The notes under the pieces: model-generated
Seen by the model: only the letters and a program-made list of their open reading frames with translations
Database searches by the model: none
What the model was told of the DNA's origin: nothing
From: Lachnospiraceae bacterium 3-1
GTDB taxonomy: Bacteria; Bacillota; Clostridia; Lachnospirales; Lachnospiraceae
DNA: 64,000 bases
Direction: 5' to 3'
Assembly (NCBI GenBank): GCA_000403255.2
Contig: KE159582.1
Span: forward strand, 298,724 to 362,723
Translations under genes and position numbers: made by a program
Part shown: in pieces, positions 1 to 64,000 of the stretch
How the letters are laid out: the number at the start of each line of letters is the position of its first letter
Position numbering within the stretch: the first letter of the stretch is position 1

Positions 1-109
1 TGAAAGGGAAAGTTCATAGCTTTCCATTGAGTTGTCAGTTAATGTATGTTAAGATAGGACCCATGAGTTTATAATATTGATATGAAAATTCAAACATGGA
101 AGGAGTAGA

Positions 110-826
110 ATGGATAATCCGAAATTAAATGGAAAAAAAACATATGAATACGTATTTGAGTATTTTTCGGAGCAGATTTTATCTGGAAAATTGAAATTGA
201 ATGATAAGATCCCTACCGAGCGGGAAATCGCAGATCAATTGGGAGTCAGCCGTAATTCCATTCGGGAAGTGATGCATATGCTGGAGATTACAGGTTTGAT
301 TGAATGCTTGCAGGGAAGCGGCAATTATGTTAGATGTGATCCCATGGAATATATGCTGAAATCTGTCAATATGGTGATGGCATTGCTGAAAATTGATTAT
401 TCAGAGATTTTCCATATCCGTACTGGCTACGAATATGCAGCAGTGCGGTTGGCAGCGGAAACTGCCACAGAAAAAGAATTAGAAGAAATGCATCAGATTT
501 TAGTGAAAATGGATGAGCCTATGAGTGCAAAAGAAAGTGCAAAATTGGATTTGGAATTTCATCATATGCTGGTGAAAAGCTCCCATAACCGGATGCTGAT
601 TTTGTATAATTCTATGCTGGATAACCTGCTGGACCAATTTATTGAAAATTTTCGGACGAGAATATTGGCCAATAAAATGCGGGCAGAGCTGTTGCGTCGT
701 TCCCATTGGGGAATTTATCGTGCGTTGGTAGAGCGAAATTTGCCGGAAGCAATGAAGGCTTTTGATAAGCATTTTAGAATTGTGGAAGTCCAACTGGAAA
801 AGATGATGCAAAAGGAATCAGATTAA
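110..826 (+). CDS. GntR/FadR-family transcriptional regulator
   Basis: 238-residue DNA-binding regulator. An N-terminal winged helix-turn-helix (about residues 10-75, with PTEREIADQLGVSRNSIREV as the recognition segment) is followed by an all-helical FCD-type effector domain (about 95-230) holding the usual spaced Asp/His residues (for example DLEFHHMLV). Members of this family bind small organic acids or sugar acids and release their operator. The start has an AAGGAG box at 100-105. A TATAAT hexamer lies at 70-75 with only a weak -35. The next gene, an ABC exporter, begins 78 bp downstream on the same strand and may be its target, but that is inference; the ligand cannot be read from sequence. 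Confidence 0.9.
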   Translation: MDNPKLNGKKTYEYVFEYFSEQILSGKLKLNDKIPTEREIADQLGVSRNSIREVMHMLEITGLIECLQGSGNYVRCDPMEYMLKSVNMVMALLKIDYSEIFHIRTGYEYAAVRLAAETATEKELEEMHQILVKMDEPMSAKESAKLDLEFHHMLVKSSHNRMLILYNSMLDNLLDQFIENFRTRILANKMRAELLRRSHWGIYRALVERNLPEAMKAFDKHFRIVEVQLEKMMQKESD

Positions 827-904
827 ATCGTTCCGTTTGAGTTGCACATGAAATTTCTATCCGAATGTAAGATTGGCAATGATGAAAAAAGAGAGGAATA
901 GGGA

Positions 905-3073
905 ATGGGAAAAATTTTTAGCTATTTAAGCAGATATCTGACATCTGTCTTGTGCATTATCCTTCTTTTAATTGCACAGGCATATTGTGATTTATCACTG
1001 CCCCAGTATATGTCCGACATTGTGGATGTGGGAATCCAGCAAGGAGGGATTGCCCATGTATCGCCGGATGAAATGAGGAAAGAAACATGGGAGAATCTTT
1101 GTTTATTCCTTACCGAAGAGGAAGAGGGAATCCTTAAGAATTCCTATCAGGAAACAGAAGAAGGTAATTATGAACGAAAGGATATGAAGCCGGAGAAACT
1201 GGAGGAGCTGGACCAGGTTCTTAAGATGCCTCTCGTCCTTATGTTTTCCATGATGGAAGAAATGGGCCTGGATGGGAAAGCTCTGCAGTCACTGGCAGAC
1301 AGCGGACAGATTACAAGAGAAGGTATGCTGGAAATGAAAAAGAAGGCCATGGATGACATGGGAGATACAAATAGTACGATGCTTACCCAACGGGCAGGGC
1401 TTGCAGTGAGAAGTGAGTATGAAGCTATGGGGTGGGATCTGAAAGATTACCAGAACCGCTATATGCTTCGCACCGGAGGGAAAATGCTGCTGATGGCCAT
1501 TGTAATGATGGGGGCTTCCATTTTGGTGGGGCTGATGGCTGCACGGATTTCAGCCAGGCTTGGTATGGATTTGCGTGGAAAGGTATTTCAAAAGGTAGTC
1601 GCTTTTTCCAACCGTGAGATGGAACAGTTTTCTACGGCATCCTTGATTACCAGAAGTACCAATGATATCCAACAGGTGCAGATGGTGACGGTAATTTTGC
1701 TTCGGATGGTGTTCTACGCACCGATTATCGGAATCGGGGGTATTTTTAAGGTGATTCATACCAAAACCGGAATGGGCTGGATTATAGGAGTGGCAGTGGG
1801 TAGTATTATTCTGCTGGTGGGAATACTGATGTCCGTGACTATGCCAAAGTTTAAAAAAATGCAAACGCTGGTAGACCGGATGAATCTGGTGTCCAGAGAA
1901 ATTTTGACGGGTGTTTCTGTGATACGTGCATTTTCCAGGGAGAAATTTGAGGAAAAGCGATTTGAGGGAGCCAATCAGGATTTGATGAAAACCCAGCTAT
2001 TTACCAGCCGGGTGATGTCTATGATGATGCCGGCCATGATGCTGATTATGAATTGCATTACGGTGCTGATTGTATGGTTTGGGGCAAAAGGCGTAGACTA
2101 TGGAAATCTGCAGGTGGGGGATATGATGGCATTTATCACTTATACCATGCAGATTGTGATGGCCTTTTTGATGATTACTATGGTGTCAGTGATGCTTCCA
2201 AGGGCTGGTGTTGCCGCAAGACGTATCGATGAGGTGATCCATACCAAAGAAACTATTTTGGACCCTGTGCATCCGGAAGCTGAGAAAGAAACAGGATGGA
2301 AGGGAGTAGTGGCTTTTGAAGATGTGTCTTTTTCCTATCCAGGGGCGGAGGAACCAGCAGTATCCCATCTTTCCTTTACTGCAGAGCCTGGAAAAACCAC
2401 AGCTATTATTGGAAGTACCGGATGTGGAAAGTCCACGTTACTGAACCTGATACCCCGGTTTTATGATGTGACAGAAGGCAGGATTACCATGGATGGGGTG
2501 GATATCCGAAACATGAGCCAGAAGCAATTAAGAGATTTGATTGGATATGTGCCGCAAAAGGGAGTGCTGTTCTCTGGGACAATAGCTTCCAATTTACAAT
2601 TTGCAGGAAATGTGTCAAAAGAGAAGATGGAGGAAGCAGCAGAGATTGCCCAGGCTGCCTCATTTATTTTGGAAAAAGAGGAACAGTATGATAGTTCCAT
2701 TGCTCAGGGCGGTACGAATGTGTCGGGTGGGCAGAAGCAACGGCTTTCCATTGCAAGGGCCATCGCAAAGAATCCCAAAGTATTTCTCTTTGACGATAGT
2801 TTTTCCGCATTGGATTATAAGACAGATATCACGCTGCGAAAAGCATTGTCTGCCAAAACCAAGGAGGCTGCGGTAATTATTGTTGCACAGCGGATCAGTA
2901 CGATTTTGCATGCGGATCAGATTATTGTGCTGGAGGATGGAAAAATTGTTGGCATAGGAACCCATAAGGTATTAATGAAGGACTGTGAGACTTATCAGGA
3001 AATTGCAGCGTCTCAGTTATCTCAGCAGGAATTAGCTGCAGCAGGTCAAAGGGAAGGAGGCGTAGCAGAATGA
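905..3073 (+). CDS. ABC exporter half-transporter, degenerate-site subunit
   Basis: 722-residue membrane-spanning domain fused to an ATPase. TM1 is at about residues 10-32; a long soluble insertion (about 45-190) follows before TM2, longer than in typical half-exporters. The nucleotide-binding domain has Walker A GSTGCGKST (about 502-510) and signature VSGGQ (about 604). Its Walker B reads FLFDDS, with Asp where the catalytic Glu belongs, and its switch motif is AQRIST with Gln for His. These substitutions mark the subunit that builds the degenerate ATP site of a heterodimeric exporter (as in TM287/288). The stop overlaps the start of the partner by ATGA. The cargo (drug, peptide or lipid) cannot be deduced. 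Confidence 0.93.
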   Translation: MGKIFSYLSRYLTSVLCIILLLIAQAYCDLSLPQYMSDIVDVGIQQGGIAHVSPDEMRKETWENLCLFLTEEEEGILKNSYQETEEGNYERKDMKPEKLEELDQVLKMPLVLMFSMMEEMGLDGKALQSLADSGQITREGMLEMKKKAMDDMGDTNSTMLTQRAGLAVRSEYEAMGWDLKDYQNRYMLRTGGKMLLMAIVMMGASILVGLMAARISARLGMDLRGKVFQKVVAFSNREMEQFSTASLITRSTNDIQQVQMVTVILLRMVFYAPIIGIGGIFKVIHTKTGMGWIIGVAVGSIILLVGILMSVTMPKFKKMQTLVDRMNLVSREILTGVSVIRAFSREKFEEKRFEGANQDLMKTQLFTSRVMSMMMPAMMLIMNCITVLIVWFGAKGVDYGNLQVGDMMAFITYTMQIVMAFLMITMVSVMLPRAGVAARRIDEVIHTKETILDPVHPEAEKETGWKGVVAFEDVSFSYPGAEEPAVSHLSFTAEPGKTTAIIGSTGCGKSTLLNLIPRFYDVTEGRITMDGVDIRNMSQKQLRDLIGYVPQKGVLFSGTIASNLQFAGNVSKEKMEEAAEIAQAASFILEKEEQYDSSIAQGGTNVSGGQKQRLSIARAIAKNPKVFLFDDSFSALDYKTDITLRKALSAKTKEAAVIIVAQRISTILHADQIIVLEDGKIVGIGTHKVLMKDCETYQEIAASQLSQQELAAAGQREGGVAE

Positions 3074-4911
3074 GCGAACCAAGACGAAGAGGAAGGATGG
3101 GGCATGGTCATGGCCCAGGAGCTGGTATGATGCCAGGGGAGAAGGCAAAAAATTTCAAAGGAACCATTGGGAAATTGATCCAATATATGGGAAAATACAA
3201 AATTGCTATTTTGATTGTGGTGATTTTTGCAATTGCTTCTACCTTATTTGGGATTGCTGGGCCTAAAATCTTAGGGCAGGCTACCACAGAGCTTTTCAAT
3301 GGACTGGTGGCAAAGCTGTCAGGCACCGGAGAAATTGATTTTGAAAAAATCGGAGAAATCTTACTTTTTTTGGTTAGCGTCTATATATTTAGCGCTGTCT
3401 GTTCCTTTATCCAGGGATGGATTATGACGGGAATTACCCAGAAAGTTTGTTTCCGTTTCCGGGCAGATATTTCTGAAAAAATCAACCGGATGCCCATGAA
3501 ATATTTTGAATCCAGGACTGTTGGGGAAATATTATCCCGGATTACCAATGATGTGGATACGTTGGGACAGGGATTGAACCAGAGTGTGACGCAGCTTATT
3601 ACGTCAGTTTCAACATTAATTGGGATTCTGATTATGATGTTAAGCATCAGCCCGGTAATGACATTAATTGCATTGGTGATTCTTCCAGTATCTGCTGTGT
3701 TGATTGGCATTGTAGTAAAATTTTCCCAGAAATATTTTGTGGCTCAGCAAAAATATTTGGGGGAAATCAATGGACAGGTAGAAGAAGTCTATAGTGGACA
3801 TAACATTGTGAAAGCGTTTAATAAAGAAGAGGATATGCTGGAGACCTTTCATGAAACCAACCGCAGATTGTTTCAGTCAGCATGGAAATCCCAGTTTTTG
3901 TCTGGTATGATGCAGCCGATTATGGGGTTTGTGGGGAACCTGGGGTATGTGGCAGTAGCAGTGACTGGAGGAGCGCTTGCCATTCGGGGCAGCATTGCAG
4001 TTGGAGAGATTCAGTCTTTTATTCAGTATGTCCGCCAGTTTACCCAGCCGATTACTCAGGTAGCCCAGGTTTCCAATATGCTCCAGTCCACAGCAGCGGC
4101 AGCGGAGCGCGTGTTTGAATTTTTGAGGGAAGAAGAGGAAGAGCTGGTTGCAAAGCATCCGGTAAAATTTTCAGAAATGAAGGGCAGGGTAACTTTCCAG
4201 CATGTACAGTTTGGCTATGATCCAGAGAAAGTAATTATCAATGATTTTAACTGTCAAGTGGAACCAGGGCAGATGGTGGCTATTGTAGGTCCTACTGGAG
4301 CTGGCAAGACGACTATGGTAAAGCTGCTGATGCGTTTTTATGATGTGAGAAAGGGAAGCATCCAGATCGATGGTCACGATTTAAGGGAATTTAACCGCAG
4401 TGAGCTACGGGAAAATTTCGGCATGGTGTTACAGGATACCTGGCTGTTTCAGGGCACGATTATGGAAAATATTCGTTATGGCAGGCTGGACGCCACGGAC
4501 CAGGAGGTAATCGCTGCTGCGAAGGCGGCTCATGCCCATCATTTTATTTCCACTTTGCCTGGTGGGTATCAAATGGAGCTGAACGAGGATGCCAGCAATG
4601 TGTCCCAGGGGCAGAAGCAGCTCCTTACCATTGCAAGAGCCATTCTTGCAGATAATCCGATTCTGATTCTGGATGAGGCAACGTCTTCCGTGGATACCCG
4701 TACGGAAGGACGGATACAAAAGGCAATGAATCATCTGATGAAGGGCAGAACTAGTTTTGTAATTGCTCACAGGCTTTCTACCATTAAAGATGCGGATGTG
4801 ATTCTGGTGATGAAGGACGGGGATATTATTGAGCAGGGAAATCATCAGGAGCTTCTGAAAAAAAATGGATTTTATGCGGAACTGTATCATTCTCAGTTTC
4901 GTGCGGCTTAG
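3070..4911 (+). CDS. ABC exporter half-transporter, catalytic subunit
   Basis: 613-residue partner of the preceding gene, translationally coupled by a 4-base ATGA overlap. A Gly/His/Met-rich cytoplasmic tail (MGHGHGPGAGMMPG) precedes six predicted membrane helices (from about residue 42). The ATPase domain has Walker A GPTGAGKTT (about 406), a signature altered to VSQGQ (about 510), an intact Walker B with catalytic Glu (LILDEA, about 532) and the switch His (AHRLST, about 565). Intact Glu and His here, but Asp and Gln in the partner, imply one consensus and one degenerate ATP site. Multidrug/lipid exporter family; substrate unknown. Confidence 0.93.
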   Translation: MSEPRRRGRMGHGHGPGAGMMPGEKAKNFKGTIGKLIQYMGKYKIAILIVVIFAIASTLFGIAGPKILGQATTELFNGLVAKLSGTGEIDFEKIGEILLFLVSVYIFSAVCSFIQGWIMTGITQKVCFRFRADISEKINRMPMKYFESRTVGEILSRITNDVDTLGQGLNQSVTQLITSVSTLIGILIMMLSISPVMTLIALVILPVSAVLIGIVVKFSQKYFVAQQKYLGEINGQVEEVYSGHNIVKAFNKEEDMLETFHETNRRLFQSAWKSQFLSGMMQPIMGFVGNLGYVAVAVTGGALAIRGSIAVGEIQSFIQYVRQFTQPITQVAQVSNMLQSTAAAAERVFEFLREEEEELVAKHPVKFSEMKGRVTFQHVQFGYDPEKVIINDFNCQVEPGQMVAIVGPTGAGKTTMVKLLMRFYDVRKGSIQIDGHDLREFNRSELRENFGMVLQDTWLFQGTIMENIRYGRLDATDQEVIAAAKAAHAHHFISTLPGGYQMELNEDASNVSQGQKQLLTIARAILADNPILILDEATSSVDTRTEGRIQKAMNHLMKGRTSFVIAHRLSTIKDADVILVMKDGDIIEQGNHQELLKKNGFYAELYHSQFRAA

Positions 4912-4957
4912 AGCTTTTTGAAGATTGAATAAAGGCTATACAGCGCAACTGTGTGTC

Positions 4958-4966
4958 TGGTATAAT
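4958..4966 (+). promoter_or_regulatory. extended -10 promoter for small ORF
   Basis: TGGTATAAT is a perfect extended -10 element, 42 bp upstream of the proposed start of the 58-residue protein. No good -35 hexamer is visible, which fits an extended -10 promoter. Confidence 0.5.
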
Positions 4967-5007
4967 GAAGTTACCATATAGACGGGATGCAGAAAGTAGG
5001 TGATTAT

Positions 5008-5184
5008 ATGCCAATGACTGAGAAAAAATATAATGGAATTTTATTAGACCAAATATCGCTGCTTGAGGAAATAGAACGGGTAGCGAAAAAAGTAAACTGC
5101 CAAGAGGTCTTAGAGGAAATTGAATTTAAGCGCAATCAGATTAATCGAAAACTTTATCAGAAACCTCCACTAATGGAAAGTTAG
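5008..5184 (+). CDS. small hypothetical protein, helical
   Basis: 58-residue protein beginning MPMTEKKYNG. The ATG at 5008 is chosen because an AGGTG box (4998-5002) sits five bases before it; an upstream in-frame ATG at 4987 has no ribosome site. The product is charged and predicted helical (LLEEIERVAKKVN... EEIEFKRNQINRKL), like a short coiled-coil or helical hairpin. No family recognised. It has its own extended -10 promoter, so it looks like a genuine small gene, but function is unknown. Confidence 0.55.
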   Translation: MPMTEKKYNGILLDQISLLEEIERVAKKVNCQEVLEEIEFKRNQINRKLYQKPPLMES

Positions 5185-5193
5185 TAGTAACTA

Positions 5194-5276
5194 GTTATTC
5201 CCACGAGCAATGCACCCGCAGGGCACTTAGCCAAGTAGTCGCGCTTGCGTGAATATTTGGCGAATGCTGTGAAGGT
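5194..5276 (+). repeat. dispersed intergenic repeat B, copy 1
   Basis: Runs from GTTATTCCCACGAGCAATG to ATATTTGGCGAATGC and on to GAAGG. A copy in reverse orientation lies at 36516-36579. Both share TTATTCCC-CGAGCAATG, AGCCAAG-AG-CGCGCTTGCG and ATATTTGGCGAATGC. This copy has about 16 extra bases between GCAATG and AGCCAAG. Non-coding; function unknown. Confidence 0.7.
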
Positions 5277-5326
5277 AAATTGAAAAAACAAAAGCAGGGA
5301 TCGATAGGACGGAAGAAATGGCATAT

Positions 5327-5416
5327 TATTACTCCGGCGGTTAAATATCGACGAATTTTACGCAGATGGAAATTTAAGCAAGTAAAAAACGTCGATATTT
5401 AACCGCCGGAGTAATA
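5327..5416. repeat. 27-bp perfect inverted repeat with 36-nt loop
   Basis: Left arm 5327-5353 (starts TATTACTCCGGCGG, ends ATATCGACG) is the exact reverse complement of 5390-5416. The 36-nt loop (5354-5389) is A/T-rich. There is no T-tract after it, so it is not an ordinary terminator. The spacer 5185-5646 holds no gene I can support: only repeat B, this hairpin, and near 5437-5486 a short piece (CCCACTTTGTTCTTGTC) shared with the end of repeat A at 30621. Confidence 0.8.
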
Positions 5417-5646
5417 TAAGCAATAAGAAATGGGTTTTCACCGTACATTTTGCTACGGGTTGCCCACTTTGTTCTTGTCAAAATATAATACAAATATTTC
5501 TTCACATTCAGCATAGTTAATCAGAAGCCAGTTTGCCCTAAATTCCAGGAAAAGTGGTTGCCAAATTCTGTAAATCTCAGTATAATTTTAAATAGCATCA
5601 GCGCAGGGACGTGAGAATCTAAAATGAAAAAGGGGGAAGGAGAAAG

Positions 5647-8600
5647 ATGCAAAAGCTTAGAAAAATAGCCAGTATATTTCTGGTATTTGCGCTGGTCTTT
5701 GGCATGGTTCCAACGATAACGGGAGGAACAGAGGTTGTAAAGGCGGAGGAATTGCCGGAGGAACTGCCCGATACAATAGGACCAGGGAATTGTGGTGAGA
5801 ATATTACATGGACGTTGACAAAGGATACAGGGGTAGAGTGGGATTTACAACAGGGGAAACCTTATCGCCTGACCTTGACTGGAACGGGGGATATGCCGGA
5901 TTTTTTTCAAATGATGATATTCCCTGGTATACGTACTGAGAGATGATAACCTCCATATCTATCGAAGAAGGCATTACTTCCATCAGTGAATTTGCTTTTG
6001 GTGAATGTGCCAGCTTGAAGGCGATTGAATTTCCAAATAGTTTGGAAAATATTGGGAGAATGGCCTTTTTATTGTGCTCATCTCTGGAAACAGTAATTTG
6101 CGGAAGTGGACTGAAAGAGATTGGGGAGCAGGCTTTTTATAATCTTCCTTCTCTCAAACAGGTTCAGTTAAATGATGGGTTGGAATCCATAGGGATCAAT
6201 GCATTTTCTACTTGTTGGGAATTAAGAGAAATTAGGATTCCTGATACGGTAAAGGTTTTGAAAGAGGGATGTTTTAGCAGTACAGGTCTTGTTTCCTTTA
6301 ATGTGCCCAAGGGCATTACGGAGATTAAAGATGGTATTTTGAATGGGGCAAGCAGGCTGGAAGAAATCCAGGTTGCACCGGAAAACGAAAATTTTCAGGT
6401 AATTGAAGATGTGCTATACAGTAAGAGGGAGGGTGGTCTTTCCAGGGTTTTGGCGGCTGCTTACAGCAAATTCCAATCTGAAAGCACACTAAAAATTGCA
6501 GAGGGAGCAGAAAGTATTGGAGCGAATGTATTTTCCCGGGCTAGGATGGGCATCGTGCAGCTTCCATCTTCTTTAAAAGAGATTGGGTCTTATACTTTTT
6601 CCTATTGCCCTTATTTAAGCAAAGTGAATGTTCCAGATGGAGTGGAGAAAATAGGAGTCCAGGCATTCAGTTATTGCAGTTCTTTGCAGACTGTCTCTTT
6701 TGGAAAAGGTGTAAATAAACTGGGTGGCCCGGTGTTTTACCAGTCCAACAAATTGGAAACCATCACAGTGGCTCCAGAAAACCAGTTCTTTGAGGCGGTA
6801 GAGAACGTTCTCTACAGTAAAGACCATACCATATTATACACGTATGCTCCCGCAAAGCCAGAAACAGAATATCATATTATGGATACTGTGACGGAGATAT
6901 CCACATCGGGAGTTTCAGGAGCATCTTTCCTGGAAGAGCTGTATCTACCAGAAACGATTTCTGAATTGAAAACTTCTGTGATTACTGGGAATGCAAAATT
7001 AAAGTCCATTTATTTTCCAGGGAATGCACCCAAATATGGTTGGGACAGTATCACAAAAAATGCAGCTAATTTGATCATTTACCGTCGAGCCGATTCCAGT
7101 GGTTGGGATGCAGAAGGATGGAGAGATTTTGAATATGCAGACTGGAACCCGGAGAATAATTCTCAGGAGGAAGGGGAGTTTGATGGCATTTCCTGGAAAT
7201 ACGAAGGAGATAAGGGGCGCATGATTTTTACAGGAACTGGAGACATGCCTGACTTTTCTGAGGATGCTAAAGCCCCCTGGAGCGGATATATGGATAAAAT
7301 TCAGACGGTAGAAAGTAACGGGATTGCCGGGATTGGGGATTATGCTTTTTCCGGCGCGGGGGAGCTTTTGCGTTTGGAGACAGATGCATCTTTACATAGG
7401 ATTGGGGAGTATGCCTTTTCGGATTGCGGAGCTTTGGTGTTTAGTGAATTTGCTTCCACAGAGGTGATTGGAGCCGGAGCTTTTCAGAATGACGGAGCAA
7501 TGAAGGGCAGGCTTACCTTGGAGAAGGTTTCCTCAATGGGTCCGGGCGCATTTTCAGGGTGTACATCTTTGACCAATGCCACCTTGGGAAATAAGCTGGC
7601 AATTTTGGATGAAGAAGTTTTTGCAGGCTGCAGTGGGATGGTGGACTGCATTCTGCCAGAGACAGTGTCGGAAATCCGAAAGGGAGCCTTCCAGAACTGC
7701 ACAAGCCTTCGTGCCATCAATATTCCAAGGGCAGTCTTATGCAATCAATAAGAAGTGGCTAGGCTCCTGTTATGGCATGGCTGGAACCACCCTTGAATTT
7801 TATGAGAAGCCGGAGCAGTATCCGGTTTCCCAATACGGTGGCGCTGCGGGGAATCTGTATCAGATTGCTGCTCCAAGGAGCAAGGATGCGCCGCTGACAA
7901 AACTGATTGAAGCATATCAGATTTCCCAGTACAAGACTTCTTTAGCTGGGTGCAGTGGTCTTTTTAGCAAGAACCTTAAGGATTACGAGGGGCTGGTTCA
8001 TAAGGTAGAAGCCTTTGAGCGTTCCGGCGGACTTCGGGCAGACTCCAAGGCAGAGCCCTTGGTGCTTGTGGTTTATTCTAATTTCAGGGGCCATGCACTC
8101 ATTCCAGTGTCTGTGGAACAGACAGAAAACGGGGATTTTCAGATGAAGGTGTATGACTGCAATAAGCCATCCGCGTTGCAGACCTTGACTGTGAAAAAGG
8201 ATTTCAACGGTATCTCCTATGAAGATTATTTCTATGCTTCTTATTTGGAATACTCAGAGGTTGCTGCTGCCATGTCTGGGGTAGAGCTCCATAGCATGGA
8301 GGGAGATCCTTCTCTTTATCTTTCCATAGATAAGGAATTTGGCATGGTCCGCAACCAGGAGGGAAAGACCCCTGATGAGATCGAGGGGGCTTATGAGCAA
8401 AAGCCTTTTGGGGCGGCGGAGGATGTGTTTTCCGGCATCCGAAGCTTTGTATTGCCAAAGGGCGACTATCAGTTAACAGTAGACGTGCCAGAAGGAGAAG
8501 CCGAGACAACCAACCCGGATTCTGTCACATTTTATCTGGGAACGGAAGATTACTTTGCAGAAATCACTTCCACAGATGAAAATGCAGATTTGCAGGTGAA

Positions 8601-9855
8601 GGCAGAAGAAACTCAGGGCGGCAGCCTTACCATGGAATTACAATCAGATTCTAAGGAAGGGGAAACATCGTCATTTACAATGATGAATTCCTTAGGAATG
8701 GAACGGACGTTAGAGATGAATGGAAGCAATGCTGTAGTTTCCCTTGGAGAAAACAATGAGATTTCCATTGAGGCTCCAGGCCAGGAAACGATTTCCCTGG
8801 ACGGCCAGCAGATTGTCTTGCAGGGTGGAAAAGCGGAAAGCTCTTTCTTCACAGACCCCAAAGAGAATCCGCTCAAAGTTTTAAGTCTGGAGACAAATGT
8901 TTCTTGTGACAAGAAAAATAATCTCAGCGGAACGGCTATTGCGGAAGTTGTGTTAAATGCAGAGACCGAAAGGAATGTGACAGTTACCGCAGAATTTTAT
9001 GAAAAAGAAGGCGCGCCGACAGCAGTTTATACGGAGAAGAAGACGGTAAATCCAGGGCGCAGCCAAATTTCCTTATCCTTCGAAAATTTGAAAACAGATT
9101 TCCAGAAGACGCAAGGGAATGTGGCGTTGTCTTGTAAGCTTACCATAACAGACGAGAGTGGAAACGCAGCTTTCTATACAAGCGATGGCATCCAGGTAAC
9201 CCTGACAAATCAGGGAAAACCAGGTTCTGGAAATAATACGAAGCCCGACACAGGAAACGGGAATAATACCAAACCAAAACCTCCTGTAAACAATAACGAT
9301 GAGACAGATGCCGATGATTCCGAGGATTCCAAGCCTTCTGTTCCCAATAGTAATAAGAAGAAACGTGCGGTGACAAGCGTAAAAACAAGCGTGAAAAAGC
9401 TGACCTTAGGCGTAGGAGAAACCTATACATTGAAAGCGTCTGTGCAGCCAGCCAACGCCTCTGATAAGAAGCTTAAGTACATCGCTTCTAACAAGAGAAT
9501 AACGGTAACCGCGAAAGGAAAAATCACTGCCAAGAAAGTGGGCGTTTCCAAGGTCACCATAAAATCTTCCAATGGAAAGAAAGCGGTGGTGCAGATTTCG
9601 GTGAAGAAAAAGCCTGCAAAAATTCAATTGAATGCAAAGAGAAAAACGATAAAGGTTGGATGGAAATTTCAGATTCGGGCAAAGTTTCCCAAGGGAACCA
9701 TCAGTAATAAGCTAACCTATTCCTCCAGCCGAAAATCTGTGGCGTCGGTTTCTTCCACTGGAAAAATAACGGCAAGGAAAAAGGGAACAGCAGTTATCAC
9801 AGTAAAGACTTATAATGGCAAAAAAGCAAGGATGAAAGTAACAGTGGTGAAGTGA
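5647..9855 (+). pseudogene. secreted LRR / cysteine-peptidase-like / Ig-like surface protein, disrupted
   Basis: About 1,400 codons in three pieces: 5647-5946, 5943-7751, then on to 9855. A signal peptide (MQKLRKIASIFLVFALVFG) is followed by BspA-type leucine-rich repeats (5950-7740), a papain-like segment with Cys in GSCYGMAG (near 7770) and His in GHALIPV (near 8090), a Gly/Asn/Pro/Asp-rich linker, and two Big_2 Ig-like domains at the C-terminus. Lesions: a one-base loss in a T7 run near 5901-5907, a TGA at 5937-5939 where a sense codon is expected, and a one-base gain near 7730 (probably in GGG). The first and third pieces share a frame. It is preceded by a good GGGGGAAGGAGAAAG ribosome site. 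Intact homologues are cell-surface or secreted proteins of gut Firmicutes. Two lesions in homopolymers could be sequencing errors, but the separate stop argues for real decay. Confidence 0.85.
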
Positions 9856-9874
9856 TAAAACACATAAGATTTCG

Positions 9875-9908
9875 AAAAGGGCAGAGCGGGCAACTGTTCT
9901 GCCTTTTC
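9875..9908 (+). terminator. intrinsic terminator after LRR pseudogene
   Basis: Stem AAAAGGGCAGAG / TTCTGCCTTTTC around a 10-base loop, ending in TTTTCGTTGTG. It separates the surface-protein pseudogene from nrdD. Confidence 0.7.
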
Positions 9909-9935
9909 GTTGTGTAAATGTGGAAAAATGGACTA

Positions 9936-9964
9936 TTGACTTCCAAGAAATGAAGTGGTAAGAT
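9936..9964 (+). promoter_or_regulatory. sigma-A promoter of nrdDG
   Basis: TTGACT (9936-9941), 17-bp spacer, TAAGAT (9959-9964). Transcription would begin near 9971, just before the first NrdR-like box. Confidence 0.65.
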
Positions 9965-9974
9965 ATAGAGCAAA

Positions 9975-10030
9975 ACACAAGATATGGTATAAAAATCACG
10001 GAAAATGGCATAAATTCACAAGATATATAG
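9975..10030 (+). promoter_or_regulatory. nrdR box: pair of NrdR-like boxes
   Basis: Two related 16-bp sites, ACACAAGATATGGTAT (9975-9990) and TTCACAAGATATATAG (10015-10030). Both resemble the NrdR box consensus (ACACWATATNTNGTGT-like) and share CACAAGATAT. Their centres are about 41 bp apart, close to four helical turns, the kind of phasing NrdR pairs show. They sit between promoter and start codon of nrdD, suggesting repression when deoxynucleotides are plentiful. The match was made by eye. Confidence 0.5.
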
Positions 10031-10060
10031 ACGCATGTGGAAAGGGCAGGAGGAGAAGGA

Positions 10061-12190
10061 ATGGAAAAAAGCTTTAAGATCATCAAGAAAGATGGAACAA
10101 AAGAAGATTTTAATGTACAGAAGGTGGTAGTTGCGGTGAATAAGTCCGCTTACCGGGCATTGATTACATTTACCGAGGAAGAGCTTAGATTTATTTGTCA
10201 GTTTGTAGAAGAAAAAGTGGAATCTATGGGAATAGAGGAAGTAAAAATTGCCCAGATGCACAATATTGTGGAAGGAGCTCTGGAGAAAGTGAATCCGGTG
10301 GTAGCAAAAAGCTATCGGGATTACCGGAATTATAAGCAGGACTTTGTTCAAATGCTAGACGAGGTCTATAAAAAGAGCCAATCCATTATGTATATCGGCG
10401 ATAAAGAGAATTCCAATACGGACAGTGCATTGGTATCTACCAAGCGCAGCCTGATTTTTAATCAATTAAATAAGGAACTGTACCAGAAATTTTTCATGAC
10501 CACAGAAGAAATCCAGGCATGCCGGGATGGTTACATTTATGTTCATGATATGTCAGCCAGACGGGATACCATGAACTGTTGTCTGTTTGATGTGGAAAAT
10601 GTACTGCGGGGCGGCTTCGAAATGGGAAATCTTTGGTATAACGAGCCCAAGACCTTAGACGTTGCCTTTGATGTGATCGGAGACATTGTGTTAAGCGCTG
10701 CAAGCCAGCAGTACGGTGGATTTACAGTGCCAAGTGTGGAAAAAATCTTAGAGCCTTATGCAGAAAAGTCCTATATCAAATATAAGAACCGTTATAAAAG
10801 CCTTGGATTGAGCGAAGAGCGGGCGGAGGAAGAAACCATGAAGGATATTGCCCGGGATTTGGAACAGGGAGTCCAGGGATGGGAATACAAGTTTAATTCG
10901 GTATCCTCCAGCCGAGGGGATTATCCCTTTATTACCATGACTTTTGGAACGGGGACAGGAAGATTTGCAAAAATGGCGTCCCTTGCTATGCTGAATGTAC
11001 GAAAAAAAGGACAAGGAAAAGCAGAGCGCAAGAAACCGGTGCTGTTTCCTAAATTAGTGTTTCTCTATGATGAGAATCTCCACGGTCCAGGGAAAGAGCT
11101 GGAAGATTTGTTTGAAGCAGGAATCGAATGTTCTCGGAAAACCATGTATCCTGACTGGCTGAGCCTTACCGGAAAGGGATATATTTCCAGTATGTATAAG
11201 CAGTATGGAGAAATTATCAGTCCTATGGGCTGTCGGGCATTTTTATCTCCCTGGTACGTAAAGGGGGGCATGAATCCAGCAGATGAGACCGATCATCCTG
11301 TGTTTGTAGGACGGTTTAATATTGGGGTGGTAAGTCTTCATCTTCCTATGATTCTTGCAAAGTCCAGACAGGAAAGCAGGGATTTTTACGAGGTGTTGGA
11401 TTATTATTTGCAGTTAATCCGCCAGCTTCATATCCGTACCTATGCATACCTTGGGGAAATGCGTGCAAGCACCAATCCTCTGGCCTATTGCGAAGGGGGA
11501 TTTTACGGCGGACATTTGGGCATCCATGATAAAATTAAGCCATTGCTGAAAACAGCCACAGCATCTTTTGGGATTACGGCTTTTCATGAGCTGCAGCAGC
11601 TTTATAACGGCAAATCTCTGGTAGAGGACGGGCAGTTTGCTATTGAGGTATTAGAGCATATCAATGAAAAAATTACAGAATTTAAAAAAGAGGATGGGAA
11701 CCTCTATGCCATTTATGCAACGCCGGCAGAAAACCTCTGCGGCCTGCAAGTGAAGCAGTTTCGTAAGAAATATGGGATTGTGGAAAATGTGTCTGACCGG
11801 GAATATGTCAGCAATGGCTTCCATTGCCATGTGACGGAGGATATTACACCGATTCAAAAACAAGACTTAGAGTACCGATTTTGGGAATTAAGTAACGGAG
11901 GAAAAATACAGTATGTGAAATATCCCATTGACTATAATGTGGAAGCGGTTAAAACACTGGTAAGACGGGCAATGGATATGGGATTTTATGAGGGAGTGAA
12001 TTTATCCCTTTCCTATTGTGATGACTGTGGGCATCAGGAATTGGAAATGGATGTATGTCCCAAATGCGGCAGCCGCAACCTAACGAAGATTGAGCGGATG
12101 AACGGTTACCTGTCTTATTCCAGGGTCAAGGGTGATACCAGATTAAATGATGCCAAAATGGCTGAGATAAAAGAACGCAGAAGCATGTAA
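10061..12190 (+). CDS. nrdD: anaerobic (class III) ribonucleoside-triphosphate reductase
   Basis: 709 residues. Reduces NTPs to dNTPs without oxygen by a glycyl radical. An N-terminal ATP-cone (about 3-95) senses dATP/ATP. The catalytic barrel contains NCCLFDVENVL; near the C-terminus lies a zinc site (CDDCGH... CPKCGS, about 654-671) and the glycyl-radical motif RMNGYLSYSRV with the radical Gly near 681. Start set at the ATG at 10061 because AGGAGG (10048-10053) lies seven bases ahead; an earlier GTG at 10037 has no site. Followed 10 bp later by its activase nrdG. Putative NrdR boxes precede it. Confidence 0.97.
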   Translation: MEKSFKIIKKDGTKEDFNVQKVVVAVNKSAYRALITFTEEELRFICQFVEEKVESMGIEEVKIAQMHNIVEGALEKVNPVVAKSYRDYRNYKQDFVQMLDEVYKKSQSIMYIGDKENSNTDSALVSTKRSLIFNQLNKELYQKFFMTTEEIQACRDGYIYVHDMSARRDTMNCCLFDVENVLRGGFEMGNLWYNEPKTLDVAFDVIGDIVLSAASQQYGGFTVPSVEKILEPYAEKSYIKYKNRYKSLGLSEERAEEETMKDIARDLEQGVQGWEYKFNSVSSSRGDYPFITMTFGTGTGRFAKMASLAMLNVRKKGQGKAERKKPVLFPKLVFLYDENLHGPGKELEDLFEAGIECSRKTMYPDWLSLTGKGYISSMYKQYGEIISPMGCRAFLSPWYVKGGMNPADETDHPVFVGRFNIGVVSLHLPMILAKSRQESRDFYEVLDYYLQLIRQLHIRTYAYLGEMRASTNPLAYCEGGFYGGHLGIHDKIKPLLKTATASFGITAFHELQQLYNGKSLVEDGQFAIEVLEHINEKITEFKKEDGNLYAIYATPAENLCGLQVKQFRKKYGIVENVSDREYVSNGFHCHVTEDITPIQKQDLEYRFWELSNGGKIQYVKYPIDYNVEAVKTLVRRAMDMGFYEGVNLSLSYCDDCGHQELEMDVCPKCGSRNLTKIERMNGYLSYSRVKGDTRLNDAKMAEIKERRSM

Positions 12191-12200
12191 GGAGAAAGAG

Positions 12201-12692
12201 ATGAGATACCACAATATAACAAAAGACGATATGCTAAATGGTGACGGGCTTCGTGTAGTCTTATGGGTGTCTGGATGCTCCCATTGTTGCAAGGAGTGCC
12301 AGAATCCTATTACCTGGGACCCCAATGGCGGACTTTTGTTTGACGAGGAGGCAAAACAGGAAATTTTTACAGAGCTTGCCAGAGACTATATTTCAGGGAT
12401 TACCTTTAGCGGAGGAGATCCTTTGTATTTCGGCAACCGCTCGGATGTATCAAAACTGATTCAGGAAATCAAAGAAAGATTTCCCCAAAAAACCATTTGG
12501 ATGTATACTGGATTTATGTGGGAAACCATAGCCGCTTTGGAGATTATGAAATATGTGGATGTGTTGGTAGACGGGGAATTTATAGTGGAGAAGAAGAATA
12601 CAAAGCTGCATTGGCGTGGAAGTTCCAATCAGCGGGTGATAGATGTGCCTGCCAGCAGGGTACAAGGGAAAATGGTACTCCATTGCCAGTAA
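12201..12692 (+). CDS. nrdG: anaerobic RNR-activating radical SAM protein
   Basis: 163 residues. Uses S-adenosylmethionine and a 4Fe-4S cluster to generate the glycyl radical on NrdD. The cluster motif is C26-x3-C30-x2-C33 (GCSHCCKECQNP), followed by the SAM-contacting FSGGDP motif (about residues 72-77). Length is normal for the family. Ten bases after nrdD with an AAGGAG site, so co-transcribed. Confidence 0.96.
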   Translation: MRYHNITKDDMLNGDGLRVVLWVSGCSHCCKECQNPITWDPNGGLLFDEEAKQEIFTELARDYISGITFSGGDPLYFGNRSDVSKLIQEIKERFPQKTIWMYTGFMWETIAALEIMKYVDVLVDGEFIVEKKNTKLHWRGSSNQRVIDVPASRVQGKMVLHCQ

Positions 12693-12755
12693 GAGAATAT
12701 CAGGCTGGGACATTTGATAAATAGAAAAAATCTAAGGAATAAGGAGATAAATCCC

Positions 12756-14030
12756 ATGAAAAAGGAGCCTTTTGTGACAAAAGAACAGTTAAAGGAGATC
12801 GTAAAGGAATACCCTACGCCCTTTCATTTGTATGATGAAAGGGGAATTCGGGCCAATGCAAAAGCATTAAAGGAAGCATTTTCTTGGAATCCAGGATTTC
12901 GGGAATATTTTGCAGTAAAGGCAACGCCCAACCCTTTTTTAATCAATATTTTAAAGGAGTACGGCTGTGGCTGCGACTGTTCTTCCATGACAGAGCTGAT
13001 GCTGGCAGATGCATTGCATTTTGATGGACCAGATATTATGTTTTCTTCAAATGCTACGCCAGCCAGTGAATTTCAGTTTGCCAATGAGATTGGAGCCATT
13101 ATCAATCTGGATGATTTTACTCACATTGATTTTCTGGAACAGACCATCGGTTCTATCCCAGAAACCATAAGCTGTCGTTACAATCCAGGAGGAGTGTTCA
13201 AAATCAGCAACAGTATTATGGATAATCCAGGAGATGCGAAATATGGATTTACCACGGAACAATTATTTGAAGGGTTTCGGGTGTTAAAGGAAAAAGGTGC
13301 GAAACATTTTGGAATTCATGCATTTTTAGCCAGCAATACGGTGACAAATGAATATTATCCTACTCTGGCCAAAACCTTGTTTGAGGTGGCAGTAAAATTA
13401 AAAGAAGAGACAGGGGCGGACATCCGATTTATCAATTTATCTGGTGGAATTGGAATTCCCTATCGTCCGGATCAAGAGCCCAATGATATTTATGCCATCG
13501 GGGAAGGGGTTCGCAAGGTATATGAAGAAGTGCTTGTTCCGGCAGGCATGGGAGATGTGGCAATTTACACAGAGCTTGGGAGATTTATGATGGGGCCCTT
13601 CGGCTGTCTGGTAACAACTGCTATTCATGAGAAACATACCCACAAAGAATATATTGGTTGTGACGCCTGTGCGGTAAATTTGATGCGGCCTGCCATGTAT
13701 GGAGCGTACCATCATATTACCGTTATGGGGAAGGATAACAGTGTCTGCGATCATAAGTACGATATTACAGGTTCCCTTTGTGAGAACAATGACAAGTTTG
13801 CCATTGACCGTATGCTTCCCAAAATAGATAAGGGGGATCTTTTAGTGATTCATGATACTGGTGCACATGGATTTTCTATGGGCTATAACTACAATGGAAA
13901 ATTAAAATCTGCAGAGCTATTGTTAAAGGAAGATGGAAGCGTTCAACTGATTCGGCGTGCAGAAACACCAGAGGATTATTTTGCAACCTTTGATTGTTTT
14001 GATATTTTAAAAGACAGGAAGCGGGGATAA
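12756..14030 (+). CDS. lysA: diaminopimelate decarboxylase
   Basis: 424-residue fold-type III PLP enzyme converting meso-diaminopimelate to L-lysine. The PLP lysine is K55 in YFAVKATPNP; the phosphate-binding and dimer motifs are recognisable (LSGGIG; ELGRFMMGP; MRPAMYGAYH), and the cross-subunit active-site Cys is near 342 (GSLCENND). The usual HxGS segment is changed to GIHAFLASNT, a divergent sub-branch. Other decarboxylases of the family (for example carboxynorspermidine) are less likely. Start at 12756 is backed by AAGGAG (12741-12746); a TTG at 12714 is not. Follows nrdG by 63 bp. Confidence 0.82.
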   Translation: MKKEPFVTKEQLKEIVKEYPTPFHLYDERGIRANAKALKEAFSWNPGFREYFAVKATPNPFLINILKEYGCGCDCSSMTELMLADALHFDGPDIMFSSNATPASEFQFANEIGAIINLDDFTHIDFLEQTIGSIPETISCRYNPGGVFKISNSIMDNPGDAKYGFTTEQLFEGFRVLKEKGAKHFGIHAFLASNTVTNEYYPTLAKTLFEVAVKLKEETGADIRFINLSGGIGIPYRPDQEPNDIYAIGEGVRKVYEEVLVPAGMGDVAIYTELGRFMMGPFGCLVTTAIHEKHTHKEYIGCDACAVNLMRPAMYGAYHHITVMGKDNSVCDHKYDITGSLCENNDKFAIDRMLPKIDKGDLLVIHDTGAHGFSMGYNYNGKLKSAELLLKEDGSVQLIRRAETPEDYFATFDCFDILKDRKRG

Positions 14031-14031
14031 G

Positions 14032-14349
14032 GTGATTGGGCGAAAAGATATTTTATCCATTCCTTATCTGAAAAAGACTGCATTTACCGGAAGCTATGAA
14101 GGATTGCGCTTCCGGTTTGCTGTTGTAAAAAAAGAAGTTCTGCCAGATGGCGAACAGGGAAAGGAAATTCAGCTACTGGAAGTGACAGCCTGGGAAGGCC
14201 CCTATGGATTTGATGCAACGCCAGAGGAGAAAAAGCAGAGACTGGAAATGGATTTTTCAGAAGAGGGTATACAAAAAGGGATTGACTGGCTGAATGAACT
14301 TTGGAATCAGGAGCCAAAGAGGTGGATAGCGGCGAAAAGCAATTGGTAA
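14032..14349 (+). CDS. hypothetical protein, 105 aa
   Basis: Starts with GTG one base after the lysA stop, so presumably translated by coupling; a GGGG lies nine bases ahead. Soluble, mixed alpha/beta, with no signal peptide and no motif I recognise (begins MIGRKDILSIPYLKKTAF, ends IAAKSNW). An intrinsic terminator follows at 14375-14418. It resembles a conserved unknown accompanying lysA; function unknown. Confidence 0.65.
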   Translation: MIGRKDILSIPYLKKTAFTGSYEGLRFRFAVVKKEVLPDGEQGKEIQLLEVTAWEGPYGFDATPEEKKQRLEMDFSEEGIQKGIDWLNELWNQEPKRWIAAKSNW

Positions 14350-14374
14350 GGAAGGGAAAAATAGAAAGGTGTAA

Positions 14375-14418
14375 AGGCGTAAAGTCAGGAAAGTGTGAGG
14401 CTTTACGCTTCCTTTTTG
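14375..14418 (+). terminator. intrinsic terminator of nrdDG-lysA unit
   Basis: GCGTAAAG (14377-14384) pairs with CTTTACGC (14401-14408), followed by TTCCTTTTT. Confidence 0.75.
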
Positions 14419-14428
14419 GAAAGCCGCC

Positions 14429-14468
14429 AACTCTCCAGCTTGTCAAATCTTTAAATATATCGTATAAT
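14429..14468 (+). repeat. 40-bp direct repeat, left copy (contains promoter hexamers)
   Basis: Begins AACTCTCCAGCTTGTCAAAT. 38 of 40 bases match 16841-16880. It holds TTGTCA (14440-14445), a 17-bp spacer and TATAAT (14463-14468), a good sigma-A promoter. The two copies bracket the queC-yhhQ-queF island. Confidence 0.85.
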
Positions 14469-14537
14469 CTCATCTTCCTGTTCAATTTCAAAGTAATAAT
14501 TTGCGCAGTCATAGTAAAGGAAGTTGTCTGTCGGCAT
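14451..14537 (-). mobile_element. relic of a DDE transposase (IS1634-like)
   Basis: Reverse-strand frame of 28 codons containing LYYDCANYYFEIEQEDE, which I recognise as the first-Asp region of IS1634/IS4-type transposases common in Lachnospiraceae (typical form YYDCTNYYFEIEQED). Homology stops exactly where the 40-bp direct repeat begins (14468), and no other part of the transposase remains. It marks a mobile-element junction at the left edge of the queuosine island. Confidence 0.6.
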
Positions 14538-14606
14538 GAGAAGCAATCTGTATAAGTTTGTTTTCCTGTGCCTGTTTATATTTTAAGGTTTCAAGCATTT
14601 TTATAG

Positions 14607-14635
14607 TTGACATCCTGGGCTTTGCGGAATATAAT
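14607..14635 (+). promoter_or_regulatory. consensus sigma-A promoter of queC-yhhQ-queF
   Basis: TTGACA (14607-14612), 17-bp spacer, TATAAT (14630-14635): a perfect consensus. Transcription would start near 14642, about ten bases before the riboswitch. Confidence 0.85.
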
Positions 14636-14652
14636 TTCAATACAGCTGAATA

Positions 14653-14707
14653 GACAGTTCGGCCCGATTGCTCGAGCGTACCATCCTGTCGTTAAACAAA
14701 ACTAGGG
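14653..14707 (+). promoter_or_regulatory. probable preQ1-I riboswitch aptamer
   Basis: Five-base stem GACAG (14653-14657) / CTGTC (14686-14690), loop beginning TTC and ending TACCATC, then the A-rich tail GTTAAACAAAACTAGG typical of preQ1-I aptamers (compare the UUAACAAAACAAGG tail of the Thermoanaerobacter element). It lies between a consensus promoter and a terminator, upstream of preQ1-pathway genes. Unusual point: the loop is about 28 nt, roughly twice the normal, and I could not place a clean P2 pseudoknot. Class assignment is therefore tentative. Confidence 0.6.
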
Positions 14708-14723
14708 AACCCGATTTTATTGA

Positions 14724-14757
14724 ATCCTGCGTTTTGCGGGATTTTTTTGCTTTTTTG
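14724..14757 (+). terminator. riboswitch-controlled terminator
   Basis: ATCCTGC (14724-14730) / GCGGGAT (14736-14742) with loop GTTTT, followed by a long T-tract. Lies between the aptamer and queC, so preQ1 binding probably promotes termination. Confidence 0.8.
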
Positions 14758-14787
14758 TATGGTTGAATTGTGATTGGAGGAAAATGT

Positions 14788-15480
14788 ATGAAAGTACTGG
14801 TGTTATCAAGCGGCGGCATTGACTCGACAGTCTGCCTGGCGCTTGCCGTAGAGAAGTATGGCTATGAGAATGTGCTGAGCCTGTCTGTTTCTTATGGGCA
14901 GAAGCACAGCAATGAACTGAAAGCGGCGCAGAGGATTGCGCAGCATTATCATGTGAGACATAAGGAACTGGATATGGGGATGATATTTGCGGGTTCAGAC
15001 TGTACATTACTGGAGGGAAGGGGAGAAATTCCCAAGGGCACATATGCATCCCAGCTTCAGGAGAGTACTGGAAAACCGATTTCTACCTATGTTCCGTTTC
15101 GGAACGGGCTGTTTCTGGCGGCAGCAGCGTCTGTTGCGCTAGCGGATGGATGTGAGAAAATCTATTATGGGGCGCATGCGGATGACAGCGCGGGAAATGC
15201 GTACCCGGATACTTCAGAAGCATTTCATGAAGCAATCAGCCGGGCCGTGTATGAAGGGAGCGGAAAGCAGTTGGAAATCGAGGCTCCATTTCTGTACAGC
15301 CATAAGGCAGATGTCGTTCGGACAGGGATGGGGCTTCAGGCGCCCTTTGCATTTACCTGGTCCTGTTACGAGGGTGGAGAAAAGCCGTGTGGAAAATGCG
15401 CCACCTGTATGGACAGGAGGAAAGCATTTGAACTAAACGAAATCCAGGATCCGGCGGAATATGAGGAGGAGAAGAAATGA
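14788..15480 (+). CDS. queC: 7-cyano-7-deazaguanine (preQ0) synthase
   Basis: 230 residues. Converts 7-carboxy-7-deazaguanine to preQ0 with ATP and ammonia. PP-loop ATP pyrophosphatase motif SSGGIDST at residues 7-14 and a C-terminal zinc site C193, C201, C204, C207 (CGKCATC). Start at 14788 follows GGAGG (14776-14780) by seven bases; the upstream GTG at 14770 lacks a site. First gene of a three-gene operon, overlapping yhhQ by ATGA. queD and queE are not in this window, so they must be elsewhere if the pathway is complete. Confidence 0.95.
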   Translation: MKVLVLSSGGIDSTVCLALAVEKYGYENVLSLSVSYGQKHSNELKAAQRIAQHYHVRHKELDMGMIFAGSDCTLLEGRGEIPKGTYASQLQESTGKPISTYVPFRNGLFLAAAASVALADGCEKIYYGAHADDSAGNAYPDTSEAFHEAISRAVYEGSGKQLEIEAPFLYSHKADVVRTGMGLQAPFAFTWSCYEGGEKPCGKCATCMDRRKAFELNEIQDPAEYEEEKK

Positions 15481-16163
15481 CAAATTCTGTTTTGTTTATA
15501 CTTTCAATTGGTTTTTATCTTTTTTCGGTAGTGATTGCCTACAAAATGTTTGGAAAGACAGGGCTGTATGTGTTTACGGCAATTTCAGCGATTCTTGCCA
15601 ATATACAGGTGTGTAAAAATGTGGATATTTTTGGACTTTCGACCACTGCGGGGAATACGCTTTATGCGGCAAGTTTTCTGGTGACAGATATCCTGTCTGA
15701 AAAGTATGGAAAGAAAGCGGCGCAGAAAGCAGTCTACATTGGTCTGTTTACAACCGTTATTTTCCTGGTGGGAACACAGGGGCTGCTCAGGTTTGTCCCG
15801 AATGCAAACGATATCATGAATGAGCCGATTACGATGCTGTTCGGTTTTGTACCGAGGGTGGTTTTAGGAAGCACACTGGGATATATCTGCTCACAGACGA
15901 TAGATGTTACCCTTTATCATTTCATCTGGAAAAAAACGGGCGACAATGAGGGAAGGTTATGGCTTCGGAATTGTGGTTCGACTCTGACTTCCCAGGCTGT
16001 GGATACGCTAGTGTTTACGTTTGTCGCTTTCTGGGGTGTGTATGACACGGAGGTGTTTGTGAGTATTTTGCTTACAACGTATCTGTTTAAGGCAATTGTT
16101 GCTTTCTGTGATACGCCTTTCGTATATCTGGCAAGAAAGCTTAAAGTGAAGGAGGAACATTAA
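15477..16163 (+). CDS. yhhQ: VUT-family queuosine precursor transporter
   Basis: 228-residue integral membrane protein with about six helices. The segment NTLYAASFLVTDILSEKYGK is characteristic of the YhhQ/VUT (COG1738) family, which imports preQ0 or preQ1. The start overlaps the queC stop (ATGA) and the stop abuts queF, so it is co-translated with de novo preQ1 enzymes. The cell may therefore both make and salvage the base. Confidence 0.92.
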   Translation: MTNSVLFILSIGFYLFSVVIAYKMFGKTGLYVFTAISAILANIQVCKNVDIFGLSTTAGNTLYAASFLVTDILSEKYGKKAAQKAVYIGLFTTVIFLVGTQGLLRFVPNANDIMNEPITMLFGFVPRVVLGSTLGYICSQTIDVTLYHFIWKKTGDNEGRLWLRNCGSTLTSQAVDTLVFTFVAFWGVYDTEVFVSILLTTYLFKAIVAFCDTPFVYLARKLKVKEEH

Positions 16164-16634
16164 ATGTCTGAGTTACATGCACTTGGAAAACAGACAAAAT
16201 ACCAAATGGATTATGCGCCAGAGGTACTTGAAAGTTTTGAAAATAAACATATGGACAATGACTATTTCGTGAAATTCAATTGTCCGGAGTTTACATCTCT
16301 CTGTCCGATTACGGGACAGCCGGATTTTGCAACGATCTACATATCTTATGTCCCGGATAGAAAAATGGTTGAGAGCAAATCCCTAAAACTGTATCTCTTT
16401 TCTTACAGAAATCATGGAGATTTTCATGAGGACTGCTGCAATAAGATTATGAAAGATTTGATAAATCTTATGGAACCGAAGTATATTGAAGTCTGGGGGA
16501 AATTCCTTCCAAGAGGAGGGATTTCGATTGATCCGTACTGTAATTACGGAAAGAAAGGGACAAAATGGGAGGAGATGGCTTATGACCGTCTCGCCCATCA
16601 TGACATGTATCCCGAAAAAGTAGATAACCGATAA
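16164..16634 (+). CDS. queF: NADPH-dependent preQ0 reductase
   Basis: 156 residues, the short unimodular form. Reduces the nitrile of preQ0 to the amine of preQ1. The thioimide-forming Cys is C47 and the acid D54 ([14 protein letters not shown]), with the same spacing as the Bacillus enzyme; the family motif [16 protein letters not shown] follows. Starts directly after the yhhQ stop with AAGGAGG upstream. Last gene of the riboswitch-controlled operon; a strong hairpin follows. Confidence 0.96.
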
Positions 16635-16642
16635 CAGATTTG

Positions 16643-16668
16643 GATGCCCCGTGGTCTTACGGGGCATC
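16643..16668 (+). terminator. hairpin after queF
   Basis: Ten-bp perfect stem GATGCCCCGT / ACGGGGCATC with a six-base loop, starting eight bases after the queF stop. No T-run follows, so it may act as an RNA 3' end protector or weak terminator. Confidence 0.55.
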
Positions 16669-16840
16669 TGGCGTATCCGAAGATTTATTATAAGAGATAA
16701 AATTTCTGGGCGGAAGACAGGGTGGTTTTGCGTTCTTTTTCATGGTTTCCTTCTTGCGTAAAATGCTTTAGGAGTAATATATGTACTTTTTGATGTGATA
16801 TACTAAAGGTGCTATGAATTGTAAAGTGGGGAAATTCAAA

Positions 16841-16880
16841 AACTCTCCAGCTTGCCAAATCTTTAAATATATCATATAAT
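16841..16880 (+). repeat. 40-bp direct repeat, right copy / murE promoter
   Basis: Near-identical to 14429-14468. Contains TTGCCA (16852-16857), a 17-bp spacer and TATAAT (16875-16880), an obvious promoter for murE 36 bp downstream. Probably the original promoter of the murE operon, duplicated when the que island was inserted. Confidence 0.85.
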
Positions 16881-16915
16881 AAAGCGAGTATGCTTTTATG
16901 AAAAGAGGAAATATA

Positions 16916-18388
16916 ATGGAAAAGTTAGATAGACTGTTGGAACGCTTGGATTATCAAATCATCCAGGGGAAAACAGAGTTGGAAATTACAGACCTTGTAT
17001 ATGATTCCAGAAAAGTGACAGAGGGCTGTCTTTTTGTGTGCATTAAGGGGGCTGTGGCAGATGGCCATGCTTATGTAAGCGAGGTGGCAAAGAAGGGTGC
17101 GGCAGCGGTATTGGTACAGGAAGAGGTAGAAGCGCCGGATTCTGTTACCGTAATCAAAGTAGATGATACCCGCTATGGGCTGGCGTTAGTTTCAGCAGCT
17201 TGGTTTCACCATCCAGCAGAGAAGCTAAAGGTGATCGGCATTACTGGGACTAAGGGGAAAACCACCACTACTTATATGGTAAAATCTATTTTGGAGCATG
17301 CTGGTTATCAGGTGGGTCTGATTGGAACTATTGAGGCCATTATCGGAGATAAGGTAATTCCAGCAAATAATACCACGCCGGAATCTTATATTGTACAGGA
17401 TTATTTTCATCAAATGGTAGATGCTGGCTGTCAGTGTGTGGTGATGGAAGTGTCTTCTCAGGGATTGATGATGCACCGCACCGCAGGGTTTACCTTTGAA
17501 ATGGGAATATTTACCAATCTGGAATCAGATCATATCGGCCCCAATGAACATGCTTCTTTTGAGGAATATCTGGCATGTAAAGGGATGTTGTTTCGGCAGT
17601 GTCGGATTGGAATCATCAATCAGGATGATGAACACTGGGAAAAGGTGGTTGCAGGACATACCTGCACAATCGAAACCTTCGGATTCTCGCCTGAGGCGGA
17701 TTTGCAGGCAGAACATATTCATCTGGTGAAGAAACCAGGATATCTAGGCGTAGCTTATCACGCCAAAGGATTGGTGGATATGGAAGTGGAAATTGATGTG
17801 CCAGGGAAGTTCAGCGTGTACAATTCACTGACAGCCATTGCCATTTGCCGTCATTTTCAGGTGACGGAAGAGAATATAAAGCAGGCGTTGAAGGAGGCAA
17901 AGGTAAAAGGAAGAATTGAGATGATTCCCGTGTCAGACACATTTACTCTGATGATTGACTATGCCCACAATGCCATGAGCTTAGAAAGTCTGTTGAGAAC
18001 TCTAAAAGAATATGAGCCGGGGCGTTTGGTATGCTTATTTGGCTGCGGCGGCAATCGTTCGAAGCTGCGCCGTTATGAGATGGGAGAGGTTTCTGGTAAT
18101 TTTGCAGATTTGACAGTGATCACTTCGGACAATCCAAGATTCGAAAATCCACAGGATATTATCGATGATATTAAAGTGGGAATGGCCAAAACCAATGGAA
18201 GTTATATAGAAATCATTGACCGGAAGGAAGCCATCAAGCATGTGATTGCCAATGGGCAGCCAGGGGATGTGATTGTGCTTGCAGGGAAGGGCCATGAAGA
18301 CTACCAGGAAATTAAAGGAAAAAAGTACCCAATGGATGAACGTGTGCTAATTCAGGAAGTTTTAGAAGAACTGGCACAGGAAAGATAA
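16916..18388 (+). CDS. murE: UDP-MurNAc-L-Ala-D-Glu:meso-diaminopimelate ligase
   Basis: 490-residue cytoplasmic Mur ligase adding the third residue of the peptidoglycan stem peptide. Mur N-terminal domain (1-100), P-loop GTKGKTTTT (111-119), central and C-terminal Mur domains. The substrate-selecting motif is DNPR (405-408), which specifies meso-diaminopimelate rather than lysine, in agreement with ddh and lysA in this window. Start at 16916 follows AGAGGA by six bases. First gene of a long housekeeping operon running to thiN. Confidence 0.95.
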   Translation: MEKLDRLLERLDYQIIQGKTELEITDLVYDSRKVTEGCLFVCIKGAVADGHAYVSEVAKKGAAAVLVQEEVEAPDSVTVIKVDDTRYGLALVSAAWFHHPAEKLKVIGITGTKGKTTTTYMVKSILEHAGYQVGLIGTIEAIIGDKVIPANNTTPESYIVQDYFHQMVDAGCQCVVMEVSSQGLMMHRTAGFTFEMGIFTNLESDHIGPNEHASFEEYLACKGMLFRQCRIGIINQDDEHWEKVVAGHTCTIETFGFSPEADLQAEHIHLVKKPGYLGVAYHAKGLVDMEVEIDVPGKFSVYNSLTAIAICRHFQVTEENIKQALKEAKVKGRIEMIPVSDTFTLMIDYAHNAMSLESLLRTLKEYEPGRLVCLFGCGGNRSKLRRYEMGEVSGNFADLTVITSDNPRFENPQDIIDDIKVGMAKTNGSYIEIIDRKEAIKHVIANGQPGDVIVLAGKGHEDYQEIKGKKYPMDERVLIQEVLEELAQER

Positions 18389-18404
18389 TACAGGTGATGC
18401 AGAG

Positions 18405-20651
18405 ATGGCAGAATATGCCAATATTGTAATTGATATTTCTCATGAAAAACTGGATAAAACCTTTCAATATAAAGTGCCAGAGCAGTGGAAGGAGGAGCTT
18501 TCCGTAGGGATGCAGGTGGAAATTCCTTTTGGAAATGGTTCTCGAAAAACAACTGGCTATGTGGTGGAGCTGACGGATACGCCGGAGTATGATTTGGAGA
18601 AAATGAAAGAGATCACAAGGATTGTGGAAGGAAGTATTCCCATTGAATCCCAGTTGATTGCCCTTGCAGGCTGGATGCGGAAGAATTATGGCGGAACCAT
18701 GAATCATGCGTTAAAAACCGTACTTCCCATTAAGCAGAAAACAAAAGAGAAAAAGCAGCGTTTTGTGAAATTAGAATTAAACAAAAAAGAGGCAGAAGAG
18801 CAGCTTGCGGTGTTTGAAAAGAAAAACCATAAAGCCAGGGCAAGGCTTCTTTTGGCACTGATGGAGCAAAGCCCTCTGCCTTATGAAGTAGTAATCGGTA
18901 AACTGAATATTACAGCTTCAGTGGTGCGTGCCATGGGAGAGCTTTCCATTCTCAGCGTGGAGGAAAAGCGGAAATACCGCAGCCCCTTTGGAGAAGAAGT
19001 GAAGCAGGAAAAGAAGCAGGTGACACTCAATCAGGAGCAGCAGAAGATTGTGGAGGGCGTCTGGCAAGAGGTTTTGGAAGGTAAGAACCGCACCTGGCTG
19101 ATTCACGGAGTGACCGGAAGCGGAAAAACAGCAGTGTACATAGAGTTAATCGAAAAGATTGTAAAAAATGGCAGACAGGCCATCGTGCTGATCCCAGAGA
19201 TTGCCCTGACTTACCAGACTGTGGTTCGGTTTTATCAGAGGTTTGGGGAGCGGGTGTCTATTTTAAATTCCAAAATGTCGGCTGGAGAGCGGTATGACCA
19301 GTTTGAACGGGCGAAAAATGGTGAACTGGATGTAATGATCGGTCCTCGTTCTGCATTGTTCACACCCTTTTCAAATTTAGGGATTATTATCATAGATGAG
19401 GAACATGAAACCAGCTACAAAAGTGAAACCATTCCCCGTTATCACGCCAGAGAGACAGCCATTGAGCGGGCGAAAATGGCAGGGGCGGCTGTGGTGCTTG
19501 GTTCGGCAACTCCATCCTTGGATAGCTTTTATAAAGCGAAGCAGGGAGAATATACCCTGTTAAGATTGGAAAAAAGAATTGAAGAAAAGCCTTTGCCAAA
19601 GTGTGAGATTATAGATTTACGGGAAGAATTAAAACAAGGCAACCGTTCCATTTTAAGCGGAAGGCTCCAGGAGCTAATGGCAGAAAGGCTTAAACAGCAT
19701 CAACAGATTATGCTGTTTATCAACCGCCGGGGAATGGCAGGCTTTGTTTCCTGTCGCGCCTGCGGGCATGTGGTGAAGTGTCCCCACTGTGATGTCTCCT
19801 TAAGCCAGCATAACAATGGAAGAATGGTGTGTCATTATTGTGGGTATGAGGAACCTGTACCGAAGGTTTGTCCAGCATGTGGTTCCAAATATATCAGCGG
19901 TTTTAAGGCGGGTACCCAGAAAATTGAAGAGATTGTAAAAAAGAAATTTCCAGAAGCTAGGGTATTGCGGATGGATTTTGATACCACCAGAAATAAAGCA
20001 GGATATGAAAAGATTTTGTCCTCGTTTGCCAACCAGGAAGCAGATATATTGATTGGAACCCAGATGATTGTGAAAGGGCACGATTTTCCCAATGTGACCC
20101 TGGTAGGGGTTTTGGCGGCGGATTTGTCCTTGTATGTCAGTGATTTTCATGCGGCGGAGCGGACCTTTCAGCTTTTGACCCAGGCAGCAGGTCGTGCAGG
20201 CCGGGGCAGACTTCCTGGAGAAGTGGTGGTACAGACCTACAGTCCAGAACATGATTGTATCAAATTGGCGGCACAGCAGGATTATGATAAATTTTATCAG
20301 ACAGAAATAGAGTGCCGGAAGCTGATGAAGTATCCTCCTTGCGGTCATATGATGGTGATGCTTGTGGCATCTGGGGATGAGATGACGGCTCTGTTAAGTG
20401 CGGAATTGTTGGGAAAAAAGGTGCGCCAGGCAAAAGAAAATGGAAAATTATCAGGCTTGTCAGTGATTGGTCCAGCCAACGCTACAGTAGCAAAGGTAAA
20501 AGATATTTATAAAAAAGTGATATACTTTAAACATGAGGATTATCAGGAGCTGGTAAAAATAAAAGACGTTTTAGAGAAATTTGTAAACAGCCATCGGGAA
20601 TTTGCAAAGGTAACAATACAATTTGATTTTAACCCGATGAATGGTTTTTGA
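18405..20651 (+). CDS. priA: primosomal replication-restart helicase PriA
   Basis: 748 residues. Reloads the replisome at collapsed forks. N-terminal 3'-DNA-binding domain, superfamily 2 helicase core with Walker A GVTGSGKT (about 235-242) and DEEH box (about 331-334), and a zinc-binding insert with paired cysteines (CRACGH, CPHC, CHYCG, CPACGS, about 447-497). Length is normal. Lies 16 bp after murE and its end runs into the ribosome site of def. Confidence 0.97.
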   Translation: MAEYANIVIDISHEKLDKTFQYKVPEQWKEELSVGMQVEIPFGNGSRKTTGYVVELTDTPEYDLEKMKEITRIVEGSIPIESQLIALAGWMRKNYGGTMNHALKTVLPIKQKTKEKKQRFVKLELNKKEAEEQLAVFEKKNHKARARLLLALMEQSPLPYEVVIGKLNITASVVRAMGELSILSVEEKRKYRSPFGEEVKQEKKQVTLNQEQQKIVEGVWQEVLEGKNRTWLIHGVTGSGKTAVYIELIEKIVKNGRQAIVLIPEIALTYQTVVRFYQRFGERVSILNSKMSAGERYDQFERAKNGELDVMIGPRSALFTPFSNLGIIIIDEEHETSYKSETIPRYHARETAIERAKMAGAAVVLGSATPSLDSFYKAKQGEYTLLRLEKRIEEKPLPKCEIIDLREELKQGNRSILSGRLQELMAERLKQHQQIMLFINRRGMAGFVSCRACGHVVKCPHCDVSLSQHNNGRMVCHYCGYEEPVPKVCPACGSKYISGFKAGTQKIEEIVKKKFPEARVLRMDFDTTRNKAGYEKILSSFANQEADILIGTQMIVKGHDFPNVTLVGVLAADLSLYVSDFHAAERTFQLLTQAAGRAGRGRLPGEVVVQTYSPEHDCIKLAAQQDYDKFYQTEIECRKLMKYPPCGHMMVMLVASGDEMTALLSAELLGKKVRQAKENGKLSGLSVIGPANATVAKVKDIYKKVIYFKHEDYQELVKIKDVLEKFVNSHREFAKVTIQFDFNPMNGF

Positions 20652-20668
20652 TTGAGGAGGAAAGGAAT

Positions 20669-21142
20669 ATGGCTTTAAGAAATATTCGTCAGATGGGTGA
20701 TGAAATCTTAAAAAAGAAATGCAGGGAAGTAAAAGAGGTGACTCCCAAGATAAAGCAGTTAATTGATGATATGTTGGACACAATGTATGATGGAAACGGC
20801 GTCGGGCTTGCAGCGCCCCAGGTGGGGATCTTAAAGCGGCTGGCCGTGGTTGATATTGGAGATGGTCCGATTGTTCTGATCAATCCCCGGGTGATTGCAA
20901 GCCGGGGAGAGCAGACAGGGGATGAAGGCTGTTTAAGCCTCCCAGGAAAGGCTGGTACGGTCACAAGGCCCTATTATGTAAAAATAGAAGCATGGGATGA
21001 AGATATGGAACGGTTTGAGATGGAAGGGGAGGAGCTTTTGGCGCGTGCTTTCTGCCATGAAATCGATCATCTGGACGGCCATATGTATGTGGAAAAGATA
21101 GAAGGCCCTTTGCATGATGCTGTGTATGAGGAGGAAGAATAA
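20669..21142 (+). CDS. def: peptide deformylase
   Basis: 157-residue metalloenzyme removing the formyl group from nascent N-termini. All three motifs are present: GVGLAAPQVG, EGCLSLPG and HEIDHLDG (metal ligands Cys and two His, catalytic Glu). Start at 20669 follows GAGGAGGAAAGG. Paired with fmt, the enzyme that adds the formyl group, in the usual priA-def-fmt order. Confidence 0.97.
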   Translation: MALRNIRQMGDEILKKKCREVKEVTPKIKQLIDDMLDTMYDGNGVGLAAPQVGILKRLAVVDIGDGPIVLINPRVIASRGEQTGDEGCLSLPGKAGTVTRPYYVKIEAWDEDMERFEMEGEELLARAFCHEIDHLDGHMYVEKIEGPLHDAVYEEEE

Positions 21143-21189
21143 GCTTGGCTTTTCTCATCTTATGATAGAAATGGAGGGAACAAAGACAA

Positions 21190-22143
21190 ATGAAAGTGAT
21201 TTTTATGGGAACCCCAGACTTTTCTGTGCAGACATTGGAAATGTTGATACAGGCAGGTCATGAAGTTGTTCTGGTGGTCACTCAGCCAGATAAGCCCAAA
21301 AACCGGGGAAAGATGATGCAGCATTCACCAGTAAAGGAAGCAGCGCTGGCCCATGGAATTGAGGTATATCAGCCCAAAAGAGTGCGGGAACCAGAATGTG
21401 TGGAGTACTTAAGAAAGCAGGAAGCGGATATTATTGTGGTGGTGGCATTCGGACAGATTCTTTCCAAAGAGATTCTTGAGATGCCAGCCTTTGGCTGCAT
21501 CAATGTTCATGCCTCTTTGTTACCGAAATATCGTGGGGCAGCTCCCATTCAATGGGCAGTGATTCATGGGGAAAAGGTAACTGGAGTCACAACCATGCGG
21601 ATGGATGAGGGAATTGATACTGGAGATATGATTCTTAGGAAAGAAGTGGTTCTTAGGGAAGATGAAACAGGGGGAAGTCTGTTTGAACGATTGGCGAAGG
21701 AGGGGGCAGACCTTTGCGTCAAGACTCTGGAAATGATTGAGCAGGGAACGGCCGTCTATACCCCTCAAAATCATGAAGAGGCAACCTATACGACAATGAT
21801 GAAAAAGAAGCTGGGAGAGATTGTGTGGACAAAATCGGCCCAGGAATTAGAACGTCTCATTCGGGGATTAGATCCATGGCCCAGCGCCTATACGTATCTG
21901 GATGGAAAGACATTGAAAATCTGGAGGGCAGCGGTAAAGGAACATATTGCTGTTACAGAACATTGTGATGCCAGGGAACGTCAGCCAGGAACCATTGTAG
22001 GAGTTACCAAGAGCGCTATAGAGGTTCAGACTGGCCAGGGAATCCTGAGCTTAGAAGAGCTCCAGTTGGAAGGAAAGAGGCGAATGACAGCAGATGCCTT
22101 CCTGCGAGGATTTTCTTTAGAAATAGGAAAAAAATTGGGATAA
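21190..22143 (+). CDS. fmt: methionyl-tRNA formyltransferase
   Basis: 317 residues. Formylates initiator Met-tRNA with 10-formyl-tetrahydrofolate. N-terminal catalytic domain opens MKVIFMGTPDFSV and holds the motif SLLPKYRGAAPIQWA with catalytic Asn/His nearby (INVHAS); a C-terminal oligonucleotide-fold domain follows from about residue 205. Usual family length. Lies 47 bp after def. Confidence 0.97.
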   Translation: MKVIFMGTPDFSVQTLEMLIQAGHEVVLVVTQPDKPKNRGKMMQHSPVKEAALAHGIEVYQPKRVREPECVEYLRKQEADIIVVVAFGQILSKEILEMPAFGCINVHASLLPKYRGAAPIQWAVIHGEKVTGVTTMRMDEGIDTGDMILRKEVVLREDETGGSLFERLAKEGADLCVKTLEMIEQGTAVYTPQNHEEATYTTMMKKKLGEIVWTKSAQELERLIRGLDPWPSAYTYLDGKTLKIWRAAVKEHIAVTEHCDARERQPGTIVGVTKSAIEVQTGQGILSLEELQLEGKRRMTADAFLRGFSLEIGKKLG

Positions 22144-22205
22144 TCAAAGAAATATGTTTGAAGTAGCTTTTGATAGGCATAATAAAAAGAAAAAGGAGTG
22201 ATTCT

Positions 22206-22913
22206 ATGCCATTTTACGGATATTATTTTGATCCAACTTATATTTTAGTGATTATTGGCGCGGCAATTTGTCTGATTGCCTCTGCAAGAGTAAAAAGTAC
22301 ATTTCATAAATATGACAGGGTCCGCAGTATGTCAGGAATGACAGGGGCGCAGGCAGCGGAACGTATTTTGCATTCTGCTGGGATTTACGATGTACAGGTG
22401 CGGCATATTTCTGGTGATTTGACTGACCATTATGATCCCAGGAATAAAACCTTAAGTCTTTCAGACAGCACCTATAGTTCTGCATCAGTGGCAGCGGTAG
22501 GTGTGGCTGCACACGAATGTGGGCACGCCATTCAGCACCAGAGGAATTATGCACCCTTGTCAGTGCGAAGCGCCATTGTACCCTTGGCAAATTTTGGTTC
22601 TTTTGCAGCATGGCCTTTGATTGTCATTGGTTTGTTTATTACCAGCAGCACAGGAACCCTGTTGATTAATATTGGAATTATATGTTTTTCTCTGGCAGTG
22701 TTGTTTCAGCTTGTGACTCTTCCTGTAGAGTTTAATGCCTCCAGCCGTGCTGTGAGGATTCTGGGAGAGACAGGAATATTAGGAGAAGAAGAGCTGCGAG
22801 GAACCAGGAAGGTTTTAAAAGCAGCCGCATTGACGTATGTAGCAGGCGCAGCATCAGCGATTTTGCAGCTTTTAAGGCTTTTGATTCTCACAGGCGGAAG
22901 AAGAGATGATTGA
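22206..22913 (+). CDS. YugP-like membrane zinc metallopeptidase
   Basis: 235 residues. N-terminal membrane helix, a zinc protease motif HECGH (about 102-106, AAHECGHAIQHQ), then two or three more helices. The family (neutral zinc metallopeptidase, B. subtilis YugP) has no firm substrate. Start at 22206 chosen because AAGGAG lies eight bases ahead; an upstream in-frame start at 22170 has none. Overlaps the first codons of rsmB. Confidence 0.88.
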   Translation: MPFYGYYFDPTYILVIIGAAICLIASARVKSTFHKYDRVRSMSGMTGAQAAERILHSAGIYDVQVRHISGDLTDHYDPRNKTLSLSDSTYSSASVAAVGVAAHECGHAIQHQRNYAPLSVRSAIVPLANFGSFAAWPLIVIGLFITSSTGTLLINIGIICFSLAVLFQLVTLPVEFNASSRAVRILGETGILGEEELRGTRKVLKAAALTYVAGAASAILQLLRLLILTGGRRDD

Positions 22914-24219
22914 TATGGGTAGTGATCGGATCAATAGCAGGGAATTGGTATTGGATGTTTTATTAGCAGTCACCAGAGATGGAGAATACAGTCATATTGT
23001 GATTCGGAATACATTGGATAAATACCGATATTTGAGCAAACAGGAACGAAGCTTTATGAAGCGTCTCTGTGAGGGAACCTTGGAGCATATGATATGGATT
23101 GATTATGTGCTGAATCAGTTTTCTAGTGTACCTGTGAACAAAATGAAGCCTGTGATTCGCTGTATCTTGCGAAGCAGTGTTTATGAGCTGAAATATATGA
23201 ATGCCGTTCCCGTTTCTGCTACCTGCAATGAAGCGGTGAAATTAGCGCAGAAACGAGGATTTCGAAATTTAAAAGGGTTTGTAAACGGGGTATTGCGTAA
23301 TATCAGCCGAAATTTGGATGCTGTTGTTTTGCCAGATCGAGAGAGCAAACCCCTAGAATATCTTTCCGTGGTTTATTCTATGCCGATATGGATTTTGGAA
23401 TTATGGCAGAATTCTTATACAATGGAACAAATCGAAGGATTTCTGGAAGGATTTTTGGCAGAGATGCCTACAGCTATCCGGGTGAATCCTCTGAAAACTA
23501 CAAAAGAGGAATTGGAAAAAGAACTGAAAGCAGTTCAGGTACAGGTAAGGGAGACGGAACTGGAGGACGTTCTTTTTATTGATAATTATGATAGCTTAGA
23601 GCGAATCCCTGCCTTTGCAGCTGGAAAGTTCCATGTGCAGGATCTAAGCTCCATGCAGGTTGGATTGTGGGCCAATCCCCCCAAAGGCAGCTATGTCTTG
23701 GATGTATGTGCAGCTCCTGGCGGAAAGAGCCTTCAAATGGCAGAGCTGATGCAGGGAACCGGAAGGGTGGAAGCCAGGGATTTGACCGAGCATAAGGTTT
23801 TACTTATTCAGGAGAATCTTAGGAGGTGCCAGCTTTCTAATATCTGTGCAATACAGGCAGATGCCAGGAAATTGGACGAAAGCATTCTAGAGAAAGCAGA
23901 TTTTGTGATTGCGGATTTGCCTTGCTCTGGTTTAGGAGTTATAGGAAAAAAATCAGATATTAAATATAAAATCAACAAAAAATCCTGCGAAGAGCTGGCC
24001 GCTTTGCAGCGGGAAATTCTACATACCGTTGGGCAGTATGTCAAGCCAGGGGGGATCCTGATCTATAGTACATGTACCATAAATCCAGGGGAAAATGAAG
24101 AAAATGTAGCATGGTTTTTGAAAGAGCACCCAGAGTTTTACTTGGAAAAGCAGCAGCAGCTTCTTCCTCAGAAGGGAATCTGTGATGGATTTTTCCTGGC
24201 GAAGATGGGAAAGAGATAG
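22906..24219 (+). CDS. rsmB: 16S rRNA cytosine-967 C5-methyltransferase
   Basis: About 437 residues. N-terminal NusB-like RNA-binding domain (about 5-135), then a SAM-dependent methyltransferase with VLDVCAAPGGKS (SAM loop) and the two catalytic Cys motifs ADLPCSGLGV and YSTCTINPGENE. Start is either the ATG at 22906 or the in-frame ATG at 22915; both lie near GGAAGAAGAG. Overlaps the preceding protease gene by 8 bases, indicating coupling. Confidence 0.94.
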   Translation: MIDMGSDRINSRELVLDVLLAVTRDGEYSHIVIRNTLDKYRYLSKQERSFMKRLCEGTLEHMIWIDYVLNQFSSVPVNKMKPVIRCILRSSVYELKYMNAVPVSATCNEAVKLAQKRGFRNLKGFVNGVLRNISRNLDAVVLPDRESKPLEYLSVVYSMPIWILELWQNSYTMEQIEGFLEGFLAEMPTAIRVNPLKTTKEELEKELKAVQVQVRETELEDVLFIDNYDSLERIPAFAAGKFHVQDLSSMQVGLWANPPKGSYVLDVCAAPGGKSLQMAELMQGTGRVEARDLTEHKVLLIQENLRRCQLSNICAIQADARKLDESILEKADFVIADLPCSGLGVIGKKSDIKYKINKKSCEELAALQREILHTVGQYVKPGGILIYSTCTINPGENEENVAWFLKEHPEFYLEKQQQLLPQKGICDGFFLAKMGKR

Positions 24220-24228
24220 GAGTGTGTC

Positions 24229-25272
24229 GTGAAAGCAGATATAAAGTCATGGAATCAAGAGGAATTAGGAGAATTTTTGATCTCACTGGGAGAAAAGCCT
24301 TTCCGGGCAAAACAGATTTATCCCTGGCTCCATGTAAAGCATGTGGAATCTTTTGAAGAAATGACAGATATTTCAAATAAATTAAAAGAAAAATTAACAA
24401 ATTCATGCGAGCTTACGGTGTTAAAGCAGGTGAAGGTGCAGCAGTCTAAGCTGGATGGAACCAGAAAATATCTGTTTGCATTGGCAGATGGGAATATGAT
24501 AGAAAGCGTGCTGATGGGTTATCACCATGGAAACAGTGTGTGTATTTCTTCCCAGGTAGGCTGCCGTATGGGATGCAAATTTTGTGCCTCTACTTTGGAT
24601 GGACGGGTGCGAAATTTAACTCCAGGGGAAATGCTGGATCAAATTTATCGTATTCAAAGGGAGATTGGCGAGCGGGTTTCCCATGTGGTTGTAATGGGAA
24701 TGGGGGAGCCATTGGATAATTATGAGAACCTTCTGAAATTTATCCAATTGTTGTCTGATGAGAATGGCATGAATATCAGCCAGCGTAATATTACGGTTTC
24801 TACTTGTGGGATTGTACCGAATATGCGAAGGCTGGCAGAGGAAAAATTGCAGATTACTCTGGCGCTTTCCCTGCATGGAGCTACGCAAAAGAAGCGACAG
24901 GAATTGATGCCCATAGCAAAGAAATATGAAATTCATCAAGTGGTGGAAGCCTGTGAATATTATTTTCAAAGGACAGGAAGGAGAATTACCTTTGAGTATA
25001 GTTTAGTGGGCGGCACAAATGATGGAGAAGAGGATGCAAGACAGCTAAGCAGGCTGATTTCTGGTATGAACTGCCATGTAAATTTGATTCCAGTCAATCC
25101 CATTAAAGAACAAAATTATGTGCAGCCAGATCAAAAGTCAGTCTTGAATTTTAAAAATAAACTTGAAAAATATGGAATAAATGTTACTATAAGAAGGGAA
25201 ATGGGCCGGGATATTGAAGGGGCCTGTGGACAGTTGAGAAAGCGATTTTCAGAAAGGCAGGGCGAGGGATGA
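24229..25272 (+). CDS. rlmN: 23S rRNA A2503 / tRNA A37 C2-methyltransferase
   Basis: 347-residue radical SAM enzyme. Cluster cysteines C112, C116, C119 (GCRMGCKFCAST); accessory methyl-carrying Cys near the C-terminus (DIEGACGQL). Starts with GTG nine bases after the rsmB stop, with AGGAG just ahead. It overlaps the phosphatase gene by ATGA. RlmN rather than Cfr is favoured by its housekeeping operon position. Confidence 0.95.
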   Translation: MKADIKSWNQEELGEFLISLGEKPFRAKQIYPWLHVKHVESFEEMTDISNKLKEKLTNSCELTVLKQVKVQQSKLDGTRKYLFALADGNMIESVLMGYHHGNSVCISSQVGCRMGCKFCASTLDGRVRNLTPGEMLDQIYRIQREIGERVSHVVVMGMGEPLDNYENLLKFIQLLSDENGMNISQRNITVSTCGIVPNMRRLAEEKLQITLALSLHGATQKKRQELMPIAKKYEIHQVVEACEYYFQRTGRRITFEYSLVGGTNDGEEDARQLSRLISGMNCHVNLIPVNPIKEQNYVQPDQKSVLNFKNKLEKYGINVTIRREMGRDIEGACGQLRKRFSERQGEG

Positions 25273-26015
25273 AGACTTTTTCCAGAACAGATACGGGGAG
25301 AAGACGAGACATGAACCAGGATTATATGTATACCTCCGTAACGCCAGTTGGAAATTTGCCGAATTTGTTTATTTTAGCAGATGGCATGGGAGGCCATAAT
25401 GCAGGTGATTTTGCTTCCAGGTATACAGTGGAAGTGATTGTGGATTCTGTGAGAAATAATAGTGAACATTCTCCGGTTGCGGTTATCCGCGCAGCAATTC
25501 AACAGGCAAATCGGGCAGTTATGGAAAAGGCGCGGACAGATATTGATTTGGAAGGTATGGGAACTACCGTGGTAGTGGCCACAATCCAAGGGCAGGAGCT
25601 GTGTGTAGCAAATGTGGGCGATAGCAGGCTGTATCTTGCAGGAGAGACTTTCAAACAGATTACAAAGGATCATTCCTATGTACAGGAAATGGTCCGCAGA
25701 GGAGAGATTTCGAAAGAAGTGGCAAGAGTGCATCCAGACCGGAACATTATAACTAGGGCTGTCGGGGGAGGACAGAACATAGAGGTGGATTTCTTTGAAG
25801 TAGGATTGCGGGAAGGAGACCAGATTTTAATGTGTTCCGATGGTTTGACAGATATGCTGGAGGACGAGGAAATATTTGAAATTATAAAGGAAAAACAGGA
25901 TATGCAGCAGATCATGGATGAGCTGGTGGAAACGGCCAATGATTATGGCGGAAATGATAACATTACGATAATTTTGACAGAACCATTTTCTTCAGGTGAG
26001 GTGAAAATATGTTAA
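25269..26015 (+). CDS. prpC: PP2C-family Ser/Thr protein phosphatase
   Basis: 248 residues, metal-dependent phosphatase that reverses the adjacent PASTA kinase. Metal-binding motifs DTGRRRDMNQD, LADGMGGH and the C-terminal GGNDNITIIL are intact. Overlaps rlmN by ATGA and the kinase by 7 bases. The prpC-prkC-rsgA-rpe-thiN order is conserved across Firmicutes. Confidence 0.96.
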   Translation: MKTFSRTDTGRRRDMNQDYMYTSVTPVGNLPNLFILADGMGGHNAGDFASRYTVEVIVDSVRNNSEHSPVAVIRAAIQQANRAVMEKARTDIDLEGMGTTVVVATIQGQELCVANVGDSRLYLAGETFKQITKDHSYVQEMVRRGEISKEVARVHPDRNIITRAVGGGQNIEVDFFEVGLREGDQILMCSDGLTDMLEDEEIFEIIKEKQDMQQIMDELVETANDYGGNDNITIILTEPFSSGEVKIC

Positions 26016-28099
26016 GAGAGGGAATTTATCTTGCAGACAGATATGAAATAGTAGGAAAAATAGGAGCCGGGGGAATGGCAGATGTTTATAAGGCAAAAGA
26101 CCATACCCTGGGTCGTTTTGTGGGAATTAAGGTATTAAAGCCCGAGTTCTCTGAGGATGCAAACTTTGTCATCAAGTTTCGGACGGAGGCTCAGTCTGCA
26201 GCAGGGTTGGAGCATCCTAATATTGTGAATATTTATGATGTGGGAAGTGAAAATTCCGTTCACTATATTGTTATGGAATATGTGGAGGGCATCACCCTGA
26301 AAACTTACATTGAGAAGAAAGGGCAGTTATCTTTTAAGGAAGCGGTTAGTATTGCCATTCAGGTAGGCAGAGGGATTGAGGCTGCGCATAATAAACATAT
26401 TATTCATCGGGATATTAAGCCTCAGAATATTATTATTTCTACGGAAGGAAAGGTTAAGGTTACAGATTTTGGGATTGCCCGGGCTGCAAATGCCAATACC
26501 ATTAATTCTGATGTAATGGGTTCGGTACATTATGCTTCTCCAGAGCAGGCAAGAAACGGATTTGTGGATGGGAAAAGCGATATTTACTCTCTGGGAATTG
26601 TAATGTATGAGATGGTGACAGGCCGTGTACCCTTTGATGGGGAATCCGCTGTAGCTGTTGCCATTCAGCATTTGCAGGAAGAAATGGTGGTTCCAAGCGC
26701 TTATGCGCCCAATCTTCCAGTCAGCATTGAGAAGATCATTTTGAAATGTACCCAGAAAAGTCCAGACAGACGTTATGACAGTATCAGTGATTTGCTGATG
26801 GATTTAAAGAAGGCTTTAATCAGTCCAGACGAGGATTTTGTAGTGATGGTTCCCCTTGGGCAGCAGGATAAGACCAGGATTATGAAGGCTGAAGAGGTGG
26901 AGACAATCAAACAACAGACTAGGAATATGTACCGGGAAGAATTGGAAGAAGATGAGGAAGAAGAGGAAGACGACGAGGAAGACGAGGATGAGGATGGATT
27001 CTTAAATCCTAAGATGGAAAAGGCAGTTACGATTATGGGCATTGTGGCGGCAGTAATTATTGTAGGAATTATCATCTATATTGCTGGCAGTGTTTTTGGG
27101 CTGTTTAAATTTGGCGGTGGCAGGGACAAGGAAGAGAACAAAGAACCAGAGACCAAGGTAGAGTCGGATCAGATCCCAGAGCAAGAGGAGACAGAACAAG
27201 TGGAAATGATCAATTTAAAAGGTTATACCTATGAAGAGGCACAGGATAAGCTTAACACCATTCATCTTGGAATTACAAGGGGTGGGGAGGAATCCTCAGA
27301 AGAGTACCCACAGGGACAGATCATATCCCAGAGTCACGAGGAAGGGATTATGGTGGAAAAGAATACCACAATCACAGTGATTATCAGCAGCGGCGTGGGA
27401 GAGTTTGATGTGCCGGATGTAAAGGGAAAATCTAAGAGTGAGGCGGAGACTATCTTGAAGAATGCTGGTTTGATTCCGGCCTTTGATTACCAACATGACG
27501 ATAATATTCCCAATGACCAGGTCATCTCTCAGAGCCCAGATGTGGGAGCGAAAGCCAAAAAGGGCGATACAGTTACTGTAATGCTCAGCCAAGGCCGGGA
27601 AACCTTCCAGGTGCCAGATGTGCGGAATAAACCTGAAGCAGAGGCCAGGGAAGAAATGATGAATGCAGGCATCGAGGTGGTAAGTACTTCCTCTGATTAT
27701 TCGGATGATATCCAGGAGGGCTGGGTCATCAGTCAGAGCCTTACCCCTGGGAAAACAGTGGAGAAGGGAACACAGGTCACATTAGTGATTAGTCTGGGAA
27801 AAAAGATAACCACACAGTATTACTCTTTGAATTATAATATTGACCTTCCAAGGAGTATTCCCACCAACGCTCTTCGTGTGGAGGCGAAGATAACCCTTTA
27901 TAAATCAGAAGGGGATGATGTGATAGGCAGTTGGACGGCCCATTCCTTCCCGTATACAGTAAGTGCATCGAATATAGAAAATTGTAGTCAGGGATATTTT
28001 ATCATTGACTGGGAGTGGACGTATCTCGATGAAGATGATGCAGAGATTACAGAAACAGATCAAACGGTTCTGGAAGGCATTGGATTTACACAAAATTAG
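26009..28099 (+). CDS. prkC: PASTA-domain Ser/Thr protein kinase
   Basis: 696-residue single-pass membrane kinase that senses peptidoglycan fragments. Kinase domain 1-270: glycine loop GAGGMADV, catalytic HRDIKPQN (about 132-139), DFGIA. A strongly acidic juxtamembrane run of Glu/Asp (about 310-330) precedes the single membrane helix (about 339-366). Outside lie three PASTA repeats (about 390-610) and a C-terminal extension of about 95 residues without PASTA character. Starts inside the end of prpC. Confidence 0.96.
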   Translation: MLREGIYLADRYEIVGKIGAGGMADVYKAKDHTLGRFVGIKVLKPEFSEDANFVIKFRTEAQSAAGLEHPNIVNIYDVGSENSVHYIVMEYVEGITLKTYIEKKGQLSFKEAVSIAIQVGRGIEAAHNKHIIHRDIKPQNIIISTEGKVKVTDFGIARAANANTINSDVMGSVHYASPEQARNGFVDGKSDIYSLGIVMYEMVTGRVPFDGESAVAVAIQHLQEEMVVPSAYAPNLPVSIEKIILKCTQKSPDRRYDSISDLLMDLKKALISPDEDFVVMVPLGQQDKTRIMKAEEVETIKQQTRNMYREELEEDEEEEEDDEEDEDEDGFLNPKMEKAVTIMGIVAAVIIVGIIIYIAGSVFGLFKFGGGRDKEENKEPETKVESDQIPEQEETEQVEMINLKGYTYEEAQDKLNTIHLGITRGGEESSEEYPQGQIISQSHEEGIMVEKNTTITVIISSGVGEFDVPDVKGKSKSEAETILKNAGLIPAFDYQHDDNIPNDQVISQSPDVGAKAKKGDTVTVMLSQGRETFQVPDVRNKPEAEAREEMMNAGIEVVSTSSDYSDDIQEGWVISQSLTPGKTVEKGTQVTLVISLGKKITTQYYSLNYNIDLPRSIPTNALRVEAKITLYKSEGDDVIGSWTAHSFPYTVSASNIENCSQGYFIIDWEWTYLDEDDAEITETDQTVLEGIGFTQN

Positions 28100-28114
28100 C
28101 GTGGGAAATTGTAT

Positions 28115-28999
28115 ATGCAGGGAAAAATAATAAAAGGGATTGCTGGTTTCTATTATGTATATGTCGAGAAAGCCGGAGTCTTTGAATGTAAAGCCAAAGG
28201 AATTTTTCGAAAAGAAAAGATAAAACCTCTGGTAGGGGATCAGGTGGAGATTGCTGTGATTAGCCCAGAGGAGAAGACGGGGAATATTATTGAGATTTTC
28301 AACAGGAAAAATCAATTAATCCGTCCAGCAGTGGCAAATGTTGATCAGGCGCTTGTGATTTTTGCGGCAGACAAGCCCAAACCGAATTTTAATCTGCTGG
28401 ATCGGTTTTTGATTACGATGGAACAACAGCAGCTAGAAACTGTAATATGTTTTAACAAGCAGGATTTGATAGAGCCAGAGGAAGAAAAAAGAATTCGGGA
28501 AGTTTATGACGCCTGTGGATATGAAATTTTATTTGTAAGCGCCAGAGAGGAAAAGGGATTGAGTGAGCTCCGAAGGGTTCTGGCACATAAGACCACGACA
28601 GTGGCAGGGCCATCTGGCGTAGGAAAATCTTCCCTGACCAATCTTCTCCAGCCAAAAGCAGGGATGGAGATTGGCAGCATTAGCGAGAAAATTGAGCGTG
28701 GGAAACATACCACCCGTCATGCCCAGTTTATCCATGTTGAAAATGACACATATATTGTGGATACACCAGGATTTGGCTCAATCTATTTGTCGGGGATGGA
28801 CCAGCAGGAATTGAAATTGTATTTCCGAGAATTTGAGAAATATGAGAATGATTGCAGATTTTTAGGGTGCAGCCATATTCATGAACCAGATTGTAGGGTG
28901 AAAGCTGCCCTTGAAGAAGGGAAAATCAGCCCTGTCCGGTATGAGAATTACAAAATGCTTTATGAAGAGCTAAAGAGTACAAAAAAATATGAGAGATAA
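28115..28999 (+). CDS. rsgA: ribosome small-subunit-dependent GTPase
   Basis: 294-residue circularly permuted GTPase assisting 30S maturation. N-terminal oligonucleotide-fold domain, then G4-like NKQD, G1 GPSGVGKSS (about 164) and G3 DTPGF in permuted order, then a zinc knuckle (CRFLGCSHIHEPDC). ATG at 28115 preferred over a TTG at 28109. Lies 15 bp after prkC. Confidence 0.96.
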   Translation: MQGKIIKGIAGFYYVYVEKAGVFECKAKGIFRKEKIKPLVGDQVEIAVISPEEKTGNIIEIFNRKNQLIRPAVANVDQALVIFAADKPKPNFNLLDRFLITMEQQQLETVICFNKQDLIEPEEEKRIREVYDACGYEILFVSAREEKGLSELRRVLAHKTTTVAGPSGVGKSSLTNLLQPKAGMEIGSISEKIERGKHTTRHAQFIHVENDTYIVDTPGFGSIYLSGMDQQELKLYFREFEKYENDCRFLGCSHIHEPDCRVKAALEEGKISPVRYENYKMLYEELKSTKKYER

Positions 29000-29025
29000 C
29001 ATACAAGAATCAAAGGAGAAAGCAT

Positions 29026-29676
29026 ATGAATTATTTATCACCCTCCATATTGTCAGCCGATTTTTCATGTTTGAGGGAGCAGATTCAATTGATTGATACA
29101 GCAGGGGCAGAATATGTGCATATTGATGTGATGGACGGGGCCTTTGTGCCCAGTATTTCCTTTGGAATGCCAGTGATTCAATCCATTCGTTGCTGTACGG
29201 ACAAGGTATTTGATGTTCATCTGATGGTGGAAGAACCCATCCGTTATGTGAAAGAGTTCGTAGACTGTGGGGCTGATCTTATTACAGTCCATGCAGAAGC
29301 CTGCGTACACCTGGATCGTACCATAGAGGCAATTCAGGAAAAAGGGGTACGGGCTGCTGTAGCATTGAATCCGGCAACGGATTTGGGGGTATTGAAGTAT
29401 ATTCTGCCAAAATTGGACATGGTATTGCTTATGACAGTAAACCCTGGATTTGGCGGACAGAAATTTATTCCCTATACCTTAGAGAAAGTTCGTGAATTGA
29501 AGCATATGGTAGATAATCAGGGCCTTTCCATAGACATTGAGGTGGACGGAGGAGTAACCCTTTCGAATGTGAAAGAGTTATTAGATGCTGGCGCTAATGT
29601 GATTGTGTCGGGAAGCTCTGTGTTTCGGGGAAATGTTTCTGAAAATGTAAAAAATTTTCTGAAATTGATGGAGTAA
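29026..29676 (+). CDS. rpe: ribulose-phosphate 3-epimerase
   Basis: 216-residue TIM barrel interconverting ribulose 5-phosphate and xylulose 5-phosphate. Family signatures VHIDVMDGAFVP and MTVNPGFGGQKF, with the catalytic Asp residues in DVMDG and EVDGG. Good AAAGGAG upstream. Five bases separate it from thiN. Confidence 0.97.
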   Translation: MNYLSPSILSADFSCLREQIQLIDTAGAEYVHIDVMDGAFVPSISFGMPVIQSIRCCTDKVFDVHLMVEEPIRYVKEFVDCGADLITVHAEACVHLDRTIEAIQEKGVRAAVALNPATDLGVLKYILPKLDMVLLMTVNPGFGGQKFIPYTLEKVRELKHMVDNQGLSIDIEVDGGVTLSNVKELLDAGANVIVSGSSVFRGNVSENVKNFLKLME

Positions 29677-29681
29677 AGGAT

Positions 29682-30335
29682 ATGCAGTCATTGATTATCA
29701 GCGGCGGGCATTTGGATGATGATTTTGCGGCTTCTTATATGAAACAATATGAGTTTGCGCTTACGATTGCAGTGGATGCCGGGATAGAATTTTTTGACCG
29801 GAAGGGTTGGGCGCCAGATTACCTTGTCGGTGATTTTGATACGGTCAAGCCTGAGATTTTACAGAAATTTTTACAGTTGGAAGGAACGAAGCCCAAGATT
29901 TTGCAGTTTCAGCCAGAAAAGGATGAAACGGATACAGAGCTTGCCATTCGGACTGCAATGAACCAGGGATGTGAAACGATACATATTCTGGGAGCTACCG
30001 GTTCCAGAATGGATCATGTATTGGGGAATATTCATCTGCTTGGGATGGGAATGGGCCGTGGCGTGGAAATTATTCTTGTAGACCCCAATAACCGTATCCG
30101 TATGATAGAAAAGGGGATTGTAATCAAGCAAGAAGAACAATATGGCAGCTATGTATCGCTCCTTCCATTTACCCCCAAGGTGACAAAACTTACACTCACA
30201 GGCTTTAAATACCCTCTGTATCATTATACTTTGGAATGCTATCATTCCCTTGGGGTCAGCAATGAGATTATCGCAGAGCAGGCAGAGATCTCCTTTCAGG
30301 ATGGTGTGCTGCTTGTGGTGGAGGCTAAGGACTAA
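29682..30335 (+). CDS. thiN: thiamine pyrophosphokinase
   Basis: 217 residues. Makes thiamine diphosphate from thiamine and ATP. Motifs: VAVDAGIEFF-like (IAVDAGIEFF), PDYLVGDFDT, EKDETDTELAI and LGATGSRMDH, all expected in ThiN. Last gene of the murE-thiN housekeeping operon; non-coding sequence follows. Confidence 0.95.
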   Translation: MQSLIISGGHLDDDFAASYMKQYEFALTIAVDAGIEFFDRKGWAPDYLVGDFDTVKPEILQKFLQLEGTKPKILQFQPEKDETDTELAIRTAMNQGCETIHILGATGSRMDHVLGNIHLLGMGMGRGVEIILVDPNNRIRMIEKGIVIKQEEQYGSYVSLLPFTPKVTKLTLTGFKYPLYHYTLECYHSLGVSNEIIAEQAEISFQDGVLLVVEAKD

Positions 30336-30402
30336 GGTATGGTATTTTGATTATCGTGTGAAAGCCTTATACAGCCAATGTTTGTGCAGAATTAAAACGA
30401 CT

Positions 30403-30434
30403 CACGATCAGTTGTAGTGATATGACTGATTGTG
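30403..30434 (+). terminator. hairpin after thiN
   Basis: CACGATCAGT (30403-30412) pairs with ACTGATTGTG (30425-30434) with one G-T pair; GGCCTATTTTATC follows. Plausible but weak terminator for the murE-thiN operon. The whole spacer 30336-30760 holds only this and repeat A copy 1. Confidence 0.45.
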
Positions 30435-30445
30435 GGCCTATTTTA

Positions 30446-30630
30446 TCTTATAGGAAAGACCGTGCTGCTATAAAGTGTTAAAGTCTGTGACTTTCCTATA
30501 AGAGAAAAATATGGATGCGCACTCGTGCGAATAGAAGATGTCACTGCGTGACCGCACTCGGCGCAGCAAAGTGTGCAAGCCCCTCATGATTGAGGGGTAG
30601 GGGAGCTGAAGTGGGCTTGTCCACTTTGTT
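30446..30630 (+). repeat. structured intergenic repeat A, copy 1
   Basis: Full-length copy. Stem I TCTTATAGGAAAG / CTTTCCTATAAGA (30446-30458 with 30491-30503), hairpin CGCACTCGTGCG, shared segment GACCGCACTCGGCGCAGCAAA, stem III CCCCTC / GAGGGG (30580-30597), stem IV AGTGGGCTTGTCCACT (30610-30625). Other copies: 34740-34896, 38588-38767, 46019-46099. Confidence 0.8.
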
Positions 30631-30760
30631 CTTGTCCAAGTCATGATTTCTTAGAAGAATGATGTGATTTTAGGGAAGATAGTGAAAATTTGTCAAAAAA
30701 TGTAGAAATTTGTTGTTTCTTAAGATATAATGAATATAGATTTTATGGGAGGGTTTGTTT

Positions 30761-31813
30761 ATGAAAAAAGTAATCATATGGAGTGTGGTTGCTCTGTTGT
30801 CTTTTACACTTACGGGGTGTGGGAAGTGTAAGCATGAGTATGATGATGGGGTGATTACAAGGGAGTCAACTTGTACAGAGGAAGGGGAAAAAACTTTTAC
30901 TTGTTCTTTATGTGGAGAAATTAAAAATGAAAGTGTAGTGAAGAAAGATCATGTGTATAAGGAAGAAGTTGCAAAAGAGCCTACATTTGATGAAGAAGGA
31001 GAGAAAACTTTTACTTGTGAAAATTGTGGTGATTCCTATGCAGAACCTATTCCTGTCAGGGATGATGAAGTTGTTGTAACGGTAACAAATAAATCTAATT
31101 TACCAAAAGATATAAATGCAGGCAGATTTTCTGATAGAATTGAAGTTACCTTTGATGTGATGAACAATTCAGATAAAGTTATCAAAGGGGTTCAGGGGAA
31201 TTTGTCAGTTTGTGATTTGTTTGATGAAGAGATTTTGAAAATAAGTTGTGATTTTACTGGAAATAGTATTCCAGCGGGGAATTCTATCACTGTAAATGAT
31301 TTGGGAATTGATGTAAATGAGTTCATGGATAGTCATATAAAATTTTATAATACTGATTTTTCGGATTTAAAATTTGAATATGAGGTTACAAATATTGTAT
31401 ATGATGATGGTTCAAGTACCAACGAAGAATCTTCAACAGAATCGATAGATAGCGCAAAGGTAACAGTGAATGTAACTGGGAAACAGAATGTAGAAATAAA
31501 TTATAATGCAGGAATATATTCTCCACGAGCAGAATTTTCGTTTGAGGTCTATAATAATACGTCAAAGGATATCAAAGGAGTGCAAGGAGTACTTACAATT
31601 AAAGATTTATTTGGGGTAGATATTATGTCGTCTAATTTGGATTTTACAGGTCAAACGATTGGTGCAAATGGTAGCGCTGTTTTTTCTGGACTGGGAATTG
31701 ATATAAATCAATTTATGGATAATCATGTTAAGGTATATAATACGGATTTTTCAGATTTACAATTTGAATACAAAGTAAATGCAATCGTTTACTCTGACGG
31801 AACAACAGAATAA
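30761..31813 (+). CDS. lipoprotein with Cys-pair motifs and two tandem domains
   Basis: 350 residues, surface-anchored. Lipobox LTGC with lipidated C20. Residues 21-85 hold two repeated EEGEKTFTC-x2-CG units, each a possible metal-binding knuckle. Then two homologous domains of about 105 residues (about 92-200 and 245-350), both containing INAGRFSDR or NAGIYSPR, DIKGVQG-type and FYNTDFSDL or VYNTDFSDL segments: a tandem duplication. No family recognised. The ATG at 30761 follows GGGAGG by seven bases; a TTG at 30755 is less likely. A TATAAT lies at 30726-30731. Confidence 0.8.
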   Translation: MKKVIIWSVVALLSFTLTGCGKCKHEYDDGVITRESTCTEEGEKTFTCSLCGEIKNESVVKKDHVYKEEVAKEPTFDEEGEKTFTCENCGDSYAEPIPVRDDEVVVTVTNKSNLPKDINAGRFSDRIEVTFDVMNNSDKVIKGVQGNLSVCDLFDEEILKISCDFTGNSIPAGNSITVNDLGIDVNEFMDSHIKFYNTDFSDLKFEYEVTNIVYDDGSSTNEESSTESIDSAKVTVNVTGKQNVEINYNAGIYSPRAEFSFEVYNNTSKDIKGVQGVLTIKDLFGVDIMSSNLDFTGQTIGANGSAVFSGLGIDINQFMDNHVKVYNTDFSDLQFEYKVNAIVYSDGTTE

Positions 31814-31814
31814 A

Positions 31815-31946
31815 GTACAGGTACGCTGTTATCTGAATAACGGATATGAATTGGTGGCAGATATGGTAAATTCAGACCAGTCAAACCCGAAAGTAAAGTT
31901 ACATTACCGAAGAAAGGAAAGATGTTGTAATTCCTATAAATATTGT
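31815..31946 (+). pseudogene. possible coding remnant
   Basis: After the lipoprotein stop, a start-less frame reads VQVRCYLNNGYELVADMVNS and continues to a TAG, ending in a basic run (VKLHYRRKER). Composition is protein-like, but there is no start or ribosome site and I do not recognise the parent. Probably the tail of a deleted gene. Confidence 0.25.
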
Positions 31947-31953
31947 CTACAAT
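31925..31953 (+). promoter_or_regulatory. promoter of Uma2-family gene
   Basis: TTGTAA (31925-31930), 17-bp spacer, TACAAT (31948-31953), 24 bp before the start codon; GGAGG lies between. Confidence 0.65.
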
Positions 31954-31977
31954 AGAATTAGGAATGGAGGTATAAGG

Positions 31978-32511
31978 ATGGATGCACTGAGAAAAGAAGA
32001 AATTTATACGCTAGATGATATCTATGCGCTGCCAGACGGAGAAAGAGCAGAATTGATTGATGGAAAAATATATTATATGGCTCCACCAAATACAAGACAT
32101 CAAGCGCTTGTAATGGATTTATCTTATCAGATAAAAGACTATATCAGACATAATCATGGAGAATGTAGTGTGTTTCCAGCCCCATTTGCTGTATTCCTGA
32201 ATGAAAATGATAAAAATTATGTTGAGCCAGATATATCAATTATATGTGATAAAAATAAGATTACGAATAAAGGGTGTAATGGCGCACCTGATTGGGCGAT
32301 TGAAATTGTTTCACCAAGTAGTAAACAAATGGACTATTATAAGAAGCTATTTAAATATCGAACAGCAGGAGTCAGAGAATACTGGGTAGTAGATCCGGAA
32401 AGAGAACTTGTGACAATATATAATTTTGAAAAAGATAGTATGGAAGAATATTCTTTTGATGTAGATATACCAGTGGGAATTTACGAAGGAGTTTCATTAA
32501 AAATAGAGTAG
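31978..32511 (+). CDS. Uma2-family (DUF820) PD-(D/E)xK nuclease-like protein
   Basis: 177 residues. Uma2 proteins adopt a restriction-endonuclease-like fold and are expanded in cyanobacteria and many Firmicutes; their role is not established. Visible active-site pattern: EPD (D85), EIVSPSS (E109) followed by a Lys-rich helix (KQMDYYKKLFKY), and VREYWVVDPE. Own promoter and terminator, so a single-gene unit. Frequent horizontal transfer of this family fits the accessory surroundings. Confidence 0.88.
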   Translation: MDALRKEEIYTLDDIYALPDGERAELIDGKIYYMAPPNTRHQALVMDLSYQIKDYIRHNHGECSVFPAPFAVFLNENDKNYVEPDISIICDKNKITNKGCNGAPDWAIEIVSPSSKQMDYYKKLFKYRTAGVREYWVVDPERELVTIYNFEKDSMEEYSFDVDIPVGIYEGVSLKIE

Positions 32512-32538
32512 ATTTTAAAATAAGTATGACGGTTAAGG

Positions 32539-32575
32539 AAAGCATTTGGAAACAAAAATCCAGATGCTTTTTATT
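32539..32575 (+). terminator. intrinsic terminator after Uma2 gene
   Basis: AAAGCATTTGGA (32539-32550) / TCCAGATGCTTT (32559-32570) followed by TTATT. Confidence 0.7.
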
Positions 32576-32669
32576 ATACAAAAAATAAAAAATGCTTGAA
32601 AGACAATATTTACAAGACTTTCAAACTGTCATCGAACATATGTTACTGCAAAACTGTGGAAATATAAAG

Positions 32670-32698
32670 TTGAAATAAGAGACTGGATGTGGTAGTAT
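32670..32698 (+). promoter_or_regulatory. promoter upstream of ychF unit
   Basis: TTGAAA (32670-32675), 17-bp spacer, TAGTAT (32693-32698). Confidence 0.55.
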
Positions 32699-32737
32699 AA
32701 TATACTGTGTCAGACTCTTTTATTCTATAAAGGAGAT

Positions 32738-32965
32738 GTGATTGGAAACGTGATGATATTCAGAAGTAAAGCCAATGCACTATCAAAAGTACGAAATCTT
32801 CTGGAATACAGTTACAAAGGTTCTACAATCGAACAACGTAAAATTACTGTGGTGAGTATGTTTTTCTATGCACAGGAAAATCAAATCATACCAATAAGTC
32901 CAGTTGTAAAATTAGTTAAAATGCTAAAAACCCCTGAAAATAAAGGAGAAGTGAGAGTATTATGA
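32738..32965 (+). CDS. small hypothetical protein coupled to ychF
   Basis: Up to 75 residues; internal starts at GTG 32750 or ATG 32753 (MIFRSKANALSKVRN) are possible, and none has an ideal spacing to AAAGGAG (32730-32735). The frame is open to a stop overlapping the ychF ATG by ATGA, suggesting translational coupling. Basic, helical, no recognised domain. It may be a real small gene or merely a leader. Confidence 0.4.
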   Translation: MIGNVMIFRSKANALSKVRNLLEYSYKGSTIEQRKITVVSMFFYAQENQIIPISPVVKLVKMLKTPENKGEVRVL

Positions 32966-34059
32966 AACTAGGAATCGTAGGTTTACCCAATGTAGGAAAA
33001 AGTACATTGTTTAATTCATTGACAAAAGCAGGAGCAGAGTCTGCGAATTATCCCTTTTGTACTATAGACCCCAATGTGGGCATCGTAACAGTCCCAGATG
33101 AACGTTTGAAAAAGCTGGGGGATTTGTATCAGTCTAAGAAGGTGACGCCAGCAGTGATAGAATTCGTAGATATTGCTGGATTGGTAAAGGGTGCCAGCAA
33201 AGGAGAAGGATTAGGAAACCAGTTTTTATCCAATATCCGTGAGGTGGATGCGATTGTCCATGTGGTGCGGTGCTTTGAAGACAGCAATATTGTTCATGTA
33301 GACGGAACTATTAACCCGGTGCGTGATATTGAAACAATAAATTTGGAATTAATTTTTTCTGATATTGAAATTCTGGAACGAAGGATTGCCAAAACCAGTA
33401 AGGGCGCTCGGATGGACAAGACTCTTGCCAAAGAGCTGAAGCTGCTAGAGCGGGTAAAAGCCCATTTGGAAGAAGGAAAGCTTGCCAAAACCTTTGAAAT
33501 AGAAGACGAGGACGAGGAACTTTGGTTTAAAGAATATAACCTGCTTACAGCAAAACCTGTGATTTATGCAGCAAATGTGGCAGAGGATGATTTGATAGAA
33601 GACGGAGCCGGAAATAGTTTTGTCCAGGAAGTTCGGAAGAATGCAGCCAAAGAGCATTGTGAAGTGTTTGTCATCTGTGCACAGATTGAGCAGGAAATCG
33701 CAGAACTGGATGAGGAAGAAAAGGCAATGTTCTTAGAGGAGCTTGGGTTAGAGGAGTCTGGTCTGGAGAAATTAATTAAGGCAAGCTACAGCTTGTTAGG
33801 ATTAATTAGCTATTTAACTTCGGGTGAAGATGAGACACGTGCATGGACCATCAAAAGGGGTACAAAAGCGCCCCAGGCAGCAGGAAAGATTCATTCTGAT
33901 TTTGAACGTGGGTTTATTCGCGCGGAAGTAGTGAATTACCAAGACTTATTAGATTGCGGTTCCTTGGCAGCAGCGAAGGAAAAGGGCTTGGTGGGCCTAG
34001 AGGGAAAAGAGTATGTGGTGAAAGATGGTGATGTCATTCTGTTCCGGTTTAATGTATAG
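32962..34059 (+). CDS. ychF: YchF/OLA1-type ribosome-associated ATPase
   Basis: 365 residues. Obg-superfamily P-loop protein that prefers [23 protein letters not shown] (P-loop GLPNVGKST), G3 [10 protein letters not shown], a coiled-coil insert (about 130-200) and a C-terminal TGS domain ([16 protein letters not shown]... DVILFRFNV). Housekeeping gene, highly conserved. Binds the ribosome and is linked to stress tolerance in other bacteria. Confidence 0.97.
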
Positions 34060-34151
34060 ACATGTAAATATTGTCCCAAAAAATCTAGGAGCAGCACATA
34101 ATTTTTATCTAAAAAACTATTCCCTTTTTGTTACTTTTGTAGCATAATGAA

Positions 34152-34176
34152 TTTATTCCCGTGGGCAATAAGTAAG
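34152..34176 (+). repeat. degenerate fragment of repeat B
   Basis: TTATTCCCGTGGGCAATAAG resembles the first part of repeat B (TTATTCCC-CGAGCAATG) and is followed by TAAGG. Only the leading 25 bases or so can be matched. The rest of the spacer 34060-34290 shows nothing recognisable. Confidence 0.35.
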
Positions 34177-34290
34177 GCAGCAGGATGAAGAAGTATTTTA
34201 ATGTCCCGTTGCTTTGGTTGTGATTTTTGGCTCACAAAATAAAATACAAAATTAAATTTGAAAATAGGAAGAAAGGCAAAGGTGGCGGTT

Positions 34291-34473
34291 ATGAAAGGTG
34301 CACTAGGAACTACAGAAGCGCGTAGAATTTTGAATACAGGACAGAAAGAAACTAAAAGAGAGATGGCACTCAGAATGCTCAAAGGCGGAGAGCTGTCTCT
34401 AGATAAGATTGCAGAGTACACAGGGCTTAAATTAGACGAAGTGGAACAGCTTGCAGAGATTAGGAAATTATAA
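34291..34473 (+). pseudogene. truncated C-terminus of Rpn/PD-(D/E)xK transposase-like protein
   Basis: 60 codons from an ATG with AAAGGTGG six bases ahead. The end, KIAEYTGLKLDEVEQLAEI, is the typical C-terminal tail of the Rpn family recombination-promoting nucleases / putative transposases; the nuclease domain is missing. So this is a remnant, although it may still be translated. Confidence 0.5.
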
Positions 34474-34486
34474 ATTAAGAAAAATT

Positions 34487-34514
34487 TTGCTTGCTTGTTT
34501 TGAAAAGGTATGAT
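34487..34514 (+). promoter_or_regulatory. promoter of ABC-F leader transcript
   Basis: TTGCTT (34487-34492), 16-bp spacer, TATGAT (34509-34514). Start of RNA would be near 34521, about 30 nt before the leader peptide. Confidence 0.5.
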
Positions 34515-34549
34515 ACACTGTCAAAAATAATAAAGAAAGAGGTGGAGAG

Positions 34550-34573
34550 ATGTTTCATTTTTCTTGCAGATAG
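34550..34573 (+). CDS. leader peptide MFHFSCR of ABC-F attenuator
   Basis: Seven-codon open frame (ATG at 34550, TAG at 34571) preceded by a strong AGAGGTGGAG site. Placed just after the promoter and just before nested hairpins and a terminator, the layout used by antibiotic-sensing leader peptides of ABC-F and Erm genes. Stalling of a drug-bound ribosome here would change the downstream folding. Confidence 0.6.
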   Translation: MFHFSCR

Positions 34574-34582
34574 TAATAGAAT

Positions 34583-34738
34583 ATGCGCAGCGGCTGTGAA
34601 TTTTTCACAGAGAATGACTGCGCTTGCTGCAGGAAAGAAATAATCTCTCTGACTCTATCACGTTGTACCGTTCTATCATAAAGCGGTATGGTTGTGTTTA
34701 TTGAGCTGTAGGAATTGACTTTCCTGCGGCTCTTTTTC
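34583..34738 (+). promoter_or_regulatory. attenuator: competing hairpins and terminator of ABC-F gene
   Basis: Anti-antiterminator: GCGCAG (34585-34590) with CTGCGC (34618-34623), enclosing CTGTGAA / TTCACAG. Antiterminator: GCTGCAGGAAAG (34626-34637) fully complementary (one G-U) to CTTTCCTGCGGC (34719-34730). Terminator: GAGCTGTAGGAA (34703-34714) with TTCCTGCGGCTC (34721-34732), then TTTTT. The antiterminator and terminator use the same bases, so they exclude each other. This is a complete transcription-attenuation design. Confidence 0.7.
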
Positions 34739-34739
34739 A

Positions 34740-34896
34740 TCTTATAGGAAAGACCTTCCCTATAAGAGAGAAATAAAGATGCACATTCGTACGAAAGGCA
34801 TTATGTGGCGAAAGCGACCGCACTCGGCGCAGCAAATCGTCCAAGTCCCTCATGAATGAGGGATTTCGAGAGCCTCAGCGGACTTGTCCGCTTTGT
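34740..34896 (+). repeat. structured intergenic repeat A, copy 2
   Basis: Stem I shortened (TCTTATAGG / CCTATAAGA), shared CGACCGCACTCGGCGCAGCAAA, stem III TCCCTC / GAGGGA (34846-34863), stem IV AGCGGACTTGTCCGCT (34877-34892). It lies between the attenuator terminator and the ABC-F ribosome site. Confidence 0.8.
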
Positions 34897-34954
34897 ACGC
34901 TTTTTCGGATATATGTTTTTCGATAAGGTAAAAGGCAAGGGAGGAGTTAAAGTT

Positions 34955-36448
34955 ATGTCGATGATAAAAGTAGAAAACCTTACATTTTCTTATCCGGAAA
35001 GTTATGACAATATTTTTGAGGATGTCAGCTTTCAGATTGATACAGATTGGAAGCTAGGGTTTATAGGCAGGAACGGAAGAGGAAAGACAACTTTCTTAAA
35101 TCTTTTAATGGGGAACTATGAATACAGCGGCAAAATTATAAGCTCTGTACAGTTTGATTATTTTCCATATCCAGTCTCAGATAAAAGTCGTTGGACGGGA
35201 GAAATTCTGCAAGAAATATGCCCTTTTCGGGAAGAGTGGGAGCTTTTGCGGGAATTATCTTATCTTGAAGTGGCGCCGGAGGTACTCTGGCGGCCCTTTG
35301 AAACCTTGTCAAATGGAGAACAAACAAAAGTAAAGCTAGCTGTTCTTTTTTTGCGAGAAGGGAATTTTTTGTTGATTGACGAGCCAACCAATCATTTGGA
35401 TTTTCGGGCAAGGGAAATGGTATCAGCATATTTGAAGAAAAAAAAGGGATTTATCTTAGTTTCCCACGACCGTCATTTTATGGACGGCTGTGTGGATCAT
35501 ATCCTTTCTTTAAACCGGGCGAATATTGATGTGCAGAGCGGAAATTTTTCTTCCTGGATGGAAAATTTTAAGCGGCAGCAAGAATTTGAGGCTGGGAAAC
35601 AAGAACGGCTGCAAAAGGATATTCGTCGTCTGCAAAAGGCGGCAAAACGCACAGGAGCTTGGTCAGAGCAGGTAGAAAAATCAAAAAAGGGCGTAAAGAA
35701 TTCTGGTTCCAAACCGGATCGTGGCTATATTGGACACAAGTCGGCTAAAATGATGAAGCGTTCTAAGGTAATTGAGGCAAGGCAGTCTCAGGCAGTGGAA
35801 GAAAAGTCGGGACTTTTGAAAAATGTAGAGAGGGCGGAGCATTTAAAAATTTTGCCTTTAGACTATCACAAGGATACGCTTGTTTCTTTTTCAGAGGTTG
35901 CTGTCTGTTATAGAAATAGCGCCATCTGCGCACCTGTTTCATTCAATGTGTGTCGGGGAGAGCGGATTGTATTGGATGGCAGGAACGGCAGCGGAAAAAG
36001 CAGCTTGCTAAAACTTATGTTAGGAGAAGTAATAGACCATATAGGGACAGTTGCAATCGGTTCCAATCTTGTGATTTCCTATGTGCCTCAGGATACTTCC
36101 GCTTTAACAGGTGGGCTGTCAGAGTTTGCAGAGGAGAATAACATAGAAGAAAGTCTTTTTAAGGCGATTTTGCGGAAGCTGGATCTTGAACGGGTACAAT
36201 TTGAGAAGGATATTTCAGATTTTTCCGGTGGTCAGAAGAAAAAAGTTCTGTTGGCAAAAAGTCTTTGTCAGCAGGCCCACCTCTATGTATGGGATGAGCC
36301 CTTTAATTTTATTGATGTGTATTCTCGTATGCAGGTGGAACAATTAATTCGTGAGTTTTCCCTTACCATGGTGTTTGTAGAACATGATAAAGTGTTTCGG
36401 GATATGGCGGCAACAAAGATTGTGACGGTGGAGCCATCGTTGGGGTAG
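34955..36448 (+). CDS. Lsa-type ABC-F ribosomal protection protein
   Basis: 497-residue soluble twin-ATPase protein. The N-terminus (MSMIKVENLTFSYPESYDNI) and GFIGRNGRGKTTFLNLL closely resemble the Lsa family, which dislodges lincosamides, streptogramin A and pleuromutilins from the ribosome. ATPase 1: Walker A 38-45, signature LSNGEQ, Walker B LLIDEPTNHLD. A basic interdomain linker (about 205-295, rich in Lys/Arg) is the antibiotic-resistance domain. ATPase 2: GRNGSGKSS (about 341), FSGGQ, VWDEPFNFID. No membrane helices. ATG at 34955 follows GGGAGGAG. A leader peptide and terminator precede it, supporting drug-inducible control. Actual spectrum is not known. Confidence 0.88.
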   Translation: MSMIKVENLTFSYPESYDNIFEDVSFQIDTDWKLGFIGRNGRGKTTFLNLLMGNYEYSGKIISSVQFDYFPYPVSDKSRWTGEILQEICPFREEWELLRELSYLEVAPEVLWRPFETLSNGEQTKVKLAVLFLREGNFLLIDEPTNHLDFRAREMVSAYLKKKKGFILVSHDRHFMDGCVDHILSLNRANIDVQSGNFSSWMENFKRQQEFEAGKQERLQKDIRRLQKAAKRTGAWSEQVEKSKKGVKNSGSKPDRGYIGHKSAKMMKRSKVIEARQSQAVEEKSGLLKNVERAEHLKILPLDYHKDTLVSFSEVAVCYRNSAICAPVSFNVCRGERIVLDGRNGSGKSSLLKLMLGEVIDHIGTVAIGSNLVISYVPQDTSALTGGLSEFAEENNIEESLFKAILRKLDLERVQFEKDISDFSGGQKKKVLLAKSLCQQAHLYVWDEPFNFIDVYSRMQVEQLIREFSLTMVFVEHDKVFRDMAATKIVTVEPSLG

Positions 36449-36474
36449 TAGTAGATGGCTGCAAATGGTGGAAG

Positions 36475-36514
36475 TCAAATACCCCGCAGCAAGCTACGGG
36501 TCAGGGGTATTTGA
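36475..36514 (+). terminator. hairpin downstream of ABC-F gene
   Basis: TCAAATACCCC (36475-36485) / GGGGTATTTGA (36504-36514), 11-bp perfect stem around GCAGCAAGCTACGGGTCA. No T-tract follows; may be a terminator or part of the adjoining repeat B. Confidence 0.5.
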
Positions 36515-36515
36515 T

Positions 36516-36579
36516 CCTCGCGGCATTCGCCAAATATCCGCGCAAGCGCGGCTGCTTGGCTCATTGCTCGCGGGAATAA
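36516..36579 (-). repeat. dispersed intergenic repeat B, copy 2 (inverted)
   Basis: Reverse complement of the repeat at 5194-5276, reading TTATTCCCGCGAGCAATG, AGCCAAG, CGCGCTTGCG and ATATTTGGCGAATGC on the - strand. Lacks the 16-base insertion of copy 1. Confidence 0.7.
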
Positions 36580-36696
36580 ACAGAAAGGAACATTTTTGAA
36601 CATAAAATGCGTAAAAGATTCCTTGAAAATATGTTTTTCATTGGGTATAATAGGGCCAGAATTCTAACTTAAATTTAAAGAGAGGAAAACAATATT

Positions 36697-38574
36697 ATGA
36701 AAAAAATTTTCACCAAGCGGCTTTCTATTTATATGGCAGCGGCGTTTTTTTTAACAATTTCCGCTATATTTGTATTACAGACAGTAGTAAATCAAAGAAG
36801 CAATTTAGTATCCAGCCAGAATAAATTGACAGGCGTAAGGGAGCAGATAGCCAATAATGAAGAGAATATTGCAAAGCTAACGCAGAATCTCAGTGAGGAT
36901 AATCTGGCGAAAGCAAGAGCGTTTGCAGATATGCTTGCGATGGACCCTTCGATTGTGGGTGACATCAGTAAGCTCAATAAAATCAAAGAAAGACTGCAGG
37001 TGAATGAATTACATATTATTGATACAAATGGTATCATTATAAGCAGTACGATCGAAAATTATCTTGGATTTGATATGGCAAGCGGCGAACAATCTAAGGC
37101 TTTTTTAGCGATTATAGACGACCCTTCTGTGGAAATTGCCCAAGAGCCTCAGGTGAATGTGGCAGAAGGAATTGTAATGCAGTATATTGGTGTAGCCAGG
37201 AAAGATGCCAAGGGGTTTGTCCAGATAGGGGTACGTCCAGAAGTCTTAGAAAATATGCTTGCTGGAACTGAGTTAGATGTGGTTTTAAGAGGGATTGAGT
37301 TTGGAGAGAAAGGATATGTGTATGCCATTGACCAAGAAAGTGGATTATTATTGGCACATCAGAATGCAGATTTGATTGGTACATTAGCTGTGGATGCCGG
37401 ATTTCCAGAGAATTTTTCAGAGCACGGTAAGGCAGTGATTGATGGAGTAAAGGGCTATTACCAGGAAGAGGAATATGGGGGACAGATATTTGGCACGTTT
37501 CTGCCAGCAAATGAATATTACAGGGAACGAAGGGATCAGACTCTGGTAGTGTCTTTTAGTATGCTGCTTATTTTTGGTGTGCTGTTGGTAACCATCAACC
37601 AGTTTGTGGACCGTAAGATTGTTCAGGGGATTGACCGTATTACCAATTCTATGAAAGAAATAGCAGAAGGGAATTTTGAAATTCGGGTAGATGAACAGGA
37701 GAATCCTGAATTTTCATTGCTTTCTGACAGTATCAATAAAATGGTGAAAAATATTTGCAATAATATGGAAGAAAACGCAAGGCTTTTAGAACGGCAGAAG
37801 GATGATGTAGAACATAATCTGAGGCTGATTCAGAATGTGAAAAATGCTTGTACAGATTTGGATCATGTGTCCGGGGAAACCTTAGAAAATGCAGATAGTA
37901 TTCATCATGGAACTGGGGAACAGGAAAAGGCGGTACAGGATTTAAAGCGCACGATGAACGAGCTTATGCAGGAATTGAACAAGAGCGTGGATACATCTGT
38001 TCATATAACATCAGAAACCAAGGAAACTGCAGATAGGATTATGCAGACCCAGTCCCAGATGGAACAGCTGAAAGGCTCTATGCAGAAAATCAGTGAGATG
38101 TCTATGGCGATTGAAAAAATCATTGATGAGATTAATTCCATTGCGCATCAGACGAATATGTTGTCTTTGAATGCTTCCATTGAGGCTGCAAGAGCAGGGG
38201 AAATGGGAAGAGGATTTGCGGTGGTAGCTACTCAGGTGGGTGAGCTTGCAGCTAGAAGTGCGCAGGCAGCACGGGAAACCAATGAATTGATTACCAATTC
38301 TATTTTAGCTGTAGAGGATGGGCAGGCCATTACGGAACAGACGGTAGCAGCGTTTGGGGTGGTAGTGGAAGATATTGCAAAAGCTAATCAGGACGTAGAA
38401 AAGATTACAAATATGGTAAGACAGAATGTATATACGGTAGAGCATGCGGTTGACCAGATTGGAAGAATTTCCAATGTGGTGGAAGAGAATGTGCAGATTT
38501 CACAAAATACAAAACAGGTTTCCTCCCATATGGCGGATATTACTGGAAAACTGTTGGAAATGGTGGAGGCTTAG
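36697..38574 (+). CDS. methyl-accepting chemotaxis protein
   Basis: 625 residues. TM1 (about 9-29), periplasm-side dCache-like sensor (30-280) holding motifs such as FVQIGVRPE and [12 protein letters not shown]2 (about 281-303), HAMP (304-360), and a cytoplasmic signalling helix bundle whose tip is [18 protein letters not shown] (about 494-511). The ligand is unknown. No che genes adjoin it, but csrA at the right edge of the window hints at a flagellar locus nearby. Single gene, followed by repeat A copy 3. Confidence 0.95.
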
Positions 38575-38587
38575 GTTGAATTTTTCA

Positions 38588-38767
38588 TTCTATCGGAAAG
38601 ACCTTGTCACGCTAACGCGTAAAAGTGTCTTCCGATAGAATAAAAAATAATATGCGCACTCGTGCGAATAGAAGATGTCACTGTGTGACCGCACTCGGCG
38701 CAGCAAATCGTCCAAGTCCCTCATGAATAAGGGATTTAGGGAGCCCTAGCGGACTTGTCCGCTTTGT
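38588..38767 (+). repeat. structured intergenic repeat A, copy 3
   Basis: Stem I TTCTATCGGAAAGAC (38588-38602) / GTCTTCCGATAGAA (38627-38640), then CGCACTCGTGCG, GACCGCACTCGGCGCAGCAAA, TCCCTCATGAATAAGGGA and AGCGGACTTGTCCGCT. Relative to copy 1 the stem I pair A-T is C-G, a compensatory change. Stem I followed by TAAAAAATAA may also terminate the chemoreceptor transcript. Confidence 0.8.
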
Positions 38768-38874
38768 TTTAAAAGAGAAAAACAATATTTTTCTGGCATT
38801 TTTCCGGTTTTTCTGGTAAAATAAAAATAATTATGCAGTACATAGACAATCTATGGAAAAAAGGAGTGTTGATT

Positions 38875-39777
38875 ATGGCAGAAACAATGGAAGATTACAA
38901 AGATGAATTGGAAGCGTCTTTCCGTAAAATCAAAGAAGGAGATATTATTTCTGGAACTGTGATCGGTGTAAGTGAAGAGGAAGTGACGCTGGATTTGAAA
39001 TATTATGCCCAGGGAATTATCAAAGTAGAGGACTTGAGCAATGACCCGGATTTTCAGATTATGGAAGAGGTTCATCCAGGGGATGTGATAGAGGCTACTG
39101 TGGTTCGGATAGACGACGGAGAAGGAAATATTCAGTTATCAAAGAAAGAGGCGAATGATATCCTTGCTTGGGAAAAGCTAAAGACCTGTCTGGAGGAGGG
39201 CACAGAGCTTTCTGTTAAGGTGGCAGGGATTGTGCCAAGCGGTGTGGTAGCGTATGTAGAAGGAATCCGTGGATTTATTCCGGCGTCTCAGCTTGCTCTT
39301 TCTTACGTGGAAGCAACCGAGGAGTGGTTGGGGAAGGAAGTAAGAGTAAGGGTAATTACGGTAGATGAAGCCAGAAAGAAATTGGTGCTTTCCGCTAAAG
39401 TAATTTTGAAAGAGGAGCAGCAGGAAGAACACAACCGTAAGATTGCCAGAATGGTACCAGGAAGTGTCTTGGAAGGGAAAGTGGAATCCTTGATGCCTTA
39501 TGGAGCATTTGTGGATTTGGGAGACGGCATTAGCGGATTGGTGCACATTTCACAGATTTCTCAGAAACGGATTGGGAAACCCTCCGAGGTGCTGAGTGTG
39601 GGACAAGAAGTGAAAGTAAAAGTTTTGAATACCAATGACAATAAGGTCAGCCTTAGTATGAAAGCCTTGGAAGAAGAAATGGTAGATGTGGATAAGCCAA
39701 AAGAGGTGGAGGAATATGTTTCCCATGAGAAGATTTCCACCAATTTAGGTGATTTGCTTTCTAAAATAAAATTATAG
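38875..39777 (+). CDS. S1 RNA-binding domain protein (short ribosomal S1-like)
   Basis: 300 residues with three S1 domains: about 17-85 (GDIISGTVIGVSEEEVTLDL), 103-170 and 186-258 (the best-conserved, GSVLEGKVESLMPYGAFVDL). The domain number is lower than in E. coli S1 and typical of Firmicutes S1-like proteins, which bind mRNA loosely or not at all to the ribosome. Start at 38875 follows AAGGAG (38861-38866); an upstream in-frame ATG at 38833 lacks a site. Monocistronic or co-transcribed with the next gene. Confidence 0.9.
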   Translation: MAETMEDYKDELEASFRKIKEGDIISGTVIGVSEEEVTLDLKYYAQGIIKVEDLSNDPDFQIMEEVHPGDVIEATVVRIDDGEGNIQLSKKEANDILAWEKLKTCLEEGTELSVKVAGIVPSGVVAYVEGIRGFIPASQLALSYVEATEEWLGKEVRVRVITVDEARKKLVLSAKVILKEEQQEEHNRKIARMVPGSVLEGKVESLMPYGAFVDLGDGISGLVHISQISQKRIGKPSEVLSVGQEVKVKVLNTNDNKVSLSMKALEEEMVDVDKPKEVEEYVSHEKISTNLGDLLSKIKL

Positions 39778-39888
39778 GAATCGTTAAGAGTTTGAAGTAC
39801 ATCGACATGTTATCACTGGAGTAGGATATAAATATAGTAGACAGGTAATTACCTGTGGAATAGAATTTTAGAAAGGAGCTACAGCGCC

Positions 39889-40674
39889 ATGAGAGTAAAT
39901 GGAATACAGAGCACGGATGCTACAGGAACACAGAACGTTACTTCCGTGTCAGGCCAGGGGGAAGGTTTTTCTTCTTATTTACAGACCACAGCTTCTTTGG
40001 AACAGATTTTTGAAGAGGCAGCCAAAACATACAATGTGCCAAAGAACCTGATAAAAGCCATTGCCAAAGCAGAATCTGATTTCAGGCCGGATGCAACGTC
40101 TAAGGCTGGGGCACAGGGAATTATGCAGCTAATGCCAGCAACTGCAAAAGAGCTGGGTGTGTCAGATTCTTATGATCCTTACCAAAATATTATGGGAGGG
40201 ACAAAGTATATCAGCCAAATGCTGCAAAAATACGATGGAGATATCAGTCTTGCATTGGCGGCCTATAATGCAGGAAGCAACAATGTGGCAAAATATGGTG
40301 GAATTCCGCCTTTTAAAGAGACGCAGAATTATGTGGTAAAGGTCACCCAGTATATGAATGATGGAGTTGCAGTACCCAATGCTTCTTATACGGTAAATGG
40401 CAGCAATCAGAATGGGTCTGCAAAGGGGAATATTCAGGCAGCTACAGTGGAAGAGGCAGAGGAGAGCTATTATCAGAGCATTTTAGAGCAGCTTTTTTCC
40501 TATGAGGATTATTTGAAATTCATTGAATTGTACACAAAGATACAGGAAGCTCAGCAGGAGAAGGAACAGGAAGAAGCCAGGAAACAGCAGGAGGAACAGT
40601 CAGATTCCTATCGTGCTTATCAGGACCTTAAATATAGTCCAGTGGCAATGAACCTGTTGGGAGGCGGCATCTAA
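39889..40674 (+). CDS. lytic transglycosylase (SLT domain), no signal peptide
   Basis: 261 residues. Goose-lysozyme/SLT fold (about 38-160) with catalytic E62 (KAESDF), [10 protein letters not shown] and [13 protein letters not shown]. Cleaves the MurNAc-GlcNAc bond of peptidoglycan. There is no signal peptide, so export would have to be by another route, for example a flagellar apparatus, as with rod-cap enzymes. The C-terminus is a Gln/Glu-rich coiled coil (about 195-245). Its stop overlaps the dut start (TAATG). Confidence 0.92.
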
Positions 40675-41108
40675 TGGAAGAAATTAAAATCAAATATTTT
40701 GATCCGGATATGCAAAAGCTTGAGTACATAGATGGGAAATCCGACTGGATTGACCTTCGGGCAAGTGAAACAGTGGAGTTGAAAAAGGGAGAGTTTAAAT
40801 TGATTCCCCTTGGGGTAGCCATGGAGCTTCCAGCAGGCTATGAAGCGCATGTGGTGCCTAGAAGTTCTACCTTCAAGAACTATGGTATTTTGCAGACCAA
40901 TAGCTGTGGCGTGATTGACGGAAGCTATTGTGGAGATCAGGATATGTGGAAGATGCCAGTATATGCTACCCGGGATACGGTGGTGAATAAAAATGACAGA
41001 ATTTGTCAATTTCGCATTATGGCCAATCAGCCTGAGATTATATTTAAGGAAAAGTCTTTCCTGAGCAATGAAGACCGGGGAGGGTTTGGAACTACAGGTG
41101 TTAAGTAA
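40674..41108 (+). CDS. dut: dUTP diphosphatase (trimeric type)
   Basis: 144 residues. Hydrolyses dUTP to dUMP, keeping uracil out of DNA. Motifs in order: [39 protein letters not shown] and the C-terminal RGGFGTTG lid. The insertion DQDMWKMP is typical of a Clostridia/phage sub-branch. Overlaps the transglycosylase stop. Confidence 0.92.
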
Positions 41109-41216
41109 AAGAGGTTACAGTCCTTTGATGGGTATGTGGTGAAATAGGGTTGAATTCGTCAAATTGTATATAAAATAAAAAAAATTTCGTTAATGTGACG
41201 AAGGGATAAGAAAAGG

Positions 41217-41260
41217 ATACTCTTTCTTGGCAGATTAGACAGGAAAGGGTATTTCTTTTT
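41217..41260 (+). terminator. hairpin with T-tract before msmX-like gene
   Basis: ATACTCTTTCT (41217-41227) / AGGAAAGGGTAT (41241-41252), followed by TTCTTTTT. It terminates dut or attenuates the sugar-ATPase gene 94 bp downstream. Confidence 0.6.
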
Positions 41261-41353
41261 GTACAGTTGGCAGGTGGTAATTTTCATGGAAGTCTGATAG
41301 TATATTCACATAAAGAATTCTGCTTGGACAGAAGATTACAGGAGGAAGTTAAA

Positions 41354-42466
41354 ATGGCAAGTTTATCATTAAAGAACATTTGTAAAAAATATCCTAATGG
41401 TTTTGAAGCTGTTAAGGATTTTAACCTTGAAATTGAAGACAAAGAATTTATTATTTTCGTTGGACCTTCAGGATGTGGTAAATCTACAACACTTCGTATG
41501 GTAGCAGGTTTGGAAGAAATTTCTTCTGGTGAGCTGTCTATTGACGGAAGAGTCGTGAATGATGTAGAGCCTAAGGATAGAGATATCGCGATGGTATTCC
41601 AGAACTATGCTCTGTATCCTCATATGACTGTATTTGATAATATGGCATTTGGATTGAAATTGAGAAAAGTTCCGAAGGAAGAAATCAAACAGAAAGTAGA
41701 AGAAGCAGCAAGAATTCTTGATTTGGAGAAATTATTAGACCGTAAGCCGAAGGCTTTATCTGGTGGACAGAGACAGCGTGTGGCTATGGGACGTGCGATT
41801 GTTCGTGAGCCAAAGGTATTCCTGATGGACGAACCTTTATCCAACTTGGATGCAAAGCTTCGTGTACAGATGCGTGCTGAGATTGCTTCCTTGCATCAGA
41901 GATTAGGTGCAACCATCATCTATGTAACACATGACCAGACAGAGGCTATGACACTGGGAACCAGAATCGTTGTATTGAAGGATGGAATTATCATGCAGGT
42001 AGATTCCCCCCAGAAATTATACAATGAGCCAGATAACTTATTCGTAGCTGGATTTATTGGATCACCTCAGATGAACTTCCTGGATGCTGTTTGCAAGATT
42101 GAAGGAGACAAAGCTTTCTTAAAGATCGGCGATAATGCTATCGCATTGCCACCTGAAAAATCAAAGAAACTGGTGAATGGTCATTACAACGGCAAGACTG
42201 TTGTAGTTGGTATCCGTCCGGAAGATATTGATGATTCTAAAGCTTCCCTGGAAGCACATAAAGACAGTGTATTTAACACGAAGGTTACTGGATATGAATT
42301 ACTTGGTTCCGAAGTATTATTATACTACACCATCAATGGAACTAGCATGACTGCAAAAGTTTCTTCCAGCACACCAGCACGTCTTGGCGATGCTATTAAG
42401 ATTGCAATGGATGTAAATGCAATTCATGTATTTGATAAAGAAACAGAATTGACAATTACTCACTAA
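41354..42466 (+). CDS. multiple-sugar ABC importer ATPase (MsmX/UgpC type)
   Basis: 370 residues. Walker A GPSGCGKST (37-45), signature LSGGQRQRVAMGRA (about 135), Walker B FLMDEPLSNLD, H-loop THDQTEAM, then regulatory OB-fold domain (240-370). No permease or binding protein lies nearby, so like B. subtilis MsmX it probably energises several sugar importers encoded elsewhere. Codons look biased for high expression compared with neighbours. Start at 41354 follows GGAGG; the upstream extension to 41267 is not supported. Confidence 0.93.
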   Translation: MASLSLKNICKKYPNGFEAVKDFNLEIEDKEFIIFVGPSGCGKSTTLRMVAGLEEISSGELSIDGRVVNDVEPKDRDIAMVFQNYALYPHMTVFDNMAFGLKLRKVPKEEIKQKVEEAARILDLEKLLDRKPKALSGGQRQRVAMGRAIVREPKVFLMDEPLSNLDAKLRVQMRAEIASLHQRLGATIIYVTHDQTEAMTLGTRIVVLKDGIIMQVDSPQKLYNEPDNLFVAGFIGSPQMNFLDAVCKIEGDKAFLKIGDNAIALPPEKSKKLVNGHYNGKTVVVGIRPEDIDDSKASLEAHKDSVFNTKVTGYELLGSEVLLYYTINGTSMTAKVSSSTPARLGDAIKIAMDVNAIHVFDKETELTITH

Positions 42467-42497
42467 TTGGGTAATATAATTTCATAACACGAATGTT

Positions 42498-42533
42498 CGG
42501 AAGCGATGCAGAAATGTGTTGCTTCCGTTTTTT
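42498..42533 (+). terminator. intrinsic terminator after sugar ATPase gene
   Basis: CGGAAGC (42498-42504) / GCTTCCG (42521-42527), then TTTTTT. Confidence 0.85.
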
Positions 42534-42572
42534 CCCTATGTGGGGTAAATAATAACATAATGGAGAGAAAAT

Positions 42573-43679
42573 ATGCTGTCAAATCATAAATTACAGGTTA
42601 CATTAGAAGAAATTAAGGAGATATCCCGTATCGATCTTGCGCTTTACAGTGACAAAGGAAAGCTGCTGGCATCCACCTATCAGCCAGAGGAGGAATTGGA
42701 AGCAGCAATCAGTTTTTTTGCAGATTCCATGGCAGAGAGCCAGATGTTGTCAGGCTGCCATTTTTTTAAAATTGTAATTGAAAATGAACTAGAATATATT
42801 TTACTGGCTCGTGCCAGCGGAGAAGAAGCCTACATGATTGGCCGGCTTGCTGCCTGCCAGATCCGTAATATGGTCAGTGCATTTCGGGAACAGTTTGACA
42901 GGAACAGTTTTATGCAGAATGTGGTGTTGGGAAATATGCTTGTAGTAGATATGTATAATAAAGCGAAGAAGCTACATATCGAAGCGGCGCAACGGGTGGT
43001 ATTCATCATTGAAGTATCCGGAAAAAAAGACGGGGTTGTGATGGAAACGGTGAAAAATCTTTTTGCTGCAACCACCAGAGATTTTATTACCGAGGTAGAT
43101 GAGAAATCTGTGATTTTGGTGAAAGATGTCCGTGACATTGCAGAGGATAGGGAATTGGAAAGCCTTGCAGAAATGATTGTGGATAATCTTCAAACAGAGG
43201 CAATGGTAAGAGTGCGGGTAGGATATGGCAATCGAGTGGATTTGCTACAGGATATTGCACGTTCCTATCAGGAGGCAAAAATGGCTCTGGAAGTAGGGAG
43301 TATTTTCTATGTGGAGGAGCACACGATTTCTTATGCAAATCTTGGAATTGGCCGATTGATTTATCAGATTCCCATTAGCTTGTGTGAGATGTTTTTAAAA
43401 GAAGTGTTTGGGGAGAATATACCAGATATTTTTGATGAAGAGACTACAGTGACAATCAATAAGTTTTTTGAAAATAATTTGAATATTTCGGAGACAGCAA
43501 GACAGTTGTATGTACACAGAAATACTTTGGTTTATCGGCTGGAGCGGATTGAAAAGACATTAGGACTGGATATCCGAACCTTTGAGGATGCTATGCTGTT
43601 TAAAATAGCGCTGATGGTGATTTCGAATATGAATTATCAAAGAAGCCTCTTAGAGCATGAAACAAAGAAGGAGGAGTAG
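42573..43679 (+). CDS. CdaR/PucR-type transcriptional regulator
   Basis: 368 residues. N-terminal sensor part (1-125), central GGDEF-like diguanylate-cyclase-related fold seen in CdaR proteins (about 135-280), C-terminal PucR helix-turn-helix (NISETARQLYVHRNTLVYRL, about 301-320). CdaR relatives respond to sugar acids such as glycerate/glucarate; the ligand here is unknown. Lies 106 bp after the sugar ATPase, separated by a terminator, so separately transcribed; it might still regulate carbohydrate uptake. Confidence 0.88.
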   Translation: MLSNHKLQVTLEEIKEISRIDLALYSDKGKLLASTYQPEEELEAAISFFADSMAESQMLSGCHFFKIVIENELEYILLARASGEEAYMIGRLAACQIRNMVSAFREQFDRNSFMQNVVLGNMLVVDMYNKAKKLHIEAAQRVVFIIEVSGKKDGVVMETVKNLFAATTRDFITEVDEKSVILVKDVRDIAEDRELESLAEMIVDNLQTEAMVRVRVGYGNRVDLLQDIARSYQEAKMALEVGSIFYVEEHTISYANLGIGRLIYQIPISLCEMFLKEVFGENIPDIFDEETTVTINKFFENNLNISETARQLYVHRNTLVYRLERIEKTLGLDIRTFEDAMLFKIALMVISNMNYQRSLLEHETKKEE

Positions 43680-43743
43680 ATAGGGCTTTTATGACAAAAA
43701 AATGTCTTTTCACACCAGTTTAAGCAGAAAAAGTAAGGAAACT

Positions 43744-43771
43744 TTGGAAAAAAACCGATATATGGTATAGA
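43744..43771 (+). promoter_or_regulatory. promoter of coiled-coil protein gene
   Basis: TTGGAA (43744-43749), 16-bp spacer, TATAGA (43766-43771). Confidence 0.5.
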
Positions 43772-43843
43772 ACGGATGTGAGAGCGCTAAATATTTGGCT
43801 TTTACATGAAATGAAAACGGTGCCAGCAGAAAGGGGAAAAGAC

Positions 43844-44737
43844 ATGAAAATAGGAACAATGGCAGAACAGGGTACAGTTGTAAAGAACAATTATGGGAAG
43901 GAACGTCTGGAAAATAATACCGAAAACACCCAGCAGGAGAAAAAGGGACAGAGTATCCAGGCTTCAGAATTAAATTTGTTCCAGGATGGAATTGCAGAGA
44001 AAAAGAAAAAGGCAATGCAAGATGCCATGGATTTTGTGAAACAGCAATTTGAGTCAGATTCTGAAGTAGATGCGGTGATCGATGAATGCCGGGAGCAGAT
44101 TGCAGAAGGTAAAGAACAGGCGTTAGCGGCTTCTAGGGAACTGAAGGATATAAAGGAGCAGAAAAAACAGTTACAGGAAGAGTATCCAGATGGCGGAGAA
44201 GATTATGAAGCCTATATGAAAGACCTGAATAAGATGGAAAGCTACTGGAAGGGAGAAATGGCCAATGGACAGTCTATGGTGTCTGACTCTACCAGTGCAA
44301 TTAAATCCATTAAACAAGAATCATTGAAACATCATGGCATGATAGACGCTACGAAAGCAGCAGAGGAAACCATGAAAAGTGCCAGTGATGAAATCGTAGG
44401 AATGCTTCTCAACGAATCCAAAGAGGAAGTGGATGAGAAAATAGAAGAAACAGTGGAAAAGGCAGAGGAAGCCAAAGAAGAGAAGACAGAACAGGAAGAA
44501 AAGATGAAGGACGCTCAGATTGAGCGGGAAAAGCAGGCGCAGGAAATTGAGGAAGAATTAGAGAAGCGCAAGAAAATGAGGGAAAACAGACTGAATGCAC
44601 AAATGAAAAGGCCCGCATTTGACAAAGATATTCTTAGCAAGCAACAGGAAATTTTGCAAAATACCCAACAGATTTTGGAGGAACAGAGCTTATTACCAGA
44701 AGAAATCAAAGGAATTGTGGTAGATTTTAATTTATAA
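43844..44737 (+). CDS. hypothetical coiled-coil protein
   Basis: 297 residues, soluble, dominated by Glu/Lys-rich coiled coil (about 45-130 and 185-270; for example EEAKEEKTEQEEKMKDAQIE). No signal peptide, no enzyme motif. Start at 43844 (MKIGTMAEQ) follows AAAGGGGAAAA; the upstream ATG at 43778 is less likely. A short N-terminal segment and general build resemble other uncharacterised Lachnospiraceae proteins such as the one at 57956, but I cannot show homology by eye. Function unknown. Confidence 0.7.
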   Translation: MKIGTMAEQGTVVKNNYGKERLENNTENTQQEKKGQSIQASELNLFQDGIAEKKKKAMQDAMDFVKQQFESDSEVDAVIDECREQIAEGKEQALAASRELKDIKEQKKQLQEEYPDGGEDYEAYMKDLNKMESYWKGEMANGQSMVSDSTSAIKSIKQESLKHHGMIDATKAAEETMKSASDEIVGMLLNESKEEVDEKIEETVEKAEEAKEEKTEQEEKMKDAQIEREKQAQEIEEELEKRKKMRENRLNAQMKRPAFDKDILSKQQEILQNTQQILEEQSLLPEEIKGIVVDFNL

Positions 44738-44822
44738 ATCAAATTGTAGAAAAAGAGTGTAAGAATGGTTCTTTCGCCTTGCGTCTATCTTTTCTGTAGT
44801 CTTTATACCTGCAAAACAATAA

Positions 44823-46001
44823 ATGACAGAAAGCGGTGGAAAAGTGAAAAGCAGAGTAAAGAGGACAGGAATGGGATTTCTGCTGTTGCTTGTGCTTGTG
44901 TTTTCGCAAGTGACAGGCTGTGGAAATCTTCTGACAGGAAAATTTGAGAGCAGCAGTAGAGCAGTCCAGGTATCGAAGGACACCAATGGCGAGACATTGG
45001 AAATTCATTTTTTAGATGTAGGGCAGGGAGATGCCACTCTGATTAAGCAGGGAGACCATGCCATGCTGATTGATGGCGGGAATAATGACAAAGGAACTGC
45101 GGTGCAGTCTTATTTACAGTATCAGGGAATTCAAAATTTGGATTATGTGATTGGGACCCATCCAGATGCTGACCATGTAGGTGGATTGGATGTGGTAATG
45201 TATAAGTTTTCTTGGGATACTGTGATACTTCCTGATTTGCAGAAGGATACTAAGACTTATCAGGAAGTATTAAAGGTAATTGAGGATAAAGGAAAGAAGA
45301 TTACATATCCTGTAGCAGGAGATGTTTATAATCTGGGGAATGCGGAGTTTACTATAATCGCTCCTGTAAAGGAAGACTATGGGGACAATTGGAATGAGTA
45401 TTCGGTAGGCATTCTTTTGCAGTTTGGAGAGAATCGGTTCGTATTTACTGGAGATGCAGAAGAAGAGGCAGAGCAGGACATGATAGCGCAAAAGATAGAT
45501 TTGTCGGCAGATGTTTTGAAAGCTGCCCATCATGGAAGCGACACTGCCAATACGATGCCATTTTTGGAGGAAGTGAATCCTGTGTCGGTGGTGATAAGCT
45601 GTGGAGAAGGAAATAGTTATGGACATCCCAGAGCTGGAGCTATGAATAATTTTCGAAGCATTGGCGCTAAAGTGTATCGGACAGACGAGCAGGGAACTAT
45701 TGTAGTGGTTTCGGATGGGAGGGAAATTACCTGGAACTGTTCTCCCAGTGAAAGCTGGAAAGCGGGAGAGCCTGGTGGAACTCAAGAGAAGGAGCTGGAA
45801 AAAGCAGGAACAGATCGAGGAGAGACAAACAGGGAAACGGCAAAAACAGAATACATTATCAATACCAATACAAAAAAATTTCATGAGAAATCCTGTGGCA
45901 GCGTGGAGCAGATACAGGAAGAAAATAGAGAATATAGTAATTTAACGACACAGGAATTGGAAGAGCAGGGATATGAACCCTGTAAAAGATGTAATCCTTA
46001 A
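44823..46001 (+). CDS. ComEC-like metallo-beta-lactamase lipoprotein with C-terminal Cys motif
   Basis: 392 residues (or 385 from a GTG at 44844, which has GGTGGA just ahead). Lipoprotein signal ending VTGC (C33). MBL domain (about 57-290): FLDVGQGDATL, GTHPDADHVGG, FTGDAEEEAE and AAHHGSD, the metal-binding set of the ComEC/Rec2 nuclease domain. The C-terminal 50 residues carry INTNTKKFHEKSCGSV and GYEPCKRCNP, a four-residue Cys/His zinc-type module often attached to secreted nucleases. Extracellular DNA or nucleotide hydrolysis is plausible but unproven. Confidence 0.88.
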   Translation: MTESGGKVKSRVKRTGMGFLLLLVLVFSQVTGCGNLLTGKFESSSRAVQVSKDTNGETLEIHFLDVGQGDATLIKQGDHAMLIDGGNNDKGTAVQSYLQYQGIQNLDYVIGTHPDADHVGGLDVVMYKFSWDTVILPDLQKDTKTYQEVLKVIEDKGKKITYPVAGDVYNLGNAEFTIIAPVKEDYGDNWNEYSVGILLQFGENRFVFTGDAEEEAEQDMIAQKIDLSADVLKAAHHGSDTANTMPFLEEVNPVSVVISCGEGNSYGHPRAGAMNNFRSIGAKVYRTDEQGTIVVVSDGREITWNCSPSESWKAGEPGGTQEKELEKAGTDRGETNRETAKTEYIINTNTKKFHEKSCGSVEQIQEENREYSNLTTQELEEQGYEPCKRCNP

Positions 46002-46018
46002 AAAGAATATGGGTAAGG

Positions 46019-46099
46019 CGCACATTTGCATGAAAGGTATTATGTCGCTAAGGAGACCGCACACGGCGTAGAAAAACAGCCAAGTCCCTCAATCATGGG
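46019..46099 (+). repeat. structured intergenic repeat A, copy 4 (truncated)
   Basis: Retains CGCACATTTGCATGAAAGG, ATTATGTCGC, GACCGCACACGGCGTAG and CCAAGTCCCTCA but lacks stem I; its 3' half has become part of the convergent terminator at 46072-46112. Confidence 0.65.
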
Positions 46100-46112
46100 C
46101 TTGGCTGTTTTT
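46072..46112. terminator. bidirectional terminator
   Basis: AAAAACAGCCAAGTCC (46072-46087) pairs with GGGCTTGGCTGTTTTT (46097-46112). A-tract and T-tract on both sides serve the convergent genes ending at 46001 (+) and 46133 (-). Confidence 0.9.
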
Positions 46113-46132
46113 CTGTAAATTGTATCAAGTTC

Positions 46133-48418
46133 TTAAAGTATAGAAACGCCGCCATCGGTCTGGGTGGGTGTTTCGTTGACAGGGACTTCCTCTTGGGGAG
46201 TTTCCTTCTCAGGCATTTCCTCCTGGGGTACTTCACTATGGTTTCCATTGACTTCTTTATCAATGCTGCTTGGAGTATTTTCTATGGTATCTTCCACAGG
46301 GGGGGCCTGTTCCTCTGTACCATCCTCAGACTCCGTGGAAGTCTTAAAATAGGAAAGTACATTGGAGCTTCGGAAAATGGTATCTGAAGACCCCATCTGG
46401 TTTACCACAAGGCTGTTTGCGCCTTCTTTAAAGTTTCCCATGGAAACAATCAGTTCGGTGTCACTGACAAAGGAGGTTGAAACCTTGGCATCATTGATAA
46501 ATACCTTACTCCAGGGCGTGAAATTTGTACCATAAATGTGCAGGCCATCTTCCTGTTCCTCTAACCGTTCTGCGGTGATATCCTGAACACCCATTTGCAA
46601 CTGGGAGGCTGGATATAAGTCTTCTCCCTGGTAAGTGTAACGTTTTCCGCAGAGAATATCATATTGCAGAAGCTCCATGTCCTTAGAGAATTCCTCTGTA
46701 ATCTGATAATTGCTGTTCTGATGAAGAGAAAACATCGTTCCTTCATGAATGTTTGCTTGATCTGTGATAGCTGCAAGTAATTGGTAGGAAGTTAAATCCT
46801 GGCTTACCTTTTCCATACCAAAATTATTCCAGGTAACATATTTGGTGTTAAAAACGCTTCCACTCTTCATATCTTCATCGGTAAGTCCCATGGTAGGAAG
46901 ATGGTCGCCGAAAAAAACAACAACGGTTTTTTCCTGGCGTTTGGAAAGCATATCTGTGAGATTTGCAATGAATTTATCCACTTCATGGATTTGATTTACA
47001 TAGTATTCCCATTCGTTATTTTTTGCTTCAGTTTCTGCGCCAGTTACTGTGATTTCAGGATTCTCAATAACTTTTTCTGTAGGATAAGCCCCATGTCCCT
47101 GTACTGTGATTGTGTAAACAAAATCCTGCTGAGGGGTGGAATCCAAAGCCTTTTCTACTTCTCCAATTAAAATATCATCGGTTGGCCAGGTACCAAGAGG
47201 GGTGTATTCCTGAATATTCATCATTTCTTTGCTGATAAAGCTGTCAAAGCCCATCTGGGTAAATGCATTTCTTCGGCTGTAGAAGTTACCGCCATTATTA
47301 TGTACGACATGTGATCCATAACCTAGATTTCCCAAATCGGAAGCGATGCTTTCACAGGAAGTAGATTTTAAAATGGTTTTGTATGGGTATTCCCCAAGGC
47401 CAAAGTATTTCATTCCCATACCAGTGAGTATTTCAAATTCGGTATTTGCGGTACCTGCCCCTACGACTGGAACCGTTAAGTGACCAGAAGAGTAGTTCTG
47501 ATACAGGTTGTCAAAATTCGGAATCGGATTTTCTGAAAAATTCAGGAAGCTGATTTCCTTAGGATCAATAAAGGATTCCAATAAGACACAGATAACATTG
47601 GGAAGCTCATTGGTATCGGAAACTTCTGTATTTATTGTGGAAAGAACTTCTTCCACATTCTCCTGAGTGTAATCCCTTGGAGCCGGCATACCTTGATCTA
47701 CAACACTGGCAGAAAAGCTATATACAAATCCATAGTCTTGGTAGCCCTGGGCAATATTCTCAAAGTAATCCGCCAGAATATTGTTGCTGACTGCAGCCTG
47801 GGTTACCATGGGGATGAAAAATGCAAAAAGTCCAATTGCTGCAGTACTTGCGAAACGGTTTTGTTTTCCTTGATACTTGGGGCCATATTTCCATAATAGA
47901 ACGATGCCTAGAATGACTGCTGACACAAGAAGAATGACTGCAAGCGCTTCTCCGTTGCTGAAATAATTGCTCTGCATGGTAAACAGGTCATTGATCAGCT
48001 TCAAATCGGTATAAGTAAAAGGGGTCACCCGCTTGGCAAGGATACATCCGTTGATGGTTCCTAAAAATAACCATACGATACTGATTAAAGTACGCATCAA
48101 TGCTCTCCGGCGGAAAAAGTATACCAGATGCAGCGAGGTAAATACAATCAATGAGTTGTATAAAAATACCAGGCTCCGGTCAAACATAAACATGAATGCA
48201 CTAGAAAATGAATGCCTGGAAATCATTTCAATGAAAAAGCAGACACCGCAGGCCAAAAGGTAATGGAAAATCAAAGAATAGCGGTTCAGGAAAGCAGTCA
48301 GCTTTTCTTTCTGTTCAGGCTTCAAAAAATGCTTTCTCTCTCGGGAATTTCTTTTTTCCCGAAAAGCCTTGTATTTTGCTGTAACTTTTTGTAAAGTGTT
48401 TTTTACAGTATGAAACAT
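46133..48418 (-). CDS. LTA synthase family phosphoglycerol transferase / sulfatase
   Basis: 761 residues. Five predicted N-terminal membrane helices (about 50-225), then an extracellular alkaline-phosphatase-fold domain (about 275-600). The nucleophile Thr is near 322 (VGAGTANTEFEIL), with HNNGGNFYSRRNAF and FGDHLP holding further metal ligands. The C-terminus has an IPT/TIG-like domain (about 620-695) and a Pro/Glu/Thr-rich tail (about 700-755), an extension beyond standard LtaS. Likely polymerises or transfers glycerol-phosphate on the cell surface. RBS AAGGATGG. Only large - strand gene in the window; convergent with its neighbour. Confidence 0.92.
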   Translation of the reverse strand: MFHTVKNTLQKVTAKYKAFREKRNSRERKHFLKPEQKEKLTAFLNRYSLIFHYLLACGVCFFIEMISRHSFSSAFMFMFDRSLVFLYNSLIVFTSLHLVYFFRRRALMRTLISIVWLFLGTINGCILAKRVTPFTYTDLKLINDLFTMQSNYFSNGEALAVILLVSAVILGIVLLWKYGPKYQGKQNRFASTAAIGLFAFFIPMVTQAAVSNNILADYFENIAQGYQDYGFVYSFSASVVDQGMPAPRDYTQENVEEVLSTINTEVSDTNELPNVICVLLESFIDPKEISFLNFSENPIPNFDNLYQNYSSGHLTVPVVGAGTANTEFEILTGMGMKYFGLGEYPYKTILKSTSCESIASDLGNLGYGSHVVHNNGGNFYSRRNAFTQMGFDSFISKEMMNIQEYTPLGTWPTDDILIGEVEKALDSTPQQDFVYTITVQGHGAYPTEKVIENPEITVTGAETEAKNNEWEYYVNQIHEVDKFIANLTDMLSKRQEKTVVVFFGDHLPTMGLTDEDMKSGSVFNTKYVTWNNFGMEKVSQDLTSYQLLAAITDQANIHEGTMFSLHQNSNYQITEEFSKDMELLQYDILCGKRYTYQGEDLYPASQLQMGVQDITAERLEEQEDGLHIYGTNFTPWSKVFINDAKVSTSFVSDTELIVSMGNFKEGANSLVVNQMGSSDTIFRSSNVLSYFKTSTESEDGTEEQAPPVEDTIENTPSSIDKEVNGNHSEVPQEEMPEKETPQEEVPVNETPTQTDGGVSIL

Positions 48419-48678
48419 GTTGTCACCATCCTTAAGTTTATGTTATAAATTCTATATGTGAACTAATTGTAAACAAAGTATGAATGTATAAATTCCATAG
48501 CAAAGATTAGCTTATTTTTTTCAAAAAGTCAACGGATAAATGAAAAATTTATAGATAGGATAATAAAAATTAAGAATTTCTTTATAAAGTCAAGGAAAAT
48601 TCTTTGTAATAGCTCAATTTATAGTAGGAAAAAGGAAACAGATACCATTAATAAATGATACGGGCAGAGAGGAGAAAT

Positions 48679-49995
48679 ATGTTAAAAGAAAGAGAGATAC
48701 AAGAATTTTTAGAGGAAATAGGAAAGTTGGGCAGTGTTTTAGGATTGGACAGTATGCGGGAATTGTTGGAGGAGCTTGGAAATGTGCAAGATCAGCTGCC
48801 AATGATTCATGTTGCTGGAACCAATGGGAAAGGTTCCTTGTGCGCCATGGTATCTTCCATTTTGAAGGAGGCAGGATATCGGGTGGGAGCTTATACTTCT
48901 CCGGCGGTTTTTGACCAAAAGGAACAGTATCAGGTAAATGGAGAAGCCATCTCCCAAGAGGAATATATAGAGATCTTTACGGCTGTGAAGGAGGCTTGGG
49001 ACAGGGTAAAGGAAAGGGGCAAGGTTGTGCCCACGTTGTATGAGGTGGAAACAGCAGCGGCTTTTTTGTATTTTTACCGGAAAGAGTGTGAAATTGTTTT
49101 GCTGGAAACAGGAATGGGAGGAGCTACGGACGCTACCAATATAATAAGGAAACCTTTCGTCAGTGTACTTACTTCCATCAGTATGGACCATATGAATTTT
49201 TTGGGGAACAGCCTGGAAGAAATTGCTCGGGTAAAAGCAGGAATTATCAAAGAATATGGAAGTGTGGTGGCCATAAAGCCCAAACAAAAAGAAGTGCAGC
49301 AGGTGATCGAGGATACATGTAGAGAAAAGCATGCGTCCCTTTCCTATGCCAAGGGAGAGGACGCTGTGGGAATACACTGGGAACAGGAATGTTTGAGCTT
49401 TTCTTATGGTCAGTATGGGGAAATCCGGCTGTCTATGACGGGAGCATATCAAGTTGAGAACAGCATATGCGCCATTGAGGTAGTGGAAGCGTTGAAGAAA
49501 TTGGGGTGGAGCATCAGTCCTTCTCATGTGAAACAAGGATTGGAAAAAGCAAAATGGGAGGGAAGGTTTTCTGTCTTGTGTCAGGAGCCTTTGTTTATCA
49601 TTGACGGCGCCCACAACGAAGATGCAGTGAAAAAATTGCGGGAAACTTTGAAAATGGGTTTTACAAATGGAAAAATAATCTATATAATAGGAGTACTTGT
49701 AGATAAAGAATATGAAAAGATGTTAAAAGAGATGCTTCCATTGGCCTGGAAGGTTTTTGTGGTTACGCCAGAACATAACAGAGCATTAGACGCAAGAATT
49801 TTAGCGCAAAAGGCCAGACAGTACCATTGGGATGTTACCTGCTGTGAGACCGTTTCAGAAGCGGTGGCAGCCGCCGGAGCCTGTGCAAAGGAGGAAGGAG
49901 CGATGGTGTTAGCTTTTGGCTCACTCTCTTATTTGGGAGAACTGAGGAAAGCAGCGCTCTGTATGGAGGAAGCAAGGAGGTTTTATGATAGATAG
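48679..49995 (+). CDS. folC: folylpolyglutamate / dihydrofolate synthase
   Basis: 438 residues. Mur-ligase-like enzyme adding glutamate to folates. P-loop GTNGKGS (47-53), omega loop [19 protein letters not shown] and IDGAHNEDA. Start at 48679 follows AGAGGAGA; the upstream ATG at 48655 is not supported. First gene of the folC-folE-folP-folBK cluster, and divergent from the LTA synthase gene across a 260-bp AT-rich spacer in which I see no feature beyond the likely promoters. Confidence 0.95.
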
Positions 49996-50545
49996 AGAGA
50001 AAATAGAACAGGCAGTCACCCTGCTGTTAGAAGGAATGGGAGAAGATGTAACAAGGGAAGGCTTAAAAGAGACCCCCAGGCGGATTGCCCGGATGTATGA
50101 GGAGATTTTTGCCGGAATCGGGCAGACGCCAGAGGAATACTTGGGGAAGACATTTTCCGTGGAGGATGGCGGGATGGTTCTGGAGAAAGGGATTGTTTTT
50201 TATTCCACTTGTGAGCACCATCTTCTTCCTTTTTATGGAAAGGCGCATATCGCTTATATCCCAGATGGAAAGGTAGTGGGATTGAGCAAGTTGGCTAGGA
50301 CGGTAGAAGTTTATGCAAGACGGCCTCAGCTTCAGGAGCGTCTTACGGTTCAGATTGCAGATGCATTGATGGAGTATTTGCAGCCCAAAGGGGTTATGGT
50401 GCTGGTGGAAGCAGAGCATATGTGTATGACGATGCGGGGCATTAAGAAACCAGGAACCCAGACTGTAACGGTGGCTGCTAGGGGAAGCTTTGCCAAGGAC
50501 AAGTCTTTGCAGGAAGAATTCTGGAGGATGCTAGAGCGGCGGTAA
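49985..50545 (+). CDS. folE: GTP cyclohydrolase I
   Basis: 186 residues. Converts GTP to 7,8-dihydroneopterin triphosphate, the first step of folate synthesis. Zinc ligands in [10 protein letters not shown] (C76, H79) and HMCMTMRG; catalytic His nearby. The N-terminus overlaps folC by 11 bases with AAGGAGG inside the folC end. Confidence 0.97.
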
Positions 50546-50555
50546 GGAGGATGAC

Positions 50556-51368
50556 ATGAAGATAGGAAACAGATTTTTTGAGGCAGAGAAGCATACCTAT
50601 ATTATGGGAATTTTGAATGTAACGCCAGATTCTTTCTCAGACGGAGGGAAATTCAACCAAAGAGACACAGCCCTTGCCCATGTGCAACAGATGATAGAGG
50701 AAGGTGCAGATCTTATTGATATCGGTGGAGAATCGACAAGGCCAGGGTATGAGCCGGTGGAAGAGGCTGAGGAAATAGAACGAACAGCGCCAATCGTAGA
50801 GCTTATAAAAAGAAGATTTGATCTTCCGGTTTCGATTGATACTTATAAGGCAGGCGTTGCCAAGGCATGTCTGGAAGCAGGAGCAGATCTGGTTAATGAT
50901 ATCTGGGGTCTAAAATATGATAAAGATTTGGCCAGACAGATTCGGGAATCAGGGGCAGCCTGTTGTCTGATGCATAATAGGAGTGAGGCAGTTTATCACA
51001 ATTTTATGGAAGAGATGAAAGAGGACTTGTTGGAATCCTTGACAATTGCCAGGGAAGCAGGAATTTCAGAGGACAAGATTATTCTTGATCCAGGGATTGG
51101 ATTTGGCAAAACTTATGAGAATAATCTGGAAGCAATCGGCAGGCTGGGGGAATTGCACAGTTTGGGATATCCTTTGCTTCTTGGAACTTCTAGAAAGTCT
51201 GTGATTGGCCTGACATTGGATGTTCCAGTAACAGAACGGGTAGAAGGAACCCTGGTGACTACCGTTCAGGCGGTTATGAATCGATGCGCATTTGTTCGGG
51301 TGCATGATGTGAAGGAAAATAAACGTGCCATTCAGATGGCGGAAGCAATCCGGGAGGGATGGCAGTAA
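50556..51368 (+). CDS. folP: dihydropteroate synthase
   Basis: 270-residue TIM barrel joining p-aminobenzoate to the pterin; target of sulfonamides. Signatures MGILNVTPDSFSDGG and DIGGESTRPGYEPV, DTYKAGVAKA, GIGFGKTYENN and the Lys/Arg/His phosphate site at the end (VRVHDVKE). Eleven bases after folE with AAGGAGG. Stop overlaps folBK start (TAATG). Confidence 0.97.
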   Translation: MKIGNRFFEAEKHTYIMGILNVTPDSFSDGGKFNQRDTALAHVQQMIEEGADLIDIGGESTRPGYEPVEEAEEIERTAPIVELIKRRFDLPVSIDTYKAGVAKACLEAGADLVNDIWGLKYDKDLARQIRESGAACCLMHNRSEAVYHNFMEEMKEDLLESLTIAREAGISEDKIILDPGIGFGKTYENNLEAIGRLGELHSLGYPLLLGTSRKSVIGLTLDVPVTERVEGTLVTTVQAVMNRCAFVRVHDVKENKRAIQMAEAIREGWQ

Positions 51369-52192
51369 TGAGGAAAGAAGCATGGGATAAAATTCATATT
51401 AAAAATCTGGAGGTATTTGGAAAGCATGGTGTGCTGCCAGAGGAAAATCGGTTGGGACAGAAGTTTCAAATCAATGCGGCACTCTATCTCCACACCAGGG
51501 AAGCAGGATTAAGGGATGATTTAAGAAAAACAATCCATTACGGAGAAGTCTCTCGCTTCATGACATCATTTATGATGGAGCATACCTTTCAGTTAATTGA
51601 GACGGCGGCAGAACAGATGGCGCGGGCGGTATTGCTTCAATTTCCTTCTATGGAAAAAATCAGATTGGAAGTTTTAAAACCCTGGGCTCCCATTGGGCTC
51701 CCTCTGGAATCTGTATCGGTGGAGATTGAACGAGGATGGCATCAGGTATTTGTGGCTATAGGCTCGAATCTGGGCGAGCGGGAGGATTACATTGCAATGG
51801 GACTGGAGGGTCTTGGGCAATGTGAGGATTGTAAGGTAGAACAAGTATCAGAAATCATTACCACCAAACCTTACGGTGTGACGGAACAGCCGGAGTTTTT
51901 GAATGGGATGATAAAATTGAAAACCTTGCTGTCGCCACAGGAATTGTTACAGGAGCTTCATAGAATTGAGCAGGAAGCTGGCCGGGAACGGCTGGTGCAC
52001 TGGGGGCCAAGAACTTTGGATTTGGATATTATTTTTTATGATGATTGGGTGATTGATACAGAGGAACTTCAAGTTCCCCATCCAGATATGCAAAATCGTG
52101 CCTTTGTGCTGCAGCCGTTGGCAGAGCTTGCGCCTTTTCTTCGACATCCACTGTTTAATAAGACAGTAACACAGATGTTAAAAGAATTATAA
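51368..52192 (+). CDS. bifunctional dihydroneopterin aldolase / HPPK
   Basis: 274-residue fusion catalysing two consecutive folate steps. Residues 1-120 are FolB (IHIKNLEVFGKHGVLPEE, ending VEIERG); residues 125-274 are FolK (VFVAIGSNLGERE, YGVTEQPEFLNG, GPRTLDLDIIFYDD). Start set at ATG 51368, nine bases after GGGAGGG; ATG 51359 would abut that site. The fusion order FolB-FolK occurs in many Clostridia. Confidence 0.95.
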   Translation: MRKEAWDKIHIKNLEVFGKHGVLPEENRLGQKFQINAALYLHTREAGLRDDLRKTIHYGEVSRFMTSFMMEHTFQLIETAAEQMARAVLLQFPSMEKIRLEVLKPWAPIGLPLESVSVEIERGWHQVFVAIGSNLGEREDYIAMGLEGLGQCEDCKVEQVSEIITTKPYGVTEQPEFLNGMIKLKTLLSPQELLQELHRIEQEAGRERLVHWGPRTLDLDIIFYDDWVIDTEELQVPHPDMQNRAFVLQPLAELAPFLRHPLFNKTVTQMLKEL

Positions 52193-52244
52193 TCGTCATT
52201 TTATATTTTAAATTCCATGTAATCGGAGGAGAGAGGTTACAGAA

Positions 52245-53177
52245 ATGTTGGAAGAACAGAGCTTTGCCTATGAAAAGACAAAAGATGGAATTCGTATTTT
52301 GCGCTGCTATGGCGTAAGCAGTAAGGTAGTAATCCCAAATGAGCTGGAAGGTCTGCCAGTGACAGAGCTTTCGGCTTATGCATTTGCCAAAGAACCGGAA
52401 AAAGAACCGGAAAATATCAGTGGTTTGCCCTGTGTCTGTGATCTGGCCTTGGAAGAGCTGTATCTTCCAGAGACAATAAGACGCCTGGGGAGATATGTTT
52501 TTTATAATTGCCTACATTTTCGAAAGCTGTCCTTTTACAGTAATATTGCTTTTATGGGGGCAGGGGGATTTATCGGATGTGAGAAATTGTCTCATCTTGT
52601 GCTGCGCCAGAAGGAAGGCCCTTCCTGTCTTCAGGAAATTCTTCAAGATTTGAAACAATCAGTGGTGGTAGATTGCTATCAAGAAGATGGAGAGCTGGAA
52701 TGTCGTCTGGTGTATCCAGAATTTTATGAGGAAGCGGTGGAGAATACTCCGGCAAGAATTATCTCTACCCAGACCCATGGAATGGGGATTCAATACCGCA
52801 ATACCTTTCAAAATACTCAAATTGTTTTTTCAGAGTATGATAAATTATTTGAAACTGGAAAATATAATATGGATTTTATAAATATGATAGAAATGTCTGT
52901 TGCAAGGCTTATGTATCCGTTGAAGCTAGAAAATTCTGCGAGGGAGCAGTACAGTAAGTGGCTGCTGAAGCATTTGAGAGAAGGAGCGGAATACTTGTTC
53001 GAACAAGGGAAATCAAAAGAGATTAGATGGCTGGCAGAAGTGTTTGTGGAAACAAGGGAGGAGCTGGAAGCGCTGCTGGAGGAGGCGAACCACAGGAAGG
53101 AAGCTGGGGAATTGAGCAGCCTTATGGATATTCTACACCGGAGATTTCCCGGAAGGCGAAAAAAGTTCACGCTATGA
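52245..53177 (+). CDS. cytoplasmic BspA-type leucine-rich-repeat protein
   Basis: 310 residues without signal peptide. Residues 1-135 contain LRR_5-type units (VVIPNELEGLPVTELSAYAF; LEELYLPETIRRLGRYVF; IAFMGAGGFIGCEKLSHLVL); residues 140-300 are a helical domain with no recognised family. Ends 30 bp before a VWA-domain protein gene, which overlaps a MoxR-type ATPase. An LRR module is a binding scaffold, so an adaptor role for the VWA/AAA pair is reasonable but inferred. Confidence 0.8.
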   Translation: MLEEQSFAYEKTKDGIRILRCYGVSSKVVIPNELEGLPVTELSAYAFAKEPEKEPENISGLPCVCDLALEELYLPETIRRLGRYVFYNCLHFRKLSFYSNIAFMGAGGFIGCEKLSHLVLRQKEGPSCLQEILQDLKQSVVVDCYQEDGELECRLVYPEFYEEAVENTPARIISTQTHGMGIQYRNTFQNTQIVFSEYDKLFETGKYNMDFINMIEMSVARLMYPLKLENSAREQYSKWLLKHLREGAEYLFEQGKSKEIRWLAEVFVETREELEALLEEANHRKEAGELSSLMDILHRRFPGRRKKFTL

Positions 53178-53207
53178 GGAAGACCAGTAAGCAGGAAGAG
53201 GTATGTG

Positions 53208-54518
53208 ATGTTTGAGGATATTTTGTTGGAGAAAGTAGATATTTGTAATGAAATCCTAAGAGACTGTAAGAATGAATTGTATCTGAATTTACGTTTTCTG
53301 GATGTAGCCCTTCATGGACTGCTGCTAGAGCCTTCTATGTCATTGCAGAGGGTGGCCACAGACGGCTTAGTATTTCGTTATAACCCGGAATTTCTCATTG
53401 AGCAGTATAAAATTGGAACAGTGCCAGTGAATCGTTGTTATCTCCATAGCATCCTTCATTGTCTCTTTGGTCATGTCTGGAAATCAAGAAAGGAAGAGGA
53501 GTTGCTTTCTTGGAATCTGGCCTGTGATATTGCTGTGGAATATATTTTGGACGGACTGCCGCTTCGGTGTCTACGCAACCCTCCGAAGCCTTACCGCAGG
53601 GCAGTATATGATGGGATTTTGAAAAAAATTCCGGTTATTCACGGGGAAGGTGTGTTTCATCTTTTGCAAAAAGCAAAGCCAGATATTCGTGTGTTGGCTA
53701 GATTGGTACAGGAATTTACGGTGGATGACCATGTCCTTTGGCAGAGAGAGCATTCTGGGCCCAAATCTCCCATGGAGCAGCAGAACCGATGGCAGGAGAT
53801 TCGGGATAAGATGGAAACGGAGCTGGAAACCTTTTCCAAGGAGGCAGCAGAGGATTCCAAGGGCTTAAAGGAGCAGCTTCGTGTGGAAAACCGAGAACGA
53901 TATGATTATCGGGACTTTTTAAAGAAATTTTGTGTGTTAAAGGAAGAGATGCAGGTGGATTTGGATAGCTTTGATTATATTTTTTATAATTATGGGATGG
54001 AATTGTATGGAAATATGCCTTTGATTGAGCATCAAGAGACCCGTGAAATGCAGAAAATTGAAGATTTTGTCATTGTAATTGATACCTCTATGTCCTGTAA
54101 GGCAGCCTTGGTGGGGAAATTTTTGGAGGAAACCTACAGTATTTTGAGCCAGTCGGAATCCTTTTATCATAGATTTTGCATTCATATTGTGCAATGTGAC
54201 GAACGGGTGCAGTCGGATGTGGTCATAGAAAGCCAAAAGCAGCTTGCGGAATATATGGAAGCGTTTGAGGTGAAGGGAATGGGAGGTACGGATTTCCGTC
54301 CAGCCTTTACCTATATCGATAGACTTCTGGAGAAAAAAGTATTTGGAAAATTGCGGGGGTTAATTTATTTTACCGACGGGTATGGCATCTATCCTTTGAA
54401 AAAACCGGTGTATGATACGGTATTTGTATTTTTTCGGGAGGATTACCAGGATGTGGATGTGCCACCCTGGGCAATAAAATTAATTTTAGGGGAAGAGGAG
54501 CTGAATTATGAATATTAA
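53208..54518 (+). CDS. VWA-domain protein with degenerate metallopeptidase-like N-terminus
   Basis: 436 residues, resembling the DUF2201 (putative metallopeptidase plus VWA-like) family. N-terminal part has LHSILHCLFGH (H80, H84, H89), an HExxH-like motif in which the catalytic Glu is Ser. The C-terminal VWA domain (about 283-430) has an intact MIDAS: DTSMSC, GGTDF and TDGYG. Start at 53208 follows GGAAGAGG. Overlaps the AAA+ ATPase gene by 11 bases, a classic MoxR-VWA pairing in which the ATPase remodels or metallates targets bound by the VWA partner. Confidence 0.85.
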   Translation: MFEDILLEKVDICNEILRDCKNELYLNLRFLDVALHGLLLEPSMSLQRVATDGLVFRYNPEFLIEQYKIGTVPVNRCYLHSILHCLFGHVWKSRKEEELLSWNLACDIAVEYILDGLPLRCLRNPPKPYRRAVYDGILKKIPVIHGEGVFHLLQKAKPDIRVLARLVQEFTVDDHVLWQREHSGPKSPMEQQNRWQEIRDKMETELETFSKEAAEDSKGLKEQLRVENRERYDYRDFLKKFCVLKEEMQVDLDSFDYIFYNYGMELYGNMPLIEHQETREMQKIEDFVIVIDTSMSCKAALVGKFLEETYSILSQSESFYHRFCIHIVQCDERVQSDVVIESQKQLAEYMEAFEVKGMGGTDFRPAFTYIDRLLEKKVFGKLRGLIYFTDGYGIYPLKKPVYDTVFVFFREDYQDVDVPPWAIKLILGEEELNYEY

Positions 54519-56013
54519 ACGAACAAAGGAAGAGATCAAAGATACCATCGAGGCTTATTTAAAAAAGGATGAGTATGGAGCCTATGAAATTCCTGTGATC
54601 CGTCAGCGGCCAGTGCTTCTCTTAGGGCCTCCCGGAGTTGGAAAAACTCAGATTATGGAGCAGATTTCAAAGGAATGCAAAATTGGACTGGTGGCCTATA
54701 CCATCACCCATCATACCAGACAGAGCGCGATTGGACTGCCCTTTATCTCCAAAAAGCAGTATGGGGGACGGGAATATGCAGTGACAGAATATACCATGAG
54801 TGAAATTGTAGCTTCGATCTATGAAAAAATGGAACAGACTGGATTAAAAGAAGGAATTCTTTTTCTGGACGAGATCAATTGTGTGTCAGAAACGCTGGCC
54901 CCTGCTATGCTGCAGTTTCTTCAATGCAAATCTTTTGGAAACCACAAAATTCCAGAGGGCTGGATCATCGTTGCAGCAGGCAATCCTCCAGAATATAACA
55001 AATCGGTACGAGAATTTGATGTGGTGACCATGGATCGGGTGAAAAAGATCCAGGTGGAGGCCGAGTTTGATGTATGGAAAGAATACGCCTATCAACAAGG
55101 GATTCATGGGGCGGTAATTTCCTATTTGAATACCAAAAAGCAGAATTTTTATCAAATGGAAACTACGGTGGATGGAAGGAATTTTGCAACGCCCCGCGGG
55201 TGGGAGGATTTGTCCGAGTTTATTGGGGCCTATGAAAAGTTAGGAAAAACCATAGACCGTGAGGTGGTGTCCCAGTATATTCAATTTCCAAAAATTGCCA
55301 AGGATTTCGCTAATTATCTGGAGTTATATGAGAAATATCAAACAGATTACCAGCTAGAGGAAATTTTCCAGGGACATTTCGATGAAGTTCTGTTAAAAAA
55401 GATTGCCCATGCTTCCTTTGACGAACGGCTCAGTGTCCTTGGTTTGATTCTTGCTAAGGTCAACGAAGAATTGAAAAAAGCAGTGCAATGGGAAGCATAT
55501 ATGGAAATGCTGCAATCCTGTTTGCTTGAATTCAAAGAGCTGACAGAGAAAGAGTCTGAAAACCGGAGCGGCCGCGAGCTTTTTCATTATGTATGTCAAA
55601 AATCAAATATAGATTATACAAATCAGAAAAAGGCGGAGCTTTTGGGAAGAGAGGATGAGGGACAGTATCATAGATTATTGCATATCCTGGATTGTTTTTT
55701 GCAAACATTGAAGCTGGAAATGCTGGAGGAAAAGGAGGAGGTATTTCGGCGGGTCAAAGAACTGTTTGAACAGGAAAACAGTCAATTTGAACAGCAGGAA
55801 GGGAAGGCGCGTCTGTTTTTGGAATATGCTTTTGATTTTCTGGAAGGCGCTTTTGGCGTTGGACAGGAGATGGTTATGTTCATTACGGAATTGAATTCCA
55901 ATTACTATAGTGTAAAATTTTTGCAGGATTGTGACTGTGAACGGTATTATCAGTATAATCAGGAATTACTTTTTGATGAAAAGCGCAGAAAATTACTGGA
56001 ACGTTTACAATAG
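54508..56013 (+). CDS. MoxR-type AAA+ ATPase
   Basis: 501 residues. AAA+ core (about 30-290): Walker A GPPGVGKT (40-47), Walker B ILFLDEIN (about 117-124), sensor 1 AAGNPPEYN, sensor 2 region ATPRGWEDLSEF. The C-terminal 210 residues are helical and lack family motifs. The pairing with the VWA gene (11-base overlap) resembles RavA-ViaA and MoxR systems, which act as chaperones. Target unknown. Confidence 0.88.
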   Translation: MNIKRTKEEIKDTIEAYLKKDEYGAYEIPVIRQRPVLLLGPPGVGKTQIMEQISKECKIGLVAYTITHHTRQSAIGLPFISKKQYGGREYAVTEYTMSEIVASIYEKMEQTGLKEGILFLDEINCVSETLAPAMLQFLQCKSFGNHKIPEGWIIVAAGNPPEYNKSVREFDVVTMDRVKKIQVEAEFDVWKEYAYQQGIHGAVISYLNTKKQNFYQMETTVDGRNFATPRGWEDLSEFIGAYEKLGKTIDREVVSQYIQFPKIAKDFANYLELYEKYQTDYQLEEIFQGHFDEVLLKKIAHASFDERLSVLGLILAKVNEELKKAVQWEAYMEMLQSCLLEFKELTEKESENRSGRELFHYVCQKSNIDYTNQKKAELLGREDEGQYHRLLHILDCFLQTLKLEMLEEKEEVFRRVKELFEQENSQFEQQEGKARLFLEYAFDFLEGAFGVGQEMVMFITELNSNYYSVKFLQDCDCERYYQYNQELLFDEKRRKLLERLQ

Positions 56014-56024
56014 AAGGAGAATTT

Positions 56025-56684
56025 ATGAAAAAGACAACAATTTTATTTGATTTGGATGGAACTCTGGTTAATACGGAAGAAGGCGTTGCCAAAAGCCTTC
56101 GGTATGCATCAGAAAAATATGGCATACCAGAGCCAGACCGGGCAATGATTCGCCGTTTTATTGGTCCGTTGCTGGAGGAATCTTTTCAAAGGGAGTATGG
56201 ACTTTCAGAAGAAGAAGCAAAAGAAGCGGATTTGGTGTTTCGGGAACGCTATGAGACTATCGGCCTCTTTGAGTGTGAGCTGTTTCCAGGTGTGGAAAAG
56301 GTATTAAAGAGCCTGAAAGAGAAAGGCTATCAGATTAGTGTGGCATCCTCTAAGGAGGAAGTGCCTTGCCATCGGATTTTGGAACGTCTTGGCATTGCGC
56401 AGTATTTTGATGTGATTTGTGGAGCAAGATTAAAGGAAAATATCGGAACCAAGATAGAAGTGCTGAAGGATGCTTTAAAACGCCTTGGAATTTCGGAAAA
56501 AAGGGAAGTGGTATTGATTGGTGACAGTCGGTATGATGCCAGAGGAGCCAGGGAAGCAGGGATTGACTGCATCGGTGTTTCCTATGGATTTGAAACCGAC
56601 TTTGATGAGATGAGAAAAGCCGGGGTAGTGGAGATTTTTGATACATTGGAAGAAGTAGAAGAGTATTTGGAAAAAGGTGTCTGA
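56025..56684 (+). CDS. HAD-superfamily phosphatase (phosphoglycolate-phosphatase-like)
   Basis: 219 residues. HAD motifs: nucleophile D9 and acid D11 (FDLDGT), VASSKEE (motif II Ser), Lys of motif III (ENIGTKIE), and GDSRYDARGA (motif IV). A helical cap lies at about 20-85. Starts 11 bases after the ATPase stop with AGAAGGAG. Substrate cannot be assigned. Confidence 0.9.
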   Translation: MKKTTILFDLDGTLVNTEEGVAKSLRYASEKYGIPEPDRAMIRRFIGPLLEESFQREYGLSEEEAKEADLVFRERYETIGLFECELFPGVEKVLKSLKEKGYQISVASSKEEVPCHRILERLGIAQYFDVICGARLKENIGTKIEVLKDALKRLGISEKREVVLIGDSRYDARGAREAGIDCIGVSYGFETDFDEMRKAGVVEIFDTLEEVEEYLEKGV

Positions 56685-56718
56685 TACACAAACAAAAGTT
56701 TGGTACACAAATAAAAGT
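56683..56718 (+). repeat. tandem 17-bp direct repeat upstream of ddh
   Basis: GATACACAAACAAAAGT (56683-56699) and GGTACACAAATAAAAGT (56702-56718), 19-bp period. Could be a double operator for ddh (start 56750) or a chance duplication. Confidence 0.6.
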
Positions 56719-56749
56719 AACAGAGCATTGTTGGAAAGGAGTGCAAAAG

Positions 56750-57736
56750 ATGAGTATTAGAATCGGTATTTTAGGTTATGGAAATCTTGGGCGAGGTGTG
56801 GAGTGTGCAATTAAGCAAAATCCAGATATGGAGTTGGCTGCGGTGTTTACCAGAAGGGAGCCGGCATCTGTTTCTATTCTTACCGAGGGAGCTGCTGTGT
56901 GTGGGATTTCCCAAATAGAGAACTGGAAAGGTAAGATTGATGTGATGATTCTCTGCGGTGGAAGCGCCACAGACCTGCCAGAACAGACCCCTGAGTATGC
57001 AAAGTATTTTAATGTGGTAGATAGCTTTGATACCCATGCAAAAATTCCAGAGCATTTTGCAAAGGTAGAGCAAGCAGCAAAAGCAAATGGGACAGTTGGA
57101 ATTATTTCGGTAGGTTGGGACCCAGGGATGTTTTCCCTGAATCGGATATATGCAAATGCGATCCTGCCAGAAGGAAAAGACTATACATTTTGGGGGAAGG
57201 GTGTTAGCCAGGGACATTCCGACGCCATTCGACGGGTGCCAGGGGTAAAAAATGCAAAACAGTATACGATTCCAGTGGATGATGCGTTAAAGGCAGTGCG
57301 TGCAGGACAAAATCCAGAGCTTACCACCAGACAGAAGCATACGAGAGAGTGCTTTGTTGTTCTGGAAGAGGGCGCAGACCCAGGGAAGGTGGAAGAAGAA
57401 ATTAAAACTATGCCCAATTATTTTGCAGATTATGATACAACGGTACATTTTATCAGTGAGGAGGAGCTTTTCGAGAACCACAGTGGAATTCCTCATGGAG
57501 GATTTGTGATTCGTTCTGGAAAAACTGGGTGGGAACAGGAAAACAACCATGTGATTGAGTATAGTCTGAAATTGGATTCCAATCCAGAATTTACAGCAAG
57601 TGTGATTGTGGCATATGCAAGAGCGGCTTATCGTTTGTCCAAAGAAGGGCAGAGTGGATGTAAGACCGTGTTTGATATTGCCCCAGCTTATTTAAGCGCA
57701 AAGAGTGGGGAAGAGCTTCGGAAAAATTTCCTATGA
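56750..57736 (+). CDS. ddh: meso-diaminopimelate D-dehydrogenase
   Basis: 328 residues. NADPH-dependent one-step conversion of tetrahydrodipicolinate to meso-diaminopimelate. Rossmann motif GILGYGNLGRG (6-16), substrate-pocket segments GWDPGMFSLNR and WGKGVSQGHSDA, and C-terminal NPEFTASVIVAYARA. Start at 56750 chosen over a GTG at 56741 by spacing to GGAAAGGA. With lysA (12756) and murE (DNPR) it shows diaminopimelate metabolism for wall and lysine. An 11-bp hairpin (CCTATGAAAGT / ACTTCCATAGG, one mismatch) overlaps the stop. Confidence 0.96.
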   Translation: MSIRIGILGYGNLGRGVECAIKQNPDMELAAVFTRREPASVSILTEGAAVCGISQIENWKGKIDVMILCGGSATDLPEQTPEYAKYFNVVDSFDTHAKIPEHFAKVEQAAKANGTVGIISVGWDPGMFSLNRIYANAILPEGKDYTFWGKGVSQGHSDAIRRVPGVKNAKQYTIPVDDALKAVRAGQNPELTTRQKHTRECFVVLEEGADPGKVEEEIKTMPNYFADYDTTVHFISEEELFENHSGIPHGGFVIRSGKTGWEQENNHVIEYSLKLDSNPEFTASVIVAYARAAYRLSKEGQSGCKTVFDIAPAYLSAKSGEELRKNFL

Positions 57737-57955
57737 AAGTCTTCGACTTCCATAGGCTGGATGGCCATGCGGCCCGCCAACCGGAAGGCTGAGGAGTTTA
57801 GTAAATGATATTGTTAAGTTTCTCCAGGAATTGCCGATATATATAACAGCTACGGATGGCATTTATTTCTTTGGGAATAAGTGCCATTTTCTTATTTTAT
57901 AGGAAAGATCTATCCGTGCTTGTGATATGGTTGGTTTTCAGAAGGAGGAAAAATG

Positions 57956-58645
57956 ATGTTAGGAAAAATACAAGGAAATACCGGAAATGGATATTTTTCA
58001 CAGGCAGTTTCAGGGTATGCAAAAAAAATGAAACCAGAGGAGGAGAAAAAGGAAAGCTTTTCTGGAAAGCTGATTGGAGAATGTTCGGGGAAAGAATGGG
58101 ATAGGCTGTTACAAGAGGCAGACTATTCTATGGAAGAATACAGTATGTTGCGGAATGGAGTTGTTCGTAGCATGCGGTTTGGTGGGAACGGTTCTATGAC
58201 GGAGTCAAATGATAACGGACAGACAGAGAAACTGGAGATTCAGGATACCATATCAGATGAAATCAAAGAGGAAGCAATCCAAAAGCTGGTTGGAAAGCGG
58301 AATGCGCCCTATTCTATGCTGGCAGATGCAAATGGTATGGTGACGTATGAGGGTGTGTTGTTCCAGTGTGACTTCGAAAAGAACCAGATATGTCTGGGAG
58401 ATGTGTCAAATCCAGATAAGTGTTTGAGTATTCCTTTGGAAAAAGGCGGTTGTCTGGTTGTGAACAGGGATAACATTGATGGGCTGATCCAGGCAATTGG
58501 TATGTTTTCACCTAAAGATATTAACCGGATTATGCAGGCCATTGCAAAGGATGCCAAAATGAAAGAGATTGAGCTTCAGATTGAAGATCAAACCAGCGGT
58601 GCGCCGGTATTAGAGAAAGAAGGAGAAGATGAATCAGAAAAATAA
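57956..58645 (+). CDS. hypothetical protein, 229 aa
   Basis: Soluble, begins MLGKIQGNTGNGYFSQAVSG, with charged helices and a small alpha/beta middle part (about 110-200). No signal peptide or recognisable motif. AGGAGG lies eight bases ahead of the ATG at 57956. It overlaps the CPBP protease gene by 17 bases. The spacer 57737-57955 holds a stop-overlapping hairpin and a stray piece of repeat A stem I (TTTTATAGGAAAGA, near 57895). Function unknown. Confidence 0.65.
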   Translation: MLGKIQGNTGNGYFSQAVSGYAKKMKPEEEKKESFSGKLIGECSGKEWDRLLQEADYSMEEYSMLRNGVVRSMRFGGNGSMTESNDNGQTEKLEIQDTISDEIKEEAIQKLVGKRNAPYSMLADANGMVTYEGVLFQCDFEKNQICLGDVSNPDKCLSIPLEKGGCLVVNRDNIDGLIQAIGMFSPKDINRIMQAIAKDAKMKEIELQIEDQTSGAPVLEKEGEDESEK

Positions 58646-59525
58646 CCCTTACAAAAGCCACGGGGTATTTCAATCCTGGAATGTGATCTATCCAGTGCTT
58701 ATTTATTTTGCAGTGATAAATTTGGCAATGTCCTTGCTGGCAATGGCGGCTTCTTTTCTGGATATGGATTATCAGAAAGGATATATGGCGTTGCAGACGG
58801 CAGCGGTGGCAGTAACGATTCCGTTTATTGCCCGGTTTTATCAGAATGATAAAAAAGAACCTACGGTATTCTGGGAGCATATGGGAATGGAGCTTGAAAA
58901 AAAGACCAATACCCAGAAAATATGCAATGGTTTCCTGATGTTTTTGGCTGGAGCGGTGGTTGGCATGGCGCTGAATAATCTCCTTGCCTTGACTACCTTA
59001 AAAGAGATTTCGGTGGGATATCAGGAAGCAACTGAAAATTTTTTTGCCGGAGGAATCTTGTTTGAATTGCTGGGGGCTTGTCTGTTGACGCCCTTTTTGG
59101 AGGAATTGTTGTACCGAGGCGTGGTGTATGGGAGGCTTTGTGATCTGACGATTGTAAATAATGAAGAAAAAACCAGAGAGGGAAGGAAACGGGAGAACTG
59201 CAACCGACTGATTGCCATGGTACTTTCAGCCTTGCTCTTTGGCGTGCTTCACATGAACCTGGTGCAGTTTGTCTATGCAGCAATATTAGGGATTATGCTT
59301 GCCTGGTTTCTGGAAAAATCTGGTCATTTCTATGGAGCTTTGCTGGCCCATATGGGAGCAAATCTTATGTCTGTCCTTCGGATGGAAACGGGTATGTTTG
59401 GCTGGATGGAAAAAAACAAAAGTGTGTTTGCAGGAGCCACCATCGCCCTTGTGCTCCTTGGCATTGTGCTGTTTGCGGTGATTGAGCTGCAAAATAGAAA
59501 AAAAGAAAATTGTAGTTATAATTGA
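58629..59525 (+). CDS. CPBP-family membrane glutamic endopeptidase
   Basis: 298 residues with about seven membrane helices. Abortive-infection/CAAX-protease-like catalytic motifs: EELLYRG (EExxxR), FGVLHMN (FxxxH) and HMGAN (HxxxN/B type). Members process prenylated or membrane peptides, or bacteriocin precursors; the substrate here is unknown. The start lies inside the preceding gene, 17 bases before its end, with GAAGGAG ahead. Confidence 0.92.
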   Translation: MNQKNNPYKSHGVFQSWNVIYPVLIYFAVINLAMSLLAMAASFLDMDYQKGYMALQTAAVAVTIPFIARFYQNDKKEPTVFWEHMGMELEKKTNTQKICNGFLMFLAGAVVGMALNNLLALTTLKEISVGYQEATENFFAGGILFELLGACLLTPFLEELLYRGVVYGRLCDLTIVNNEEKTREGRKRENCNRLIAMVLSALLFGVLHMNLVQFVYAAILGIMLAWFLEKSGHFYGALLAHMGANLMSVLRMETGMFGWMEKNKSVFAGATIALVLLGIVLFAVIELQNRKKENCSYN

Positions 59526-59550
59526 CAGAAAATAGCAGATTTGTTATATT
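59522..59550 (+). promoter_or_regulatory. promoter of dehydrogenase-flavodiiron operon
   Basis: TTGACA (59522-59527), 17-bp spacer, TATATT (59545-59550), overlapping the stop of the CPBP gene. Strong sigma-A match. Confidence 0.8.
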
Positions 59551-59616
59551 AAAATTAGCAAAAACATAGAATGATGTGTTAAAGGACAGTCTATAAAAGA
59601 AAAGGAGGTAATAGGT

Positions 59617-61533
59617 ATGTTATTTCAAACCACCACAGAACATGAAGCCTTACGAGCAAAGATTCGTGCCTTTGCAGAAGAGGAGATTAAGCCAATTGCT
59701 TTCTCCTTAGATCAGGAAAATGAATTTCCCGATGAGGCAGTGAAAAAGCTTGGAGAGATGGGGCTGATGGGGATTCCGTATCCCAAAGAATACGGCGGAG
59801 CAGGGCTTGATATTACAAGCTATGCCATAGCAGTAGAAGAGCTTGCAAGAGTAGACGGTGGCTCCGGTGTTATTTTATCTGCACATGTTTCCTTAGGCTC
59901 TTTTCCTATCTTTGCATTTGGAAATGAAGAACAGAAGCAGAAGTATTTAGTTCCATTGGCAAAGGGAGAGAAGATTGCAGCGTTTGGGCTGACTGAGCCC
60001 AATGCTGGATCGGATGCAGGCGGTACGGAGACAACAGCTTTGGATAAAGGCAGCTATTATCTTCTGAACGGGGGAAAGATTTTTATTACCAATGCGCCAA
60101 AGGCTGATACTTATGTGGTATTTGCAGTAACTACGCCGGATATTGGAACCCGGGGGATTTCTGCTTTTATTGTGGAAAAAGGATGGGAAGGCTTTGAATT
60201 CGGCGATCACTATGACAAAATGGGCATCCGTTCCTCTACTACTGCGGAGCTTATTTTTAACGATGTGAAGGTTCCCAAGGAAAACCTTTTGGGTAAGGAA
60301 GGCGAGGGATTTAAGATAGCAATGGCTACGCTGGATGGCGGACGTATTGGAATTGCTGCTCAGGCTCTTGGAATTGCCCAAGGAGCTTTTGAACAGGCAT
60401 TAGATTACGCCAAAGAGCGTGTCCAGTTTGGCAAACCCATTGCTGCACAGCAGGGAGTTTCATTTCAATTAGCAGATATGGCAACAAAGCTGCGCTGTGC
60501 CCGTTTTTTGGTTTACTCTGCTGCAGAATTGAAGGAAGCCCATGATCCATATGCTATGGAAGCAGCTATGGCAAAAATGTATGCTTCTGATATTGCGTTG
60601 GAGGTTACCAACAGCGCCATGCAGATTTTCGGCGGCACTGGCTTTTTGAAAGGCATGGATGTGGAGCGGATGTACCGAGATGCGAAAATCACCACAATTT
60701 ATGAAGGAACCAATGAGATTCAACGTGTGGTAATCGCTTCGAATCTTATTGGAAGAATGCCAAAGGATTCTAGCGGCAAAGGAAGCCGTTCTACAATGAA
60801 AAAACCAGCTCCCATCACCGGAGTTCGCAAAGGCCATATTTTTCGGGATGGCGGGGCAAAAGAGAGAGTAGATGCCCTGGTGGAAGCTTTGAAAAAAGAT
60901 GGACATGATTTTACGGTGGGAATTCCTAGTGATACGCCCATTGCGCAGGCTGAACGGGTGGTTTCAGCAGGAAAAGGGATTGGAAGTAAAGAAAATATGA
61001 AACTGATTGAGAATCTTGCGAAATCGGCTGGTGCAGCAATTGGTTCTTCCCGTCCGGTGGCTGAAACCCTCAAATACGTTCCTTTGAGCCGTTATGTAGG
61101 AATGTCAGGACAGAAATTCAGAGGCAACCTTTACATTGCCTGCGGCATATCCGGCGCCACACAGCATTTGAAAGGAATTAAAGATGCATCAACTATTGTG
61201 GCCATCAATAAAAATGGCAATGCACCCATCTTTAAAAACTGTGATTATGGAATTGTAGGAGATGTAAATGAGATTCTGCCTCTCTTAGCAGAAGCTTTGG
61301 ACACTGGAGAAAAGCAGCCGGCGCCTCCAATGGTGAAAATGAAACGTCCGCCAGTTCCAAAGCCCACGCCAATTGGTAAGCGGTATGTATGCAGCGGATG
61401 CGGGTATGAATATATACCAGAAGAAGGAGATGAAGATTCCGGGGCTGCGCCAGGAACCCTTTTTGAAAAGCTGCCAAGCGACTGGGTATGTCCAGAATGT
61501 GCAGAGAGCAAGGAACAGTTTATTGAAGGTTAG
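59617..61533 (+). CDS. acyl-CoA dehydrogenase / ETF-alpha FAD domain / rubredoxin fusion
   Basis: 638 residues, three modules. Residues 1-380: acyl-CoA dehydrogenase with [14 protein letters not shown] and YEGTNEIQR, which holds the expected catalytic base E363. Residues about 425-565: C-terminal FAD-binding domain of electron-transfer flavoprotein alpha ([30 protein letters not shown]). Residues 590-638: rubredoxin with CSGCGY (C592, C595) and CPEC (C626, C629). The next gene is a flavodiiron oxygen reductase, so electrons probably pass from acyl-CoA through FAD and FeS to oxygen within one polypeptide plus its partner. Own consensus promoter. Confidence 0.93.
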
Positions 61534-61617
61534 TTTCTGGTTGAAAATTTTGGGATGCTGTAAAAGGCGGCAGTTTTGGAATATACTGCTTGCTGAAAGG
61601 TTAAAGGAGGAAAGAAT

Positions 61618-62832
61618 ATGTATTGTGTACGGAAGGTAACAGAAGATTTGTACTGGGTCGGCGCCAATGACCACAGGCTTCATTTGTTTGAAAATATTCA
61701 TCCCATTCCTTATGGCGTAAGCTATAATGCGTATTTGCTGATGGATCAGGAGACGGTTCTTTTTGATACCGTTGACTGGTCGGCTTGTCGGCAGTTATTG
61801 GAAAATCTGGATCATGTGCTGGAAGGACGTTCCTTGGACTGGCTGGTTGTGAACCATATGGAGCCGGATCATGGAGCCTGTGTAGAACAAATTTTGCTGC
61901 GTTATCCAGAAGTAAAAGTTATTTCAACAGAGAAATCTTTTATGCTGATGCGCCAGTTCGGATTTCATCCAGAAACCCATGAATGTGTGACGGTAGCAGA
62001 AGGAGATACGCATTGTTTTGGAACTCATACAGTAACCTTTGTGGAAGCGCCTATGGTACACTGGCCAGAGGCTATGGTGACTTTTGATACCACCAATGGG
62101 GCGCTGTTTTCCGCAGATGCTTTTGGCTCCTTTATTGCACTGGATGGTAAATTGTTCGCCGATGAAGTGGACTTTGACAGAGATTGGCTGGATGAAGCAC
62201 GTCGTTATCTAACCAATATTGTAGGGAAGTATGGCCCTCACATTCAGCTTTTGTTGAAAAAAGCTGGGGGAATCCTGGATCAGATTAAATATATTTGTCC
62301 CCTGCATGGTCCAGTGTGGCGCGAGAATTTGGGATATTTTGTAGAAAAATATGATAAGTGGAGCCGCTATGAGCCTGAAGTGAAAGGCGTTATGATTGCC
62401 TATGCTTCCATGTATGGAAATACAGAAGGGGCTGCACAGGCTTTGGCTGGCAGACTTTGTGAAAAAGGCTGCACCAATGTGGCAGTGTATGATGTATCAA
62501 ACACTCATGTGTCCTATTTGATTTCGGAAGCTTTTAAATACAGCCATATTGTACTTGGTTCCGTTACTTACAATTTGGGTATTTATCCAGTGATGCATAA
62601 TTTCCTTATGGACATGAAAGCCCTGAATCTTCAAAAGCGTACCTTTGCCTTAATTGAAAATGGTTCCTGGGCCTGCAAGTCTGGGGATTTGATGCAGAAA
62701 TTCATAGAGGAAGAATTGAAGGACATGACCCTTTTGAATGAAAGGTTAAGTATGGCGTCTTCTATGGGGCCAGATAAAAATGTTGATTTGGATGCACTGG
62801 CAGATGCCATTATGGAATCCATGAAGGAATAA
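61618..62832 (+). CDS. fprA: flavodiiron protein (oxygen/NO reductase)
   Basis: 404 residues. Metallo-beta-lactamase domain with a complete diiron site: H80, E82, D84, H85 (HMEPDH), H148, D167, H230. Flavodoxin domain from about 258 (AYASMYGNTEGA) for FMN. Reduces oxygen to water (or NO) using rubredoxin, which here is supplied by the C-terminal rubredoxin of the upstream fusion protein. Separated from it by 84 bp with AAAGGAGG ahead. A T-tailed hairpin follows. Confidence 0.95.
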   Translation: MYCVRKVTEDLYWVGANDHRLHLFENIHPIPYGVSYNAYLLMDQETVLFDTVDWSACRQLLENLDHVLEGRSLDWLVVNHMEPDHGACVEQILLRYPEVKVISTEKSFMLMRQFGFHPETHECVTVAEGDTHCFGTHTVTFVEAPMVHWPEAMVTFDTTNGALFSADAFGSFIALDGKLFADEVDFDRDWLDEARRYLTNIVGKYGPHIQLLLKKAGGILDQIKYICPLHGPVWRENLGYFVEKYDKWSRYEPEVKGVMIAYASMYGNTEGAAQALAGRLCEKGCTNVAVYDVSNTHVSYLISEAFKYSHIVLGSVTYNLGIYPVMHNFLMDMKALNLQKRTFALIENGSWACKSGDLMQKFIEEELKDMTLLNERLSMASSMGPDKNVDLDALADAIMESMKE

Positions 62833-62870
62833 GATACAAGGGTCATCTGTGATAGGGCAGATGATGGTCT

Positions 62871-62920
62871 AAAAAGCTGTTGCGTGAAGAATGTTTATTC
62901 TTGATGCAACAGCTTTTTTT
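62871..62920 (+). terminator. intrinsic terminator after fprA
   Basis: AAAAAGCTGTTGC (62871-62883) / GCAACAGCTTTTTT (62906-62919). The rest of the 62833-63159 spacer holds only the inverted repeat at 63043-63079. Confidence 0.9.
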
Positions 62921-63042
62921 GTGCTGGAGTGTTAGTTTTTCTTTTTGGATGGGAATACTATTTCCGGTTGTTTTTGATTTGCGTCAAAATCAATTGTATT
63001 CTGCAATTGTTTTTGATACAGGTGCAAAAGTAATTACATTAG

Positions 63043-63079
63043 AAAAATGCAACATTTGTTATGCAAATGTTGCATTTTT
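63043..63079. repeat. inverted repeat / recombinase site candidate, left
   Basis: 16-bp perfect arms AAAAATGCAACATTTG (63043-63058) and CAAATGTTGCATTTTT (63064-63079) around TTATG. Core TGCAACATTTG-TTATG-CAAATGTTGCA (63048-63074) matches the site at 63758-63784 in opposite orientation. The A and T tails would also make it a bidirectional terminator. Confidence 0.8.
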
Positions 63080-63159
63080 CTGTACACTTCCTATATCGGA
63101 AATTATCTCAAAAACTTTAGCCCCTAAATTCATTTTTTATTTTTCCCCCGAAATATTCA

Positions 63160-63741
63160 TTATAAAAAATCGATTTCCATAAAGATAGAATCCCGCTCAT
63201 CTTGGTCGATGCCTAGGTATTTTTTTGTGATGCTATAAGAAGAATGGTTAAAAATATCCATTAAAAGTGCGGGCGGAACACCCTGTTTCCATGCGTGGTA
63301 GCCGAAGGTTTTGCGAAGAGAGTGACAGCTTACATGGGTGGTGTGCAGTGTTTCCACAGCGGCTTTTTTCATAATGCGGAACGCTTGGGAGCGGCTTAAA
63401 GGCCGTGTGTAATCAGTTGTTTTTGTAAAAATATAGTCTGTAGGATTTGGTTTTCGGGTTTTCTTATAAAGGTTCAATGTTTCGACTAAATGGCAGTTCA
63501 TTGCCACAATATTTTGTTTTCCGGTCTTTTTTTCTCGGATGAATAAATGTTGCCGGAAGCATTTTAAGTCAAAATCATATACTTCTTCCCATTTTAAATT
63601 CAGAATGTCTCCAATGCGCAGCGCAGTGTGCAATCCGAATGTGATGAGTGCATAATTTCTGGCATTTGGATGGTAATTGTGATAATAGTCCAGAAATTTT
63701 TTTAAATCATCTTTCTCGCGAATTGGTTGTGTTGTTCCCAT
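63160..63741 (-). CDS. small tyrosine recombinase
   Basis: 193 residues, catalytic domain only, lacking the usual N-terminal core-binding domain. Catalytic set: R42 (ALRIGDIL), Lys in the KKTGKQN hairpin, H140-x2-R143 (CHSLRK), H166 and nucleophile Y175 (TKKYLGI). Start at 63741 is backed by GGAGG on the - strand (63749-63753); an upstream extension is not. The gene lies between two inverted palindromic sites (63048-63074 and 63758-63784) and opposite csrA. Such orphan recombinases commonly drive DNA inversion or element excision. Confidence 0.9.
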   Translation of the reverse strand: MGTTQPIREKDDLKKFLDYYHNYHPNARNYALITFGLHTALRIGDILNLKWEEVYDFDLKCFRQHLFIREKKTGKQNIVAMNCHLVETLNLYKKTRKPNPTDYIFTKTTDYTRPLSRSQAFRIMKKAAVETLHTTHVSCHSLRKTFGYHAWKQGVPPALLMDIFNHSSYSITKKYLGIDQDERDSIFMEIDFL

Positions 63742-63757
63742 TTTTCTACCTCCAGTC

Positions 63758-63784
63758 TGCAACAATTGCATAACAACTGTTGCA
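63758..63784. repeat. inverted repeat / recombinase site candidate, right
   Basis: TGCAACAATTG (63758-63768), CATAA spacer, CAACTGTTGCA (63774-63784); one arm mismatch. The spacer is the reverse complement of TTATG at 63059-63063, so the two sites are inverted relative to each other. It overlaps the leader of the recombinase gene. Confidence 0.8.
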
Positions 63785-63792
63785 TTAATCTT

Positions 63793-63821
63793 TTGTTTGG
63801 CCGTCACCTCTTACTTACAAT
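63793..63821 (+). promoter_or_regulatory. promoter of csrA
   Basis: TTGTTT (63793-63798), 17-bp spacer, TACAAT (63816-63821), directed away from the recombinase and placed just outside the right inverted site. Confidence 0.6.
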
Positions 63822-63874
63822 GGCTGAACAAATTTTACCACGGAGGAATCCGTTAGGGAGAACAGGAGGTTAAT

Positions 63875-64000
63875 ATGCTGAAATTATCAGTAAAGCCAGG
63901 GGAATATGTCCTGATTGGGGATGATATCAAAATGGTATTTGCAGGAGGAAGTTCCAATAACCTGAGGATTCTCATCGATGCACCCAGGGCTTACAACATT
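63875..64000 (+). CDS. csrA: carbon storage regulator CsrA (partial, runs off window)
   Basis: The first 42 residues are present: MLKLSVKPGEYVLIGDDI and, later, ILIDAPRAYNI. The GE-(V/I)-x-IGDD and DAPR motifs are those of the RNA-binding CsrA/RsmA family, which blocks translation of flagellin and carbon-metabolism mRNAs. AGGAGGT (63864-63870) lies ahead of the ATG. In Clostridia csrA usually sits with fliW in flagellar clusters, so one may begin here. Confidence 0.8.
   Translation, partial: MLKLSVKPGEYVLIGDDIKMVFAGGSSNNLRILIDAPRAYNI

Follow-up and report, generated by a model that had tools for sequence, protein, structure and literature searches.

The genome of Lachnospiraceae bacterium 3-1 carries a structured family of extragenic repeats that is real and, as far as the searches reach, so far unnamed, and whose mobility is very probably aimed at terminators. 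Taken as a whole, the description of the family as a non-autonomous, mosaic mobile repeat that has terminators as its targets and is moved by a recombinase supplied in trans is somewhat favoured. The unit of ~130–190 nt consists of a palindromic stem I, a branched stem II and its own terminator hairpin with a 7-nt tail, ending ~7 nt past that hairpin, and most copies begin 4–8 nt (mostly 6–8) downstream of a terminator hairpin; the spacing to a terminator stem is therefore similar at the two ends of the unit. The likeness between near-identical copies stops on the right at TTTGTTC and on the left at the T-tract, as judged by eye. Alternative modules and hybrid copies occur, as do 3'-short copies and tandem arrays, and a partial second stem I is present at many right ends. 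The mobile-repeat reading is based on the dispersal of the copies, their patchy distribution, the terminator target, the places found without a copy, the defined ends and the mosaicism.

The window, that is, the whole stretch of 64,000 nt that was analysed, had been described in the initial annotation as containing four copies, and all four places do hold the family on the plus strand, three with a full and one with a degenerate copy. The core model R1 was built from 33 copies, including the three full copies of the window but leaving the fourth outside, so that copies 1–3 match it by construction. Copy 1 is preceded by a terminator-like host hairpin (30401..30436) and a T-rich tract, and comprises a long palindromic stem I (30444..30508; model R2, E 7e-12) and a core (30512..30631; R1, E 1e-37) in which branched stem II (30516-30565), hairpin III (30580-30597) and terminator hairpin IV (30610-30625) are followed by the right end TTTGTTC. 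Copy 2, which likewise lies behind a host terminator hairpin (34703..34732), has a short form of stem I (34738..34772; R2, E 0.003 on the plus and 0.001 on the minus strand) and a core at 34776..34898 (R1, E 6e-30). In copy 3, for which no upstream hairpin of −8 kcal/mol or better was found at the T-tract, stem I (38586..38645; R2, E 4e-13) is joined to a core (38649..38769; R1, E 2e-38) that includes its own terminator hairpin (38748-38763). Copy 4 is a degenerate core that lacks stem I (46015..46125; R1, E 2e-4), located directly 3' of a gene ending at 46001, and its 3' part forms an inverted repeat followed by TTTTT. The full window copies contain no ORF of 80 aa.

In the source genome (5.08 Mb), 127 stem I matches fall at 81 or more distinct places and 45 core matches at 43 or more, both counts being minima, with 150 candidates scored for each. 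Of 329 Lachnospiraceae genomes, 47 contained the family in the covariance-model search proposed in the initial annotation; of 398 genomes in a phylum-wide sample 2 did so, both belonging to Lachnospiraceae. Within the genus, 21 of 29 genomes carry stem I at E<=1e-9, with a range of 0 to 68 copies. Scanning of the whole window against Rfam 15 at the gathering score yielded no match to the element, and at E<=5 the region 30400-46200 gave three chance-like matches, all of them outside the full copies. At 20 loci scanned at E<=0.1 and 20 at the gathering score the element again matched no family, and the matches beside copies were to T-box leaders, tRNAs, RNase P and riboswitches. At one locus (L306) a mir-4679 match of 33 bits, with a gathering score of 88, was noted at the edge of a copy. 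A search of the open-licence literature turned up no publication describing a family of this kind from Lachnospiraceae, and neither one plasmid query nor two exact core patterns in viral contigs gave a match. Stem I does match 12 'phage' records, of which the six that were read are unannotated faecal contigs, one of them seemingly carrying a bacterial gene; these records are therefore not counted as phage-borne.

The preference for terminators is apparent from the sequences that precede the copies. In the source genome, 47 of 80 copies have a hairpin of −8 kcal/mol or better directly at the T-tract (151 of 960 shuffles), and for copies of other genera the figure is 44 of 53 (87 of 636), whereas 33 of the 80, copy 3 included, have no such hairpin by the same measure. 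The terminators concerned include those of T-box attenuators and of tRNA genes, with an Rfam T-box leader directly before the element at seven loci and a tRNA gene preceding it at five. A related species (G016) is syntenic with the window, at 79–91% identity per block, and lacks copies 2 and 3; the terminator preceding copy 2 persists there although the copy itself is absent. At four or more loci of the source genome (L003, L008, L009 and L018) at least two neighbouring gene families are common to a copy of another species, and some copies are therefore either old or the result of repeated hits on the same terminator. No copy difference was seen in the aligned stretches of the near-identical genomes G025 and G026, and among the loci compared no insertion event as such was observed.

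A more specific version of this mobility is proposed tentatively: a protein-free unit may hop from terminator to terminator, the attenuators of amino-acid genes included, with the aid of a candidate folded-DNA recombinase or a reverse transcriptase, the unit extending between points ~7 bases downstream of two successive terminator stems. In the somewhat favoured reading given at the outset, the units would be mobile, and an enzyme supplied in trans would recognise the folded terminator hairpin and T-tract as an attachment site, cut at that distance from the terminator stem and transfer the unit between terminators, much as integron cassettes are passed among hairpin attC sites. Since the unit ends in a terminator, it brings a new target along, which would give rise to tandem arrays and partial second stems I. 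Recognition of the hairpins would maintain the pairing, helped in stem I by copying of one arm from the other. Integron attC boxes are quoted in PMC7923331. The element would resemble a cassette in that its unit ends in a hairpin site, adjoins another hairpin site and occurs in tandem arrays, but it is gene-free and its site looks like a terminator with a T-tract. If such a cassette-like route were used, circular units joining TTTGTTC to TTNNATAGG would be expected. Some copies lack stem I, their left end falling at its right arm or within it (L320 among them); cutting at two fixed positions does not account for these, which bear more resemblance to products of incomplete reverse transcription.

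Retroposition, by which a terminator-ended RNA would be converted to cDNA and inserted after terminators by a reverse transcriptase, perhaps that of a group IIC intron, appears unlikely on the whole. It would account for the copies cut off 5' at stem I, for module hybrids that resemble template switches and for the slightly higher number of G.T than A.C cells; the right end of the unit lies where the 3' end of an RNA would be expected, and at L051/L285 an apparent group II intron end abuts stem I. The 3'-short copies and the lack of any of the best 60 of 64 promoter-like sites inside a full window copy speak against it, as does the failure to find a reverse transcriptase match in G018 (31 copies) and G003 (47 copies), although gaps in draft assemblies or loss of a mover may explain this. 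A terminator stem-loop also lies upstream of the insertion site of group IIC introns, according to PMC7923331, which favours retroposition, and the element shares with them its position behind a terminator stem-loop and T-rich site (47/80 and 44/53). It differs from these introns in its length of ~130–190 nt, in having no ORF of 80 aa in a full copy, and in the lack of an Rfam match, group II domains (by Rfam) and an encoded reverse transcriptase. If retroposition did operate, the family would represent a bacterial counterpart of SINEs.

The paired changes in stems I, III and IV that had been reported from the window are all present, namely TATAGG/CCTATA (copy 1) versus TATCGG/CCGATA (copy 3), CCCCTC/GAGGGG (copy 1) versus TCCCTC/GAGGGA (copy 2), and AGTGGG/TCCACT versus AGCGGA/TCCGCT. 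In folding, copies 1, 3 and 2 each beat all of 200 shuffles (z −4.6, −5.2 and −3.4, respectively). In copies of the source genome and of named relatives, both-sided change affects 11 of 28 pairs of the core in 33 sequences, and 8 of 19 pairs of stem I in 32 sequences; family-wide, the figure is 25 of 28 core pairs in 69 distinct cores, in an alignment that was fitted to the model and leans towards the structure. Covariation extends to a long-range helix incompatible with hairpin IV, with 179 of 235 cells versus 112.8 in shuffles, this long-range figure being the only one used, as the local-arm column is misanchored in most rows. On the given strand, G.T cells number 61 and A.C cells 49 of 1798, or 58 and 33 once a single pair contributing 16 A.C cells is omitted; the excess is slight and rests on three pair columns. 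The arms of stem I, moreover, mirror bases of the host T-tract in 10 of 46 cases versus 2.3 in shuffled pairings, and paired change alone is therefore no proof of RNA selection. This points to templating at the DNA level as the source of part of the stem I pairing signal. Of the initial proposal of selection for an RNA fold or a mobile RNA-like element, the structured family, the compensatory changes and the mobile half thus stand, whereas the paired changes, with stem I mirroring the T-tract and a slight G.T excess, are not enough by themselves to establish RNA-fold selection.

An origin of the paired changes without selection, as a side effect of template switching that corrects palindromes during replication, is improbable, though such correction may act together with mobility. 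Arm comparisons between copies were taken from G320 (L297/L332), G187, G131 and G264 only, as some arm anchors are misplaced elsewhere, for example in L338, L306, L340 and L333. Besides the mirrored T-tract bases, such correction would explain the pair L297/L332, in which the arms differ at four places, all mirrored, and the cores at 1 of 126. It does not readily explain why the outer stem II helices, with strands tens of bases apart, show paired change or why the long-range strand agrees with the 3' strand, and is at odds with copies in G187 and G131 that retain an uncorrected arm despite identical cores. That the host maintains the element as a functional RNA or cis-regulator whose 3' part switches between two folds seems more doubtful still: both-sided change in 25/28 pairs and covariation in the alternative long-range helix agree with it, but not the range of 0 to 68 copies in one genus, the broken and hybrid copies, the neighbours of many kinds or the positions behind attenuators, genes and tRNAs alike. 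Dispersal of the REP/BIME kind, in which a Y1 (HUH) transposase would act on single-stranded hairpins, compatible with the palindromic units, variable linkers and extragenic places, is already weakened and highly improbable, as six genomes with at least 31 copies each (G003, G009, G013, G018, G024 and G026) have no Y1 match and the two full Y1 elements of the source genome, one of which merely adjoins a copy, have other ends, as judged by eye.

Across the 29 genomes, copy number showed no relation to Y1 transposases, group II maturases or reverse transcriptases. A Y1/RAYT mover was consequently rejected, the ends of the source genome's own Y1 elements also being unrelated, as was a group II intron reverse transcriptase as a resident mover; a TnpB/omega-RNA element was discarded for want of a PF07282 match in the source genome. 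In a survey of 145 loci and 521 ORFs only large ordinary families recurred as neighbours, the largest clusters resembling ABC transporter ATPases and chemotaxis receptors or representing one place retrieved several times. What are presumably serine recombinases lie near copies at three places (the L002 region, L039 and L113) and are unproven candidates.

MITEs are small, non-autonomous elements with a palindromic part, terminal inverted repeats and target duplications. The element is likewise small, non-autonomous and partly palindromic, but has neither a unit-wide inverted repeat nor a target duplication at the junctions compared by eye, which disfavours the inverted-repeat transposon remnants considered as an alternative in the initial annotation. 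REP/BIME sequences (PMC1525189) are palindromic, extragenic, present in many copies and built as module mosaics. The element is similar in its palindromic unit, variable linkers, extragenic location, copy number and mosaicism (by reading), and differs in its position directly behind terminators, its branched core and the lack of Y1 in several copy-rich genomes.

If the mobile-repeat reading is correct, a common family of gut bacteria would harbour an abundant class of mobile repeat, unnamed as far as searched, that targets a regulatory structure instead of a sequence, and the place rule (terminator stem plus ~7) makes the search for the enzyme testable. The family may also serve as a warning that RNA selection need not be the sole cause of strong covariation in a repeat family, since one palindrome arm can act as template for the other and host bases can be copied into the arms. 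Finally, where the element lies between an attenuator and an amino-acid or tRNA-synthetase gene, it adds a second terminator-like hairpin, and the control of such genes may therefore be changed.

The three full copies (30446–30630, 34740–34896 and 38588–38767) and the degenerate fourth copy without stem I (46019–46099) that the initial annotation described on the + strand of the window are borne out by the sequence and by models of the core (R1) and, for the full copies, of stem I (R2). They belong to a true repeat family, as had been proposed, and this family most likely represents a terminator-seeking mobile repeat. The copies lie beside genes encoding thiamin pyrophosphokinase, YchF, an ABC ATPase, a chemotaxis receptor, an S1-domain protein and a metallo-beta-lactamase-fold protein. 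The full unit can be read from 5′ to 3′ as the upstream terminator's T-tract, then stem I, the branched stem II and hairpin III, and lastly a terminator-like hairpin IV that bears the tail TTTGTTC. Stem I is a palindrome in which an A-run pairs with bases past the T-tract and partly with the T-tract itself. No description of the family was found in the open-licence literature, which does not imply that it is unpublished elsewhere.

Placement behind terminators is seen both in the own genome and in other genera. Among 80 of the 81 stem I copies of the bacterium's own genome, a hairpin of −8 kcal/mol or lower ends at the T-tract in 47 (151/960 in shuffles) and one of −12 kcal/mol or lower in 37 (43/960). 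The corresponding values for the 53 parsable copies among 60 from other genera are 44 (87/636) and 37 (22/636), and in these sequences the unit starts 4–8, mostly 6–8, bases past the hairpin. An Rfam T-box leader lies directly upstream of the copies at loci L007, L008, L065, L293, L339, L311 and L343, although the 39 distinct loci scanned were partly picked for a visible T-box motif and give no frequency; L034, L283, L288 and L300 resemble T-box leaders by eye, with no T-box among the Rfam matches listed. The downstream genes encode PheS at L098 (the same place as L007), isopropylmalate synthase at L065 and ValS at L034, with a related ORF at L008 of the own genome. A tRNA gene is directly upstream in five of six scanned loci (L290, L292, L304, L309 and L340), all six picked beforehand because a tRNA had been seen. 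At L051 (30–130) and L285 (1–110), an apparent group II intron 3′ end adjoins stem I of a copy, so both the intron and the element may have selected this region. An IS200-like element with a Y1 transposase adjoins the outer edge of a copy's stem I at L011/L032 (G000:C22, 10.0–10.8 kb, in the own genome).

The unit ends were read by eye from sets of near-identical copies in six genomes (G264, G131, G187, G150, G320 and G210). The right limit is TTTGTTC, 7 nt past the last C of the hairpin IV stem (TTTGTTA in L339), while the left limit is a T-tract plus A or G (C in L318), followed by TTNNATAGG or close variants. Tandem joins read TTTGTTC-TTCTATAGG in L007 and TTTTTTC-TGTCACAGG in L305. Both unit ends therefore lie approximately 7 nt past a terminator stem, and intrinsic termination would be expected at about this distance. 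As the mover, a recombinase reading folded terminator sites is rated slightly above a reverse transcriptase, since a single rule would then fix both unit ends; the copies cut off at stem I favour the reverse transcriptase. Among the genus genomes, matches to PF01797, PF08388 or PF00078 do not track element copy number, and all three are absent from G003 (47 copies, 99% complete) and G018 (31 copies, 92% complete). The mover may have been lost, may come from a different family or may be an enzyme of the host.

The family is also mosaic. Stem I is followed by the core, by a different branched module that likewise carries a terminator hairpin (e.g. L062, L067 and L069) or by a stump, and a third module type follows it in Lachnospiraceae bacterium A2 (L035 and L036). 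Hybrids are joined at short common words (C24:40541, C21:540377 and C22:541639), and some copies lacking stem I start at its right side.

Changes on both sides of a pair, which the initial annotation had taken to suggest selection for an RNA fold, are seen in both the core and stem I. In alignments of copies from the own genome and named relatives, they occur in 11 of 28 core pairs (alignment A2; 0/500 shuffles reach this) and in 8 of the 19 pairs of stem I (alignment A3; 4/500), while further pair types in the core are no more numerous than in shuffles (238/500). The family-wide alignment A4 comprises 69 distinct cores and was made by fitting them to the model. Of its cells, 94.9% are paired; both sides have changed in 25 of 28 pairs, and no shuffle attains any of the five measures. 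There is support, in addition to hairpins III and IV, for a long-range helix incompatible with hairpin IV: a first alignment test gave 4 of 13 pairs (reached by 66/500 shuffles) and a covariation score reached by 0/500, and in a second, with 47 distinct rows among 61 parsed of 73, 179 of 235 cells agree versus 112.8 in shuffles.

Copying between palindrome arms, however, can also yield paired change. In 76 of the 81 own copies, the stem I arms at outward positions 5–8 agree within a copy in 242 of 304 cells versus 179.8 in swapped copies (0/2000 shuffles). Where the host T-tract carries a non-T base at positions 9–13, the right arm is complementary in 10 of 46 cases versus 2.3 expected (0/2000); beyond the T-tract, the same test found no agreement between arms and host bases. 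Two copies in G320 differ at one of 126 core positions and at four arm positions, all mirrored, whereas pairs in G187 and G131 with zero core differences show unmirrored left-arm differences. Thus, the side with the T-tract seems to be host sequence and the arms are sometimes copied from each other, and paired change in this family is not enough to show RNA selection. Selection on the RNA of the given strand should favour G·T over A·C cells, but the excess is small (61 versus 49 of 1798; 23 versus 15 pair types by column) in a weak test whose tRNA control failed. One pair contributes 16 of the A·C cells and two contribute 26 of the G·T cells; dropping these three leaves 32 G·T versus 33 A·C. 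In the smaller alignments, G·T is slightly above A·C.

The own genome (5,080,585 bases, 27 contigs, 96.75% complete) yielded at least 56 blastn matches (40 of 97 candidates scored), at least 127 stem I matches in at least 81 distinct places (palindrome strands merged by hand; one adjoins an assembly gap) and at least 45 core matches in at least 43 distinct places, some weak; both model counts are lower bounds from 150 scored candidates each. In L009 (1488–1497), an N run links two occurrences of one element start, which is probably an artefact of scaffolding. Stem I lies directly upstream of 25 of the 45 core matches; the remaining 20 include two that repeat a listed match on its opposite strand, three that are unreadable and several whose stem I is short or broken. 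Across the genus, stem I is present at E≤1e-9 in 21 of 29 genomes (G002, 68 copies; G009, 61; G013, 52; G000, the own genome, 51; G003, 47; G026, 44; G025, 43; G024, 39; G018, 31; others fewer), with none at this level in eight. A copy whose stem I is shorter (L279) is present in one of these eight, G008, and stem I counts therefore miss some types. The core is found at E≤1e-8 in 47 of 329 family genomes (about one per genus, ten candidates scored each). Named carriers of the family include Lachnospiraceae bacterium A2 and Eubacterium sp. 14-2. Phylum-wide, the core is found in 2 of 398 genomes (nine candidates scored each), namely the own genome and another Lachnospiraceae, and distant forms beyond the family could be missed because the model was built from one genus and near relatives. 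Human faecal contigs filed as phage (L365–L370) bear compact forms, the majority of which combine stem I and a small UCC-loop hairpin with stem II and a plain terminator hairpin.

The related species G016 is syntenic with much of the window (79–91% identity per block). At the place of copy 2, it lacks the element but retains the terminator and T-tract, with the following gene beginning 26 bases past the hairpin. Copy 3 is also absent, in a spacer that differs so that the insertion point is unreadable; the copy 4 spacer is a different sequence, and at copy 1 no copy was seen in the stretch read by eye. Between G025 and G026, no difference was seen in aligned stretches. The own copies L003, L008, L009 and L018 each have at least two neighbouring gene families in common with a copy in another species (L035, L034, L036 and L154), which counts against recent movement of all copies.

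Elsewhere in the window, a long inverted repeat with identical arms of approximately 26 bp (5315–5425), related to sequence on both strands of G016 (L272, 5844–5955), is probably another palindromic repeat family. A 51-nt direct repeat (14418–14468 and 16830–16880; 86% alike, TATAAT at its end) is perhaps a duplicated promoter region. The stretch 4917–5014, an 83% match to G006 (L281, 10037–10132) with ATG next in both, is perhaps a conserved leader or promoter.
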